DNA of 64,000 bases from Asparagopsis taxiformis (lineage: Eukaryota; Rhodophyta; Florideophyceae; Bonnemaisoniales; Bonnemaisoniaceae), in assembly GCA_030407315.1 (NCBI GenBank), contig JALQPE010001702.1:116177-180176 (forward strand), written 5' to 3'. The notes beneath the pieces were generated by a model. The model worked only from the letters and a program-made list of their open reading frames with translations, did not search any database and was not told the DNA's origin. A program made the translations under genes and the position numbers. Of this stretch, positions 1-64,000 are shown piece by piece (positions within the stretch are counted from its first letter, which is position 1; every line of letters begins with the position of its first letter).

Positions 1-1040
1 TCCTTGAGGTTCGGATCTGGGCGGCGCATGTTTGGTGAGCCCGGTTGCTGTGGAGAATCTCCCATACTATCACTATGCTGTTCTTCAATAGGCAGTGCAG
101 CGTTTGCTTTCGGTTCTGATAGCGTACGTTTGACACGCTGTGTCTGTGAGGCTTGACGGCGGCTGATACGTGCTTGCCGTTTGTCGGGTGACTCAACCCG
201 CGGGCGTTGCGGTGGTGGCGAAGGACTTGGCGAAATGGAGCCTGAAATGCGTGCACTGCGACCGGCTTCAGCTACAGCTTTGAGTGGAGAAGATATTACA
301 GGATTGTGATGGGGCGTTCCGCTGTCAGTATCACGGTCAGATGTTTGTTTCGAGGCAAGGCGTAGATGGGAGGGGTCGGATCCGGCAAAGTTAACCGATG
401 CTGAGAGATCCTGGTCATCGGCTGGTGTGAGCTTGGAGTCAGGGTTTTCAGCCATTTGTTGCAGTTCAAGCAAGGAGAGATTTTCTGCGGGAGGAGCACG
501 ACTTAAACGAGAGACGCACGTTTGTAGAAGAGCCCATAGGAAAGTTGCACGAGCTTGAGGCGATGTTGCGCGCCAAATTAAGGTTTTCGTCGTCGAGGAA
601 AAGTAGAGAGCGAAATGGGTTGATTCAGACACGGACATTCCAAGTCCATCAATTTTGCGCAAGTCTGACAGATTCCAAGTCTTCTGTAGGATAACGCGGT
701 TGACAGCTCCATAGTCGAGCAGCTGATGCATTCGAATGTTATGTTTAGCCGAGGCTGCTACAACGAGACGATGGATGGGTGCTGCGTTGTTGCGACGCTT
801 ATCACGGGACTCACGATGAAAGAGACGGCGGACGGGAAGGGGGTCAAGGTCCCCGGATGAAGCGGGTGGACGAGGGAGCGATTGCGAAACTGAAAGGTGA
901 GTAGATGTAGTTGATACCTGTTGAGCCGTGACGCTGAAGAGAATGTGCGACGAGCGAAGAGCGGACTCTAGTCTGGCCTGGGAATTTGGTGCAGCATCTG
1001 CTCGAGGTAGACGCTCACTGGAGCGTCGGCGGGAGAGCAT
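1..1040 (-). CDS. SEC3: Exocyst subunit Sec3, N-terminal part (cut by window edge)
   Basis: The frame stays open from an ATG at 1040 to the window edge, about 346 codons. An in-frame TGA upstream decides the start. Residues about 30-178 resemble the Sec3 PIP2-binding domain: a beta-strand start (SHILFSVTA), then KTWNLSDLRKIDG, then the closing helix ATFLWALLQTC. In the family this PH-like domain anchors Sec3 to PI(4,5)P2 and Rho GTPases at the plasma membrane and helps tether secretory vesicles. After it comes a low-complexity Ser/Pro/Arg-rich linker, as is usual before the coiled-coil and C-terminal exocyst core, which would lie beyond base 1. The gene is divergent from the NDK gene, with about 430 bases between the two starts. 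The domain match is good by eye; full Sec3 identity needs the missing C-terminus. Confidence 0.72.
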   Translation of the reverse strand, partial: MLSRRRSSERLPRADAAPNSQARLESALRSSHILFSVTAQQVSTTSTHLSVSQSLPRPPASSGDLDPLPVRRLFHRESRDKRRNNAAPIHRLVVAASAKHNIRMHQLLDYGAVNRVILQKTWNLSDLRKIDGLGMSVSESTHFALYFSSTTKTLIWRATSPQARATFLWALLQTCVSRLSRAPPAENLSLLELQQMAENPDSKLTPADDQDLSASVNFAGSDPSHLRLASKQTSDRDTDSGTPHHNPVISSPLKAVAEAGRSARISGSISPSPSPPPQRPRVESPDKRQARISRRQASQTQRVKRTLSEPKANAALPIEEQHSDSMGDSPQQPGSPNMRRPDPNLK

Positions 1041-1472
1041 TGGGAGAGTGAGAAGAGGAGATGGGCGGGTAATGCTGTTGAAGGGCAGCGAAGTATGTGG
1101 AGCGTCTCAGGACATTGCTGGTTAGTTGTGACAAAGCGTACAATAATATGGCGCCACTCGTCTATCATGGGGTGCCATCTGCTGAAACGACCGAGTTGCT
1201 ATCTACCAAATTGAACACTCCCTGCGCTCGTCGCAAATCACCTACAGCCAACCATTACTTGCCACTTGGATTTTACAACTGGGAATATTTCCATCCATTT
1301 TATTGGTTGTTCCCCAACCTACCCATCTGCTCAGCAGACGCACGATTCTGCTCAAAGCCTATTTTGTCGGAGATCACCACTCATCGGTATCCTCCTGCTC
1401 TTCTTTAACACTCACCCGCATCATCCACACACGCCTCGCGAGCAAACGTGCTATTCAATCAACAGATCCAAA
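1041..1472. promoter_or_regulatory. Shared upstream region of Sec3 (-) and NDK (+)
   Basis: These 432 bases lie between two divergent starts and must hold both promoters and 5' leaders. The part before the NDK start is rich in C and A (for example the stretch around 1415-1440) and lacks upstream ATG codons close to the start. I see no clear TATA box. Confidence 0.4.
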
Positions 1473-2273
1473 ATGGCATTCATTACGGCAACACCGCTGC
1501 TCTCAACGCGTACTTCTCTTCCAGCAACTTCTCAGAAATTCACCACTTTTCGAACTCGCCATACACCACTACCTGCACGCCAGCAGGCTGTCATGCCACC
1601 ACGCATGGCAGCCACAGAGCGCACATTCCTTGCTGTCAAACCAGATGGTGTCAATCGCGCCCTGGTTGGATCGATCATCTCACGTTTTGAAACGCGAGGA
1701 TACAAACTTGTGGCCCTCAAACTTCTCATACCATCACGAGAGCTAGCAGAACAGCATTACGCTTCCCTGAAGGAGCGCCCTTTCTTCAATGATCTTGTCA
1801 GTTTCATCACAAGTGGCCCTGTTACTGCAATGGTTTGGGAAGGAGAAGGAGTGGTAACCACTGCTCGAAAGATGATCGGTCAAACGAATCCTCTGTCGAG
1901 TGAACCTGGCACAATTCGCGGTGACTATGCAATTGATGTGGGACGCAAGTAAGTTTGACCCTCTCGCCTTGTACGGTTGTCACAATCAATAATTTTCTAA
2001 CCGCGTTGTTGTACTTCCTTGATTGTGATCACGAACTGAACAGTGTTATTCAGTACGTCATATTTCCAACCCTCTTGCTGCCTCAACATTTCAATGTACC
2101 CTATCTTCTAACACATCTGTCTCTAAATGCTACCTACTCAAACCGTATAAATAAATTTCTTCTGCAGCGGATCGGATGCCGTCGAGACCGCTGATCGCGA
2201 GATTGCGCTCTGGTTCGAACCTTCAGAACTTTGTGACTGGACTCCCACTAATAATGTGTGGATCTACGAATAG
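1473..2273 (+). CDS. Nucleoside diphosphate kinase, three exons with a 9-nt microexon
   Basis: Exons are 1473-1948, 2044-2052 and 2168-2273; they sum to 591 nt (196 aa plus stop). NDK transfers the gamma-phosphate from ATP to nucleoside diphosphates through a phosphohistidine. Seen: the opening [17 protein letters not shown] before the first intron, and the ending NNVWIYE typical of the family. The catalytic segment N-V-I-H-G-S-D is built across the three exons: AA plus the microexon TGTTATTCA plus C restore Asn-Val-Ile-His. Both introns begin GTAAGT or GTACGT and end CAG. About 45 residues precede the kinase core and are rich in Thr, Ser and Arg, which suggests an organelle transit peptide. 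The start is the ATG at 1473; the frame is open further upstream but without conserved sequence. The stop lies 8 bases from the stop of the converging MRS2 gene. Confidence 0.9.
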
Positions 2274-2281
2274 TTTTGCTG

Positions 2282-3922
2282 TCAGATTTGCAGCAAGTCC
2301 TCGCTGTTGCCACGCCATTCATCGAAGCGATTCCCATATGAATTGCGGTCTCGTTTTGCAAGTAAAGCTTCCGCCTGGCGCTTGGTTTCTTCGCTCAGTT
2401 TGACAACTGCTGCCTTCTCGCCTTCCCTTCTACGCGATGACTTACTCCGCCCACGATAAATTCCTTCACGTCGGCACCATCTCGTAAGTATCACCAAGCC
2501 GATTCCCATGATCATCACCATGATTAATATCGACCCAAGAAAGTAAAACTTGCTGCTCGGTAATTCAGCCATTTCATCGGGAAATCGGAAGTTCATGCCA
2601 AAGATGCTCGTTACCATCGTTCCAAACGCCAGAATAGTTGAGATTGCCGTGATGATCAGATCGACTAACAGCAGGCGGTTTTGCATGGTATCGAGATGGA
2701 TCTCAATAAGATTTTCGGTGTCGTCAATCGCTTGATTCAGGAGACCGGCCTTGCTGGTTAAATCTTCTACTGTTTGCAAATAAGTCTCGAGAAGCATTTC
2801 AGCCTCGTCATGATCGATTGGATTTCGGACCAAGGAAGGGTTCTTGCGCTTTTCAGTGAGATACATGTCTGCCATATCTTCGTCTTCATCGAGCACACTT
2901 TGCAAAGCGTGTTGAACCTTTCTCGCGCGCGAATAGTAGTAATTAAGACGCTGCTCAAGAGACCTCAATCGCTCCAATTGCTCATTGTTAATCTGGGTGG
3001 GCAGACCACCGAGCGTTTCTCGTAGGCCAGGTTCAATGGCTGAAAATTCTCTCTCTAACACGATGCACGCATGAATCAAAATTCCCTCGAGGGCTCTAAA
3101 TTCAAATGGCAGAAAGGCATCCTCAAGGTTATTGGCCAGTCGGCGGACAATGTAGCCAAGCGACTTGTCTACTTCCTTGTTGTCTGGATCGAATATGAAC
3201 ATTTTGTTATATAAAATGATGGCACGAACGGACTCGAGGGACACAACCATCGCATCCTCACGGACCCAAATAGCGGGCTTAGCAGTAAAGGAAGGATCTA
3301 TTTGACGCATATCACGGACAGAGAGCTTATTACCGCTGGTTCTCTTATCAGGCAAAGCAGTGTGGGGAGTCTGGGGCGGGAGCAAGCGACTGGCCAAGCG
3401 AGCGGGTTTGCCGCGAGGATGACGTCCGCGGCGATTGGTCGAGGTATCGGCGGTCTCATCTCGAGTGGCACGAGGCTGACGTCTCGGCAAACGCTGCACA
3501 TTTGGGTCATAGAAGGAATCCCAATTTTGGCGGACCTCTGTGAGAATCTCGTGACGGGTTTGCACGCGACGGACAATGACGCCATCGGGACGGCACTCAA
3601 TAAAGTTGAGGCGTGTGTTTCTGGGTGCGTATGGCAATGGGAGTGCAAAGTTAGCTTCGAGGAGTTTGCTAGATGAATTGTTGGTGTAGAGCAAGTGGCG
3701 GAGGAGCTCCGGACCGTCTGTCATTTCGTGAGTGACATATTGACCAAAAGTTTCGGCGGGGCGTGTCGGGGCGGCGGAGACATCAGGGGCAGGGTGGAGC
3801 GTTTGGTTGGTAGCGAGCGGTCGTCGACAAAGACGGGATATGAGGGGAATGTTGAAGCGGGAAATCAGAGGGTCGGAGGTGGTGCGTCGGAGTGACGGCT
3901 TGCGGACGGACGAGGAGCTCAT
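2282..3922 (-). CDS. MRS2/CorA-type magnesium transporter
   Basis: A protein of about 546 aa in the 2-TM-GxN superfamily, which forms pentameric Mg2+ channels; eukaryotic MRS2 members sit in the mitochondrial inner membrane or in plastid or vacuolar membranes. The signature GMN tripeptide follows the first membrane helix (VTSIFGMNFRF, codons near 2591-2599), and a second helix follows a short acidic loop (PDEMAEL). Upstream is the long alpha/beta and helical cytosolic or matrix domain (SVRAIILYNKMFIFDP, then ALEGILIHACIVLE). The N-terminal 60 residues are basic and Ser/Arg-rich (RRTTSDPLISRF), which fits an organelle presequence. I chose the ATG at 3922; an in-frame ATG at 3994 would add 24 residues. 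Arg/Lys-rich sequence follows the last helix. Ends in convergence with NDK. Confidence 0.85.
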   Translation of the reverse strand: MSSSSVRKPSLRRTTSDPLISRFNIPLISRLCRRPLATNQTLHPAPDVSAAPTRPAETFGQYVTHEMTDGPELLRHLLYTNNSSSKLLEANFALPLPYAPRNTRLNFIECRPDGVIVRRVQTRHEILTEVRQNWDSFYDPNVQRLPRRQPRATRDETADTSTNRRGRHPRGKPARLASRLLPPQTPHTALPDKRTSGNKLSVRDMRQIDPSFTAKPAIWVREDAMVVSLESVRAIILYNKMFIFDPDNKEVDKSLGYIVRRLANNLEDAFLPFEFRALEGILIHACIVLEREFSAIEPGLRETLGGLPTQINNEQLERLRSLEQRLNYYYSRARKVQHALQSVLDEDEDMADMYLTEKRKNPSLVRNPIDHDEAEMLLETYLQTVEDLTSKAGLLNQAIDDTENLIEIHLDTMQNRLLLVDLIITAISTILAFGTMVTSIFGMNFRFPDEMAELPSSKFYFLGSILIMVMIMGIGLVILTRWCRREGIYRGRSKSSRRREGEKAAVVKLSEETKRQAEALLAKRDRNSYGNRFDEWRGNSEDLLQI

Positions 3923-4736
3923 GGTGGTGGCGCATGTGAGGTTTACATCGAAGGTCGTAGTGCATGGTGGCGGAGGGGGACGAATCCCTGTCACCGCCGC
4001 AGCGGCATGGTCAAGGGTGGGTAGTGCAGGAGTGCAGGTGGTCGCGAGATGGTTGAAAATTTTCAGAGTGATAGTCGCGAGAGGCGAAATGTTTTGGAAT
4101 TAATTTGCGTATGATTTTTGGTTGCAAATGATGATGATGCAGCCTGACGTTTATGTTTTACCAAACTACCGAGTGGCCAACCGTCGCGCTCATTATTGCG
4201 AACAAGCAATTGCTCCCAATTTTTCGTGTCAACTTGAGCTGCAAACTAGCACACGTTGTAAGTAACATATTCGACGCAACGCGTACAATACCTGATTCGT
4301 ACAATCGACTAGTGTAGAATTCGCCCACCGCATTCATATGAAATAATTTCCAAAATATTAACAAATTGAAAGCAGGCAGCACACTAAATGGTCGCAGCCA
4401 ATCACAACTCTTCACCAAATCGTTGCAACAACAGCGCTGTCGCAGCACTCACATCACACACACTCCCATTTTCAACTTTCTTGTCTTTCCCGCACCCACA
4501 CACCCACCCACCCGACCCCTCTCCCCCCGAACTGCCCATCCTTTATAGCCAAACTTTGCGCCAACGCCGACCGACCGTCCGCCCGTCCGCCCGCCCCACC
4601 CGTCTATCTATCCATCCATCCGTCCATCCATCCAACCGCCAGTCAGTCAAATCCCCCCCTCCGCCGCCCAACTCAACCTTGCCCCACCCACAAACGTGAG
4701 CCTATCCACATCATCCCCTTCCACACAAAAACCAAA
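3923..4736. promoter_or_regulatory. Divergent promoter region between MRS2 and ELL; pyrimidine-rich leader
   Basis: No gene is seen in these 814 bases. The ELL-proximal part (about 4480-4736) is strongly C/T/A-rich and contains a (CATC)n-like run at about 4605-4635. A weak TATA-like TTTATAG lies near 4543. I infer a long pyrimidine-rich 5' leader for ELL. Confidence 0.4.
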
Positions 4737-6335
4737 ATGGCTTTGTCATCGCGCATCTCAACTCTCGCCAATGGCCAACCCATGCTCATCCCGCCTATGC
4801 AGCCATCCCCTAGCGACAAAACTACCGATGCCGCCGCGCCCTCCACCCCCGCCACCGTCTGGGCCCTCAAGCTCACCGATGAGGAGAAGAACCAGTTTCT
4901 CTCATCGCGCGACCAGGCGACAATCGAGTTTTCCCACCCGGATAAAGGCGTCATCACCATCCCCGGTGCAGACCCGTTGAACTTTACAACCCGTCGCCTT
5001 TCGGAGCCCGGTCACCCCTTCCAATCATACTGTTTCACCCGCCGCGCACAATCCGTCCGCTTCACCGGTCCCATCCATGCAGAGATGGAGCTCGACCGCC
5101 GCATGTCCAAAAAGGTGGCGACCAAAACAAGGACGCGCACCATTGACGCCAAGGAGGGCCCCGGTCGCGAGCTCAAGCTCGTGGAAGCTCTACCCACCCC
5201 GCCCAAACGCCCCCGCGTGCGCAAGTCGGTCGACAAGCGTCCGAGGGCTCCGGCGCGCACCACGCGCACCTCAAGCTTGCTCAATTCCAATGCACCGCTC
5301 GCAAATGGCCATGCCAACGGCTTGGGTCGTAGCTGGCCCAACGGTGCCGTCGCAAGCTCCTCCCCGCTCGAATCGCCCGTCGTTTCGCCGGGGCACATTC
5401 CGCGAAGCGGACTCACTGCCATGGCCAACGGCAGTCGTCGCGGAACGCCAACAGGTGCCGGCTTGCCTCCGCGCAACACGTCGCCCAACAACCCGGTGCC
5501 GTTTCCGCCCAAGGCCGCGCGATACACGCCGACACGAAGCAATCATGTGTCACCTAGCGTTTCGCGCGGCCCTTCTCCCATCCTCAACTCGTCTGCCCCG
5601 AGCAGCCCGCGAACAGGCAACCTGCGCCCAAAGAGCCAGAGTTACGCCGACCTGCGCAGGAATGTCATCCACATTCTGGCTCTCGGTGAACACAGCGCTC
5701 AGGCGGTTCGCAGCCGATTGGGAGAGGGAATTAGCGCTCCGGATCGCCAGTCAATGGTGCATGGCATTTTGCACGAAGTAGGCGAGACCAAGCGTGGTCT
5801 ATTTACACTCAAGGATGAGCTATGGAGCGAGGTGGATGATCACTTTCCCGCATACTCTGACCTTGAACGCACACGCGTCAAGTCGTCGCGAGTGGATGTT
5901 GAGAGCTCCCGCGGCCAAAGCAGTGCCAATGGTTCGGAGCAGAGTGCTCATTTGCATACGATGACCGATGCCCAAGTCGAGGCGGCCATCGATAAGTTTG
6001 AGAAAATGAAACGCTCAAGCAATGGCAAACTGGCAACTGCGAATGGCGAGCAGGGGCTACGGAAGAGTTACAACGACCTGTTCCCGTTGTACTCGGAGAT
6101 CATGCGTAAAATGCAGGATCTCAGTAATCTGTTCTCAAGCTTGGGAACACGAATTCGGGATGCGAAAGGAGCATCGCGTGATGCGCTGGCGGAGCGCATT
6201 TCCAGCCAGTATGAGAAGCATCAGGGGCGTTATGCACGCTTCACCAAAGTGCTGCCGTTGATCCATTCTTATCTGGCAGAAATCCGGAAAAAGTTGGAAG
6301 AGGGGGCTGAATCGATTGACAGCCCGACAAATTAG
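4737..6335 (+). CDS. ELL: RNA polymerase II elongation factor ELL
   Basis: A single-exon protein of 532 aa. ELL proteins suppress transient pausing of RNA polymerase II and are part of super/little elongation complexes in the nucleus. Residues about 300-370 look like the ELL winged-helix region (NVIHILALGEHSAQAVRSRL, then DELWSEVDDHFPAYSDLERTRV). The C-terminus (about 445-530) matches the occludin/ELL homology helix bundle: KSYNDLFPLYSEIMRKMQDL and then a Glu/Lys-rich helix ending in SYLAEIRKKLEEG. Residues about 130-290 are a Pro/Ser/Arg-rich linker. The start ATG at 4737 follows a pyrimidine-rich leader and an A-rich context. It lies upstream of the Emi1-like gene on the same strand. Confidence 0.8.
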   Translation: MALSSRISTLANGQPMLIPPMQPSPSDKTTDAAAPSTPATVWALKLTDEEKNQFLSSRDQATIEFSHPDKGVITIPGADPLNFTTRRLSEPGHPFQSYCFTRRAQSVRFTGPIHAEMELDRRMSKKVATKTRTRTIDAKEGPGRELKLVEALPTPPKRPRVRKSVDKRPRAPARTTRTSSLLNSNAPLANGHANGLGRSWPNGAVASSSPLESPVVSPGHIPRSGLTAMANGSRRGTPTGAGLPPRNTSPNNPVPFPPKAARYTPTRSNHVSPSVSRGPSPILNSSAPSSPRTGNLRPKSQSYADLRRNVIHILALGEHSAQAVRSRLGEGISAPDRQSMVHGILHEVGETKRGLFTLKDELWSEVDDHFPAYSDLERTRVKSSRVDVESSRGQSSANGSEQSAHLHTMTDAQVEAAIDKFEKMKRSSNGKLATANGEQGLRKSYNDLFPLYSEIMRKMQDLSNLFSSLGTRIRDAKGASRDALAERISSQYEKHQGRYARFTKVLPLIHSYLAEIRKKLEEGAESIDSPTN

Positions 6336-6878
6336 TAACTTAGGTGCAGCTGGGGGAGACAACGCATGCTGCAATTGTTTTAGGGCGCGGTTTGAGTAAA
6401 CATTTGTACATTTTCGCACGCTTGAATCACTTGAGCGTCTTGTTTCTTCTAATGCTCTGTTACATGTATTTAAATAGATAATACGTACATGTCAAGTTGT
6501 GCTCCGCAATGCAGAAAGCATGATGCGCCGCTATCAGTCAAAGAATTGAAAGCTTTTGCCTGCGCTGAGAGACTGATGGACATTGTGTCCATGGCGGTAA
6601 CAGTCCTGGGAAATTTAATTACACTCTACTGGCTCTGCATCGATAGAGCAATAGTGGTAGCAAAAAGCTTTTGTGTCAGTCACATTAAGAGCCGCGGTCA
6701 CTACACCACGACTTGCGTCGCGAGCCGCGGCAAATCCAAGCTACACTTGGACGAGCGAAAAATCGTGTTTGATTTCCTCCAAAAAAATCGTGGAAAAAGA
6801 GAGGAGAGCCAACCCAGGTTGATAAACTGCTTGCCTGTTCAACATACAGTCCAATCGACAGTCATCCAATCTTGAGCC
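6336..6878 (+). other. Intergenic region ELL to Emi1-like gene
   Basis: These 543 bases hold the ELL 3' UTR and the upstream region of the next gene. A 128-codon open frame (6489-6875) ends 3 bases before the next start but has no recognisable domain and odd composition; I treat it as chance. Confidence 0.4.
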
Positions 6879-7313
6879 ATGCAATCAAGTCAAACAAGCG
6901 ATGAGCCGCTAACGGAACCGGTAATTGCACCAGAGAACGCAACTGCAAACGCACAGGAGAAACGGCGTGTACCCGAAAATTGCACAAAAGCATTTGACAG
7001 CGTCTATTTCTGCTACTCGCCGTTTCATCAGGGGCGAGAATATTACATCACCGGTCATCTAGATGATTGCCGTGGCCGTTTAAAGCGATTTCGGATGTGC
7101 ATGATGTCTCGATTCAGACCTGAGAGTGAATCTGCACGTATTTACGCAGAAGAGGAGGAAAAGGAAAAGAAGGCGTCTGGAATGGACAAAGTGAAGCCTG
7201 TGTGGGAACTTCGGGAAGAATATTTGGAAAATGTTCGAAAGGCAACTGAAGAAGAAGATAGAGATGCGGAGAAAAATCGCGATTCAGCTGGTACGGAAAA
7301 GTGGTGGTTGTAA
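6879..7313 (+). CDS. Emi1/DUF3128-family small protein
   Basis: A protein of 144 aa. The core at residues about 34-75 has the paired-cysteine pattern of the DUF3128/Emi1 family: C-x-x-A-F-D-x-x-x-x-C-Y-S-P-x-H-Q, then DDCRGRLKRFRMCM. Family members are small helix-hairpin proteins related to twin-CX9C mitochondrial proteins; the yeast founder is linked to early meiotic induction and mitochondrial function. The C-terminal half is a Glu/Lys-rich helix ending in KWWL. The start follows a GAGCC context immediately before the ATG. No transit peptide is obvious. The exact cellular role in algae is not known to me. Confidence 0.75.
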   Translation: MQSSQTSDEPLTEPVIAPENATANAQEKRRVPENCTKAFDSVYFCYSPFHQGREYYITGHLDDCRGRLKRFRMCMMSRFRPESESARIYAEEEEKEKKASGMDKVKPVWELREEYLENVRKATEEEDRDAEKNRDSAGTEKWWL

Positions 7314-7697
7314 ATGTTATCCGCTGTTACAGGCATTTTGTTCGTTTGTACGTAGGCAGACAAGTATAGAATTGTTTTTCACTGCCACTGCCATGCGAAG
7401 CTGGGAAAAGACGTCACCCGTATCATTTCTGATTCCAATGTAGAATGAAAGGACATCACCCACAAGGAATTGTTGCATTGACAGTTTCGTAGGTGATGGA
7501 AATCAACCTAAGCAAAACTTGGGTTTAATTACTATCGATATACTGCAAAGCGACAAGGGGAGTAGTGCCGCACCCCGTCTCAGCGTTTAGTCCGATACAC
7601 AGCAGGAAGAGTGAAACCAGCCAATGTATCCAAAAATAGTCGATCGAAATGCTTCATGGATAGGCAAATGGACACGTAGTGTTTATGAGCGTGGAAG
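7314..7697. other. Convergent 3' intergenic region
   Basis: These 384 bases lie between the stops of the Emi1-like (+) and sigma-factor (-) genes. I see no gene, repeat or RNA in them; presumably two 3' UTRs. Confidence 0.5.
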
Positions 7698-9095
7698 CTA
7701 TTGCTCCTCATATACATACTCGCGGAGGACTGCATTACGATTAGGATGCCTGAGCTTCCGCAGAGCTTTAGCTTCAATCTGTCTAATTCGCTCGCGAGTA
7801 ACCTCAAAAATGGAACCAATTTCTTCCAACGTCTTCATCTTGCCGTCATCAAAGCCGTACCTCATACGGACAACATCTCGCTCACGAGGGCTCAATGTAT
7901 TGAGAACATTCTCGAGATCTTCTCTGAGCAGTGACTTTGTTGTGGATTCCTCGGGTGTGTCGCCGTTCCAGACGATGAAAGAGCCAAGTGTCGCAGATGA
8001 ATCGCGGCCGTCCTTCGCAATCGGCGTTTCAAGGCTAATAGTTGAGCGGCTTGAACTGGCAAGAAAGCGAAGCTTCTCAATGGAAATATGCATTCTTTCA
8101 GCAATTTCTGCTTCGGTAGGCGGACGGGAAAGTTCGTTGTGCAATAACTTTGTCGTTTTCTTGATAGCAGCAATAGTATCGTTGACATGTACAGGGAGAC
8201 GGATGGGTCTGGAATGATCTGCTATGGCGCGGGTAATAGCCTGTCTAATCCACCAGGTAGCGTAGGTGGAAAACTTGAAACCTTTGTCTGCGTCAAACTT
8301 TTCTGCTCCTCGGATCAAACCAATTGAGCCCTCTTGGATGAGGTCCTGAAAAGTTAAACCACGATTGAGATATTTCTTTGCAATCGAAACGACCAATCTC
8401 AGGTTTGCAGCAACCATATGCTCCTTCGCGCGAAGGCCGCGTCGCAAAGTATCCCTGAAAAATTCGATATCCATCTGAGCAGCCGAGGCCCATTCCGAGA
8501 TGGATGGATCCCTTCCAGTATTCTGCTTGAATGCGACGGATAATCGCTCCAACTCAAGTAGCTTTGCAATTTCCCTAGCCAGGTTGACTTCAATGTCACT
8601 ATCGAGGAGCTTGACCTCGCCGATTTCACGCAAGTATGTACGAACGGAATCTTCGGAGGAAGCGACGGTCTTTCGAGACGCCTTCTTCTGAGGAATGGCG
8701 GGAGGGGTGAACATATCGACGTCCACTTCACGAACAGGACTAAGGTCATCGTAGTAGCATTCGCGCTGACGCTCGCGACGCGGAGCAAGTTCACGAACGG
8801 CGGCTGTACTGGAGGCTGTCGCGGCTCCAGGGGCGCATGGTGAGACGTCACGACGACGAACCTTGGGCTTGTGATGAACAGGTTGGGGAGGAGCGGTGGT
8901 GGGGGACGAGGCTGGAACGGATGAATCAGGCTGCACGTCATCCTTGTATGCAAAGGGGAAACGAGCGGGTGCTGCTGATGGGGCTGGCGATGCTACGCGG
9001 GGACGAGTCGGTGGGGCTCGGATCATGCGCGGATGTCTTGAGCGGGAGCGTGCAACGCGGGGAGCGGGGAGGGATGTGGAGGGAACGAATGCCAT
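7698..9095 (-). CDS. Sigma-70-family RNA polymerase sigma factor, probably plastid-targeted
   Basis: A protein of 465 aa from the ATG at 9095. Nuclear-encoded sigma factors direct the plastid-encoded bacterial-type RNA polymerase to promoters. Seen in order: region 1.2 (about 148-185, SVRTYLREIGEV); region 2 (about 225-295), including NLRLVVSIAKKYLNRG, the core-binding DLIQEGSIGLIRG and the -10 recognition FSTYATWWIRQAI; region 3 (about 300-375); and region 4 with the helix-turn-helix (LEEIGSIFEVTRERIRQIE). Residues 1-60 are rich in Ser, Ala, Pro and Arg with few acids, like a plastid transit peptide. The frame is open upstream to 9497, but that sequence is not conserved-looking and the chosen ATG starts a typical transit peptide. 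No intron is needed. Confidence 0.92.
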   Translation of the reverse strand: MAFVPSTSLPAPRVARSRSRHPRMIRAPPTRPRVASPAPSAAPARFPFAYKDDVQPDSSVPASSPTTAPPQPVHHKPKVRRRDVSPCAPGAATASSTAAVRELAPRRERQRECYYDDLSPVREVDVDMFTPPAIPQKKASRKTVASSEDSVRTYLREIGEVKLLDSDIEVNLAREIAKLLELERLSVAFKQNTGRDPSISEWASAAQMDIEFFRDTLRRGLRAKEHMVAANLRLVVSIAKKYLNRGLTFQDLIQEGSIGLIRGAEKFDADKGFKFSTYATWWIRQAITRAIADHSRPIRLPVHVNDTIAAIKKTTKLLHNELSRPPTEAEIAERMHISIEKLRFLASSSRSTISLETPIAKDGRDSSATLGSFIVWNGDTPEESTTKSLLREDLENVLNTLSPRERDVVRMRYGFDDGKMKTLEEIGSIFEVTRERIRQIEAKALRKLRHPNRNAVLREYVYEEQ

Positions 9096-9993
9096 AGTGA
9101 AATTGAGGAGGGAGGTGGGAGGGCCGATGCTCGCGGGTTGGTGCAGGAGATTGAGTATGTTGCGTGCAGATCGGTTGTGCCGGGAGCAGTATATGGTGAA
9201 ATCGGATGGATTACGGGTTGGAAGCGGCACGAGTGCGATTGGTGAGCTCGCGGCGGCAAGCTCGGCGTGTAAATAAGTGTATGATAAGATCGGATGGAGA
9301 TTTGGTAGGAATGGTGATTTTTTCGATCGTGGAGGCGGAATGACGCTGGTGGCGGTTGAATAGCGCATGGAGATATGTGCTTGAAAAAAGGGCCGTTTCG
9401 GAGCCAATCGCTGACTGTTGGTTGTGAAAATGTCCAATGATTGGCGGATATTTCTGCCAACCACCAGTTTCAGCACTCGGATTGGGTTGTGTCGCATGAC
9501 CGGTGCGACGTCGAGTCATGATCTGCACAATCTGGATCCGGATGTAACCCTAATGGAAAGCACGTGTACACGTGTGCAATCCAAAGGTGGAAACGAAACA
9601 CTTCTTTAATAGATCGACGCTTACAGCGTTGATGATTGGCGCACATCGTTACGGGCGAGTAACCGCACATATGTGTTCACACGGCGTCGCGTTTAAATTT
9701 CGCTACGTGCGCGCCCCAAAGCTGAAAAGCGTCAAAAAAACTGCCAAAAGGCTTTGGTCGCGCGCCCTTTTGACCTTTTGGTCACAGGCACTAGCGCGCC
9801 ACGCCCATTTTTGGCATCGCGTCAAAGCAACAACCGTCGCTAACGTCAACGTGTTTTTTTGCCTCAACGCATCCCCGTTGCCTCGCAACACATTGCAACA
9901 CAACCACCACCGAGTCATTAGTCTGCCGCTGTTCCCGCTCGGCCTCGGTTGGGCGTCCATTGACGACGCACCGTTCCAGTCACTTTACACGCC
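9096..9993. promoter_or_regulatory. Divergent upstream region of sigma factor and BED-like gene
   Basis: 898 bases with no convincing gene. A GC-rich stretch with GCGCGCC-type motifs lies at about 9705-9800. It presumably holds the promoters of both genes. Confidence 0.4.
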
Positions 9994-11070
9994 ATGTCCC
10001 TCAATACGCACAACGCTGCACGTCCGCGCCGCATCTCCGAGGGCCCGTCCTCCGGCAAACGTGGACGTCCTGAAAGTATTGTGCGTCAGTTCTGGCAAGA
10101 CATTGATGCACCTGGTGTGGGTCCCAAGTGCATCTTCTGCGATCATCGTTCGATGACTCGCGTCTTCCGTGCACCACCCGCCACTCGCCACACGCTCATT
10201 TGTAAAAATGCTCCCGAAGAAGTCAAAGCACAGTTGCGTCGAGTTACGAATAACAAGTACTCACGACGTCGTCCAATGCCGAATGATAATCTTGCCGATC
10301 CTAAACTGCAAACTACACCGTCTCCCCCGCAGCAACAGCAACAACAGCATCCATCTCACCAATTCTCACACTTCAAACCACCGCAGCATCAGCCTGCACA
10401 TGCTGCAGCGCACGCGGACGCGCCGCTTCCAAATCTCACCTCTCCACGACACATATCCGCCAACGTTGTGTCCAACTTGCCAGCGCAACAGAATATGACG
10501 CAACAAGTGGATTCTTCGCAGCCGTTGCGTACAACGCTGCTCACAGACCCGCGCACCGTGCAGCAAAATCCGCGTACAATTCCGTTGCAAGCAACCGCTA
10601 CACCTGTCCAAGTACCAACCGCCAGTTTGTCAGCCAGCGCTGACATGTTGTACGCTACTGCACCCACACAGCGTATGTTGCACAGTGCCGAGGAGCTCGC
10701 ATCGTCGGTGAGTGAGCGAGCGCACGCCGCACTCACCGCTGCCGTGGTGGAAGCCATGTTTCCACAGGGCTCGGCGCGGAAGAAGGAAGGCGCCATACCG
10801 ACGCCGGCCGAATTTCGAGCCGCTCTGCTGGACATCAAGGAGGTGGCCAGAAGTAAAGCAAAGAGACAACGCAATGAGGCAAGGGCAGAATGCACTAGAT
10901 TGCATAATGCTATTTCGTTGCTAGTCGCTTCTCCGGTCGTGACTAGCAGTCGCGGTGTTGAACCAGTGGAATCGGATGATTCCGGTGACGACAGCGGTGT
11001 GCAGGGCTCAGCGCAGGGTGCTGGGCGAAGAAGCGATTGGTCCAATGGTTACGATCGCTCGCACAAGTGA
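9994..11070 (+). CDS. BED-like zinc-finger protein, otherwise uncharacterised
   Basis: A protein of 358 aa. Residues about 20-75 carry a possible zinc finger with a C-x2-C, then H-x3-C spacing (KCIFC, then RHTLIC), preceded by a basic RGRPESIVRQFW segment. This resembles BED-type fingers found in chromatin proteins and hAT transposases. Residues about 85-220 are Gln/Pro/His-rich low complexity. The C-terminal half has one helical, Arg/Ala-rich stretch (FRAALLDIKEVARSKAKRQR) and an acidic Ser/Asp tail. No transposase core is present, so it is more likely a host DNA-binding protein or a domesticated remnant. The function is unknown. Confidence 0.6.
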   Translation: MSLNTHNAARPRRISEGPSSGKRGRPESIVRQFWQDIDAPGVGPKCIFCDHRSMTRVFRAPPATRHTLICKNAPEEVKAQLRRVTNNKYSRRRPMPNDNLADPKLQTTPSPPQQQQQQHPSHQFSHFKPPQHQPAHAAAHADAPLPNLTSPRHISANVVSNLPAQQNMTQQVDSSQPLRTTLLTDPRTVQQNPRTIPLQATATPVQVPTASLSASADMLYATAPTQRMLHSAEELASSVSERAHAALTAAVVEAMFPQGSARKKEGAIPTPAEFRAALLDIKEVARSKAKRQRNEARAECTRLHNAISLLVASPVVTSSRGVEPVESDDSGDDSGVQGSAQGAGRRSDWSNGYDRSHK

Positions 11071-11404
11071 TGTGATGATGATGCTACGATTGTGCTCTTG
11101 TCAAAAATGTGTACAGTAAACGAGCAGCTGAACAAAACTGTCGTTTGTCTACGGGATGAAATGGAATCGAGTCTTTAAGAGGAGGCATGGCAAAAAAGGA
11201 TTTTGCCCATCCTTTTCTCCCACGCTGTTACTAGCGTACTTGTCATCAGCCAGCCTCGGACCTCAATTCATATCATAAATGCGGGCCTACACTGACTTGC
11301 TTTGGAGTGTTGCAAATGTTAAAAAAACACATTCCCCATATTTCCCTTACCTTTTTTTTGCATCACATCCCTCCTCATTGCACGCTCGATTCTCCCACCC
11401 CACA
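11071..11404 (+). promoter_or_regulatory. Upstream region of the PDHX-like gene
   Basis: 334 bases. T-rich and C-rich tracts precede the ATG at 11405 (about 11335-11400), as for several other genes here. The frame is open back to an ATG at 11279 but that peptide is not conserved-looking. Confidence 0.35.
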
Positions 11405-12846
11405 ATGAATTGGATTCACGTCCTGCGCCCGACGCTATGCGCTTCCCTGCGCCGTCGCATTGCGACCCTTCCAGAGCACAAGAAGATCATTATGCCCAAG
11501 GTCTCCCCAACCATGACCGCCGGTCGTCTCATTGTGTGGAAAAAGTCCGAAGGTGAAGCCTTCGAAGAGGGGGAGGACATCGCCGATGTCGAATCCGATA
11601 AGGCAACCATGCCGATCTCCGCAACGGAAGACGGCTACATGGCCAGAATTTTCATCCCTGACGATACCCCTGATATTCCCCTCGGACAACTCCTCGCAAT
11701 CACCGTAGAAGAACAACAAGACATTGCAGCCTTTACAGATTATCAACCAACCCCAACTTCTTCTCCGCCTCCTCCGCCCTCCCAATCTGCACCACCTCCC
11801 CCATCAGCACAACCAGCAGTCCCGCCCAAACCAAGCACGTCGCAGCAATACACCGGCCCGCTAGGCCCCGCCATCCTGCGTCTCCTCAATGAATTCCCTC
11901 AAATTGATCTCAACGCCATCACACCAACCGGTCCGAAAGGCCGCATGTTGAAAGGCGATGTACTAGCTGCAATTGCCGACGGCACCGCATTCAACCGCCC
12001 CCCAGCGCCTGCCGCATCCGTTGCACCCACATCACAGCCGTCAACCACCTCTCCCGAGGCGACTTCATCTGCGGACTATACGGACGTCCCCGTGTCATCA
12101 ATTCGTCGCGTCATAGCCCGTCGCCTTCTAGAGTCGAAAACAACCGTTCCGCATCGGTACGCGTCATCCAAGTACAAATTGGACACGTTACTCGCGCTGC
12201 GAAAACGTCTCAACGCGGTTGATCCGTCGCCAAAGATCTCCGTGAACGATTTTGTGATCCGCGCAATCGGGATCGCCCTGCGTCGCGTGCCGGAAATGAA
12301 CGTCACATGGGATGACGTCTCGAAGGAAGCAGTTCGTAATGCATCTATCGATGTATCGATGGCTGTCGCTATTCCAGGCGGGCTCATTACGCCCATTGTG
12401 ACACAGGTGGATGCGAGAGGACTGGCAGAGATTGCCGGTATTACAAAGGATCTTGTGCAGCGTGCGCGGGATGGCACTTTGGCTCCAGAGGAGTTTGAAG
12501 GTGGTTCTTTCAGCATTAGTAACTTGGGAATGTTTGGCATTCCGAGCTTTTCTGCGATTATTAATCCGCCACAGAGCGGTATTTTGGCTGTTGGTAGCGG
12601 AGGTAAGTTTGTTTTCAGCTGACGCTGTTGTAGCATGTGAGACCACACCAGATGACTAACTTTGTATATTGGTTTTGCATTTCAGTTGAACGCGCGGTTA
12701 TGGATAACGAAGGCTGCATGCAAGTTGTAACAGAGGGTGTCGCTACGCTTTCCACAGATGCAAGAGTGATCGAAGAGGATACTGCTGCGGCTTTCCTGAA
12801 AGAGTTTTCGAATTGCTTGACAAACCCTGAGAACATGCTGGCATAG
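11405..12846 (+). CDS. Pyruvate dehydrogenase protein X / E2-like acyltransferase with degenerate active site
   Basis: Exons 11405-12602 and 12686-12846 give 452 aa; the 83-nt intron is GTAAGT...CAG. Domains in order: a short Arg-rich mitochondrial-type presequence; a lipoyl domain (about 26-105) with the lipoyl-lysine motif DVESDKATM (Lys66); a Pro-rich linker; an E3-binding domain (about 152-192, GPAILRLLNEFPQIDL); and a 2-oxoacid dehydrogenase acyltransferase fold (about 215-452) with ISNLGMFGIPSFSAIINPP. In E2 enzymes the C-terminal DHRxxDG motif holds the catalytic His. Here it reads STDARVIEED: His is replaced by Ala and the Asp-Gly by Glu-Glu. Animal E3-binding protein (PDHX) also lacks the catalytic His, so a structural, E3-recruiting role in the mitochondrial complex is inferred. 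Start chosen at the C/A-rich context ATG. Confidence 0.85.
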
Positions 12847-13154
12847 TACTTTTTTCGCGAAGCATGTAGAACAGTAAACGTTTTAACTAATCGGCACAAC
12901 ATGATGTGGCATCCATCCTACACATGCCAAATATCTTAGCTTCATACAGTCAAGGGGATGTCTCGAGACATTAAAAACTACTCTACCACAGACATCTGAT
13001 ATCAGGCGCATATACCCGGAAGGAACTGGTCAGCTTCCACACTGCCCGGTACAAATTATGTCACTAGATGGATTGCTCAACTCTTTACGCGATCATCGTG
13101 TCACGGGTGGTGACATACGAATAGCAGAGTTACAAGAAAATAGCGCACGACAAC
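12847..13154. other. Convergent 3' intergenic region
   Basis: 308 bases between the stops of the PDHX-like and BRCT genes. I see nothing recognisable in them. Confidence 0.5.
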
Positions 13155-13652
13155 TTAAACGGCAGTCGTCCTCTTTTTCTTAAAAAAGGTGGAAACATCT
13201 TTAACATCGGGCGGACCCCTGACAACCTGATAATCCCACGTGGGCAACATACGTCCTGCAGCCACCGAATCAACGATCCAAGACGGCTTCACAATGACAG
13301 CCGCGGACATTCGTGCCCGATCTCCCGAAAGCTCGTGCTGCATTTTTGAGGCCGCGAGATTATCCGCTACAACATGTGTAACTTGTTTGCGCAACCAAAC
13401 TTTCTGCACAGTACCGCCATTGCGCCATACGACGGACTCCAACGTGCGTTGACTAGCCGATTTGACGCCGGTGAAATAAACGGCAATGTTGCCGAGAATG
13501 CTTGTTGATGCCTGCGGTGCCTGTGATGCGAGCTTCTTCTGCCGTTGATCAAAGTACGTTGAGCGCGTCCAACTGTGCGGTTTGCGTTTCGGGAAAGTTG
13601 TAGCGGGTTTCGTTATCGAGGACTTGGGCTTGGAGAATTGCGGTTTTTCCAT
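13155..13652 (-). CDS. Stand-alone REV1-like BRCT-domain protein
   Basis: A protein of 165 aa. Residues about 38-150 form one BRCT domain of the kind at the N-terminus of REV1: a Y-x-x-Q-R-x-K-K-L lead-in, IAVYFTGVKSASQRTLESVV, HVVADNLAASK and the hallmark PSWIVDSVAAGRMLPTWDY. BRCT domains bind phosphopeptides or partner proteins in DNA repair; in REV1 the domain works with PCNA during translesion synthesis. No polymerase domain follows. The C-terminus reads DVSTFFKKKR, which resembles a PIP box lacking its first Gln. A split REV1, a truncated gene or a small PCNA adaptor are all possible. Divergent from NAF1. Confidence 0.72.
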   Translation of the reverse strand: MEKPQFSKPKSSITKPATTFPKRKPHSWTRSTYFDQRQKKLASQAPQASTSILGNIAVYFTGVKSASQRTLESVVWRNGGTVQKVWLRKQVTHVVADNLAASKMQHELSGDRARMSAAVIVKPSWIVDSVAAGRMLPTWDYQVVRGPPDVKDVSTFFKKKRTTAV

Positions 13653-14293
13653 GTTGGGTGATGGGGTGGATGTTTGAAGATGTTGGCGCGTGCATGTTGT
13701 TTGGAATGGAAATACGACTCGTATTCAAACAGTTGAATAACACATGTTTTAACTTCGGGTAAAAACTTGGGTTATCGATGTTGAAAAAATAGGCAAGTTT
13801 TATTCCTATAGTTTTATTTCTGCTTAAATGCTATTCTGAACAATTAAGCTCTTTACTATTATTGTATGAGTATGTCCCCGCTGAAATAACGGAAAATCAG
13901 ACGACGGCAAAAAATAAATCTATTGCACCGGTACTCCAGTAAAAAATCACTTGGGATAAGTACAGAGCTGTGCCTGGACTGTCCGGGCCGGACACTGTCG
14001 GCATCACAACATGACGTATAACTGCCCATACCAAAATAAGTGCCATCCAACTTGAACTGCAAAAATATATTCAACAATTTATACATTTCATCGACATTTC
14101 ATTAACATCGAGCCACTCTCAACGACGCGCAACACTTTTGGCCCCGATGCTTCGCAAGCTGTGAAGGCGGCGGCGTACGCAATCTGTTCCTCGCCCGCAA
14201 CATAAAACTGCGACAGTTGCACGTGATAGCGATCCTTACGGCACCTGCGCAGCTGGTCTAATTATATTTTTGTACACACTAGCAACCGTCACT
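13653..14293. promoter_or_regulatory. Divergent upstream region of BRCT gene and NAF1
   Basis: 641 bases, AT-rich in the middle (about 13750-13860). The sequence near 14262 (TTATATTTTTG) just before the NAF1 start could be a TATA-like element. No gene is seen. Confidence 0.4.
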
Positions 14294-16177
14294 ATGCACG
14301 CCGCTGATCAAAATGCCGATGCCAACACCGCTGCGCACCAGCCTGTCAACGCGACGAAATCGGAACCGCAAGCGATGCTGGACAACACAGCTCCGGAGGA
14401 GAAGCCACTGGTGAAATCACTGCCTGAATTGGTCCAAGAAGCATCTCTGGATGCAACACAGAGCCCGCAGATATCGCCTTCAAAACCCGCCATCGCTCAT
14501 TGCGAACAGCCCCCGGACGAGAAGCCAGACGTCAAAACCGAGCAGCGGTGCAAGTCCGAGGAGAGTTCTGCTAATTCGAGTTCTAACTCTTCTGATAATT
14601 CGGATACTTCTAGTTCGGACACTTCCGACTCTGACAGTACAGAAAGTTCTGCGTCGGATACTTCCGATAGCTCCGACTCTGACGATAGTTCCACCCATCT
14701 ACCTTCAAATGACGACGAAGTGCAAGAGGTTCCTTCATCAGGAGCAGAAAAGCACAATGAACCCTCACCTGTAAATACGCATCCAACACCGGTCGACGAA
14801 GAAGATATCGATACCGGCCCGCTACGCACAAAGCACGAAAAAGATACAGACAGCATTCAGATCCCGAAAGAAAATTTTCAGATCAACAATGAGCACAACC
14901 TCTCACCGGTTGGAAAAATCACTGCTGTTATGGAAAAGGCGATCATCATCGAAACCTTGGGTGATGGTCTTCCTAAACGTGCCTCGCAGAACGATATCAA
15001 CAATGCACAAGCTCTTGATGCGGGCAGTGTTCTCTGCTTTAAAGACCGTACCGTAATTGGTCGTATCTTCGAAACATTCGGCCCGGTTACCGCGCCCTTT
15101 TACATTGTCCGCTTCAATTCAAAGGAAGAGATTGCTGCGCTGAAACATGCACACATCGATATGGAAGTATTCTTTGTCGAGCAATTGAGCCAAGTAGTAC
15201 ATGCTGCAAACGTACGCGCAAAAGGTTATGACTCCAGTAATATTCACGACGAAGAGGTTGACGGCAACCAAATGGATTTTTCAGACGACGAAGCTGAAAT
15301 TGCAGCTAAAAATAGAAAGAAACGGATGAACAGAGGTGAGCCATCAGATCGTCTCCCGAAGGACAACAGCGGCAGAGGAGGTCGAGTACCGAGAGGTAGT
15401 CCCGCCAAGCGTGGACGAGGTCGAGGCGACTCTCATGGTACATCACACGGAAGGCCGCCGCATACTCCCGTCGGATACCGAGGTGGACGTGACGGCCGTG
15501 GTAACCCGCGTTTATCGAGAGGCGGCCATCACAATGCAATTCCTCGACATTTAGCAACGCCTCCAAACGCAATGAATATGGCCTTCTATGGTAACATGAT
15601 GCCCATGCCTCAAGCACAAACGCCCTTCTTTGGCGCAGCTCCGTTTGCCCCCAACGGCAATTTTGGCGCACCTAATTGGATGGTAGGACGCCAGATGCAA
15701 TCGCCTGGTGTGGCAGGCACTAACATGGCGCCACACAACATGGCCACACAGGGCATGCATGCGCATGGCCTGCAAGGATTGCCCATGCAAGGCATGGCGC
15801 CCATGCAAAACCTACCAGCTTCCATACCGGCTATGCCGGGCGTCACACCGCCCTCCGCAATGGGCAACATGTTCACACCAAATGTCATGCACAACATGCA
15901 CATAAACGCAGGGAGGGGAGGTCCAGTGATTGGTGCTCCCAATATGCCGCAGACGGATGGGAACGCACAACCGTTTCGGAATCAACCATATCCTCACAAT
16001 CAAATGTATACTGGACAGAGAGGTGATATGTCACAAATGTACGGAGCGCAATTTGATATGGGCACGCATAATAGAGCGACGCAAATGAATATGTTTCATC
16101 AGGGTGCGACGCCTAGATTACCTCAGGCACATCCCCCTGCTTCAAATAATAGACAATCCGGGGATCGCAATGGATGA
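14294..16177 (+). CDS. NAF1: H/ACA snoRNP assembly factor NAF1
   Basis: A protein of 627 aa. NAF1 brings newly made H/ACA box snoRNPs together in the nucleus and is later replaced by GAR1. The Gar1/Naf1 domain lies at residues about 198-315 and includes LSPVGKITAVMEKAIIIETL and the signature ETFGPVTAPFYIVRF. It is preceded by a Ser/Asp/Glu-rich acidic region (about 90-190), typical of NAF1 rather than GAR1. It is followed by an Arg/Gly-rich tract (about 350-415, RGGRDGRG-type repeats) and a Met/Pro/Asn/Gly-rich tail with repeated GM and MQGM units. The chosen start is the ATG at 14294; an ATG at 14270 would add eight residues. No intron is evident. Confidence 0.85.
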   Translation: MHAADQNADANTAAHQPVNATKSEPQAMLDNTAPEEKPLVKSLPELVQEASLDATQSPQISPSKPAIAHCEQPPDEKPDVKTEQRCKSEESSANSSSNSSDNSDTSSSDTSDSDSTESSASDTSDSSDSDDSSTHLPSNDDEVQEVPSSGAEKHNEPSPVNTHPTPVDEEDIDTGPLRTKHEKDTDSIQIPKENFQINNEHNLSPVGKITAVMEKAIIIETLGDGLPKRASQNDINNAQALDAGSVLCFKDRTVIGRIFETFGPVTAPFYIVRFNSKEEIAALKHAHIDMEVFFVEQLSQVVHAANVRAKGYDSSNIHDEEVDGNQMDFSDDEAEIAAKNRKKRMNRGEPSDRLPKDNSGRGGRVPRGSPAKRGRGRGDSHGTSHGRPPHTPVGYRGGRDGRGNPRLSRGGHHNAIPRHLATPPNAMNMAFYGNMMPMPQAQTPFFGAAPFAPNGNFGAPNWMVGRQMQSPGVAGTNMAPHNMATQGMHAHGLQGLPMQGMAPMQNLPASIPAMPGVTPPSAMGNMFTPNVMHNMHINAGRGGPVIGAPNMPQTDGNAQPFRNQPYPHNQMYTGQRGDMSQMYGAQFDMGTHNRATQMNMFHQGATPRLPQAHPPASNNRQSGDRNG

Positions 16178-16494
16178 CTTTTCCAGGATGAGCTGAGCGG
16201 CGCTACTACTATCTGGCTTTCAATTCAACCGAAACTATCACCTATGTAGCATAGTACACACATCTCTCTACTCAATATGATCAGTACGGGTCCTTACAGT
16301 GTAACTTGTTCATGTCATTACACAGTTGACGTAACACACACATGTCCATGCAGCATATACAGTGCCATATTCCGCAGTCAAGACTGGAAAGTTTGGTGCT
16401 CATGATGCTTTTACGTATCACATACATCTACAATACACTCCTCCCGACCGTGCCTACATTACAACCAAGCATCTGACCGTATCCATCTCCCACA
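16178..16494. other. Convergent 3' intergenic region
   Basis: 317 bases between NAF1 and the first sulfotransferase gene. No structure noted. Confidence 0.5.
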
Positions 16495-17400
16495 TTACGG
16501 CATGAAGTCAGCAAGGAAAGTTCGGCATCTCTTCTCCTTGAGCCGATTATAAAGCATCATTGTCGGTCCGGAAGCATTAGCCAATACCTCTCGAATATGC
16601 CAGTACTGATGCATCTCAGAATACAAGGGCGCTCCATGTACATTAGCTTGAATCTGCCTAGGACAGCGCGGTACTTTGAACTTCTCACAAATCGCATGTA
16701 GATCCGGATCGGCGTCATCAGCATCAATTACACAATCCACAACTTCACTAATTTTCTCAATGCGCTCCTCCAGGTTATTCAAATCGCAATTCATGTCGCC
16801 GTCGTAGTACTCCAAGGGTTCGCACCGATTATAATCATGCCATTGGAAATACCAATAGCGTGATTCGGGGCTACGAATATCAGCAAAAACCTTGGGATCC
16901 ACCAATTCCTCGGCAGTACGATGGAAATACTTTGACGTCATGACATCAAACGGATTGCGAATCGACGAAAGAGAAAGCGTATCCATTGGAATCATTGGCG
17001 GATGAATTCCGCCATTGGTGTTCTTTATATGACAATGGCCGATGTAGATGCGTCGCGGAGTTCCGGAGAGCGTGCTTTTGAGACAGTCCTTCATGCCGTA
17101 TACGTAGGTCTCGCGAACATTATAAAGATCATAATCGATCTGTGGAGCGACTCGTTTCAAAAAGCCGCGCAGAGATGAACTGCTTGTCTTGTGAGGCGTC
17201 CAGTACCATATGCTGCTGAAATTGCCATGTGTTTGACGAAGTTCACGATCGCTCGTTTCATTCATCTCGTTGATACTGCCGCGGATCCAGAACGCGGGCT
17301 GGAAAGCAAGTATCGCGCAGATGATGACTGTTGAGACGACTATAATTACAGTTGCACGAGGAGCTCTTACCTCAAATTGAGGTGCTGAGAGCTTCATCAT
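16495..17400 (-). CDS. Type II membrane sulfotransferase, paralog 1
   Basis: A protein of 301 aa. Residues about 16-36 form a single hydrophobic signal-anchor (ATVIIVVSTVIICAILAF), so the catalytic part faces the Golgi lumen. The 5'-phosphosulfate loop is seen as YWTPHKTSSSSLRGFLKR (about 66-83) and the 3'-phosphate contact as SSIRNPFDVMTSKYFHR (about 146-162). This is the pattern of PAPS-dependent carbohydrate sulfotransferases such as the galactosylceramide/galactose 3-O type. In a red alga the likely acceptors are wall galactans, but that is inference. Several Cys are conserved with the neighbour (RNCD/MNCD, CVIDADD). A closely similar gene follows at 19162-20055 on the same strand. The start ATG pair MMK matches the neighbour's start layout. 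Confidence 0.72.
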   Translation of the reverse strand: MMKLSAPQFEVRAPRATVIIVVSTVIICAILAFQPAFWIRGSINEMNETSDRELRQTHGNFSSIWYWTPHKTSSSSLRGFLKRVAPQIDYDLYNVRETYVYGMKDCLKSTLSGTPRRIYIGHCHIKNTNGGIHPPMIPMDTLSLSSIRNPFDVMTSKYFHRTAEELVDPKVFADIRSPESRYWYFQWHDYNRCEPLEYYDGDMNCDLNNLEERIEKISEVVDCVIDADDADPDLHAICEKFKVPRCPRQIQANVHGAPLYSEMHQYWHIREVLANASGPTMMLYNRLKEKRCRTFLADFMP

Positions 17401-19161
17401 TGTTGATATGCACCGGACGGGCGAGGTGAAGAAGGCAGGATTCGATGCGGTTTGTGTTGAGATGGATGGGACGAGATGGTTTTGTGTGTTTTACGGGGTG
17501 CGGTGCGGGTCGCTGAGTTAGTGGTACAAGAAGTTAGCTAGGGTTAACCTTGACGGTACATTGTGAGTGTGACAAGGTTTGCCCAGATGACTAAATTTAG
17601 CGATACCATAAAATACACTTGTCAGACTACCTGCTAAGTAAAATCACTTGATGACTGGGGACTTGCAGAAGTCAGCCGTGATGGCTGTAAAGATGAGAGG
17701 TTGAGATTTGCACAATCCTTCCCAAACTTTTGGGACCTAGAACGACGTCATTTTGATACACGTGTTAGGAGATTACAAGTCAAAATCTTGTCAACGAAGC
17801 GTTCGAATTGTTTGTTAAGTTTAAATACAATAATGAATCAAAGGCGGAAGTTCTACCCTGTATACATGAGTGGCACTTCCATTTCTGAAATCCTCCTGTA
17901 GGACACGCAATTGAAAGTTCCACGAAGTCCTGGATTGGTGGCCTAGAAGGACAGAACAGAAAAAAGGACAAATAGTAGGCACCAGCTCCACTGAGCCAAC
18001 TTCCGAGACCTTAAATCTCTGTTTCCCCATGTTCGCTATTTCAACTAGCACTGAAGAAGAATAAGCACGCCATTTTGAGCGCTCTCATTAGGCAATATTT
18101 CATTAAATGAGACATCACCATGGGTTTTTTTTCCAGAGGTACAATTTTTGTGGAAAATCTCCTAATGTCATGAACTACTTTGTCCAATAAAAACTTCCTA
18201 CAGCCCATTGCTCTGTCACTTGTCAGGTTAGCAATTCAACAATTTTGGTAACTGGGAGGAAACGCCATCCCAATAATCGCGTGACAATGGTCGTCATATT
18301 TTGCGGGTGCCTGACACTGATTTAATGCACACCACTGAAGCTTACTGATCTGTGTAAACGTCCCCTTTCTGGCTTCCAAGTAAGCTTGGTTCATTCACAA
18401 CGATGCCCCCCTATCGCGCAGGTTGCCCAAAAGCTATCAGTGTTTCTATTCTATGCTGTTCGAAGGAAATGCGCAACTTAGCTTTCAGCGACGGGTGAGT
18501 TTCGAATTGCTCGGCACTGTGATTCCGTACTTCGCATTGTCTTATACATTTTTCTCAAGGCCGCCTGGAGAAGTAAAACAATCCAATAGCCGCTCGGCGC
18601 ATTCAATTTGCAACAGCCCAAGACACATCAACAAACAAGCACCTAGAACGGCGTCTTGTAAACCAATTCCAGTTCCAGAAACAATCAGTCAGCAGTCTTT
18701 TTCTAATCCATTAACCTTCTGCGATGCTTCATGAGTGATCTCGTCGCGAGGAGATGCCATTTTTGCAATCTTCGCGTGCATCATGGACTACAGCAATTAT
18801 TAAACAACCCTCAAAGGCGATGTTTGACAAAAAGAACCGATAAGTGTTCAAAATGCAAGGACGCACATTTCTGAACCGAGTTTTGGATGTTACCACACTG
18901 GACAGAGTGAGAGATCAGCAGAGGTTGTGGAGCAAGACTGACGATCTGACTTTTTAAATTTGGCTGAGAACTCATCTTTCTCATTGTATCTTTCCATATA
19001 TCTTTACACATTCACGCAATTTGTCTGTTAGTATCGACTACATCGGAAATGTTCTCATTGGTTATGTCTACATATACTCCAGCGCTATTCCTGATCTTCC
19101 CAACGCACCCAGCGGATGCATAGCCGAGTTGGATTGCAATCGCCAAAACCATCACCATCTT
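17401..19161. other. Intergenic region between the two sulfotransferases
   Basis: About 1.76 kb, AT-rich. I looked for a third, decayed sulfotransferase copy and saw none. The open frames present are short and unconvincing. Confidence 0.45.
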
Positions 19162-20055
19162 TCATAAGAAGGTTCTACAACGTTTCTGTTTCAGTCTATT
19201 ATACAACATTTCTGTCGGACCTGATGCGTTAACAAGCACTTCCAGAATATGTTCAATTTTATGCAAGTCTCCATAAAGACTTGCGCCGTGCACATTGGCG
19301 TTGATTTCGCCTGGACATTCCTTGACGTCAAACTTTTTGCAAATTGCCTCCACATCCGGTCTAGAATCGTCAGCATCAATAACACAATCCACAACCTCGC
19401 TAATGCGCTCAATCCTCTCATCAAGACTATGCAAGTCACAATTCCTATCTCCGTCATAGTACTCCAACGGCTCACATAGATTATAATCATGCCAATGGAA
19501 GTACCATTGTCGCGCAGCAGCACCTCGAATATCCTTAAATATAGATGGATCCTCCAATTCATGTGAAGTGCGATGGAAATATTTGGAAGTCATGACGTCA
19601 AGAGGGAGGCGAATCGAAGAAACAGAAAGAATATTGGGGGGAATCATGTTCGGCGTGAGTGTACTGTTAAAATTCTTAACGTGGTGATGACCGTAGTAGA
19701 TCTTCTGCGGGGCACCAGACAACGCTTCATCGAGGTAACTTCGTGAACAATACGGATAATAGCAGTTGAAGTTAATCGCTTCAAACGACTTGATGGCTGC
19801 GAGACGCTTGAAAAACCCACGCAGTGAAGAACTGCTAGTTTTGTGAGGCGTCCAGTACCAGATACTGTCATAAGAACCATCAGGGATTTTTCGGCGGACG
19901 CGACCCGGCCTATTGAAGACATTTACCTCCCGAAGAGACTGTTGTAGCCAGATGGTTGGTTGAAGTGTTAGTGTGACGCATAAGACGGCAAGGAGCATGA
20001 GACCCAGAACTGCCGTCTGAGGAATTTGGGGTGATCGAATATTCGCCATTTTCAT
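19162..20055 (-). CDS. Type II membrane sulfotransferase, paralog 2
   Basis: A protein of 297 aa from the ATG at 20055; the frame is open upstream to 20250, but the chosen start gives an N-terminus parallel to the first copy. A hydrophobic anchor at about 13-32 (AVLGLMLLAVLCVTLTL) is followed by the PAPS loop YWTPHKTSSSSLRGFFKR and by SSIRLPLDVMTSKYFHR, where the Asn-Pro of paralog 1 is Leu-Pro. The two proteins are alike along almost the whole length (for example FHWHDYNLCEPLEYYDGD), so this is a tandem duplication with divergence. This copy ends at RCRTFL, four residues before the end of paralog 1. Same inferred role in the Golgi lumen. Confidence 0.72.
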   Translation of the reverse strand: MKMANIRSPQIPQTAVLGLMLLAVLCVTLTLQPTIWLQQSLREVNVFNRPGRVRRKIPDGSYDSIWYWTPHKTSSSSLRGFFKRLAAIKSFEAINFNCYYPYCSRSYLDEALSGAPQKIYYGHHHVKNFNSTLTPNMIPPNILSVSSIRLPLDVMTSKYFHRTSHELEDPSIFKDIRGAAARQWYFHWHDYNLCEPLEYYDGDRNCDLHSLDERIERISEVVDCVIDADDSRPDVEAICKKFDVKECPGEINANVHGASLYGDLHKIEHILEVLVNASGPTEMLYNRLKQKRCRTFL

Positions 20056-22079
20056 GTCGGCAGGGAAAGTTAGATAGATGTGCGGGCGTTGAACCCAGTT
20101 TTGGAAATGTTGAGAGGTCTTTTGAAGGGAAGATATGTCGAGGTTTGATGGTAAATGCTTGACTAATGATCTTGAATTACAACCGTCAGCCGTAGTATTT
20201 GTTGTCCGATCAGGGAAGGTTATCCTTGGGTACCGTTCGGAGTGTAGCACACATGTAGCTCCAGGGATGTTCGAGTCGCTTCACTCGATGCGAGAGTCGA
20301 TGCTGCAGTGGGTTGAATTGTTTCAGAAAGTTGAACCAATAGCGAGAAGTGGAGCGGGCAACAGGCATCGATTACATCAAACGCAGACTGTGAGACCAAT
20401 GGCATTGCAGCTTTCGTATGATATGTTGCAAACTCGTCACGACTCGTCTTCTATAACAATTCGCGGACAACTGACGCATAATGTCACTTGAGAACACGTA
20501 AGGGCCTTGACAAAATGGATACTGTAAATTTAAAATCAGACATTGGAAATGCAGTAGTTGGCTGGCATGATTATTGAATCTGATCGTCTCCCACAATTCA
20601 TGTAGTAGTGTCCCTGCCCACTGCCCATCCGACAGTGCTTCTCTTCATCAATTCCAAGCCCACCTTTGCGGGTTGGGGGTTCATGACGCATATGTGGTGA
20701 AATAACTTGCAAACACCGAAACCATCTACGTTCACCGTCCGATTGCAAATTTCTAACTATGGTTTCCAACGATGTAGATTCACTTGAATACATGATATAT
20801 ACGGTAAGCTCAAGCTGGTGCTCATTGAATCCTTTTCCATGGTCGGAAGCAGCCGATATGATTGATTCTCAATCCGATCCTAAGCGGTATTCTGCCCTCC
20901 AGAGGGGAGCACAAGCAACGATATGTATGGGGCTCAATTCCCGAATACTCTGCTTTACAGGAAAAATTCACTGGATGCCAACAACCATTTGTGGAACTAA
21001 GCGGACCATTTTAAAAAATTAGGCAACCCAAAGATGAGGGCTCTACAGCAAATGGAAAAGATTCTGTTGTCCTGGCTGCATGTAGGTGCCCTTAGGGTAC
21101 GATGAACGCTGCAGTAAACACCGCTCCCTTTTTCCAAAAACCCTGCCATGCCCGTCATGAAACTCATCTCGATCTGCGCATCCACCTGGCGCTGGTGTAT
21201 TGACTGGACGGTGTTGTGCACTTCGTTCATTGGCCCAAAATTTCGTCGGGCCAATCTCCTCCTCGCTCTCTGTCTGTCAGTGGTTGACTGGTCCGCGTCC
21301 GCACATGCATACAGTCAAACACACCACAAAAAAAAATGAACACCACACATTTGCTTTACCGGCACGTTTATTTAGGTACCATTACGACTCGCGGAACCTC
21401 GAACAATCCATGTTTCCTACAGCTCTCCTCACCACCATTTACCAGTCACCTCGTGAAATTTGCCGTGTCTTCGACTGGTTTGGATCTCCATTCTCCCCTC
21501 ATCTGCAAGCTGTCTAGTTCTCAGCTTCACTGAGCTACTATTTTCGCTCAACAGCGGCTTGAACAAACCCGCTGTGGACGAAATATGTTCTTTGCATTCC
21601 TGTAACATGGCGGCATCCTATCCCAAAAAACATTGGCTCTTGAGGGTAATGCTGGGCATGGAACAACCTCCGCGGTTGACATATGAACCAAAATTTGGCA
21701 TCGCGTGATGGAGCATGTGCCAGGGAGGCCATGGGAGCTTCACAATCTTGCATGATGATCGACCATTACGGGAAATGGCCATGGATCAACTATGCAAGAA
21801 ACGGGGCTGACCATGCTTACATGAGCACATTGTGGACTTCGAGGTTGCACACGTGTGGATCATATTGTAAGATATTATTTGCTTGTGAACGTGGCGCGGA
21901 TGAATCGAATTCTGGTTTCGTTAATTTAGCTAGTCACCCCACACAGTGAAAGTAATACATTTTGTTGCGTCCAACAGGTTAATTTGATGCATCAATGATT
22001 CGACATCCTAATGCGTTGTCGAGATTCAGAGAATTCATTTACCAGAATCATGAAGGGTGGTTGTCCAATTTCTTGTTAA
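20056..22079. other. Gene-poor region
   Basis: About 2 kb with no recognisable coding region, RNA gene or repeat. Open frames are short and lack domains. Confidence 0.45.
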
Positions 22080-22177
22080 CGAGCTATATTTGAGTCTGAC
22101 GTCTTCACATCACGCAGAAAAATACTCAATTCATCTATTCTAGATGTTGTGAGGACGACGGACTCAAATATAGCTCG
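22080..22177. repeat. Foldback inverted repeat (MITE-like hairpin)
   Basis: The first 35 or so bases (CGAGCTATATTTGAGTC...) are mirrored by the reverse complement at the end (...GACTCAAATATAGCTCG), with a short AT-rich loop. No target duplication is visible. Confidence 0.55.
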
Positions 22178-23759
22178 GAAAAGAGTTCAAACAACCCCCA
22201 ATTTCTGTAGTGGTATTTGAAGTGTAAAATATGACTCCCAATAAATGTAATCCTCTAATGTACTGTAGATTAAATCCGGATTCACTGCAAAGAGAAAAAT
22301 ATTTGATGAATACAAAATCTGAGAATCACCATATATTTTTGAAATTAGAGAAAAGTTTGTTGATAGTCTTGTGGTAAAATTAAAGGAGAAGGAATACCTG
22401 AGACTAGGAGCGAGAATAAATGGAGATGTAAATATTCCTGGTAAGTGGTAGAGCTTCGAATCTCTGGTGTTCTCGTAACGGGTTGTATTACAGTTCCAGT
22501 GACTCAGATAGAATCTGAGGGGATCCAGTAACTGTAGCGAAACGCCACATGGCGAGCGCTTACGGTGCAGGTGTTCCATATGCAATTTTGGGTAATTTAC
22601 CCAACTCTTTCATTTCACGACTATCTCAGACTTTTTATCCTAACTGCAGTGCAATCACCGAACATTTGGCTCGTGAAAACAGTGATAAAATGAATTGTAC
22701 AATACAACTAACAGTTTTAACTATATCTACAGTGTGAAAACGCCGCCGGCGCACCCGTCAACTAGGATTTTGTCGACCACCCTACTGCATCAGAATTTAG
22801 GCTACAATTTGGACACCAAAAACAAGGATATTGAGGGATAGAAGCCACATGTAACTGTAGGACCTTAGCCCTTTTAGATAGATTGTACCTCCGAGGAGAA
22901 TTAGTAGATAGGGATAAGGCTTCGAACTCACCAGTGAGAGAGCCGATTCCACGAGGCGGATGTCTCGTGCGATCCTGGTAGCCCGAGGGCTGTGTCGAGT
23001 GGATCGATCCCTCAGGGCCCGGACACGTGTCTCCCAATCCGGTAGCGGGTGGTAGTGCGGGGTCCGGAACGGCTGGATCTAACCTACCGGAGGGATCTAT
23101 CGGCCGTGGCCGTCCTCAACCCACGTAAGGGTTAACTAGGCACTTAGCGGGATGAATCCCCGCGGGAATTGTGGTTGCCTCCACGCGTGGGTGCCCGCAC
23201 TACGGATTCTGCAACTGGAATACCACCAGCGGCAGCGGTCGAGACCATTTGAGAAGCCCACGGGTGTTGGCTCGGTTGACCGGTTGTGGGTGCCGAACCG
23301 ACAGCGCTCCCAGCCGGTATCCTTGTCCCGGTGGGCGGAAGGCCACTCCCGGTCGCCTGAAGGCGTTAAAAGAAGCGGGAAGGTGGTCCACTACCGCGGA
23401 GACGAAATACCCTAGGGCAATCCACGTGCACTCCCGTCGGAGGAGTCTCGCGGCAGGCAATTTGGGAAATGCGCTGTCGTACCGCCTGGCAGTCCTCTCA
23501 TACTGAGCCGTGTCGCCTCCCTATTGGGTACCAACTTAGGGGGCGTGCCAATCACAAGGCAACAGCCAACTGGGCGTGTTTCCTGTAGTTGGGACAAGCA
23601 AAAGGCTGTAAATACCCCACGCAGACCCATCAGCCCCGGCCAAGACCCCAAAAGGGGCAAATTATAACTTCAACCTGATCAGCTGAACATTACAATGTAA
23701 CCCTAACTGGCAATGACCTCGCGAGTAGGCGAGGGCCGTTAACTGGGTTCGGATTGGTC
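22178..23759. other. AT-rich spacer, then GC-rich structured repeat-like segment
   Basis: Up to about 22,740 the sequence is AT-rich and featureless. From about 22,740 to 23,759 composition jumps to GC-rich with many short complementary blocks (for example GGTCGCCTGAAGGCG near 23350 and CTCGCGAGTAGGCGAGGGCC near 23720). There is no long open frame with a domain. It could be the 5' UTR or a fragment of a retroelement, or a structured RNA; I cannot decide. The Harbinger element begins immediately after it. Confidence 0.4.
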
Positions 23760-23762
23760 ACT

Positions 23763-24244
23763 AGTGGGTTTCGGCAAATCGAAAATGGGTAGTTGGTGGG
23801 TACTTTGTGGCTCAGTAGTGGTGTCGACACGGCGCTGGATCTTTCTTTCTGTAGTCCAAGGGAAGGTCAGCTGAGTCTACAGAGCTATCTAGGTGTAATG
23901 CTCGATGTAGGTTTGGAACATATTGCATAAACGAAAAGTTGCTGTACTCTCAGAAAGCAAGACAAAGTAGCACAAAAAAACCAAATAGGTGAAAAGGACG
24001 AACTTGTCACGGAAACTGAATGGCGCGTGGCCTCATCTGGCCAGGACAGCCTGCTTCATTCCTCCGCCGTGCGTATGTCGGCATACGAAGTTGTAGATAT
24101 CTCAGATACCCTGTGCGCTGTTACCAGCTGCTCCAAAGCGCGATACGATAGTTTTCACTCTCGCCCCGTCACTTTCGATCTGATCAACCCACTCACAAGC
24201 CAAATTGAACCTCTCAAAGGATCCAAAACAGCCGGAGGACAACC
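23763..24244 (+). repeat. Left terminal inverted repeat of Harbinger element
   Basis: About 482 bp, matching the reverse complement of 27982-28462 almost exactly. Its inner part is open-frame on the transposase strand, so a transposase start at 24027 inside the repeat is possible. Confidence 0.85.
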
Positions 24245-24275
24245 AAAAATCTCCAACTGCACATATCACACAACA

Positions 24276-25427
24276 ATGGGGCGCGTGTGGAGGCAACGGG
24301 ATCTAACTATCAAGAAAACCCGTGAGAGGGCGCCCCTTAGCCTAATACAACTGAGCCGTGCTCGCTGCGCGGATACATCTGCGCTTTTGGCTTCATTCTT
24401 TCTAGAGGATGCCTCAGACGAATACTACGACACAGTTCTTCGTAGCGAAAGGAAGAGCAGGCTTTATGCTCCCATATTCAACATAGAAGCATTTGATGAC
24501 TTTGAATGTCTGCGTCGATTCCGATTCAGAAAACGTGACATGATTCGCCTTTTGAACAAAATGGAATGGGAAGGGTATGAATGGAAAACGGAAAGGAAGA
24601 GGTAGCAAACTAACCCAATGGAAGCATTCTGCATTTTGACGCGTCGACTAAGTACGGCTTGTATATGGCGCGATCTTGAAGGAGAGTTCTATCGTACGTC
24701 ATCTGCTCTGTGTGAGATATTCTACGAAGCGCTGGAGATGTTTTACGAACAATTCAAACACATAGTATGTAACTTTCCGGGATCATTCCTTCAATCCCGT
24801 GCCTTTTTGTATGCTCGGAAAATACACGAACGTGGTGCACCACTAGATAGCTGTGTGGGCTTCATGGATGACACAAATGTATATATATCCCGTCCGAAAG
24901 GTCACATGCAGCGAGCAACATTCAGCGGACACAAACGTAGAAATTGCCTCAAGTTCCAAGCAGTAACGCTCCCAGATGGGTTGATATTGAATGTTTTTGG
25001 CCCTATGGAAGGTCGTCGACATGATATAACTCTTTTTAGAGAGTCTGGAATTGAACACGACCTCCAGCAAGTCTTGGAAATCAATAACCGACAATTCTAC
25101 CTATACGCTGACGCAGCATATGTGCTGAGACCGTATCTCATAGTAGGTTTCAGAGGCACCGCAATCACTGAAGAAGAATCTGTATTTAACAAAAAGATGT
25201 CTTCTGCCAGGATCTCAGTGGAGTGGGCGTTTAAGGAGATCAAATTACACTTCACGCACGTGGACTTCGCGCGAAAAATGAAAGTTGGTACAAGCCCCAT
25301 TGCATTGTGGTATATGTCCTCTTGTATACTAACAAACTTTAGAACTTGTTTGTACTCATCCCAGACCGGAAAACATTTCAAATGTGAAGCTCCCTCCCTC
25401 GAAGAATACATGGATGAGTTTCTATAG
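24276..25427 (+). pseudogene. Harbinger DDE_Tnp_4 transposase with one in-frame TAG
   Basis: The coding frame runs from 24276 (or from an ATG at 24027 within the left repeat) to 25427 and is broken only by a TAG at 24603-24605. Residues before the stop include the helix-turn-helix-like FRKRDMIRLLNKM. After it come MEAFCILTRRLS and the catalytic domain: first Asp in GFMDDTNVYISRP, second Asp in GRRHDITLF, the conserved YADAAYVLRPYLI and the Glu in SARISVEWAFKEIK. These fit the DDE_Tnp_4 family. The protein would cut and rejoin the terminal repeats with the Myb-like partner. The single stop could be a recent null mutation, be read through, or separate two products; a start at the in-frame ATG at 24618 would keep the catalytic triad but lose the N-terminus. 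Confidence 0.8.
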
Positions 25428-26383
25428 GAGTGCATGGAGTGAAGGGGTGAAGGGAATATTCAAGTTCATGTTAAACTACCTCATAATGCTAAATTTACTC
25501 TTTTTCAAATGCTCGCTGCTAAAAACTTTGGTTTAGACTTTTTTAGCTAGTATTTGAGCTACAACAGAAAGATACTTCTGCTCTTGATCTACTTTTCAAT
25601 GGATTGAATTCAACTATGAGGGTTCTATCATGGTTTGGAAATAGTTAATTGATGGCTTCTCCCGCCGGTAGTTTAGACTGATCGGATATTTCATCCGTTC
25701 ATGTTCGAAATGCAACCCTTTTCAAAAATTGAATTGTCACCAACGTGTTACTAAAGCCATTAAGATGTTGACGTTATTGAATTTCGAGGCAATATCGTTT
25801 TGCTCACCTCATCAACTTTGCAAGCTATGCACATTGGACGTTACGGATATCATTCTCGTTTGGTATTGAACTGAGGAAATCATTGCAATGTTCAGGTGAC
25901 TTGAAGACTCATCAGTTTTGAACTCGGCTGCATAGAGTGATTTTCAAGTGTTCTTGAGCCTTTTTGAATGACATGACAGACCCGAGCCTCTCATTCAGAG
26001 TATAGACGAAATTCTACATGCAAGTAGGATTTCGGACACGAACAGAATCGTTTCGTCGTAGATCAACGCACCATTCGAATTTTCATAGTCTATCTAATAC
26101 GACAGTTATACAACTATATATCTAACGGATCCTTTCCATGCTGGTGGGCACCGCAATGTAGACCTTTCGGTGAATCCAATTATGGAAATGTACAGGTAGA
26201 TAACATCAAGCTGTCCGCTCTGCACCGTTGCTAATGAACTCTTTCTGCACTATAAAAGCCAATCTCCTAAGTCCAACACCAACTATCTCATCCCCTACCA
26301 TCCTACTTACCACAGTTTCTTTCAGAGAAACCAGATATCCATTGAAAAGCTCAAACATTCTCGGACAGGACATTTCATAAACC
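25428..26383 (+). promoter_or_regulatory. Internal spacer of Harbinger element with promoter for the Myb-like gene
   Basis: 956 bases without coding signal. A good TATA box, TATAAAAG, lies at 26251-26258, about 125 bases before the ATG of the second gene, followed by a C/A-rich leader. Confidence 0.55.
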
Positions 26384-27526
26384 ATGAGCGATTACGTGAA
26401 CAGCATGATGTCAATTGCATCCATTCTCGATGATACTGCTTTGATTGATTCCACTTCAGATGATATTGGGTCTGGAGTAGGGCGTTGTGGACGTTCCTCT
26501 ATCGAAGAGGAAGCAATCACAATTGAAGATGGAGCTAATGAAAAAATCAACTGCAGTAGTGCCTCTGTGCAAATGGGAATTGCTAATGATTCTGGAATTG
26601 ATGTACAGAGTCTTTCCGATGGGGAGATTGTTAACTTGAGTGATACTACGACAAAATTTCCGATGGGAACCGTTGGCACCTCTCTGCATAGTTCTGAAGA
26701 ATATATAAAATTCATTGCGCTGAAGTCGCGGAGAAAGTTCAACAAAGATCTGGATCTTTTGCTCCTGCAAGCCGTCTCTGCATTGAAGGTTCACAAACTC
26801 CCTCGAGGAAGGCAGATGGCGGCATTTGCCAATGTTGCTATGCAACTGAACAATAGTGGGAAGATGCCGTGGCTTACAGACGCAAAGCACTGTGCCGATC
26901 GTTTCAGGTTGATAATGCGCCAATACAAAGTTTATGGAGAGCGCTTTGGGTCTAGTGAGGACCTGTCTGGACTTTCAGAGTTTTCTCGTATACGTGCAAG
27001 CTTTCTTCGCGAAATGGAAGAAGTACAGGAGCAAAGGAATGAGAAAAGGATCGAGGAACAAGAGAAAGAGGCTTCTATGATTCGCGGAGGAGCTGAAATC
27101 AGAGAAAGAGCAATGCGTAGAGTCTCTGCCACTGATGTGGATTCTGAAAATGAGGCCTCGCCGCCTGGGAGCTCTTCGAAGCCAAAAATCTGTGCGGGAA
27201 AGGACGCATCCTCCAAGGAAAAGATTGATGAGATAAAAAATGCCTCATTGGCGCTGCAAAATGCCGAAATGCATCGCATGGAAATGGCAGAGAGGTCAGA
27301 AGTGCGAGAGAAGGAAAGGCTGTCCATGGAGAAGGACAAAATTAACGCAGACATACATGCACGTCGAGAGAGTCTAGATATTGAGCGTCGTCGTCTCGAG
27401 CTTGACGAGAGGCGACATGAGGAGGAAGTTAAGAGGTGCAAAGTGGATGCCGACTTTCGTGAAATGTCTCACAAGGTCACTGTTGCTCTAGTTGAGGCTC
27501 TTACTGAGTCTAAGAAGACTGCTTAG
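26384..27526 (+). CDS. Harbinger Myb/SANT-like DNA-binding protein
   Basis: A protein of 380 aa. Residues about 110-190 form a Myb/SANT-like trihelical region (KFNKDLDLLLLQAVSALKVH, WLTDAKHCADRFRLIMRQYK), as in the second protein of PIF/Harbinger elements, which recruits the transposase to the termini and assists nuclear import. The N-terminal 100 residues are acidic and Ser/Thr-rich. The C-terminal half is a long charged coiled coil (Glu/Arg/Lys-rich, with repeated ERRR and EKD blocks). The frame is intact. It lies on the same strand as the transposase and has its own TATA box. Confidence 0.75.
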   Translation: MSDYVNSMMSIASILDDTALIDSTSDDIGSGVGRCGRSSIEEEAITIEDGANEKINCSSASVQMGIANDSGIDVQSLSDGEIVNLSDTTTKFPMGTVGTSLHSSEEYIKFIALKSRRKFNKDLDLLLLQAVSALKVHKLPRGRQMAAFANVAMQLNNSGKMPWLTDAKHCADRFRLIMRQYKVYGERFGSSEDLSGLSEFSRIRASFLREMEEVQEQRNEKRIEEQEKEASMIRGGAEIRERAMRRVSATDVDSENEASPPGSSSKPKICAGKDASSKEKIDEIKNASLALQNAEMHRMEMAERSEVREKERLSMEKDKINADIHARRESLDIERRRLELDERRHEEEVKRCKVDADFREMSHKVTVALVEALTESKKTA

Positions 27527-27981
27527 GTATTTCTTCTGCCTACTATGATAGAAAGTAGAGTCAATCGACGGCACTAGCTTTGCAGTAGTGTTATAATCGA
27601 TTATTCGTACATTCTCTCAGCCAACTCCCTTCTTGAAAGTAGCTTCACTCGATTCGCTGTTGTCGGGATAAGATTAAACGGCACTCTAAGCCTTTCACAA
27701 TAAATGTAATCTCATCCGTATGATCGCTCTAATTGCCTTCCTTTTCGCATGTCAATAAGAGCTCTTCAGCGACTATCATGGAGTTCCTATACCCCCTGGA
27801 TAATATTATCCCTTTGTACCAATAATAAAACGTATCTGCGCGTGATGTGCGGACTGCAGTCACTGAAATATGAAACTAGAAGGGATATGTGAACTGTGAT
27901 GACTTTCACATGATGGTTAGTGGTCATTAACGGAGTGTACATACATACAAGGTACGTCCTGCAGGGAGTCTGGGAACCTCT

Positions 27982-28462
27982 GGTTGTCCTCCGGCTGTTT
28001 TGGATCCTTTGAGAGGTTCAATTTGGCTTGTGAGTGGGTTGATCAGATCGAAAGTGACGGGGCGAGAGTGAAAACTATCGTATCGCGCTTTGGAGCAGCT
28101 GGTAACAGCGCACAGGGTATCTGAGATATCTACAACTTCGTATGCCGACATACGCACGGCGGAGGAATGAAGCAGGCTGTCCTGGCCAGATGAGGTCACG
28201 CACCATTCAGTTTCCGTGACAAGTTCGTCCTTTTCACCTATTTGGTTTTTTGTGCTACTTTGTCTTGCTTTCTGAAAGTACAGCAACTTTTCGTTTATGC
28301 AATATGTTCCAAACCTACATCGAGCATTACACCTAGATAGATCTGTAAACTAAGCTGAACTTCCCTTGGACTACAGAAAGAAAGATCCAGCGCCGTGTCG
28401 ACACCACTACTGAGCCACAAAGTACCCACCAACTACCCATTTTCGATTTGCCGAAACCCACT
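27982..28462 (-). repeat. Right terminal inverted repeat of Harbinger element
   Basis: About 481 bp, the inverted partner of 23763-24244 with roughly 98% identity by eye. It carries an opposite-strand copy of the open frame found in the left repeat. Confidence 0.85.
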
Positions 28463-28465
28463 ACT

Positions 28466-28961
28466 AACTGGATATTCTCATTATAGTAACGATTTACCTA
28501 GAATCATTATTAATTTCTACTCTATTACATGGTCAGTGAAAGTCATTCCTAGCCAATAGACCCGTTTTTTTCTTAGTTACATCCAAAATTCAACCCCAAC
28601 TACCCAATAAACAAATCAGCAGCAGCGAATCTCATAATCTACTCTCCCAATTGGCACTGTACAGTACGTTACTTTACGAAATACTCTGTCCGTACTGGCT
28701 CATATGGCCACACGTTGCACACATGGCACGCTTAGTTCTACTTTGCCATATGCAGTGCAACTTGCCTAGCAACCGCTGTACATGGCCATTTAAGTAGTGT
28801 ACAGTGAAGTAGAGGGGGAATAGTGTATGCACAGGGTGCTCTGTCTGCAGTTGCGACACTATGATTCGGCCCTGTAAAAGTGTATCCAAGCCTAGGTAGA
28901 GTTGCAAATACGGTCCTTATGAGGACATGCTACACTACCATAGTATGTGAGGGTGTATGGG
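28466..28961. other. AT-rich spacer
   Basis: About 500 bases between the Harbinger element and the globin remnant. No feature recognised. Confidence 0.4.
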
Positions 28962-29289
28962 TTAGGGGATTACAGGATTGACCCACTCGCGTCCAAAGAC
29001 AATAAACGACGCCATGTGCGAGTCGTGCGCATGACCTGTGCAATTGCGCTCTCCATGTGCGCCAGCCATCGTTCCGCCGCGCGGTGCGTGACAGCATACT
29101 GCGCGTGGCGTCCGAGCAGAGCGGTATGTCCCTTTCGTTGTCTCTACAATGACGGGCCGCTAAACTCCTGTACGAGGAATTCGCGCTGGTTACGCATCGC
29201 CGCTTCCTTGGTAGTGTTGGCAAAGATGCCACGAAACCATTCCTCGTCCGCGTACACGCGCGTGTAAAAGTGATCCGATAGCGCGAGTA
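28962..29289 (-). pseudogene. Truncated haemoglobin (bacterial-globin family) fragment, disrupted
   Basis: Read on the minus strand, the segment encodes ALSDHFYTRVYADEEWF, FLVQEFSGP and [20 protein letters not shown], then ERWLAHM. This is the order of a truncated (2-on-2) globin: the B-helix FY, the CD-corner Phe, a GP turn, the proximal His in GRH and the G8 Trp typical of group II. There is a TAG where a Tyr is usual (after GPSL), and the last 25 residues read best in another frame ([15 protein letters not shown]), so it is broken. The N-terminus is cut exactly at the terminus of the 23-kb element. About 13 plausible upstream residues are found beyond the other end of that element (around 52417-52460). 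Codon use is GC-rich. Confidence 0.55.
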
Positions 29290-29337
29290 TCGTCTGTGTT
29301 TTCGGAAGTGGACGCGGACGTCCAGTCTCTCTAGTAC
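29290..29337 (+). repeat. Left terminal inverted repeat of giant element
   Basis: About 47 bp matching the reverse complement of 52369-52416 with some six differences. The inner half contains the palindrome GGACGTCC. Confidence 0.65.
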
Positions 29338-29410
29338 GGGTCCTAGTCGGCCCCGAGATTTACTAGAACAAATGAACGTCCGCGTCCAAAAAAAAATAAA
29401 AAATTTTTGG

Positions 29411-29636
29411 ATGCGGACGTCCACTTTCTCTAGTACGTTCGGCGGAATACTAGGGCCCGACATCCACTTTCTCTAGTACATATGGCGGAATACTAGGACC
29501 CGACATCCACTTTCTCTAGTACGTTTGGCGGAATACTAGGACCCGACATCCACTTTCTCTAGTACGTTTGGCGGAATACTAGGACCCGACATCCACTTTC
29601 TCTAGTACGTTTGGCGGAATACTAGGACCCGACATC
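29411..29636 (+). repeat. 43-bp subterminal tandem repeats, about five copies
   Basis: The unit contains CCACTTTCTCTAGTACG and GGCGGAATACTAGGACCCG. The CCACTTT phase recurs at 29421, 29464, 29507, 29550 and 29593, exactly 43 apart. The first copy carries the GCGGACGTCC of the terminus. Probably transposase-binding sites. Confidence 0.85.
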
Positions 29637-29762
29637 CAGTATACAATATATCAGCGAAAACCGGGAGGGAAGAAATTACAGCGGATGGTAAATTCAGGGC
29701 CCATATCGGACCGTATTTTATTCTCTCATTTAGGAAACTGCTCGTATACAATACGACTCTCT

Positions 29763-29899
29763 AGAATAGGGAATACATATCTGGTCAGAATAGGAAATAA
29801 ATACCCGGTTAGAATAGGAAATAGGTATCTAGCCAGAATACGGAATATGTATCCAGCCAGAATACGAAATACGTATCCAGCCAGAATACGAAATACCTG
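29763..29899 (+). repeat. 24-bp tandem repeats, about 5.5 copies
   Basis: Units of the form AGAATASGRAATAnnTAtcyrGyc repeat every 24 bases with gradual divergence. Confidence 0.8.
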
Positions 29900-30229
29900 T
29901 CAGCATATCGTCGATCACCCATCTCCCTCACTATCCCGTTCTCCCTACCATCCGAACGCCATGCACCACCATTCGCACATACTTCAAGAACCCTCACGAC
30001 CTTGATTACAAAAAATCCGCTTCTTCCCAATACCATCCCCGCTTTCCTCGACACCACCCCAGCCCATTAAATCATCAAGAATCAAACACGAACATGGTCA
30101 GCAAAATCTTACACCACTTGAAACCCACTCTCACTTCTATCGTATGCCCCAAAATATACACATACCAGAAACACCTCACAGCTTCATTCCCCATCTTCCT
30201 AGATCCCTTCTTCACTCTCCTTCAGTCCT

Positions 30230-31245
30230 GCCGTTCCTGCTTCACCACTCCTGCATCACATACACAACATCAGAATCAACCCCAACAGTCAGATTCAAAA
30301 GCAACGCTTACCACGACAGATATCCTAGAAACTTCCTTACTTACCTCTCATCCATCCTACACACAATACAAACCATGATCCAAAAACCTTGCAATGAATA
30401 ATCAAAGTCAGCAGTCCATATCTTCGCAAAACACATCCTGGCGCTCAATGAAACTTACCTTCTGTCATCACCATTCCTGCATCACCTACAAAAAATCGGA
30501 ATCAACCACAACAGTCAGACCCAAAACCAACCTTCCCTCGCTGCTTACTTTCAAAACTCGCACAATTACCTTCGCTCCACACAATACACACCATGACTCA
30601 ATAGGCTTCCAATGAAAAATATCGCATCAACGGAAATAGTCAGACTCAAAACCAACCTTCCCTCGCTGCTTACTTTCAAAACTCGCACACTTACCTTACC
30701 TGTTCCATCCTGCACACAATAAAAACCATAAATCACGTAATCGTGTAGCCAAGAAAAGTAGTCAGCATTCCGCATCTTCGCACAACCGGTCTGGGCGCCC
30801 AATGTGACTTACCTTCCGTCATCACTATTCCTCCATCACCTACGCAACATCGGAATCAATCGCAACAGTCAGATTGAAAACCAACGTTTCCCTCGCTACA
30901 TACCCTGAGAACTCGCAAATGTACCTCTCATCCATCCTACACACAATACAAACCATGATCCAAAAACCTTGCAATGAATAATAATCATAGTCAGCAGTCC
31001 ATATCTTCGCAAACCACATCTTGGCACTCAATGAAACTTACCTTCCGTCATCAACATTCCTGCATCATCTACACAACATCGGAATCAACCACAACAGTCA
31101 GACTCAAAACCAACCTTCCCTCGCACCATACTTTCAAAACTTCACGTACCTCTCTTCCATCCTCCGCTCAATACACACCATGAGTCAACAGGCTTCCAAT
31201 GAAAAATATCGCATCAACGGAAATAGTCAGACTCAAAACCCACGC
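30230..31245 (+). repeat. About 580-bp imperfect tandem duplication
   Basis: The block around 30353-30402 (CACACAATACAAACCATGAT...) recurs at about 30932, and the block AATGAAAAATATCGCATCAA recurs at about 30611 and 31198. The spacing is 579-587. Shorter internal echoes (AAAACCAACCTTCCCTCG) occur several times. Confidence 0.75.
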
Positions 31246-31287
31246 TTACCTCAATGCATACCCTCGAGGGTAGAGGATGGAACGAAG

Positions 31288-31325
31288 GTACGTGCGCGAA
31301 TCTTGATCAAGATTCGCGCACGTAC
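31288..31325. repeat. Perfect 38-bp palindrome
   Basis: GTACGTGCGCGAATCTTGA is followed directly by its exact reverse complement with no loop. A second small palindrome, CCCTCGAGGG, lies 18 bases upstream at 31261. Confidence 0.95.
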
Positions 31326-31926
31326 AAAGCAAAGTCGGTCAAAGAATATCAGTCGGTGATGATGGCGGAGTGGAGCCTGCGGCGTCGACCGGACAGCTTT
31401 CTGCGTCCGCTTAAGTCTTGCTGTGCATACTCGAAATCATCGCCGGCAGTGAGATTGAGTATGGCCCAAGCCATGGTCTCTGATTCCCCGAACAATGAGA
31501 TCCGGATCGAGAACAACAAATATAAACATATAATCATATATATGAGAATCCATTTGCTTTCCTTACATGATCCGTGGCATATCCGCTGTAAAGCACATTC
31601 AGATTCCACGAAGTTCGGAAATAAAAAAGTTTATTATTACAAATGAATTAATTGAAAATTCATCTCCCAGGGCAGTCGTTCGTCCTTCCATGCACACGTT
31701 GCCAGCACGCAATGTGATGTAACAGTTGGAAATGATTGAACTCTCGGTTAAATTCCACCGTTGGGATGTCAGCTGGAGTGAGCACAAAACTACTACCCAC
31801 AAAACTACGAACGAACACGTTACATTCCAAGTCTCGAAAGCACCACAAAAATAAAATTGGTCGCATCTGGACGGCACAGTCTCCCCTGTTCAGCTCGCAA
31901 TCCTCCCTTTTGCGTCAAAACTCGAC

Positions 31927-34900
31927 ATGGAATGCAAGTATGAAGGGTGCTTCTACTACTGCGTAGATGCTTATGCGCTCGCGCTGCATGAGCGAACGTG
32001 TCGCTACCGTTTCAACCCCTCTCCCCAACATTTCAACAACGCTCGTGTCCCTGCCGTCACCCATGAGCCTGCTCGAAACGGCGACCATGATTCCCCGCAA
32101 CCCAGCTCCCCAGACCCAGAATCTGGTCGTGCTTCCTCCAGCGACTCACCCTGTGACGCTCCACTGCCACCAACCTCAACCCCCTCCCGCGCAGACCTCC
32201 TCGTGCAATCCCTCGCCGCCAGTCTCACAACCCTCGAGTACAAGGCCGGCGCTGGCCGCGTGAGCGAAGTCATCACCATCCTACAAGACCCCGCATTCTC
32301 CCTAGAAAAGTTCAACAGCGCCGTTCGCACCGTAGAAGAATGTCGCCACGTTACCGCTTCCATGGTCGAAACACATTTCCGCACCGAAGGTTACAAGAGC
32401 CACATCATTCCAGACAAAACTGGTAAGTACTCGGCACAGCTGTACCTCCGCGACCCAGTCGACATGCTCCGCAGGCAGTTAGCACTGGCTAACGACCAAA
32501 ATACTCTCTTCCACCCCTCCCCACAGACCGCCCCAGACGGCACCGCAATATTTTCTCATCCCCTACACACAGAATTCGCGAAAACGCTGCACCAGGTTAC
32601 TAGACAGCGCGTGCAGCTCTCGGAAGATCCACAGGTCGTATGGGCAGAGGAAACTGATCCCACCGCTTCCTCCTTTGCCGGCCTCCTCCAAGTGTACTCC
32701 GACAAGAGCAGCACAAGCCTCAAGAGCTCCGCAATCGTCGCATACCCCATACACGTCACACTGCTCAACTTCTCCGCCCCCCTCCGTCGCCACTGCATCC
32801 GTACCGGCCTCACCATCGTCGGGTATCTTCCGTACATTGTTAACCCTTCGTCCAACGCCTTGTTCGGTGATGAAATGCCGACAACCTCTAGTTCTGCTAG
32901 TCGCGCTCGCAAAATTGATATTCTTCATAAAGCACTCGAAAAAGTGTTTTCGTCCCTATCCACCGCGTTCTCTTCCGGGTTCCCCTGCACAGACTCCACT
33001 GCAACTGCCCGCCAATGCTTTCCCATCCTAGCCAATTATTGCTGCGACTTTCCAGAGGCCAAAGAGCTGTCATGCACTCGCAACAGCACTACCACCACAC
33101 ATCCCTGCCACCGCTGCTACATCCCCGCCACTCAACTTGAATCCAGCGCGCCACACCAGCCCCGCTCCCTCGATGATACACGCTCTGCACGCCAAGAGAG
33201 CGCTCAGGAGCATACAACTGCTCCGCTCGAAGCTCTCTCCCTCCTCGAACAACACTCTGTCCTCGAATCGACCGCTCTTTTACCCACCAACAGTCCCCTA
33301 GACCCCTACAACATTTTCTCCTTCGAGCCTCTGCACAATCTCCACCTCGGCATCTCAAAGCTCATCAAACAGTGCATTGTCCACCGCCTCAGCTCCCCAG
33401 ACCTCACCACCACCACTGCCTCCCATTCCGGGACACCTCGCACCTTCAAGAAGGTGAAAAAATCCATCCTCGCCGGCTCAAACAGCATTCTGTCCGCTAT
33501 CGAACGCGACTACTACATCACCGGTCTTCATGTCGACTTCTCCAAGGGTGAGAAGGGCACCAATTTGAACGGCCTCTTCACGGAGGACGGCATACGCGGC
33601 ATGCTCGCAGCCAAAGACTATCACCATGTCGACATGGTGTTCCCTTTCATCGCAGCATTCATTGACACATGCTGTGACGAAGTAGATACAGCCCCCCTCA
33701 CTTCCATCTGCACGCAATACTCTGACCTCGTCGCATGGGTCATGAAACGCGGTCGCATCAAGCACTGGACTGCCGCCGAACTAGAAAGCCTCCAAAACTC
33801 CATTTCCTATTTCAAACAATCAATGCTCTCCACCCTCGGCCCATTCCACACCACAGGTCTCAAAACTTTCAAGTTCCATCTTCTAGACCATCTTCCCGGT
33901 GACTTGCAGAGATATGGCGCCCTGGAACACATTGATGCAGGCCCCTACGAACACTCGCATCTTCTGTTCAAACAGAGTTATAGGAAAACCTCTCGAAGGC
34001 GCTCCACAGCCATGGAAGAGACTATTCGCCACATGGAATTCTCCTTGGCCACTCCAACTGGTCATACCCCATCGAACACATTGGGAAACGCACGCATGAT
34101 ATCGCCCACAGACGGTGCAGTACTCGTTCGCGACGGATTCACCGTTGCACTGCACGACTTTGCCTCCCTGCTGCCCGATGCAACCCTCCTCGTTGCAGAT
34201 ATCGACGGACAGCCCGATCCTGCCACTCTTTTGCCTCTGCACAACTCCTCGTTCCCGTCTGGCACCATAACGCTATTCCAGCAACTCGGTGACACAGCTG
34301 CACAAGCGTTCCTCACCCTCGCTAGACTGCGCGCCACGGCAGAAGGCCCTCCAATACATGACATGGACATTTCCGTCACCGTGGTAAAGTCCGCCTACGT
34401 CATGGGAGGGTACGTCCCAGATGCCGACGACTTTGACCCGCACAGTGGCATGCTTCGCCCCACAAACGTGTCGAGGCACAAGCAGCAGCGCGTCTTTGCA
34501 ACTTCATCATTCGGCCCCGCAAAGAGATCGCAGTACTCCTTTGTCGTCATCTCCGGAACTGCCGATGACTACAGAACCATATGGGTAGGGCGCGTCCTGG
34601 CACTGGTACGCCTGCAGTCTCCAAACCTGTTTCAACCTGTAGAACTCGCTTTCGTTCAGTATATGACCTGCTTTGCCCCAAAAACCGCTGTGGAAAAATC
34701 ACTTGGGTGCATTTGTTTAAAGTGGTCCACATGGGACCCGGACAACGGATCCGTTGACAGCAATGACACTGCATCCCACAGTGCAGGTGGTCCTTGGTTT
34801 GACCTCATTCCTGCATCTACTATATCTGGCACCGTGCACATCGTACGAAGTAACTTTCCAGTCAAGCCATTTACGAAACAAATGCACTGGTCGGACCACC

Positions 34901-34968
34901 GTTTCTATCTCAACCGCTTCTACACCAACACTGATTACCAGTTCACAGATGATAATGAAGAAGAATAA
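31927..34968 (+). CDS. Plavaka/CACTA-like transposase with N-terminal C2HC finger
   Basis: A single open frame of 1013 aa. Residues 3-25 form a C-x4-C-x12-H-x3-C finger. A long Ser/Pro linker follows. Around residue 370 is NYCCDFPEAKELSC and then PCHRCYI, like the D-x-P-E and C-x-x-C block of Plavaka-type transposases. Around 465 is FEPLHNLHLGISKLIK, which parallels the D-x-M-H-x-x-x-L-G motif of tnp2-type transposases, with Glu in place of Asp. Around 650 is KFHLLDHLPGDLQRYG followed by AGPYEHSHLLFKQSYRKTS, the RNase H-fold region that carries the last acid. The C-terminal 200 residues look like an added beta-rich domain ending in an acidic tail. The frame is undamaged. Its stop is 77 bases from that of the next, opposing gene. 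Confidence 0.55.
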   Translation: MECKYEGCFYYCVDAYALALHERTCRYRFNPSPQHFNNARVPAVTHEPARNGDHDSPQPSSPDPESGRASSSDSPCDAPLPPTSTPSRADLLVQSLAASLTTLEYKAGAGRVSEVITILQDPAFSLEKFNSAVRTVEECRHVTASMVETHFRTEGYKSHIIPDKTGKYSAQLYLRDPVDMLRRQLALANDQNTLFHPSPQTAPDGTAIFSHPLHTEFAKTLHQVTRQRVQLSEDPQVVWAEETDPTASSFAGLLQVYSDKSSTSLKSSAIVAYPIHVTLLNFSAPLRRHCIRTGLTIVGYLPYIVNPSSNALFGDEMPTTSSSASRARKIDILHKALEKVFSSLSTAFSSGFPCTDSTATARQCFPILANYCCDFPEAKELSCTRNSTTTTHPCHRCYIPATQLESSAPHQPRSLDDTRSARQESAQEHTTAPLEALSLLEQHSVLESTALLPTNSPLDPYNIFSFEPLHNLHLGISKLIKQCIVHRLSSPDLTTTTASHSGTPRTFKKVKKSILAGSNSILSAIERDYYITGLHVDFSKGEKGTNLNGLFTEDGIRGMLAAKDYHHVDMVFPFIAAFIDTCCDEVDTAPLTSICTQYSDLVAWVMKRGRIKHWTAAELESLQNSISYFKQSMLSTLGPFHTTGLKTFKFHLLDHLPGDLQRYGALEHIDAGPYEHSHLLFKQSYRKTSRRRSTAMEETIRHMEFSLATPTGHTPSNTLGNARMISPTDGAVLVRDGFTVALHDFASLLPDATLLVADIDGQPDPATLLPLHNSSFPSGTITLFQQLGDTAAQAFLTLARLRATAEGPPIHDMDISVTVVKSAYVMGGYVPDADDFDPHSGMLRPTNVSRHKQQRVFATSSFGPAKRSQYSFVVISGTADDYRTIWVGRVLALVRLQSPNLFQPVELAFVQYMTCFAPKTAVEKSLGCICLKWSTWDPDNGSVDSNDTASHSAGGPWFDLIPASTISGTVHIVRSNFPVKPFTKQMHWSDHRFYLNRFYTNTDYQFTDDNEEE

Positions 34969-35045
34969 ATCTAAATCGCAGCACTCTATTGATAATGTAC
35001 TACATGATAAGCCTTCTAGTCAACGTCACATTTACTGCACTAATT

Positions 35046-37330
35046 TCAACCATCCTCCATTACGCCAAAACCGTTATCAGCAGTGGCTGCATGGCGCCGC
35101 TCCATGCCCCCATACTGTGGGGCATTGATTTCGACATTCAGGTTTGCACTCAGGTGTCCAGCATATGGGTCAACGACGAAAAGTTCTGCGCCAATTAGTC
35201 CTTGCGCAATCACACAATCCATTACAGCACCGAGGTTTGACGTAATATGCGATTGAATCCAATCCTCGGACACTAGAACAAGTGATGAGCAGCGGTTTAC
35301 ATCATCAACGACATGAACAATTCCAGACCCCTCTCCGCTTTGCCACACTTCAACAGCCTCTCTCGTCACAGTACGGCTTGCAAACACATGCCGTGACTGT
35401 GCACTAGTCCGCTGTTCGCTCTCGACAACGTCCGTTTCTTCCCTTGCTTGCGAGCCTTGGAGACAAGACATGCAGTACACCACCATACCAACTAATTGCT
35501 GAAAAGCTACCCCCACATATTGACTGTACCGCCTTGTAAACTCCTTCTGCCGTGCACCTCCTTTCCCCTTCGGTTCATCCAAACACTCCACAGTAGTCAC
35601 TAGCCAAGCATCCAGGCGCGCCAGCGTTAGTATGCTCGTCTCTATGTCCATTACTTGTTCTGGTCGTATCGAATAACCCCTGAAGATGTCCAGCACATTC
35701 ACAGCTACTCGGTTGTTAAACCATGCATCACCATTCACTTCCATTTCGAAGCTGTCAGGAACCATGCCTTTGCTGTATCGCAGCTCTGAGAACGGTGCCG
35801 TTCGCCACCTCCCCATATCCAAATCACCGTTGCTTTCCCGTTTCAAAAGCTTCTCAGACGCTTCGCGCTTTTGATCCTCTCGCTCGTCCATCTCAGCTCG
35901 CGTCGTCAGCATCGTGCATCTAGACATTAATTTCGTGTACCCCAGCGAACCGAACAATCTGTCCCTCGCATTACGCTTCCGTGCACTCATCACGTCGGAC
36001 AGTTTCTGCGTCACCTTCACTTTCAATTCCTTGCTCCCCGCCACAGCCTCTTGACAGCACACACGCTGCTCCTCATCGGAAAACACATCACACCACGGAC
36101 TTTGACGCAGTACGTGTCGCACCAAGTCATTCAGCAGATCACTCTCGTCCCTGTACGAAGGTGTATACCACTGCAGATTCTTGATGATATAGCCCGGAGG
36201 GGTAGCAATATATCCTACACCGTTTTCGCTCCAAAGTGTCCCTTCTACCGGCTCTACCTCGATGGTACGTCCAGTCCAACGTCTCTGCGTTTGTTCCGCT
36301 ATAGGGTCCAGCTCCATAGTCTCGTTCTTGCACCACTTTGTCAGGTTTTCCTCAACCGCCCTAAGAACTCCAAGGTATTTCACAGGAATGGCTTTCTGTA
36401 TTTTCGACTTACCGCCACCGTGATCACTGATTCTACCTGTTCTCGCAATTGCAGTAAGGCTGGCATTTTCCGCCTGCAGAGTCTTCACCTTAGCCTCCAA
36501 CGCAACTATCTCCGTGGTGAGCGCCTTGTTTGCTATGTCCTGGCTAAACACTTTTTTTCCAGCTCCGCGATCTTCTTCTTCTGCGCATTGATGCGACTCG
36601 CCATTAAATCGATGGATTCCGGCGGATGCAACCTCTCTGCCCTCACCGTCCCCCCATCTCCCACGCTATCGGGAATATGATGTCCTCCATCGGCAATAGC
36701 CTGACGTCGCGGGGGCGTTACGCGCATATTTGGCACCAATGACAGTCTGTTGTGACGAGGCCCGCACTCCGGCTGCTCTCTCCCCTCAGTACCACCTGAC
36801 CGCCGATGATAGTTGGCATCCTGTGAACGTTGCTCAGAAACAACATCCCTTGCCGCTATCCTCGGGTCCCTGACTGCATTACCTGCTGGGGCTGATGTAC
36901 TCGGCATAGTTGGCGCAGTGGGGGTCACAGCCTCCAGTGTCTCGCGAACCCCCGGCTGGGACTCCGTCTGCAGCACCTCCGCATCTGCCAACCCGGGAGG
37001 AACTACCTTTGCCATAGCACTCTGCCGCAATTCCAACATGTTTTGAGCCACTATCATGTCATCATCATGATGTTCACTGTCCCTGCGAGCACGCTTGCCT
37101 CGGTCAAGCCCCATCTCTCTCCGCGCCGTTCCTCCTTCCTCACTTTCTCGCTGCGGATCCCCAGTTCTGCGCCGGTCCGTCTTGCGACTACCGGACCGCG
37201 GTTCAATGCTGCCGGTAGGCCCAGACCGCTTCTTCGCACGGGATTGTCGGGCACTCGATACAGCAGCTGCTGACCGGTTTTTCTGGAGGCCCGGAGGCTT
37301 TGGAGCTTTCTTCGCAATACGCGGCGGCAT
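35046..37330 (-). CDS. Coiled-coil protein of unknown function, one frame change at a slippery heptamer
   Basis: Two overlapping frames act as one gene. The upstream frame (37330 to 36533, 265 aa) is Arg/Ser/Pro-rich and ends in a coiled coil (INAQKKKIAELEKK). The downstream frame (from about 36551 to 35046, about 500 aa) continues the coiled coil (LTTEIVALEAKVKTLQAENA), then a conserved-looking globular part with RYSKGMVPDSFEMEVNGDAW and IRPEQVMDIETSILTLARLD. At the crossing the coding strand reads GG AAAAAAA GTG. The heptamer A_AAA_AAG (36557-36551) is in exact phase for -1 slippage, and the zero frame stops six codons later. A lost A would look the same. I recognise no family. It lies between the transposase and methyltransferase genes of the giant element and may be an accessory DNA-binding protein. 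Confidence 0.55.
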
Positions 37331-37550
37331 AATGAAGCCTTCCCGGAAGCGATGGAACGATTGAGTTGCACGAGATACAAAAAAGATTGCTGTATAGTGT
37401 CGGTAACCACAACGGTCTGCGATGAACGTTCAGGTCAGGTCAAGTACCGGAGAATACGCCAACAGCCCAGATTGTATACGGTAGGCAGTCATCAACAGTA
37501 TTTAATGAGGTACAATTACAGCTGTCGAGCTAGGCCGCGAGCACCCCTAT

Positions 37551-37758
37551 GTCCGGAAGACGTCCTGATTTGAATTAAAATTTGGGCTATTCTCAAAAAC
37601 ATGCACATGTGAACATGTTTTTGAGATGGGGGTGTGCCGTACGGCACAATCGACCCGCTGAAATCGATGTTTTTTGCAATATTTTTTTCTGCCCTGAATT
37701 GTAGAATTTCTGGGCTGGACAGCAATGCAACTGAGCTGGACATCCACCGGGCGTCCAT
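37551..37758 (-). repeat. Palindrome-rich MITE, copy A
   Basis: An inverted copy with the complete far end (GTCCGGAAGACGTCCTGATT). Internal landmarks of the family are GTGCCGTACGGCAC and the hairpin CTCAAAAACATG...CATGTTTTTGAG. It sits downstream of the methyltransferase-SET gene. Confidence 0.85.
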
Positions 37759-37990
37759 TTCAACTTGGTCTTGTATTTTGCATCTGCACGCATAACAGCA
37801 ACCAAGCAGTCAGGTTCACTGCTCGGACGAAGTGCACCTAGAGTGTGAACGATTGGTTTTTGACAGGCGAGTACTGCTCAATAGGTTTCACCCTGGACTA
37901 ATGGTGGCTGGACATGCTGCATTATATGATATACTTCAACTCTGGAACGTAGCTTTATTTGTAGTCGAAATGAAAACATCTTTCGTGACC

Positions 37991-40900
37991 CTAATTCCAT
38001 GCTCTAAACGCTGTCCCATAATGAACGTAGAGCTCCTGCCCCGGACGGATATCGCGGATTGCACGTACTACAATGATCTTCGGATTTTCTAGGTCCTTCG
38101 CCTTGAGCTTCTTCCCCGTCGAACCGCTGCTGTAGTTCTCGACAAACTCGACGTTGGCCATCCGCCTGGTGTCTTCCGCCGGAGTGTCCTCACCTCGCAA
38201 ATACCGCGGGTCGTTGATGAACTGCGCCGAACAGAACGGAGCCGGAACAATCCAAATTGGATGCTCGATGTTTTCGTCGTCCTCCGCTGTTGCATACAGC
38301 TTGATGGCATACATCAAGAATGTTTCCTTCGTTATCGCCATGTGACCCTCTCCGTACGCGAACCTCATCGACTCCTTGCTCATATCAGAGTACACAACAG
38401 TTCCGTAGTATGCACATACTTCGTCGCCAACATTAAATGTCTGTTCAGCGAAGAGCCCTCTTCCTGCATTTGGATGCTTAATCAGCGATGGTCGAACGCT
38501 CAATTTTTTCGCAACACAATCGTGTGCCCGCATCACGCGAGGGTTTTCAGTTTGCAACCAGCGGCGCAGGGAAGGTGGCCAATAATGTACCGGTTTTTCC
38601 ATGTGCTCGTGCGACGCAATCGACTCTGGGCACAGCTGCCAGAGGTACTGCCGAATATATTTCGGGAACCTCTGGTACAGGGGAAGGCCAGGTGGGGGTT
38701 CGATGATCCTGCGTTCCCTCTGCGTACGCATCGTGACAGAGGGGGACGCCAAGAACTTCTCAGCACTCTGTTTCGCTTCTGTCGTGACCCTCATGTCAGT
38801 GTTGTTTGAAAGAATTACACGTGACATGACTGCACACAGCTTTGGAAGCGATCGTGCCACACACAATTTGTCCATGTCACTGCCGACGAAAACACGGTGC
38901 TCAGGCAAGCTCATAGCTGCTTTTCCCGTTGCGAAAGTGCCAGAGAATGGATCGACAACAATATCACCAGGCTGTGAATGCTGGCTGATCAACTCCATCA
39001 TGAGAGCGACGCTCTTCTGCTCTGCACGAACTCTGACCGTAGCACCGGTTGTGCTCCTTGTTCGCCACACCATCTCATTCGAATCGATGGCGGGCATATT
39101 GATGGTGACGTTGCACCACGCCGGGTACGTGCCGTCCATGTATCCGTGGTTCCTATAGGCCACCATCTCGCTTCCAGTCTTGAACGGAACACCTCGCTTC
39201 CAGAAGTGGATAGCGACCTCTGCCATGTTCATGCGTTGGTACCTCTTCCGCCCCGGCATTTGATAGAGGTGCCCAGGTAGTCGGACAAACAACAGAGGTA
39301 CCTCGTCAACGAAGAAAACTGAATTCCGAACGACGTCCTCCTCCTCTCTCCTCGTCCTCCTCCTCCTCATCCGCACTTTCTTCGCCACTGTGCTGCGATG
39401 CTTCGGAGTCCGAATTCATGGACGTAACCTCTTCTTCATCCGACCCGTCATCACTGGCAGCAGCATCGGTTGGGCCTTCTGACTGCGGTCCTTTGTACGT
39501 TTCCAAGTAATGGAACCATTCGTAGAACTGCAAAACGGAGCAGAACACGATGCCGTGGCCACCGGGGCGCAACAGCTCGTCAAACACTTCGATGCTAGCC
39601 TGCATATCTTCTGCAGTTAGCCTGTCGTACGAAGAGTTGGAATCGTTCCTCTTACGACGAACATTGTAGGGCGGATCAGTCAGAATGAGCTGAACGTTGC
39701 CCGTGATGGGCACGTGTTCTCGGCTCTCGTCGGCACTGACCAAATCTTCGAAAGGGACGTCGTACACCCGGCAATACTGACTCATTTTCGAAAGAAAGTC
39801 CTTTGCGAGAGCCTGCCCTTCACTTTCCTGCTCTTCTGTCGCATGGGGTGACGGTGACGGGGGAGACGGCCCTTGGGCAGTAAGACTGGTCCTCCCAGGT
39901 CCAAGTTGAAGCCTGGTTGTGTGTCTTGTCGACGGAACCAAACCTCTCCCTCCTGTGTTGCGACGAGTGGGAGTGTCATCAACCGGCTTGGGGACCTTTT
40001 CTGCGTCCGCGGCTTGTGGTGCCGGGCGGAGGACAGCCATAACGTCTTCGTCGAGGGTGTCAAAGTACGCTGGCAGCTTGTCCGGATTTCCGCTTGACAA
40101 GTATATTTCCAGCGCCCCCCAGCGGTCGGACTCCGGCCAGGTGTACAGGTCCGGGTTGACGATAAGAAACTGCAACCGGTCGAAGAACTTCCTCACAAGG
40201 TCCCTAAATGCACTGTGCTGCGCACTGGTTCTTGTCTCTACTTTTCCACCATATCCATCAGGATGAGATAGGGGAGCTTTGTCGTGGTAGAGATCTAGCT
40301 TCTGCTCCATCGGTGCGAATAGACCTTCATCGAGCACGTCAAACCAATGCTCACTGCTGTCGAAAATGATGTACGGCGCCATCAACTCTTCGAAGCTGGA
40401 AAACTTTGCGGCGAAGGCCACATCGGTCCAAGCATGGTATAAAACTTGAACCACGTAACAAGCTCGATTAGTGCTTTTCCGATGGGCTGGGACGCGTGCG
40501 GCTTCGTTCCCCTCTTCGGCCGCGTCGCCTATTCGGCGACGCGGCAGGTTCTTGTTGTGATTTCGGATGATAGACAACGCTTGGAAATACATCAATACCT
40601 CGAACGTTTCCGGTGGAGCAAGAACGAAGGCGCTTGGTTCCCCGCGCTGCGGCGCCTGTAGTGGCGAAGGAAGCATGTTACATCCAATAAGGAAGGTCTG
40701 CGGCACGATCCCAGAAAGGATGCAGTGCTCAACCCATTGCCCGATACGCTCATCCTGTCTTGAAAACTCGGCAATCGGTAATGCCAGACGAACAATCTGC
40801 TTGGCTCGCTCAACGTTCATCTCTGCCATGACGATTTCGGCAACATCCGCCTCGACTCCAGCATTCTTCGAACGACCGCTGAAGGCCATGCTGAGTCGAC

Positions 40901-41195
40901 CTTGCAGCGCCGCAAATTGTTCTTCCGTGCCCTGCGCAACCCAAGCGCCAAGGTCCGCGTATGTGAAACCTCCCGGCTTGTCCGTCAAGTCTGCGAAACT
41001 TGAGTGGGCGAATAAATCCAGCAAGAGGCGGAGGAAGTCTTTGCCAGCGAGAGTAGTTTCGCGGGCGGCGCGACCTACGTTTCGACGTGTACCCATGTCA
41101 CTAGAATCCTCCCAAGGGCTAGCGGGTTCGCGCAGAATTGGCACGGTTGCGTCGTCAACGATCGGATTGCTGTTGCGCCTGCGCTTATTCGTCAT
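37991..41195 (-). CDS. DNA amino-methyltransferase fused to a SET domain, one frame change
   Basis: The first frame (41195 to 39306, 629 aa) holds an uncharacterised helical N-terminus and, near its end, LILTDPPYNVRRKR (DPPY at 39666-39677) followed by ELLRPGGHGIVFCS. The second frame (39388 to 37991) continues with DIVVDPFSGTFATGKAAM and FVGSDMDKLCVARS, the AdoMet-binding motif. DPPY-before-FSG is the order of N4-cytosine/N6-adenine methyltransferases of the PF01555 type. After a linker comes a SET domain: HPNAGRGLFAEQTF, FINDPRYL, ANVEF and RPGQELYVHYG, typical of lysine methyltransferases. The frames cross in a GAGGAGGAG tract, where skipping one base (+1) or an indel joins them. The combination suggests one protein marking both DNA and histones. 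The frame change may mean decay. Confidence 0.7.
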
Positions 41196-41520
41196 AATGG
41201 AATGAGTGGAAATTCGGTACAGGATGGCGACCGCTCGGCGAGACAGTCAAATTTGACGACGTATCTCGTGACGTTTGCACTCTTTCGTGAGGAACACTGG
41301 TTGATATCGAACGGAACAGAGTATACGGGTACACAGCACTGGAAAGGTCTTGAAACCCGTAACCGGTGTAGGTAATAAGTTGTGACGGATACGTGGTAGA
41401 GAAAAATTTTAAAAAGATTGTGATTCCCTGTCTTTGAGTGTTGTACTGCACGGCCGCCATGGCGGCTGTGACTGCAGTCACATAGGTTGTCACAGGTGCA
41501 TCACGCTTACCAGGTGAGCG

Positions 41521-41727
41521 ACATCCGGACGGCCACTGGACATGGGGATGTCCAGCTCAGATGCATTGCTGGCCAGCCCAGAAATTCTAATATTTCGGGC
41601 AGAAAAAATATTGCAAAAAACATCGATTTCGGCGGTCGATTGTGCCGTACGGCACATCCCCATCTCAAAAACATGTTCACATGTGCATGTTTTTGAGAAT
41701 AGCCCAAATTTTAATTCAAATCAGGAT
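41521..41727 (+). repeat. Palindrome-rich MITE, copy B
   Basis: It lies upstream of the methyltransferase-SET gene and is inverted relative to copy A, so A and B bracket that gene. All internal landmarks are present. Confidence 0.85.
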
Positions 41728-43087
41728 GCAGATATTCGTCTTCTAGCATTGTCAGAACACATTCGTATAACCACATTTGGAGAACCTGAGCCCAGAGCTA
41801 TCGGTTTTGGCGGGAGCTAAGCCATATCTCATATAATCAGTAACTACTTCCCGCCAGCTGAGTGGTGGAACCCCTGCTATTTCTACCAACGAGACATACG
41901 GGGTGTCAACTCGGCAATCGTATATGATTTGGGTGCTAAATTTATTCAAGAGACGAATGGGCTTCGAAAAGGAGCCCAACTACGTCTACTTGTGATCCAT
42001 GGGTATAGGACTATTCTATTCTTCTCCAGGCTTCCACCGTAGCCGCCTCCTCCGCCTCCGTTAATGGAAAGAATATCCGAACCGCACCTCAACATGTTCT
42101 TCATGTGATCCATGGGTACTGACATCTCACATGCTCTCCAGGCTTCCACCGTAGCCGCCTCCTCCGCCTCCGTTAATGGCAACAATATCCAAACTGGACC
42201 TCTACATGTTTTTCTTGTGATCCATGGGTACTGACATCTCACATGTTCTCCAGGCTTCCTCCAAAGCCGCCACCTCCACCTCCGTTAATGGAAAGAATAC
42301 CTGAACCGCAGGCTTCCTCCATAGCCGCCTCCACCTCCGTTAATGGCAAAAACATCTCACCGGGCTGAAAACGGACGGACGACATTGGGTTCGTTCCGCT
42401 GCGTAGACGTTTAGAATCTTGTTAGAAAAAAGTAAACGAAAGAGAATGACATCTCATCTCTGTCGCAATATGTTCCATTTTCAAGTTCTCGGGTTCCACA
42501 CCCATCAAGGCCTGGATCGAACCCTCTTCGATGGATAGGACAAATAGTGGAAGGCTTTTAAGCCTGTGACCAAGCGGCTATTGATTGGTTGGAGGAAGGA
42601 AATTACAGAGGAAATTTAGCTGAGTACGGTGCTCGCGATAGCTGTTAGGTTAAAGTCAAATATGTGTTTCGATTATTTTTCGTACGAAAATGTCTTGCAA
42701 AAGACGATGCTTTGTCGTTCTCCTGGAGGGAGTCCGTTGCATTGCACTCAATTCGAGAGCATCGTCATGAAGGAGAGGATTCTTTCTGCTTGTTAGAATC
42801 GGTTTAGAGCACATAGCTAATGCATTACTGGCCAGCCCAGAAATTGTAGAATTTCGGGCAGCAAAAATATTGTAAAAAACCTTGATTTGGGCGGCCGATT
42901 GTGCCGTACGGCACACCCCCATCTCAAAAACATGTTCACATGTGCATGTTTTTGAGAATAGCCCAAATTTTAATTCAAATCAGGGTGTCTAATTTGGCCA
43001 CAACGGCCCCAGGAACCGGCCGCCGCCCCGAGCGGGGTCATCACTGGCTTCTGTAAGCACTAACTGTGAGGCTAAATGGCGCCGGAA
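41546..43087 (+). repeat. 1.5-kb direct repeat, unit 1
   Basis: It matches 43304-44880 in the same orientation with offsets of 1759-1794. It includes MITE copies B and C and a run of about 100-bp subrepeats (about 42030-42345) whose minus strand reads as Gly/Tyr-rich peptide (SINGGGGGGYGGSLE). There is no credible gene. Confidence 0.8.
42810..42989 (+). repeat. Palindrome-rich MITE, copy C
   Basis: This copy lacks the outer GGACGTCC end but keeps both palindromes and the ATTTTAATTCAAATCAGG end. Confidence 0.8.
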
Positions 43088-43292
43088 GATGGGTCGATTG
43101 CAGGCTTCAAGCCTAAGTTATGCTAGGGAGAAATCTTCTTCCGTGTTTCATCATGGTCCCGCCTTACTCCCTCAACACAAACACTACTCACCCATCACGT
43201 TACTCATATTCCGTGCACTTTATATTAGTAGTGAACCCGCCTGCTTAGTTGCTGCAATGCGTGGATGTAGGCAGCACACGACCAACCTGAAA

Positions 43293-43487
43293 TGGACGTC
43301 CGGTGGATGTCCATCTCAGATGCACTGCTGGCCAGCCCAGAAATTCTAAATTTCGGGCACAAAAAATCTTGCAAAAATCAACGATTTGGGCGGGTCGATT
43401 GTGCCGTACGGCACACCCCCATCTCAAAAACATGTTCACATGTGCATGTTTTTGAGAATAGCCCAAATTTTAATTCAAATCAGGATG
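43293..43487 (+). repeat. Palindrome-rich MITE, copy D
   Basis: It begins TGGACGTCCGGTGGATGTCC and contains both palindromes. It starts the second unit of the direct repeat. Confidence 0.85.
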
Positions 43488-44880
43488 CAGATATTCGTCT
43501 TCTAGCATTGTCAGAACACATTCGTATAACCACATTTGGAGAACCTGAGCCCAGAGCTATCGGTTTTGGCGGGGGCTAAGCCATATCTCATATAATCAGT
43601 AACTACTTCCCGCCAGCTGAGTGGTGGAACCCCTGCTATTTCTACCAACGAGACATACGGGGTGTCAACTCGGCAATCGTATATGATTTGGGTGCTAAAT
43701 TTATTCAAGAGACGAATGGGCTTCGAAAAGGAGCCCAACTACGTCTTCTTGTGATCCATGGGTATAGGACTACTCTATTCTTCTCCAGGCTTCCACCATA
43801 GCCTCCTCCACCACCTCCGTTAATGGATCGAATATCCGAACCGCACCTCAACATGCTTTTCTTCTCATCCATGGGTACTGACATCTCACATGTTCTCCAA
43901 GCTTCCACCATAGCCTCCTCCACCTCCGTTAATGGAAAGAATATCCGAACCGGACCTGAACATGTGTTTCTTCTCATCCATGGGTACTGACATCTCACAT
44001 GTTCTCAACATGTGAGATGTCAGTACCGGAGAAGTTCTCCAGGCTTCCTCCGTAGCCACCTCCTCCACCTCCGTCTGTGGGAATCAACACAATATCACCA
44101 CTGCGTCTTACCTCACATCCACATCTCTCCGGGATGAAAACGGACGGACGACATAGGGTTTGTAGACGTTTAGAATCTTGTTAGAAAAAAGTAAACGAAA
44201 GAGAACTTCTCTTTCATTGAATGATATCTCGTCCCTGTCGCAATATGTTCCATTTTCATTTTCTCGGGTTGCACACCCATCATGGGTGATCAAGGCCTGG
44301 ATCGAACCCTCCGAGGGTCTTCGATGGATAGGACAGATAGTGGAAGGCTTTTAAGCCTGTGACCAAGCGGCTATTGATTGGTTGGAGGAAGGAAATTACA
44401 GAGGAAATATAGCTGAGTACGGTGCTCGCGATAGCTGTTAGGTTAAAGTCAAATATGTTTTTCGATTATTTTTCGTACGGAAATGCCTTGCAAAAGACGA
44501 TGCTTTGTCGTTCTCCTGGAGGGAGTCCGTTGCATTGCACTCAATTCGAGAGCATCGTCATGAAGGAGAGGATTCTTTCTGCTTGTTAGAATCGGTTTAG
44601 AGCAGATAGCTAATGCATTACTGGCCAGCCCAGAAATTGTAGAATTTCGGGCAGCAAAAAAATTGTAAAAAATCAACGATTTGGGCGGTCGATTGTGCCG
44701 TACGGCACAACCCCATCTCAAAAACATGTTCACATGTGCATGTTTTTGAGAATAGCCCAAATTTTAATTCAAATCATGGTGTCTAATTTGGCCACAACGG
44801 CCCCAGGCACCGGCCGCCGCCCCGAGCGGGGTCATCATGGCTTCTGTAAGCACTAAATGTAAGGCTAAATGGCGTCTGAC
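43304..44880 (+). repeat. 1.5-kb direct repeat, unit 2
   Basis: Second copy of 41546-43087, including MITE copies D and E, the Gly-rich subrepeats (about 43790-44080) and a local inverted repeat at about 43987-44020 (TGACATCTCACATGTTCTC / mirror). Confidence 0.8.
44614..44784 (+). repeat. Palindrome-rich MITE, copy E
   Basis: Same truncated left end as copy C, as expected from the direct duplication. Confidence 0.8.
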
Positions 44881-44972
44881 GAACGGTCAATTCCAGGCTC
44901 AATACGCCAGGGACAGGTCTTGGTCCTTGTTCCATCATGGTCCCACCCCACTCTCTCACGACCAACCTGAAA

Positions 44973-45170
44973 TGGACGTCCGGTGGATGTCCAGCTCGAT
45001 TGCACTGCTGGCCAGCCCAGAAATTGTAGAATTTCGGGCAGCAAAAAAATTGTAAAAAATCAACGATTTGGGCGGGTCGATTGTGCCGTACGGCACACCC
45101 CCATCTCAAAAACATGTTCATATGTGCATGTTTTTGAGAATAGCCCAAATTTTAACTCAAATCAGGGTGT
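44973..45170 (+). repeat. Palindrome-rich MITE, copy F
   Basis: Complete left end and both palindromes. It lies about 340 bases upstream of the ParB-like gene start. Confidence 0.85.
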
Positions 45171-45509
45171 TCCCCGGATAAAGGGGTGCTCGCAGCCGCC
45201 CCAAAAGCCGCCTAGCTTGACAGCTGTAATTTTAACACATTACACATCAACGACACTGCCTGCTTCACGCCACCTCGTCAGGTTTCGAGAGCCCGACTCG
45301 GGCCCGTTCCGAACGGACACTCACATCTCGATTGCCTCTCTTGCATTCCAGCGGTCACGATAGGTGTGTACCTAACAAAATTTCGGTTGTATTGTGTTAT
45401 TATTTCCAGCGATTGGCGTTCACGACCATTCTTCAACGTGAAACCTACCATCCACATCACTCGAATACGTCAACGTCAACCATCTCTTTTCCTTTCCAAC
45501 TCAACAACA

Positions 45510-48500
45510 ATGGCGGATACGCATTTCAGCAGTTTGTTTTCAACGGTTTGCGGCGATCAAGTGAGCGCGTCAGCGGAGTCGCGCGGTCTCAAGCGCGGCG
45601 TCGATGTCGACTTGTTTGCGGACGTGGACGGTGCGGCTGTGCATATTGGGACGGCTTCGGTGAGCACTGCTGGTGGCGATGTTGGCCTTCCGCGCACGCT
45701 GCACAACCACAAGCTGCCGGAAACCGACGAGGCGGACTATATCGTCGTGCGCAACATTGCGACTAAGGACAAGTTCAAGGACCTCCCGTTCCCGTACATG
45801 TTTGATGGCGCCGAGGGACCGCCGGAGACGATGGGTGGAGCATACGCCGCGGCGTTTTACCCTTGGGATACTCGGATGATGCGCCCCGCTGCGGAGGATG
45901 GCCCTAGCGACATTCGTACCCCTGCTGCAGCGTCAAACTTCAACGCAGCGACGAACCAGGCCAGCTCGGGACGGATGCCCAGTACCGGTCCGGCAGGCGA
46001 AATCACTGGTTCGGGGGGTACGAAGCATCTAGCACGCTCCATTCCGGTTTCGGGAGGCACGAAGCGCCCTGCTCGCTCTGCAAGACCCTCCAGTGGAGGC
46101 ACGAAGCACCCTGCTCGCTCCAACGTCACCGAAGCTACTACGCAGGACGTAACCGAGGTGGACGACGAACCGGAGGTGGCGGAAAGCATTCGTGAGCAGC
46201 AGGGGACGCAAATTACGGTGCCCAAGTTTGTGACGTCGGATTACGTCGGAGAAGGAGCGACTGTGTTGGTGAGGCAGCTAGTGGAACCGGCCGTGACCCT
46301 TCGGGATGTGAAAGAAGACCACGTGGAGGACCTGCGCAACAATATGTTGGCTGTGGGGTATGTGAGCTCTTCGCGTATCACTGTGACGGTGCTGAGGTCG
46401 CAGAACACGCATCTGCCCGCCGACACGCGTCTGTTCCAGAATGGCAAATTCCATGCCAATGCGAACGTGACCGTGATCGACGGACTGCATCGTCTCAATG
46501 CTATGCATAGCATTGCGGATGACTTCACGCGCCTCACCCGTATGCACAGAACCAAGCTGCCACAGGACGCAAACCGCTTGCGCTGGGTTACTCAGCCTCT
46601 GGATGTGTACTACCTTCGCCGCAAGGACGACAGTGATCTTCAGCCTCATGAGATCATCCACAAGAGTGCAGAGTCGAACCATACGACTGGGACGCAACTG
46701 ACGGAGCGCTCCCTGGTTCGAATCTTGTCGTCCATCCAGCAGTTCATCCGTACGATTGCTGTTGCAAATAACGTGGAAAACGCTGGCGACTTGCGTGAGT
46801 CTGATGTCATCCGAACATTGTTCGAGGCGCAGTTCATGGGGATAATGAATTCAACGAACACGGCCCGGCGGTGGACGCGTTTGGCTATAGCAACGCTGAA
46901 GCATCCTGTTCTCGACGAAGTGTTGCGTGAGCTGAACAATTCCGAGCGCCGCAACGAGATTGGGATAACGCACCTGGACCACAAGATAGTGCGCGAGTTG
47001 CTGGAAGAAAACTTTGTCTTCGTCTTGCGTGGTCTTTCGGAGTACTTGAACCCTGCTCATGGTGGACGTCCGGATGGACGCTTTGACGTGAACGACTTCT
47101 ATACATACGTCCGTCGCGTGACTGCAATAGCAAATTCTCTGTACGCTGCGTTTGGGCGCCCAAAGAGTATTATGCGCAAGTCATTTCTGAGCACAGAGAT
47201 GGCAATTGGGTCGGTTAAGCAGCCGAAGGAGTTGCAATGGCATCTCACCAATGCCATTGCAATGTATAGAGGGGACGACCGGAGCAGTGAGGTTCGAATG
47301 CGACGGAGAACCACGCGTTTACAGGATTTGGAAACGAACTTGAAAGAGTTTTTCAATCCGACATTGAAGAAGAAGACTAAGGCTCGACGCAAACGCCGCC
47401 CTTCTGCTGCCAATGTGAGACTCACTCACAAGAAGCAGCGGAATGTCGAACATGAGCCTGCTTCGCATGGCATCCGCCGCCGTTCACAGCGACTTCGCTC
47501 GACGGGGAGCACACGCCTCGAGGAAGAAGAGCCGGTTGTGGTACAATAATCCGCCGGGGAAGAAGAGCAGGCTGTTGTTGATAAACCCACCGATCAACAA
47601 CAAGCCACTGCTTCCGGTGATGAGGTTGACGAAGACTCCGCCCGTTCCCCCGATTCTGCCGTTGAGATTGTCCCCCAAGATAACCAACGTGCTGGTGCGA
47701 CTCCCTCCAACCAAGAATCTGTCCATAACGTTTCGGACGAGGAAGAAAACAACAGTGCAGATGAGGGCCATGTCAAAAGCAAGGGGGTCCGCGAAGTGAC
47801 AATTACACTCACTGTTCCGGAAGGAGTCGAAGTCGATGAAGACGGTTACATCGTTCGTGACTCTCCTTCTGAACACGACCTCCTGTTCGACGACCGTATG
47901 CCATCTCTTCCTGACGATTTCGAAGTCAAAGACCGAGCCGAAGGGCATCATCTGGCGCAGCGTCCCGCGGACGTCATCGCATCGGTGAGGGTTGGCTGTC
48001 TGCCTCCGATTGAGCTCAGGTTGTTATTGTAGAGTGTGGAAATCGATGAGGAGGGCAGAGAGGTGAGGTATTTGAAGCAAGTGGCGATGGACCCTGTGTT
48101 TGAGGGGCTGCATATTCCGGAACAACATCGGGCTCGTCATCTTGTTTTGGAGATCGACACCATCTATCCGATGTTTTTCGCAGCGTGGAAGATGGCTGCC
48201 AAGGCGATGTGTGAGCCTACATCGACGTTTCTACCCTCGAGGCTGGACTTCGCTCAGGTTGCGCGAATGTCTACAAGCTGGAAGGATTCGTATGAGGCCG
48301 GCACTGGTATGGCGTACTTCCACAATTGCCGAACGGAAATCAACGAGCGAGGGTATACGGTGATGCACAATTTCGCGGATGTAAGCTACCTCGATGCGTC
48401 GGACAAGTTCCCATTTGACTTGGGTCTCATGGAAGAAATTCCTAACCAGGAATTGTTTCGGTACTTTTTGGGAACGTGGGAGGGGGAGGAGGTGCACAAG

Positions 48501-49466
48501 GACCCTGGGAACCGGCAGCTGTGGAGTCCCATTGTCAATACAGGGGACGATGAAACAGATGAGAAGAACCGGAATGAGGGGAGGGCTCGCTTCACGTCTA
48601 CGCGCCACTGCCTGGTTGACTATGCCGAGAACGATGAGACGCATATCGACCAGTTCAAGTTTGTGACGCGGCGAGCCCTGCTGGATGTGTGGTTGGGAAT
48701 CCTTTTCCGGCTGATAGGGCTGGAGGAGTGCGGTTTACCGGGAGAAAAACTTGTCATGCCGGCATCTGGGGGACGGTTTTTGATAACGGGAAAGGGGTGT
48801 CCTCGGCAGGTCCCACACAATGATTTCCCTGTTCCTCCTCGCGACCGCAAAGATCAACTTCCGGGTTACTTTGTTATTGCCAACGGAGATGACCCATTCC
48901 CTATCTGGGTGTGTCCAGGGTCCCACAAGTACGTCTTTTCCAAAGCGCTGGAATTAGATATGTACGCCAAGACGATGAAGCTGAAGAAGGTAGTCGTTCC
49001 GCCACGTTCAGTCTTCATCGGTCACGGCCATGTACAACATGCCGGGGCAGGGCATGTCGACAGAGTTGTGTCACACACGACAACGAGGTATCACACGTAT
49101 TTCAGGAATGCGTCGTATCCGATTCCCGACAATGTTTCGTTTGGTTTCATCAGGCGGTTGGGATTCGAAGAAGAAGTAATCGCCAATGCTCCGCGCCGGT
49201 CTGCCAGGCAAAGTCAACCGGCACCTGTCAATGTTCGCCACAAGACAGTTGTTCCCATCCCGGTCAAGAAAGATCGTAGGCCAAAGACAGGGCAGCTCGG
49301 AATCATGCGGATGAAGACGACAGAAGCTCCCAAGAAGAGAACCCTCACACCGGGTGAAGAATTCATCTTGAGCTATTCAACTCCACGGTTGCCGATAACG
49401 CCTATTCTGCCGGGAGATCCTGAATATGATGAGGACGAAGACGAAGAACAATTTTCCGACGGCTAG
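45510..49466 (+). CDS. ParB-like domain protein followed in frame by a 2OG-Fe(II) dioxygenase
   Basis: From the ATG at 45510 the frame stays open to 47984 except for a TAA at 47547-47549. A 48-nt GT-AG intron (47985-48032) then leads into the rest, ending at 49466. First part: three SGGTKxxARS-type repeats (about residues 170-205) and a ParB/sulfiredoxin-like motif VTVIDGLHRLNAMH (about 320-333), then a helical and basic tail. ParB-fold domains bind or cut DNA. Second part: an acidic linker and a dioxygenase core with VPHNDF (His 48816, Asp 48822), a distal His in VQHAGAGH (49038) and TTRYHTYF for the 2-oxoglutarate end. Related oxygenases act on nucleic acids or proteins. The TAA may separate two genes, be read through, or be a null mutation. 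Two separate products are the main alternative. Confidence 0.6.
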
Positions 49467-49750
49467 ATAGCTTAACAACTACTACTTTGGTAAACAATTA
49501 TCGAGAATATAATCATCTCCTTTATCACTTTCAATCTATGGACCTACTATAATGTACTTCCGTTCCATGCTTTCAAACTAGATTGTCCATTCCCTCGTGG
49601 GTTGGAGCATGATTTCCAGGACGATTCCCTCACATCTCTAGACTCGATGGTCTATGGTAGAAATAGCAGAACAATTGGGTTTGTACGTGCTTCATCGCCT
49701 ACTTGCTTCCGGTAATGTGTGGACGTGCACGATACACGATCAACCTGAAA

Positions 49751-49947
49751 TGGACGTCCGGTGGATGTCCAGCTCAGATGCATTGCTGGCCAGCCCAGAA
49801 ATTCTACAATTTCGGGCACAAAAAATATTGCAAAAAACATTGATTTGGGCGGTCGATTGTGCCGTACGGCACACCCCCATCTCAAAAACATGTTCATATG
49901 TGCATGTTTTTGAGAATAGCCCAAATTTTAATTCAAATCATGGTGTC
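49751..49947 (+). repeat. Palindrome-rich MITE, copy G
   Basis: It lies downstream of the dioxygenase gene, direct relative to copy F, with all landmarks present. Confidence 0.85.
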
Positions 49948-50250
49948 TCATTTGGCCACAACGGCCCCAGGAACCGGCCGCCGCCCCGAGTGGGGCCATC
50001 ACTGGCTTCTGTAAGCACCAACTGTAAGCCAAAATCGCGTCTTACGAGGGTTCGATTCCAGGCTTTAAGCCTAAGTTATGCTAGGGTGACATCTTTTTCC
50101 CTGTTTCATCATGGTCCCGCCTTATTCCTTCACGACAAACACTACTCACCTATCACGTTACTCATATTCCGTGTACTTTGTATCAGTAGTGAACCCGCTG
50201 GCTTAGTTTCTGCAATGCGTCGATGTAGGCAGCACACGACTAACCTGAAT

Positions 50251-50449
50251 TGGACGTCCGGCGGATGTCCAGCTCAGATGCATTGCTGGCCAGCCCAGAA
50301 ATTCTAAAATTTCGGGCACAAAAAAATTGTAAAAAATCATCGATTTGGGCGGGTCGATTGTGCCGTACGGCACAACCCCATCTCAAAAACATGTTCACAT
50401 GTGCATGTTTTTGAGAATAGCCCAAATTTTAATTCTAATCAAGGTGTCT
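50251..50449 (+). repeat. Palindrome-rich MITE, copy H
   Basis: It begins TGGACGTCCGGCGGATGTCC, with both palindromes intact. Confidence 0.85.
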
Positions 50450-50700
50450 AATTTGGCCACAACGGCCCCAGGAACCGGCCGCCGGCCCCGATCGGGGGCT
50501 ATCACTGGCGTCTGTAAGCACCATCTGTAAGCCGGAGCCGGCTGCCGCCCCGATCGGGGCTATCACTGGCTTCTATTAGGACCAACTGTAAGCCAAAATA
50601 GCGTCTTACGAAGGGTCGATTCCAGGCTGAATACGTCAGGGACACGTCTTGGTCCTTGTTTCATCATGGTCCCGCCCCACTCTCTCACGACGAACACTAC

Positions 50701-50780
50701 TGGACGTCTGCTGGATGTCCAGCTCGATTGCATTGCTGGCCAGCCCAGAAATTCTAAAATTTCCGAAAAATCAATTTGGT
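50701..50780 (+). repeat. Palindrome-rich MITE, copy I (truncated)
   Basis: Only the first 65 or so bases are recognisable (TGGACGTCTGCTGGATGTCC, then GCTGGCCAGCCCAGAAATTC); the palindromes are missing. Confidence 0.75.
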
Positions 50781-50835
50781 GGCCCAGCATCTCCTGTGCC
50801 GAAAATTCCCGCACTCACTTCTGATATACTATATC

Positions 50836-50852
50836 GTAGTAGTAGTAGTAGT
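50836..50852 (+). repeat. (GTA)n microsatellite
   Basis: About six uninterrupted GTA units. Confidence 0.8.
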
Positions 50853-51089
50853 CTAGACGTGTTTCGCACTTGTACGCATCAGGGAAGGCTGCACGGAAGG
50901 TTGAGACTACGCTACTTGTGTACCGCGTCGTCTGAAATAGCGAGTAGTGTTTGTTGTATAGTTGTGGAGTATGCGTCTAGTGGTTTGTAAAGCTTGCAGA
51001 ACGGGATAGGGATGTGGGTGGCCCTATTTTATGAATACATGAGTACCAATATTCAAGGGTGACAAAGCGGAAAGGCATACGTTCATACA

Positions 51090-51850
51090 TGTTTGAGATT
51101 GCATAGTAGAGAAAATATTTACATCGAAATTTACATGGAGCTGATGGAGGTTTTAAGGATGAGGTATGAGAGGAAGAAAATTCTTCTGTGGTATGAGGAT
51201 CTGTTCTGTGGGGGGATGGAATCTTGGGATGGTAAAGGGGGAGGTGGAAATGTACGGAGTGCGGGTTTAGAATGGAGTGTGATTCGGAGAGGAGTGCCGA
51301 CAAGCATATTATGGGGATTGGGGAGACGCTGCGGGGTGTTGGGGTAGTGAGGGCGGAGGAGGTGTTTAGGTGGGACCGTAGGAGGGTGCGGTTGAACGCC
51401 CGAGAGGAGGGGTTTTAGGAAAGTGAGTAGAAAGAGGGGGGAGGGGGTGGCGTCTGTTCTGGCTGTGGTGAGTGGGGATGTGGTGGAGAAGAAGGGGGTT
51501 ATTGTATTTGGGGAGGGAGGGGAGTGGGAGGATGGGTGCGAAGTGGGGGGTTGATATGTGGTTCAGAGCGGGGAGGTTTCTGGGGAGACGGCGGGGGAGC
51601 GGGAGCGTGGGCCGGTGGTGGTGGTGTATACGGTATCGAGGATGCGGATGGCGTGGGGGCATGGAGCAGCTGAGGGAGGGAGGGGTGGAGCAGGTCGGGT
51701 ACGGGATGGGGAGTGAGAGGTTTTGAAGAGTAAGCTGCAGGGGAAGTTTGTGTAGAGGGCGAAGGAGAGGGGTTGAGGGTAGAGGAGAGAGGGTATTGAA
51801 GAACAATACGTTTCAAAGGTGTTGGGGGAGAGCATGGTCGAGGAGATAGG
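51090..51850. other. G-rich, purine-skewed right arm of giant element
   Basis: The + strand is strongly G-rich with many runs of three or more G (for example 51511-51545 and 51436-51452), so quadruplex formation is possible. Open frames on the C-rich strand are compositional artefacts. The skew is the mirror image of the C-rich left arm. Confidence 0.6.
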
Positions 51851-52194
51851 GGGTGTTTTTCCCTATTCTGAGGTAGTATGAGGACTGGTTATACGAAATC
51901 TGTACGGTAGAGCAGAAAAGTAGGTATGGAATGGAGGTGTGCACCGTGGAAGCGGGGATAGGTAGCTGAAAATGCGTGCTAGAGTGGTATTGGGGGTGTT
52001 TGAGGTACAGTACGGGGGAGGTGAGCACCAACTGGAAGGGAGTGTGAGCGAGAGGATGAAAAAATTAAAGACAAAATTGGAGTCGACCGACAAGGGAAAA
52101 TAGAGTGGTCGCCGTGATGGATGCGGACATCCAAGTCGAGCACGGCGGCAGAAATTTCTGGGGTCGAAATTTTTGAATTTCTGAACCGGCGCCC

Positions 52195-52368
52195 GTCCTA
52201 GGTGGACATAGACATGGCGGAAGTCCATCCCGAGGGGGACATCCGTGGTACTAGAAACAATGGATGTCGCCCTAGTAATACTAGACGTACTAGACCGCAT
52301 GGACGTCCGGTTCTAGGCGGACATCCAAAAATACTGGAGAACATGGACGTCCGCCTAGTAATACTAGG
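52195..52368 (+). repeat. Right subterminal GGACGTCC / TACTAG repeats
   Basis: Degenerate units with GGACGTCC or GGACATCC alternate with TAATACTAGRYGTACTAG. They mirror the subterminal repeats of the left arm. Confidence 0.7.
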
Positions 52369-52416
52369 TGTACTAGAGGTTGTGGACGTCCGCGTCCATT
52401 TCCGAGAACACAGACG
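52369..52416 (-). repeat. Right terminal inverted repeat of giant element
   Basis: Ends ...TCCGAGAACACAGACG, the reverse complement of the left end with a few differences. Followed by TA. Confidence 0.65.
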
Positions 52417-54730
52417 TAGGACGCCCACCGTTGATGACTGAGATCCACGGTGGGTTTAGTATTCATGGTGTTGTCCTGCATTGGCGGACGTCGAAGACGA
52501 GTACTTCCAGTGAGCGTCCAAGCTGAACAGCTCAGCAGAGGATTATGATGTGGATGTGAAGGCATGGATGAGGCCAACAGGAACGTTTCTGCAAGATGGG
52601 CGTGAGTGGGTAAGTGAGCGGGGAGGGGCCGCTCGGGGCGCTTGGTAGCTTCTGGGGCCGTTGTGGCCAAATTAGAATCAAGCCTATGTCCGGCGGACGT
52701 CCTGAATTGCTTTATTTTTTGGGCTATTCTCAAAAACATGCACATGTGAACATGTTTTTGAGATGGGGGTGTGCCGTACGGCACTTTCGACCGCCCAAAT
52801 CGATATAATTTTGCAATTTTTTTTCTGACTGAAATTTTAGAATTTCTGGGCTTGCCAGCAATGCAATTGCGCCGGTCATTCACCGGACGTCCATTTCCAT
52901 TTCAGATCTACTGGTTGCACTAGGCCTGAAAGTGTTTCTGGATAGGGCCGAATAACCACCTGGGCAGCACGCACTGCGTAAGATGATCTGTGTGATGCAG
53001 ACTGCAAGGATTGCTATGGTGATTCTGTCACCAGAACTTACGGCTAGGAAGTGGACCATGAAGGAGTTGATGTTTTTCTGGAGTGATTCCGTATGAATGG
53101 GAAGTGTGGAATGATTATCATTACTGTTTTCTATCGGCAGAAGCTAGATGAGTGCTGAGATACAAATCCGCGGTTTAGCATAGACAACGAAAATGGACAT
53201 TGCCTGTTTATACGGAGGGTGCAGCGAATGGTGCAGGAAACCGAGTATCAAATAAGAGATGTATTCAAGGCGCTGCAGCTAATGAGAAGCCTGACTGGAA
53301 TCGACAATAGTGAGGGAGTGACGAATTGGAAAAGTGTGAAGGACAAGGAGAAACAGAACGTGGTTTTGAAGATGGTAGTGAAGGCGATTGTAGAGGTTGT
53401 TTCCATACGACGGTACATATTTGAATGTAAACCGCAGTGCTGCTACAGGAATACTCGATGACCGATGCTAAGGAGTCTGTATGGATCATAGAGGCACCCG
53501 ATCCACCTGGCCCCAACACTGCCAGCGGATCCTACTCGACCAAAGTCTTCTGACAGAACACCCAAGTTACAGATCTGAAGGTGTGCCACTAACCACTCAG
53601 ATGGTCTGCGACAGTAGCCACTTCCATACCATCCAGATATCTGTCCGGAAGTACCCACAATTCCTGATTCGTTTCTATCCATACGCTCGCGGTCATTTGT
53701 GCTCAAACTAGCATGAACAGAGATACCTGAACCTGTTCTAGCCGAGTGCCACTCGGCCAGTGACCAGAACCTTGCTGGATAGTGAGGCCCGAACTTTGTC
53801 GAGCAGCATGACCGGAGATTTGCCGTACCGCAAGTCCAGAACCTCGCCTGAAAGCTTTCAACATTCGTTCCCAAGACACTAACATATTGCTGATGGGTTC
53901 TTCAGGCACTGGATGCGAGATTCTGAATAGCCATTTACGGCGGGATCCCGATCGTCTATAGACGATTCTATAGAATCCTGCCACAGGAGGCGTCACTTCT
54001 TCTGCCATCACTTCGCGGACGCGTTAAACTTACTCGTTGGCGGTCGGTGTTGGTGAGATCGAAAGCGCGTGCGCAGTCGATCAACCGCCATCGATTCCAC
54101 AAAGCCATGTGCACAGACTTTAATGACGTGCCAGTCGCAAGTGTCTGCCCGATCATGCCACAGAAAATGGAAAACTTGCCTCTGTCGCAATGCATAGCGC
54201 GCACGGATTGACTACGTATGTAGAGCGTGAAAGCATAGATTGAATGAACTAGACTAATTTAATTCAGTTTCAGGTTGTTTTCATTGATCGTAAACCTCGC
54301 AAAATGATGTATGCTTCCAATTCACTATTCGTTCGCTTGCTCACTCACTCACTAGTTCGCATCGATGTACCTAGGTTTTCACGCGAATGATACAGTCATG
54401 CTCGAACAAAGATATCTCTTTCATAGCCACAAATTATCAAAAATTAACCGCTAGATATAGGCCCTTGCTCGTGTGCGTGTGGATATTGAACATATGAGAT
54501 ATCCCATTTCGACCTCAACCATGTTGGAAGAGGTGTAGCGTTCAGTGCAGCTTTCTTCCAGAACTTTGCGTAATGATCGCGCGTATAGATGGTGGAGGAG
54601 GGAGTCGTGATTGTGATGCAATTTATGTTGCAAGTGCGCGCGCGGGTAGGAGCGATGCGTCGCGTTGAGTCCGCGTGCATCCGCGTTTAGTTAGTTAGTA
54701 AGCGAGCGTACGCGTGGCGATACAATTACG
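52417..54730. other. Right flank of giant element, no gene recognised
   Basis: It contains MITE copy J and an inverted copy of the ATTTGGCCACAACGGCC module (about 52655-52675). A small hairpin (CCCACCGT...ACGGTGGG) lies near 52424-52454. From about 52900 to 54730 I see only short, unconvincing open frames. Confidence 0.45.
52688..52893 (-). repeat. Palindrome-rich MITE, copy J
   Basis: An inverted copy outside the giant element with both complete ends (GTCCGGCGGACGTCCTGAATT and CACCGGACGTCCATTT), so the family is dispersed and not only a part of that element. Confidence 0.85.
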
Positions 54731-55401
54731 TGTCACGGCGCGCCTGCGCGAACGCGTGCGATTGCGAGCTTGGCGCCACGTGTAGCGCCTTTTGCGAATT
54801 TCCCTTTATTTTCCCTTTTTGGGTTTTTTATGACGAAAGTCTTTTTCCCAAATATTTCCCTTTTTTGCGTGCGAGCGAGCGGCCGCCGGCCGGCCACGCA
54901 AGGACAGCCTGTCCTAGGTAGTTAGCTACTAATGGTTGTTCTGCTTCGCACCTTACCAATAAACAGGCAGCATCTTCGCAGCTACGAGTTAAGCGTTTAG
55001 CGAATCGCGAGGACCGATTGCGTTGAAACGTTGCGTGCGGGTTGCTCACGATCGCCGACGTTCGCGTGCGCGCTGCGCATAAACCGATCGTCGAACCGCG
55101 TCGCACCGCGATAGCGCGCGTTGCGTCGCACGCCACTAGGCCAGGGATTTACGACCCCTGTGTGGATCGCGTTGTGCTCGAGTTTACTCGGTGATCTCAC
55201 CCTGAGATCACGGCTTGCGCCGGCCCGCGAATCCCGTGTTGCGATCGTTCCCTACGCGTTCCGCCGTTGTACCACCCGTTCGCCAGCGCGACCGAGCGAC
55301 GCGCGAACGCAAGTTCAACCAGCGCGTTACGGTTCACCTCGCCCTGACACGGCTGCAATTCTAGAACTCCCTTAGCGATCGCCACCCCGGCTGGTCCTAC
55401 A
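54731..55401 (+). other. Possible 5' LTR of the Ty3/gypsy element
   Basis: The segment runs from TGTCACGG to CCTACA and is followed after two bases by TGGTCTCTCGACC, which could be a primer-binding site. I found no matching 3' copy within the window, so the assignment is weak. Confidence 0.25.
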
Positions 55402-55979
55402 ACTGGTCTCTCGACCTAGAATTGCGCGAACCGACGCGTGAACTCAGCGAAGCACAGAAACTCCGCTTGGGGAAAACACGGGACGCCAAAACCTATCGCT
55501 TACTCTAATTCCTCATTTATCCGTTCGTCGTGCGCGACAGCGAGGGCGATTGACGCGTGTGCGCGTATCGCTATCCCGGAAGCGGTGCTATAGCCTCTCT
55601 GGTTTGTATAACTACCCTACCTCTACTACGACGATTCGCCGCGCGGAACGACGCGATCGAAGACGCAGCGCGTGCGCGCGCTAGTTCGCAACCCTAACGC
55701 GGGTTCGGCGGTGCCGAAAATATTGGGTTCGCGGACGATCGAGACCCGTCTTTGCGCGTTCCGAGCGAGGAAGAAGCCCTCCTGCGAGCGAACTCGTCCC
55801 CCTCACCCTTACTACGCGCGCCCGATACGCAGACAATTTTCGGGAAGCGCTTCCCTTTTTACTTGCCAATTTTTCGACGCGCCGACGCGAGATTTTGACG
55901 CGCGCCGAATTCCCCTTTCTACTTCCCCATCATCCCTTTTTCCCTTTTCCCTAGGCGACGATCGAACGCAACCGCGCCG
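55402..55979 (+). other. GC-rich leader of the Ty3/gypsy element
   Basis: 578 bases with CGCG-rich composition like that of the gag gene that follows. It contains short T-rich stretches (about 55845-55955) and no independent gene. Confidence 0.4.
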
Positions 55980-57950
55980 ATGGATCCATCCGCGCCCGAG
56001 CGATCGAACGCGCCGACCGAACCGCCGCCAGTCGCGTCGCAAACGCACGCAGTCGACGCGCTGGTCGCTTCACATATCCCTGACCCTACCGCTTCTCCGT
56101 GGCCGCCGTTACCGACGCAAGCGCTCGCGAGCATCGACGACGACGCGCAAACGTCCGACGATGGCGCTGCCACGAAGCGTGAAGCCGAGTTCCGCGTTTC
56201 CGACGTGCACGCTACGCCGTCCGCAACGCTTCCGAGCTTGGTTCGACAAGTAGTGGACGACCCTACGTTCCAATGCATGCTCCAGGCTGAAGTACGAGCC
56301 GCGGTGGACCGCGCTATCAAGGGCCAGTCACGTGGATTGACGGCTCAGATGAGGGCGCAAGTCCACAACCTAATCGTCACTACGATGGACTCCCGCGAGG
56401 AGCACAATATTGAACGCGCGAACGTCGCTGCGCGCGAAAACCGAACGCGAACCGCAGCGCGCGCGACCCCTACGAACTACACGCGCAACGCGGACCCCGA
56501 AGGATGGCTGGAACTGGCGCGCCAGGACCTGTCATTCGACGACCACCCGCGTTCGGATAGCGACGATGGACCCGCGCATCCCGGACTGGTAGAGATCCAG
56601 CCGTTGAACGAGCTGTTCACGCGCGCGCTTTCGTATCGCACGTATCGCTTGCGTAATACGGACCGCGCGTTTAACCGAACAATCGCGAGCGAACTGGCTA
56701 ACACCGCGAAAATGGTGCGCCATTCGATGCAAGGAGAGAATTTCACGGGCGCTGACGGAATCGCCGTGCTATCGTTCCTGAAGTATTTCAAGAGCGCATG
56801 CGACGACACCGGCGTATCCGAAGGCGCAGCGTTGCCGATTCTCAAGTATTTCCTGGCCGACGAGGCGCGCGACACGTTCCAAACGTACGTGGGACGAACG
56901 TTCCGAGGAGCGCGCGCGGGCGTCGACTCGATTACGTGCTACGCGGAAGCCGTTCAGTGGCTCCTGTTAACCTATGCGCGCGAAGGCGACGTCGCGCAAG
57001 CGTATCGTGACGTGGCGCAACAAACGCAAGACCCGAAGGAAACCGAAACGCAATTCGCTACGAGACTACGACGCCGCGCGCTGCGCTGCGGCGATGCGTT
57101 TAGCGAGCGAACGCTTGTTTCTATTTTCGTCGATGGTCTACGACCCTATGCGCAACACCTCGTGCGGGACGCGTTGTCTGGCGACCCGCGTCGATACACC
57201 TTTCGAGAGCTAGTCTCTATGGCGCAGAGCCACGGGGACACGCACCGAGCGATGACGCCGACGACGAGCGCGCGACCGCTATTACGGCGAACTCCTGCGC
57301 TCTACGTGGAAGAAGACGAGACACCGACGCTGCAAGCACTGACCGTGGGGCACACCCCGCCATCAGGCTTCTCATCGCCAAACGTCTCAACCTCCGCTGC
57401 GACGCTGCACGCTCCGCGCGAACGGAAGTTCTCGACCCCGAGCCCCATGCGAAGTCCAACCTCGCTTGGCACCCCTTCGTCGAATTATCGCACGCCACGC
57501 TCTCGCGACGCATCGCCCGCCGACCGCTCACGCCGCTTTGCGCATAACGACGACCGGGAACGCGAACGCGCGGGACCGTACACGGCGCACATACCGCGCG
57601 CAACTTACCCACCGCCTATCGTGAGACAGACGGCACCGGCCGACACGTCTCGCACAGCGGCGTTCCGCTGTCTGATATGCCGGAAGTTCGGGCACCCCAT
57701 GGTTAGTTGCCCGCTGCTCTCATCCGAGCAACAGGCCGCGATTCGCGAGATGCATAGCCACGCGCGCCTAACGCCCGAAGAACTGAACCTGCAGCGTAAC
57801 GTTCAGGTTTTCGAAGTTTCCGCGGACGATGACGCACGCGAGCGCGAAAGCGCACGCACGCGCGAGGACGACGCGCACGACGGCGAGCAGCTCACGCCCC
57901 ACTCGGTTCGCTTCGCAGAAGACCCGGGAAACGCCTACGAGGAGTCGTAG
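55980..57950 (+). CDS. Gag-like polyprotein with CCHC zinc knuckle
   Basis: An intact frame of 656 aa. The central part (about 210-420) has the retrotransposon-gag pattern of helices, with FADRTL-like spacing as in QFATRLRRRALRCGDAFSER and LVSIFVDGLRPYAQHLVRD. A single CCHC knuckle (C-L-I-C-R-K-F-G-H-P-M-V-S-C) lies near residue 565, at about 57672-57713. Gag packages the RNA in virus-like particles. The region before the knuckle is Pro/Ser/Thr/Arg-rich. This is the only undamaged gene of the element. Confidence 0.8.
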   Translation: MDPSAPERSNAPTEPPPVASQTHAVDALVASHIPDPTASPWPPLPTQALASIDDDAQTSDDGAATKREAEFRVSDVHATPSATLPSLVRQVVDDPTFQCMLQAEVRAAVDRAIKGQSRGLTAQMRAQVHNLIVTTMDSREEHNIERANVAARENRTRTAARATPTNYTRNADPEGWLELARQDLSFDDHPRSDSDDGPAHPGLVEIQPLNELFTRALSYRTYRLRNTDRAFNRTIASELANTAKMVRHSMQGENFTGADGIAVLSFLKYFKSACDDTGVSEGAALPILKYFLADEARDTFQTYVGRTFRGARAGVDSITCYAEAVQWLLLTYAREGDVAQAYRDVAQQTQDPKETETQFATRLRRRALRCGDAFSERTLVSIFVDGLRPYAQHLVRDALSGDPRRYTFRELVSMAQSHGDTHRAMTPTTSARPLLRRTPALYVEEDETPTLQALTVGHTPPSGFSSPNVSTSAATLHAPRERKFSTPSPMRSPTSLGTPSSNYRTPRSRDASPADRSRRFAHNDDRERERAGPYTAHIPRATYPPPIVRQTAPADTSRTAAFRCLICRKFGHPMVSCPLLSSEQQAAIREMHSHARLTPEELNLQRNVQVFEVSADDDARERESARTREDDAHDGEQLTPHSVRFAEDPGNAYEES

Positions 57951-57994
57951 CGGGTGGGCCGACTCCTCTCCACTCAACGGACACGCGACGCGCG

Positions 57995-58420
57995 ATGACG
58001 CAACCGCCGCGCGAAAGACCGCCTCCGTTACCACCCGAAACAGTGGTCCTGTTTCAGACCCCTACCGCGAACTACAAACTCGAGATACGCGTCGGATATA
58101 ATCTACGCACGGCCACCGCGGTGACCGCTGTGCTTGATACCGGCGCGGGCCCGAGCCTCATTCGCGAGAACGTATTAGGCGCTGATTGGAAGCGCCACGC
58201 TACGCCGCCGACGCTGCGCTGCGCGATTATCGACGCGAATGGACGACGCCTCGCGCCGAACGCGTCGTTGCGACTTAGCGTTCTCTAGGTGCCCGCGCGC
58301 ACCTTCAAACCTTCCTGGTGATGCCGCGCTTATCCGTCCCTTGCATTCTGGGAGCAGACTTCATCGACCGCGTGGTTCGGATGATCTATACTGGGCCGCA
58401 GCGCGCGTTGCGAACCCGCT
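57995..58420 (+). pseudogene. Aspartic protease region, frameshifted
   Basis: The catalytic motif VLDTGAGPSLI is in one frame (stop at 58288); the flap-to-end part, VPCILGADFIDR, is in another frame from about 58318. The two together make a retropepsin that would process the polyprotein. The frame break means it is not made intact. Confidence 0.7.
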
Positions 58421-60010
58421 ATGGAGACCACGTCCCGATGCTCCCACACACGCCGACGAAACCGCGCCGCGCACCGACCCCCAAGACTACCCGACCGACA
58501 GAATTTCGCACCAATCCGCGTTGCGCGCCGCACGTCGATTCCGCCGCACGCGACGCAAGCTATCGAAGTCACCACGGGCGCTGACGGACGCTGCATCACG
58601 ATACCCGCGACCGACCTCTATGGGCAGAAGTTGCTTCGTCTAGCCAACGGTGAAACGCAGGTTAAAAGGAACGTGCCCTTCAGTGTGCATGTGCACAACG
58701 CCGGCACCCGCCTACAGATATTGCCCAAAGGCATGAAGGTGGGCGCCGCAGTGCCCAACCCCGTAGGTTGCCTACAAGTTGCACAAGAAGCGCCGACTCC
58801 GCAAGACCGACCGCCCGACGATGCGACGCCATGCAACGCGACGAACCCGCCGGACCTGCGCGAAGCCGACGGAATTGCGAACGCGACGCCGCATTGGGAA
58901 GACCTCTTACGCGCGACGCTACGCGATGAGCGAGTAGACGACGACCTACACGCGCGAATTATCGAGATGCTGCGAAAGCACGAGCGAATGTGGAATGGCA
59001 CGCTTGGAGCCATCCACGCGACAGAACACCGCATCGAACTGGTTCCGGGGGCGACCCCCGTCAACCAACCGCCGTACCGCGCCGGACACGCGTCGCGCGA
59101 AATTATCCGTACGCAAGTGGATAAGATGCTCCGCGCTGGAGTGATCGAACCTGCTACATCGGAATGGGCGAGCCCGGTCGTAGTCGTACCCAAGAAGGAC
59201 GGGACTTCCCGCTTCTGCATCGACTACCGCCGCTTAAACGCCGCTACCGTGAAGGACGCGTATCCGATTCCGCGCATGGACGATTGCGTCGACTCGCTCG
59301 GTAACGCGACGGTTTTCACTACGCTGGACTGCAATTCGGGATACTGGCAAATCCCGGTAGCGCACGCCGACCGCGATAAGACTACGTTTACGTCGCATGT
59401 TGGTACGTATCGCTTCCGCCGTATGCCCTTTGGACTGTCGAACGCGCCCGCGACGTTTCAGCGCGCGCTCGATATCTTGCTCGCGAACGTGAAATGGCAG
59501 CATTGCCTTGTCTACCTGGATGACGTAATCATCTTCTCCGCCGACGTAAATGCGCACGTGCATCACGTCGACGAGATACTGGGAATCCTCGGACGCGCTG
59601 GCGTTTCGCTTAAATTCGCGAAGACCGAGTTCTTCAAACGCTCAGTGGACTATCTGGGACATACTATTTCGCCGGGGAAGCTATCCGTACCGACGACGAA
59701 ATGCGACGCGCTACGCGATGCGACGTACCCGACGACGAAAACGCAACTGCGCAGCTTCCTGGGGACGTGCAACGTATACCGCCGATTCGTTGAAAAATTC
59801 GCGTTCGTAGCAGCGCCGCTTACGCAGCTGCTGAAGAAGGACCAGGAGATAACCTACCCGCGCCGACGCCGGAGCAAACGCGCGCGTTCGAATCATTGCG
59901 ACAAGCGATGCTATCTCCGCCTATCCTTCGTCTACCGCGCGAAGGGCACCCGTATGTGCTCGACACCGACGCGTCGCAAGGCCAAATCGGATGCGCGTTA
60001 CTACAGTTAG
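58421..60010 (+). pseudogene. Reverse transcriptase region
   Basis: An open frame of about 529 aa. Seen: SEWASPVVVVPKKDGTSRFC, DYRRLN, MPFGLSNAPATFQRA, the catalytic VYLDDVIIFS (YLDD) and FLGTCNVYRRFV. All are in order and look undamaged. The frame is lost after LLKKDQE (about 59850), where RNase H continues in a different frame. Confidence 0.85.
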
Positions 60011-61419
60011 ACGCCGACGACGACGTATTACATCCAGTCGGATACTGGTCGCGCACGCTTAACGACGCGGAGCGTAATTACTCGACGACGGAACGCGAAT
60101 GCCTCGCAGTGGTATGGGCTGTGTTACTACTACGCGCATATCTAGAAGGACGGAAGTTCACGGTTCGCACGGACCATAATTCGCTGCGCTGGATTCTAAA
60201 TATGACCTCCGCGGAAGGACGACTCGCGCGCTGGCGGCTGCGACTCGCCGAGTTCGAATTCGACGTCGAATATAAGAAGGGTAAACGCCATGTTATCGCC
60301 GACGCGCTCTCGCGAATGGCCACGCGAAGCGGCGACGAAACGGAAATACCAGACGAGATACCCTGCTTCGACGCCGCGAACATCGTCGAACCGCACGCGG
60401 ACGCCCACGCCCGAACCAACGCCGCGCTACTATGCGACTACGCCGAATATTATCCTAGCCTGGATTGTCTGCTGACATCTCGAGCATGTATCGAACCACC
60501 CGTATCCGCTGACGAGTGGATACGCGAGCAGGCTACGGACGAGTTCTGCCAGAACGCAAAACGCGACGTCGAAACCGCGCCGCAATCGCGTTTTCACCTA
60601 TCCCCCGATGGGATTCTCATGAGGATCGCTCCGCTCGACAACGCCACGCAGATAGTCGTTCCCGAAGCGATTAAGGGGCGCATTTTGCGAGCTAACCATT
60701 ATGCGGTAACTGCAGGACATCCGGGCGCGCGACGCATGTACGACGCCATTCGACGCGCGTACTACTGGCCGATGATGAGCGTGGACGTCTACACTACAGT
60801 GAGACAGTGCGATGCGTGCGCACGTAACCGCGTTACGCAATATCGCCATACGAACGCCCTGAAGCTATTCCCCGCGACGCGCCCGCTCGAAGACGTCGCT
60901 ATCGATATCCTTGGTCCGCTGCCCGAGACTCCGCGCCAACGCCGCTTCGTACTCGTAATCGCAGACCGCTATAGCAAACTCTGCCGACTCATCGCGCTCG
61001 GACGCGTATCCGCACTCGCCGTTGCGAAGGCATTTTGCCGAGACTGTGTTTTCGTCTATGGACCGCCGCGCACGCTACTTTCGGACAATGGGCCGCAATT
61101 CCGCTCGAAGCTGTTTCAGGAGACTTGCGCGCTGATGGGTACGCGGAACATATTTACGACGACATACCATCCGCAATCGAATGGAAAAGTCGAGCGCATG
61201 AACCGCACTATCGTAGCGACGCTGCGCCATTACGTCGACGAAGAGCGGAAGAATTGGGACGAGCATTTAGACGCGCTAGCATACGCTTACAACCGCGCGA
61301 TACACCGCTCGACGAATACGTCGCCGTTCGAACTTACGCTCACGCGCTATCCCGTATCGCTTGGAACGGAGCAAGTGGACACGATTCGCAGCACGCCATT
61401 CCTTCCATGGAATTTCTAG
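59896..61419 (+). pseudogene. RNase H and integrase region
   Basis: RNase H begins VLDTDASQGQIGCALLQ, with the catalytic Glu in STTERECLAVVWA and the Asp in FTVRTDHNSLRW, ending DALSRM. Integrase follows: an H-x-H...C-x-x-C zinc domain (ILRANHYAVTAGHPG, CDACARN) and the DDE core (DILGPLPE, LLSDNGPQF, HPQSNGKVERMN). The frame is broken near 61400, within the C-terminal part. Confidence 0.85.
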
Positions 61420-62090
61420 CACGATTATCGGACGCGTACGCACGCTCGGCGAACGCGTTGAAGAAAGCGCAAGCGAGATACAAGCGCGACTTTGACCGCG
61501 GCGTGCGCACGGTGAATAAGGATATCAAGGTTGGCGATCAAGTGTACCTGGACACTCGCGCGGGGGCGACGACACGAACGCAGGGCAACGACGGAGCGCA
61601 CACGTCGAAGTTAGACTATCCTGTGTCGGGCCCTTTCCCGGTTATAGGCTGCCGCGGACACACGTACGAAATCATAATCGACGGTGTCCCCGAACTCGTC
61701 AGCTCCGACCGCGTTCGCGTAGCACCGCGCTACGCGACGCATGCGCCAACGACGTTGGACGACGTAGAAGAGGACATCAACACGGAGAACGCGAACGACG
61801 CAGCGCGACGGGATGAACGCGAAATTAACGAGGCGCGCAAGGTCGACCCGGAAGCCGGGTATGGGACGCGCGAGTTCATGATTGACAGGCTAACAGCCGA
61901 GGGCATCGACGACACCGGCGCGCCCGTATTCCGGGTGCGCTGGAAGGCTACTCCCCGCGCGATGATACGTGGGAGCCCGAAGCGTCCCTGCCCGCGCCTA
62001 TCGTTGCCCGTTTTCGCCGTGATCAAGGACGGCCCGCCTCTAAAACCGCTGCGCGCGCGCTACTGCCGACGGCCCTGCGGCGCTGCGTAA
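61400..62090 (+). pseudogene. Integrase C-terminal and chromodomain remnant
   Basis: In a third frame the sequence gives KVGDQVYLDTRAG and YEIIIDGVPELVSSDRVRVAP (integrase C-terminal domain), then FMIDRLTAEGIDDTGAPVFRVRWK, the start of a chromodomain. Its second half (DDTWEPEASL) is only readable in yet another frame. Chromodomains steer insertion to marked chromatin. Confidence 0.65.
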
Positions 62091-64000
62091 CCGCCGAAGT
62101 CGCTCAACGAAGCGCTCAGGCCCCGAGGGAGGCACCCGATGGCGCGCCGCGAAAAAACGACAACCTACCCGCATCAGCGCGCGTATTGCAAGCCGACAAA
62201 TGACGCCTCGTGCGCAACGCAATTAATGCACGAAGCGTTGCGGGGGGGGGGTTGCCATCCACGCGCGTTTACGTCGATGAAGAAGCTGCGCAAGTGCCAG
62301 CTGATTACCTGGCAGTGGTAAGCATCCAAACGCAAACACAGCTACCCGCCTTGCATCACGCCAAACTACTACGGCAGCAGGGACCGGAAGGGGATACGAC
62401 TTATTGCCGCCAAGCGTCGCAGCGCCACGCAACCGCTTCGTCGCACAACGCGCAACCGCTCCTTCGGACGCCACGCAAACGCTTCGTCGAACGCCACGCA
62501 AACGCTTCCTCGAACGCCATGTAATCGTTTCGTCATTCGGCACGCATCGTCGTTCGCGCGAACGCTTCGTCGTTCGGCACGCAACGCACAGTTCGTCGTG
62601 CGCCATGCAACACGCGCCGCATCGTCGTTCGCCACGCAACATACGCCGCACCGCGCTTCACCCCCATCGTTCGCCACGCATACCTTTGCGCCGCCGTATA
62701 CGCTGCAAAACGCCTTCGCCCCGTCGTCCGCAACGCGACACTTGCACGAAACGAGCGTCTCGCACACCGAAGGCTGAGGACCACCTCGCAGCCTAACTGT
62801 CGTGCACCCGCCACTGGAGTCACAGGGGCGCACCATGCCGCCAACGCACTTTTCGTGCGAAAACAAGGGGGCTGGTCATCGATCAGGCGCCAGGTATACA
62901 GGGTGGCCCAGCGGATTGGAAATGAGGCCGTCCCAAAACTTGCATCGGGCTGGGACGGACGCGTTGCGAGGCCGCCAGCTCGACCCCCTCGTCGTGACAA
63001 GGCGTCTGCCGCTTGGCGCCGTCTGATGGCCGACCGCGTACGTGCGGACGACGGATCGCGCACGCCAGCGAATGACACCATCGCGTTGGCCACCTCGCGC
63101 GAGCGCAGCGCTGGAATCCGCGCCCGGCCGCCAAAAATCGTGCGGAAATTGAGCGAGAATGCAGCGAAATAACCGGGCCAAAAAAATCGAGCCAAAAAAA
63201 TCGCCCAGAAATTGAGTTCGATTTTGGCAAGAAAATCGGGCCATTTGATTAAGCTAAAAATATCGGCTCAGAAATTCCACCTGGAATTTTTGGCGCCAAA
63301 TTTTTGATCAATCCGTCCTGGCCAGCCGTGCGTGTCGTCGCTAGCGCGTTCTGATTGGTGCGCTTCCTGCCCGCACGTATCTCGCGATCGCCGACGCGTT
63401 CGGCGAATGAGAAGCGCGCAAACCCAAACCGCCAACCACGTGCGTGCTGCAGGGAACTGGCGCCGGTATGCATCCGGAATAGTACCATGCCGTTCCTCCC
63501 CCACCCCGGAGCGACACGAACGGCGAGCGAAGGCGGACGCGCGACTACGGAACGCGAAAAGCAAAACGAATCCCGAGAGCGCAAACGACGAAATGCGCGC
63601 CGACGAAACGAATAGCGAACGCACGACGAGAAGGCGAACGACGACGAACGCGCGAAGCGCGCCCGAACGAATGAGCTCCCGCCGACGCGAGTAGAGAATG
63701 CACGACGACGGTGCCCCCCAGTACGCTTACGTAACCTTCTGTTTTGGTTCCTGCCCCTCCCATCTCCTACCGAGTCAAGAAACGCCCTGCCGCAAGATAT
63801 AGGGCACGACCCGAAGAGCCCACACTATGCATAAACTGGTGCGTAGTTTGCGAGACTCCCGGACGCCGACGCGATCACCGGGCAAGTACAGCTTCAAGTA
63901 GCGACGCGCGGCACCCAACTGCGTCAACAAGAAGACCACGCGCAGGCGAACCAATGCAGCCGCGAACGCGTACGCGTACGCGCTGGCTATGCCGCGTATC
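62091..64000. other. GC-rich non-coding region downstream of the retroelement
   Basis: CGCG-rich composition continues. It contains a 10-G run at 62242-62251, a zone of short repeats (annotated separately) and a T/A-rich patch at about 63170-63310 with repeated AAAAAAATCG motifs. Long open frames on both strands are compositional. It may be the 3' end of the element or more repeat. Confidence 0.4.
62410..62740 (+). repeat. Short degenerate tandem repeats (CGTCGTTCGCCACGCAA type)
   Basis: Variants of CGTCGTTCGGCACGCAAC recur about a dozen times with irregular 20-40-base spacing. Confidence 0.6.

Follow-up and report, generated by a model that had tools for sequence, protein, structure and literature searches.

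The window, by which we mean the whole stretch of 64,000 nucleotides that was analyzed, holds an element of 23,126 bp in which four large genes are enclosed by short terminal inverted repeats. The host is probably a red alga, as originally predicted, judging from phycobilisome genes (11 of 13 matches on one contig). The features of the locus are listed below.

29291..52416, plus strand: whole element, 23,126 bp, 5'-CGTCTGTG...CACAGACG-3'; decayed, with extra internal repeat sequence
29291..29324, plus strand: left terminal inverted repeat, 34 bp
29416..29638, plus strand: left subterminal array, 43-bp unit repeated 5.2 times, with GACATCCA and TCTAGTAC motifs
29763..29896, plus strand: left subterminal array, 24-bp unit repeated 5.6 times
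31855..34968, plus strand: Plavaka transposase gene (PF18759), 1037 aa from stop to stop
35046..37429, minus strand: coiled-coil protein gene, in two overlapping frames in the window copy
37991..41246, minus strand: predicted DNA methyltransferase (DPPY, N6/N4 type)-SET fusion, in two overlapping frames in the window copy
41485..45170, no strand assigned: dispersed internal non-coding repeats, with related copies at 37533-37837 and 49696-50763
45510..49466, plus strand: fourth gene, whose protein has a ParB-like IDGxHR motif and ends in an HxD...H...R dioxygenase-like domain
52248..52382, minus strand: right subterminal motif cluster, mirroring the left-side motifs less regularly
52383..52416, minus strand: right terminal inverted repeat, 34 bp, differing from the left repeat at 2 positions

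Matching inverted ends about 23 kb apart, mirrored subterminal motif arrays, and four large genes between them were all part of the original prediction, and each was borne out. Of its boundaries, the end at 52416 was exact and the start, given as 29290, was off by one base. The motif TCTAGTAC occurs nine times in the window, six times on the plus strand at the left (29330-29608) and three times on the minus strand at the right (52248-52377), against an expectation of 0.60 per window, and nine or more occurrences were reached in none of 100 shuffles. GACRTCCA was found 28 times versus 4.9 expected, with some of the occurrences lying within the internal repeats. A further copy related to these non-coding repeats is located outside the element, at 52683-52897.

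In the window copy, a frame change or stops interrupt three of the four genes, and the flanking dinucleotides (AT on the left and TA on the right) form no target duplication. The CpG observed/expected ratio is 0.97 in the element and 1.05 in the left host flank; since CpG is not depleted in the element, there is no trace in it of cytosine methylation as an opposing mark.

Copies and insertion sites across the genome

A pattern covering both ends yielded 2404 exact matches (1204 plus 1200) in the alga's own 141-Mb assembly, and its reversed control yielded none (0 plus 0). Sequence tags, which count gene copies with fragments included, occurred 1020 times for the transposase and 949 times for the methyltransferase at up to 2 mismatches, with no occurrence of either control. 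Among 99 of the 100 listed ends (one hybrid was dropped), 13 that face the plus direction are followed by another end within 35 kb, and 11 of these form an inward-facing left/right pair. Among the 35 listed methyltransferase tags (contigs C18 to C254), 23 have a listed exact transposase tag 5.9 to 6.6 kb away in the expected orientation, and for the other 12 none is listed where it would be expected.

The four genes were found in unchanged order in copies on other contigs. Collinearity with the window extends across the element in C254, C474, and C690, with about 170 bp missing at the left end in C254 and about one repeat unit lost near the right end in C690, while C619, C1011, and C2885 are collinear over the part that the contig holds or that is still intact. 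Coding identity to the copy on C474 averages 99.6 to 99.8%. The ratio pN/pS was 0.17 for the methyltransferase-SET gene (8 copies; 23 synonymous and 13 non-synonymous differences), 0.32 for the fourth gene (11 copies), 0.36 for the transposase (7 copies), and 0.40 for the coiled coil (8 copies), values that come from small difference counts and in which pN is biased low because the copies were mostly drawn from lists of best protein matches.

Empty sites were present for two insertions. At the C360 site, all five empty relatives inspected show a precise insertion with a 2-bp duplication, AT, and at the C690 site all four inspected do so with the duplication AG. Flanking sequence from C474, C2609, and the window copy was also part of the queries; the 40 places scored were those of the C690 and C360 flanks, save for two partial C2609 matches, and no empty site for the window copy was among them. 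When the C2609 flanks were joined, a seemingly open frame across the join was noticed by eye. Matching 2-bp duplications flank three of the seven paired copies, namely, C360 and C1653 (AT) and C690 (AG), two of which share one target, and are absent from the other four (window, C474, C2609, and C221). The dinucleotide CG precedes nearly every end inspected, the exception being the left end of C1653, where the C is missing. At C360 and C690, the empty sites place CG within the element and the duplication outside it, which rules out CG as the target duplication.

Other loci carry the same ends, the four genes co-occur in other copies, and the prediction of a self-contained mobile element is upheld by paired ends, cargo that travels with the transposase in many copies, and empty sites. 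For the family, pairs of ends, collinear copies, and co-located tags exclude that the ends are unpaired elsewhere or that the genes are independent insertions.

Predicted proteins of the element

The transposase matched PF18759 at an E value of 2e-24 (86.8 bits versus a cutoff of 26.3; profile positions 24 to 318 of 325), and Plavaka was the only transposase family found in Pfam at E≤0.01 among the nine open reading frames (ORFs) scanned. In its translation we noted by eye CHRC and HNLH, the latter with a spacing of 2; the motifs described for Plavaka are C(2)C and H(3-4)H, besides the DDE residues. Pfam includes a KDZ model. With the Plavaka-only match and a duplication of 2 bp rather than the 8 bp of Zisupton, KDZ membership, one of two affiliations raised originally, was rejected, and the other, a Plavaka-type transposon, was retained. 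The 2-bp duplication is within the Plavaka range (2 bp for PlavakaA and 2 to 3 bp for PlavakaB). The termini CGTCTGTG...CACAGACG match neither the 5'-TGT..ACA of PlavakaA nor the CATCA..TGATG of PlavakaB, as these are given in excerpts of Kojima 2025 (PMC12730594), and we therefore filed the element as one with a Plavaka-type transposase that is neither PlavakaA nor PlavakaB. This giant (at least 20 kb) element, present in about a thousand gene copies, is a Plavaka-type DNA transposon.

The methyltransferase-SET protein is a single frame of 1083 to 1084 aa in six other copies. It scored 57.2 bits with PF01555 (N6_N4_Mtase; cutoff, 26.7) and, with the SET domain PF00856, 29.6 bits in C474 and 31.6 bits in the window (cutoff, 22.4); the predicted cargo is supported, and it travels with the element in many copies. 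DPPY is kept in all seven aligned rows, which include distant relatives and one near-identical copy. The closest Protein Data Bank (PDB) matches of the methyltransferase are the adenine-specific enzymes DpnA, CcrM, RsrI, and MboIIA, and those of the SET domain are the histone enzymes EZH2, KMT5A, and KMT2A/B. With DPPY ahead of the AdoMet-binding motif and an N6_N4_Mtase domain, the protein is predicted to be a beta-class DNA adenine methyltransferase. The same architecture recurs in proteins from other sources that are 27 to 33% identical, and 54 of the 90 best scored methyltransferase matches (counted by hand) lie within open frames no shorter than 1030 aa.

A 670-aa frame in C474, C690, and C2885 spans most of the coiled-coil gene, the intact form of which is uncertain because these copies use a different frame at the first residues.

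The fourth gene, whose start was set at a Met near 45510, is interrupted in the window by two in-frame stops (47547-47549 and 48030-48032), and six other copies carry it as one uninterrupted frame of 1364 or 1417 aa. H243, D245, H317, and R333 (numbered from window position 48090), and with them the motifs HxDF, H, and RYH, are invariant in five of five rows, which include distant relatives and one sequence 98% identical to the query. The HxD...H...R spacing presumably fits the 2-oxoglutarate/Fe(II) (2OG-Fe(II)) dioxygenase superfamily, and the C-terminal domain, having the active-site residues of that superfamily, is probably 2OG-Fe(II) dioxygenase-like. In Pfam, nothing matched the domain of the window copy up to E=10, 2OG models included, and its profile matched nothing in the PDB better than E=1, the four entries listed being viral envelope proteins. 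The dioxygenase-like character of the cargo predicted originally stands; the TET/JBP identity was rejected, no similarity having been detected in these searches. Among the best scored dioxygenase matches, 58 of 92 lie within frames of at least 1350 aa. A scan of prokaryote genomes for the dioxygenase found none (22 pattern stretches), and a search with words from the first 500 residues of the fourth protein found no relative at E≤0.001 among 7996 scored.

The ParB-like assignment did not hold beyond a resemblance in the IDGxHR motif: no match was found in Pfam (E≤10), in PHROG or PADLOC (E≤1), or in the PDB, and there was no NCBIfam ParB model. The motif is common to the fourth protein and the relative P0005, the latter scoring E=0.13 against a ParB PHROG; it stands beside the dioxygenase in the algal element and beside the methyltransferase-SET in P0005.

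Proposed role of the cargo and comparison with known systems

The explanation that we consider the best, and hold to be rather probable, is that the element is a giant Plavaka-type transposon that moves by cut and paste, is autonomous, and has been amplified recently, and that its cargo would help to keep the chromatin of the element expressible and mobile. In this mechanism, the transposase would bind the subterminal TCTAGTAC/GACRTCCA arrays and mobilize the element. Judging from its domains, the methyltransferase-SET protein would methylate adenine in DNA and a lysine of a histone or another protein, and the dioxygenase-like protein would remove or convert a mark, perhaps with its N-terminal part as a guide. 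Because the predicted enzymes would methylate DNA and proteins and oxidize a substrate that may be DNA, the element may set and remove chemical marks of its own. Most likely, the net effect would be to keep the chromatin of the element expressible and mobile against host silencing, a role that would fit its high copy number.

A bolder version is, at best, a tentative one. It holds that the element carries a complete private epigenetic circuit: one protein would write both N6-methyladenine (6mA) and a mark on histones, and another would find this DNA mark and oxidize it. The whole would be an ancient module, spread horizontally, with pieces that fuse anew in different lineages, and in the alga it would have allowed one element to attain about a thousand gene copies and perhaps 15% of the genome.

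That the targets of the cargo are the host or competing elements, and not the element itself, so that it forms a general kit for countering silencing or altering host chromatin, seems to us rather unlikely. According to excerpts of Kojima 2025 (PMC12730594), oxidized methylcytosine in Coprinopsis marks retrotransposons too, and a non-target-specific action of transposon-borne dioxygenases is speculated there. Conservation of the cargo among copies is compatible with this reading and with the element itself as the target. Somewhat less likely still is a service to transposition: methylated adenine would set the timing of excision or mark a strand for it, and the substrate of the SET domain would be the transposase or some other protein of the element. 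Dam methylation acts in this way for Tn10, and the adenine-specific PDB matches, together with transposase and methyltransferase genes that stay together, speak for such a service; the histone enzymes matched by the SET domain speak against it.

That the region is misassembled, or was built up from independent insertions, is very improbable. Copies without matching duplications, including the one in the window, speak for it, and with near-identical copies in a fragmented assembly, some of them have likely been affected by chimeric joining or ectopic recombination. The same gene order on separate contigs, the empty sites, and about a thousand tags for each of two genes nevertheless refute this reading for the family, and the window copy alone could be a chimera. 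An endogenized virus or polinton-like element, to which the large size, the bacterial-type methyltransferase, and the coexistence of giant viral and Plavaka repeats in Amoebidium (excerpts of PMC11244446) might point, was rejected as scarcely credible in view of the Plavaka transposase, the short terminal repeats, the 2-bp duplications, and no capsid, polymerase, or packaging family among the nine ORFs (Pfam, E≤0.01); in a scan of viral contigs, the methyltransferase gave short motif matches only, at 64 or more loci, and no relative of the dioxygenase was found.

A selfish element that appears to combine a writer of DNA and protein methylation with a dioxygenase, in about a thousand near-identical gene copies, would offer a natural experiment on the rewriting of chromatin by such elements, and the question of what writes and removes adenine methylation in eukaryotes becomes directly testable in one organism. 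Joining mobile-element genes to a DNA methyltransferase or to SET has parallels: DIRS retrotransposons carry a methyltransferase domain, and SETMAR combines SET with a mariner transposase. These are, however, other element classes, and neither is known to fuse a DNA methyltransferase and SET in one protein. A DNA transposon with such a fusion plus a dioxygenase was not found in the open-licence literature searched; transposons bearing TET/JBP and giant Plavaka repeats are already published.

The comparisons that follow draw on excerpts of the papers cited. The EnSpm-Plavaka elements of the green alga Auxenochlorella are likewise algal and Plavaka-type and are reported to be potentially active, with no cargo mentioned in the excerpt (PMC12636532). 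Kyakuja/KDZ elements of Coprinopsis with TET/JBP resemble ours as DNA transposons with a dioxygenase, and CcTET is reported to be active on 6mA besides 5mC; their transposase, however, has no similarity to Plavaka, the duplication of the KDZ member Zisupton is 8 bp, and no methyltransferase is mentioned in the excerpt, unlike the cargo found here (PMC12730594). The giant Plavaka repeats of Amoebidium are also large multigene blocks tied to a Plavaka transposase, with intron-poor genes that have hits in red algae and dinoflagellates; their named cargo is tyrosine recombinases, whereas the algal element has methyltransferase-SET and dioxygenase genes, defined ends, and empty sites (PMC11244446). 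TET-positive PlavakaB transposons of fungi, whose oxygenase cargo is thought to counter silencing, share with ours the Plavaka transposase, 2-bp (or 3-bp) duplications, and an oxygenase cargo (Kojima 2025, PMC12730594). The element described here differs from them in its algal host, a dioxygenase that is not detectably TET/JBP, and termini of CGTCTGTG rather than CATCA/TGT, and it adds a DNA methyltransferase-SET protein and a very high copy number.

Ends and insertion sites

The element, a Plavaka-type DNA transposon, spans positions 29291-52416, and its terminal 34 bases are inverted repeats with 2 mismatches, confirming the matching inverted ends about 23 kb apart of the original prediction. 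The mirrored subterminal arrays proposed there were also recovered: motifs common to both ends are mirrored in orientation, and all 9 occurrences of TCTAGTAC in the window lie at most about 350 bp from the two ends. When the termini were sought elsewhere in the genome, a pattern spanning both ends gave 2404 exact matches and the reversed pattern none. Pairing was counted in 99 of 100 listed places among these matches, one hybrid end being left out; of 13 plus-facing ends followed by another end within 35 kb, 11 formed inward-facing left/right pairs.

A CG target duplication, our first reading from the CG that precedes nearly every end read, was ruled out by empty relatives of two insertion sites. 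The joined flanks were matched across by 40 scored places each for the insertions on contigs C690 and C360, nine of which were read as sequence. The empty C360 site is TTAGGC-AT-ACAGCC in 5/5 fetched relatives, and the occupied site is TTAGGCAT/CG...CG/ATACAGCC; the empty C690 site is GGGGCAGG-AG-CGCG in 4/4, and the occupied one GGGGCAGGAG/CG...CG/AGCGCG. CG is therefore the start of the element itself, and the target duplication measures 2 bp. The target on C1653 is of the same kind as that on C360. Together, the structure of the element and its empty sites show that it inserts precisely, as a DNA transposon. Flanking dinucleotides do not match at the window copy, C474, C2609, and C221; with near-identical copies this numerous, the mismatch probably reflects ectopic recombination or chimeric assembly. 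We make no claim to clean insertion of the window copy, for which no empty site turned up among the scored places.

Copies in the genome and surrounding DNA

The window is bases 116177-180176 of contig C1582, in an assembly of 141.5 Mb and 3156 contigs. Eleven of 13 phycobilisome gene matches fall on C469, a contig taken as plastid; they fit the red-alga host of the original prediction, although other phycobilisome-bearing lineages would fit these matches too. Nuclear host DNA was inferred from the genes left of the element (MRS2, ELL, a sigma-70 factor, a 2-oxoacid dehydrogenase acyltransferase, and Gar1/Naf1). To the right, an RVT_1 reverse transcriptase frame is open at 58385-60007, in DNA (52417-64000) with a high CpG ratio of 1.56.

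Copies on C254, C474, and C690 align with the window across the element, apart from about 170 bp missing from the left end in C254 and roughly one repeat unit missing close to the right end in C690. For C619, C1011, and C2885, the match covers the part of the element that lies within the contig or stays intact. The predicted co-occurrence of the four genes was thereby borne out on other contigs. The window copy is longer than those on C474 (21,685 bp) and C690 (21,305 bp) because of extra internal repeat sequence. At up to 2 mismatches, sequence tags gave 1020 genome matches for the transposase and 949 for the methyltransferase (controls, 0 each). Among listed exact tags, a transposase tag lies 5.9-6.6 kb from 23 of 35 methyltransferase tags (C18 to C254), oriented as expected; the other 12 have none listed at that distance, and for one of these, on C18, the expected place falls before the first base of the contig. 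By estimate, 1000 copies of 21 kb would occupy some 15% of the assembly, truncated copies being ignored.

Among the 11 pairs of listed ends, seven span 10.0-15.6 kb and lack both of the listed exact tags. All four that reach 20 kb or more hold the transposase tag, and two (C52 and C67) a listed methyltransferase tag; on C88 the methyltransferase appears among the protein matches, not the listed tags, and on C100 in neither list. The 29-kb end pair C100:173865-203012 contains two transposase tags in opposite orientations and is perhaps a nested or palindromic copy.

Short copies and internal repeats
C90:32909-44374 and C12:264414-275483 (pieces L149-L151): short copies (10-12-kb class) with the element's ends, no listed transposase or methyltransferase tag, and their own shared sequence
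Window 37533-37837, 41485-45170, 49696-50763, and 52683-52897: dispersed non-coding repeat

In the pieces of two short copies read, a left non-coding stretch and internal repeats of C90 recur in the large element; C90 and C12 have about 0.9 kb in common, most of it absent from the large element; a 138-aa open frame in this shared sequence had no Pfam match. The short copies are probably non-autonomous passengers on the same ends. Just right of the element, 52578-52894 is 97.8% identical to the short-class interior (L150), and the element therefore lies beside or inside another short-class sequence. Within the element the dispersed repeat recurs many times, in either orientation, and it is present outside as well.

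Genes, relatives, and selection

All four predicted large genes are present between the ends, but the methyltransferase-SET, fourth, and coiled-coil genes are split in the window copy. The transposase matches PF18759 (Plavaka; E=2e-24). In C254, C474, C690, C619, C1011, and C2885, the methyltransferase-SET gene is one frame of 1083-1084 aa and the fourth gene one of 1364 or 1417 aa; for the coiled-coil gene, C474, C690, and C2885 each hold an open frame of 670 aa. The predicted methyltransferase-SET cargo thus holds in six copies as a single frame with a putative methyltransferase domain carrying DPPY (closest solved structures, adenine-specific enzymes) and a SET part (closest, EZH2, KMT5A, and KMT2A/B). 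In the fourth protein, motifs fit the predicted ParB-like and dioxygenase parts, but neither part is named by any profile library searched, and both labels are motif-based.

Methyltransferase-SET relatives (six matches among the 8000 candidates scored, from a larger set)
P0001: 99% identical
P0002-P0004: 28-33% identical, both domains kept
P0005 (source jgi): 27% identical, both domains plus an N-terminal IDGAHR motif
P0006: 25% identical, ends ahead of the SET part

P0005 fuses the ParB-like motif to methyltransferase and SET, whereas the element's fourth gene joins it to the dioxygenase-like domain. Four relatives of that domain were recovered, one of them 98% and the others 31-38% identical, with H243, D245, H317, and R333 (numbered from window 48090) invariant. 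One related protein, P0010, has 370 extra residues ahead of the domain, with similarity to the fourth gene weak at best and a sub-threshold match to DUF7705.

Coding identity to C474 averages 99.6-99.8% in the copies examined. The transposase had a pN/pS ratio of 0.36 (7 copies), methyltransferase-SET 0.17 (8), the fourth gene 0.32 (11), and the coiled-coil gene 0.40 (8), values biased down by drawing copies mostly from best-protein-match lists, with shared differences counted more than once and the window copy excluded. The stronger sign of use is that predicted catalytic motifs persist in relatives about 30% identical.

Proposed mechanism and published parallels

The transposase family suggests a cut-and-paste mode, by analogy with similar transposons its enzyme would read the mirrored arrays, and the domains of the cargo enzymes point to their possible roles. 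We moderately favor the reading that this cargo self-marks against host silencing. No CpG depletion was seen in the element, making adenine or histone marks better candidates than cytosine methylation, although little depletion is expected in young copies anyway.

Searches of open-licence papers turned up no DNA transposon whose cargo includes a DNA methyltransferase-SET fusion. Plavaka giant repeats (PMC11244446) and Plavaka elements carrying a dioxygenase (PMC12730594) are already in print. The latter paper also provides the parallel of fungal TET-positive transposons, in which the dioxygenase is proposed to relieve silencing. It describes CcTET, a relative of Kyakuja-borne enzymes, as acting on 6mA and 5mC (PMC12730594).
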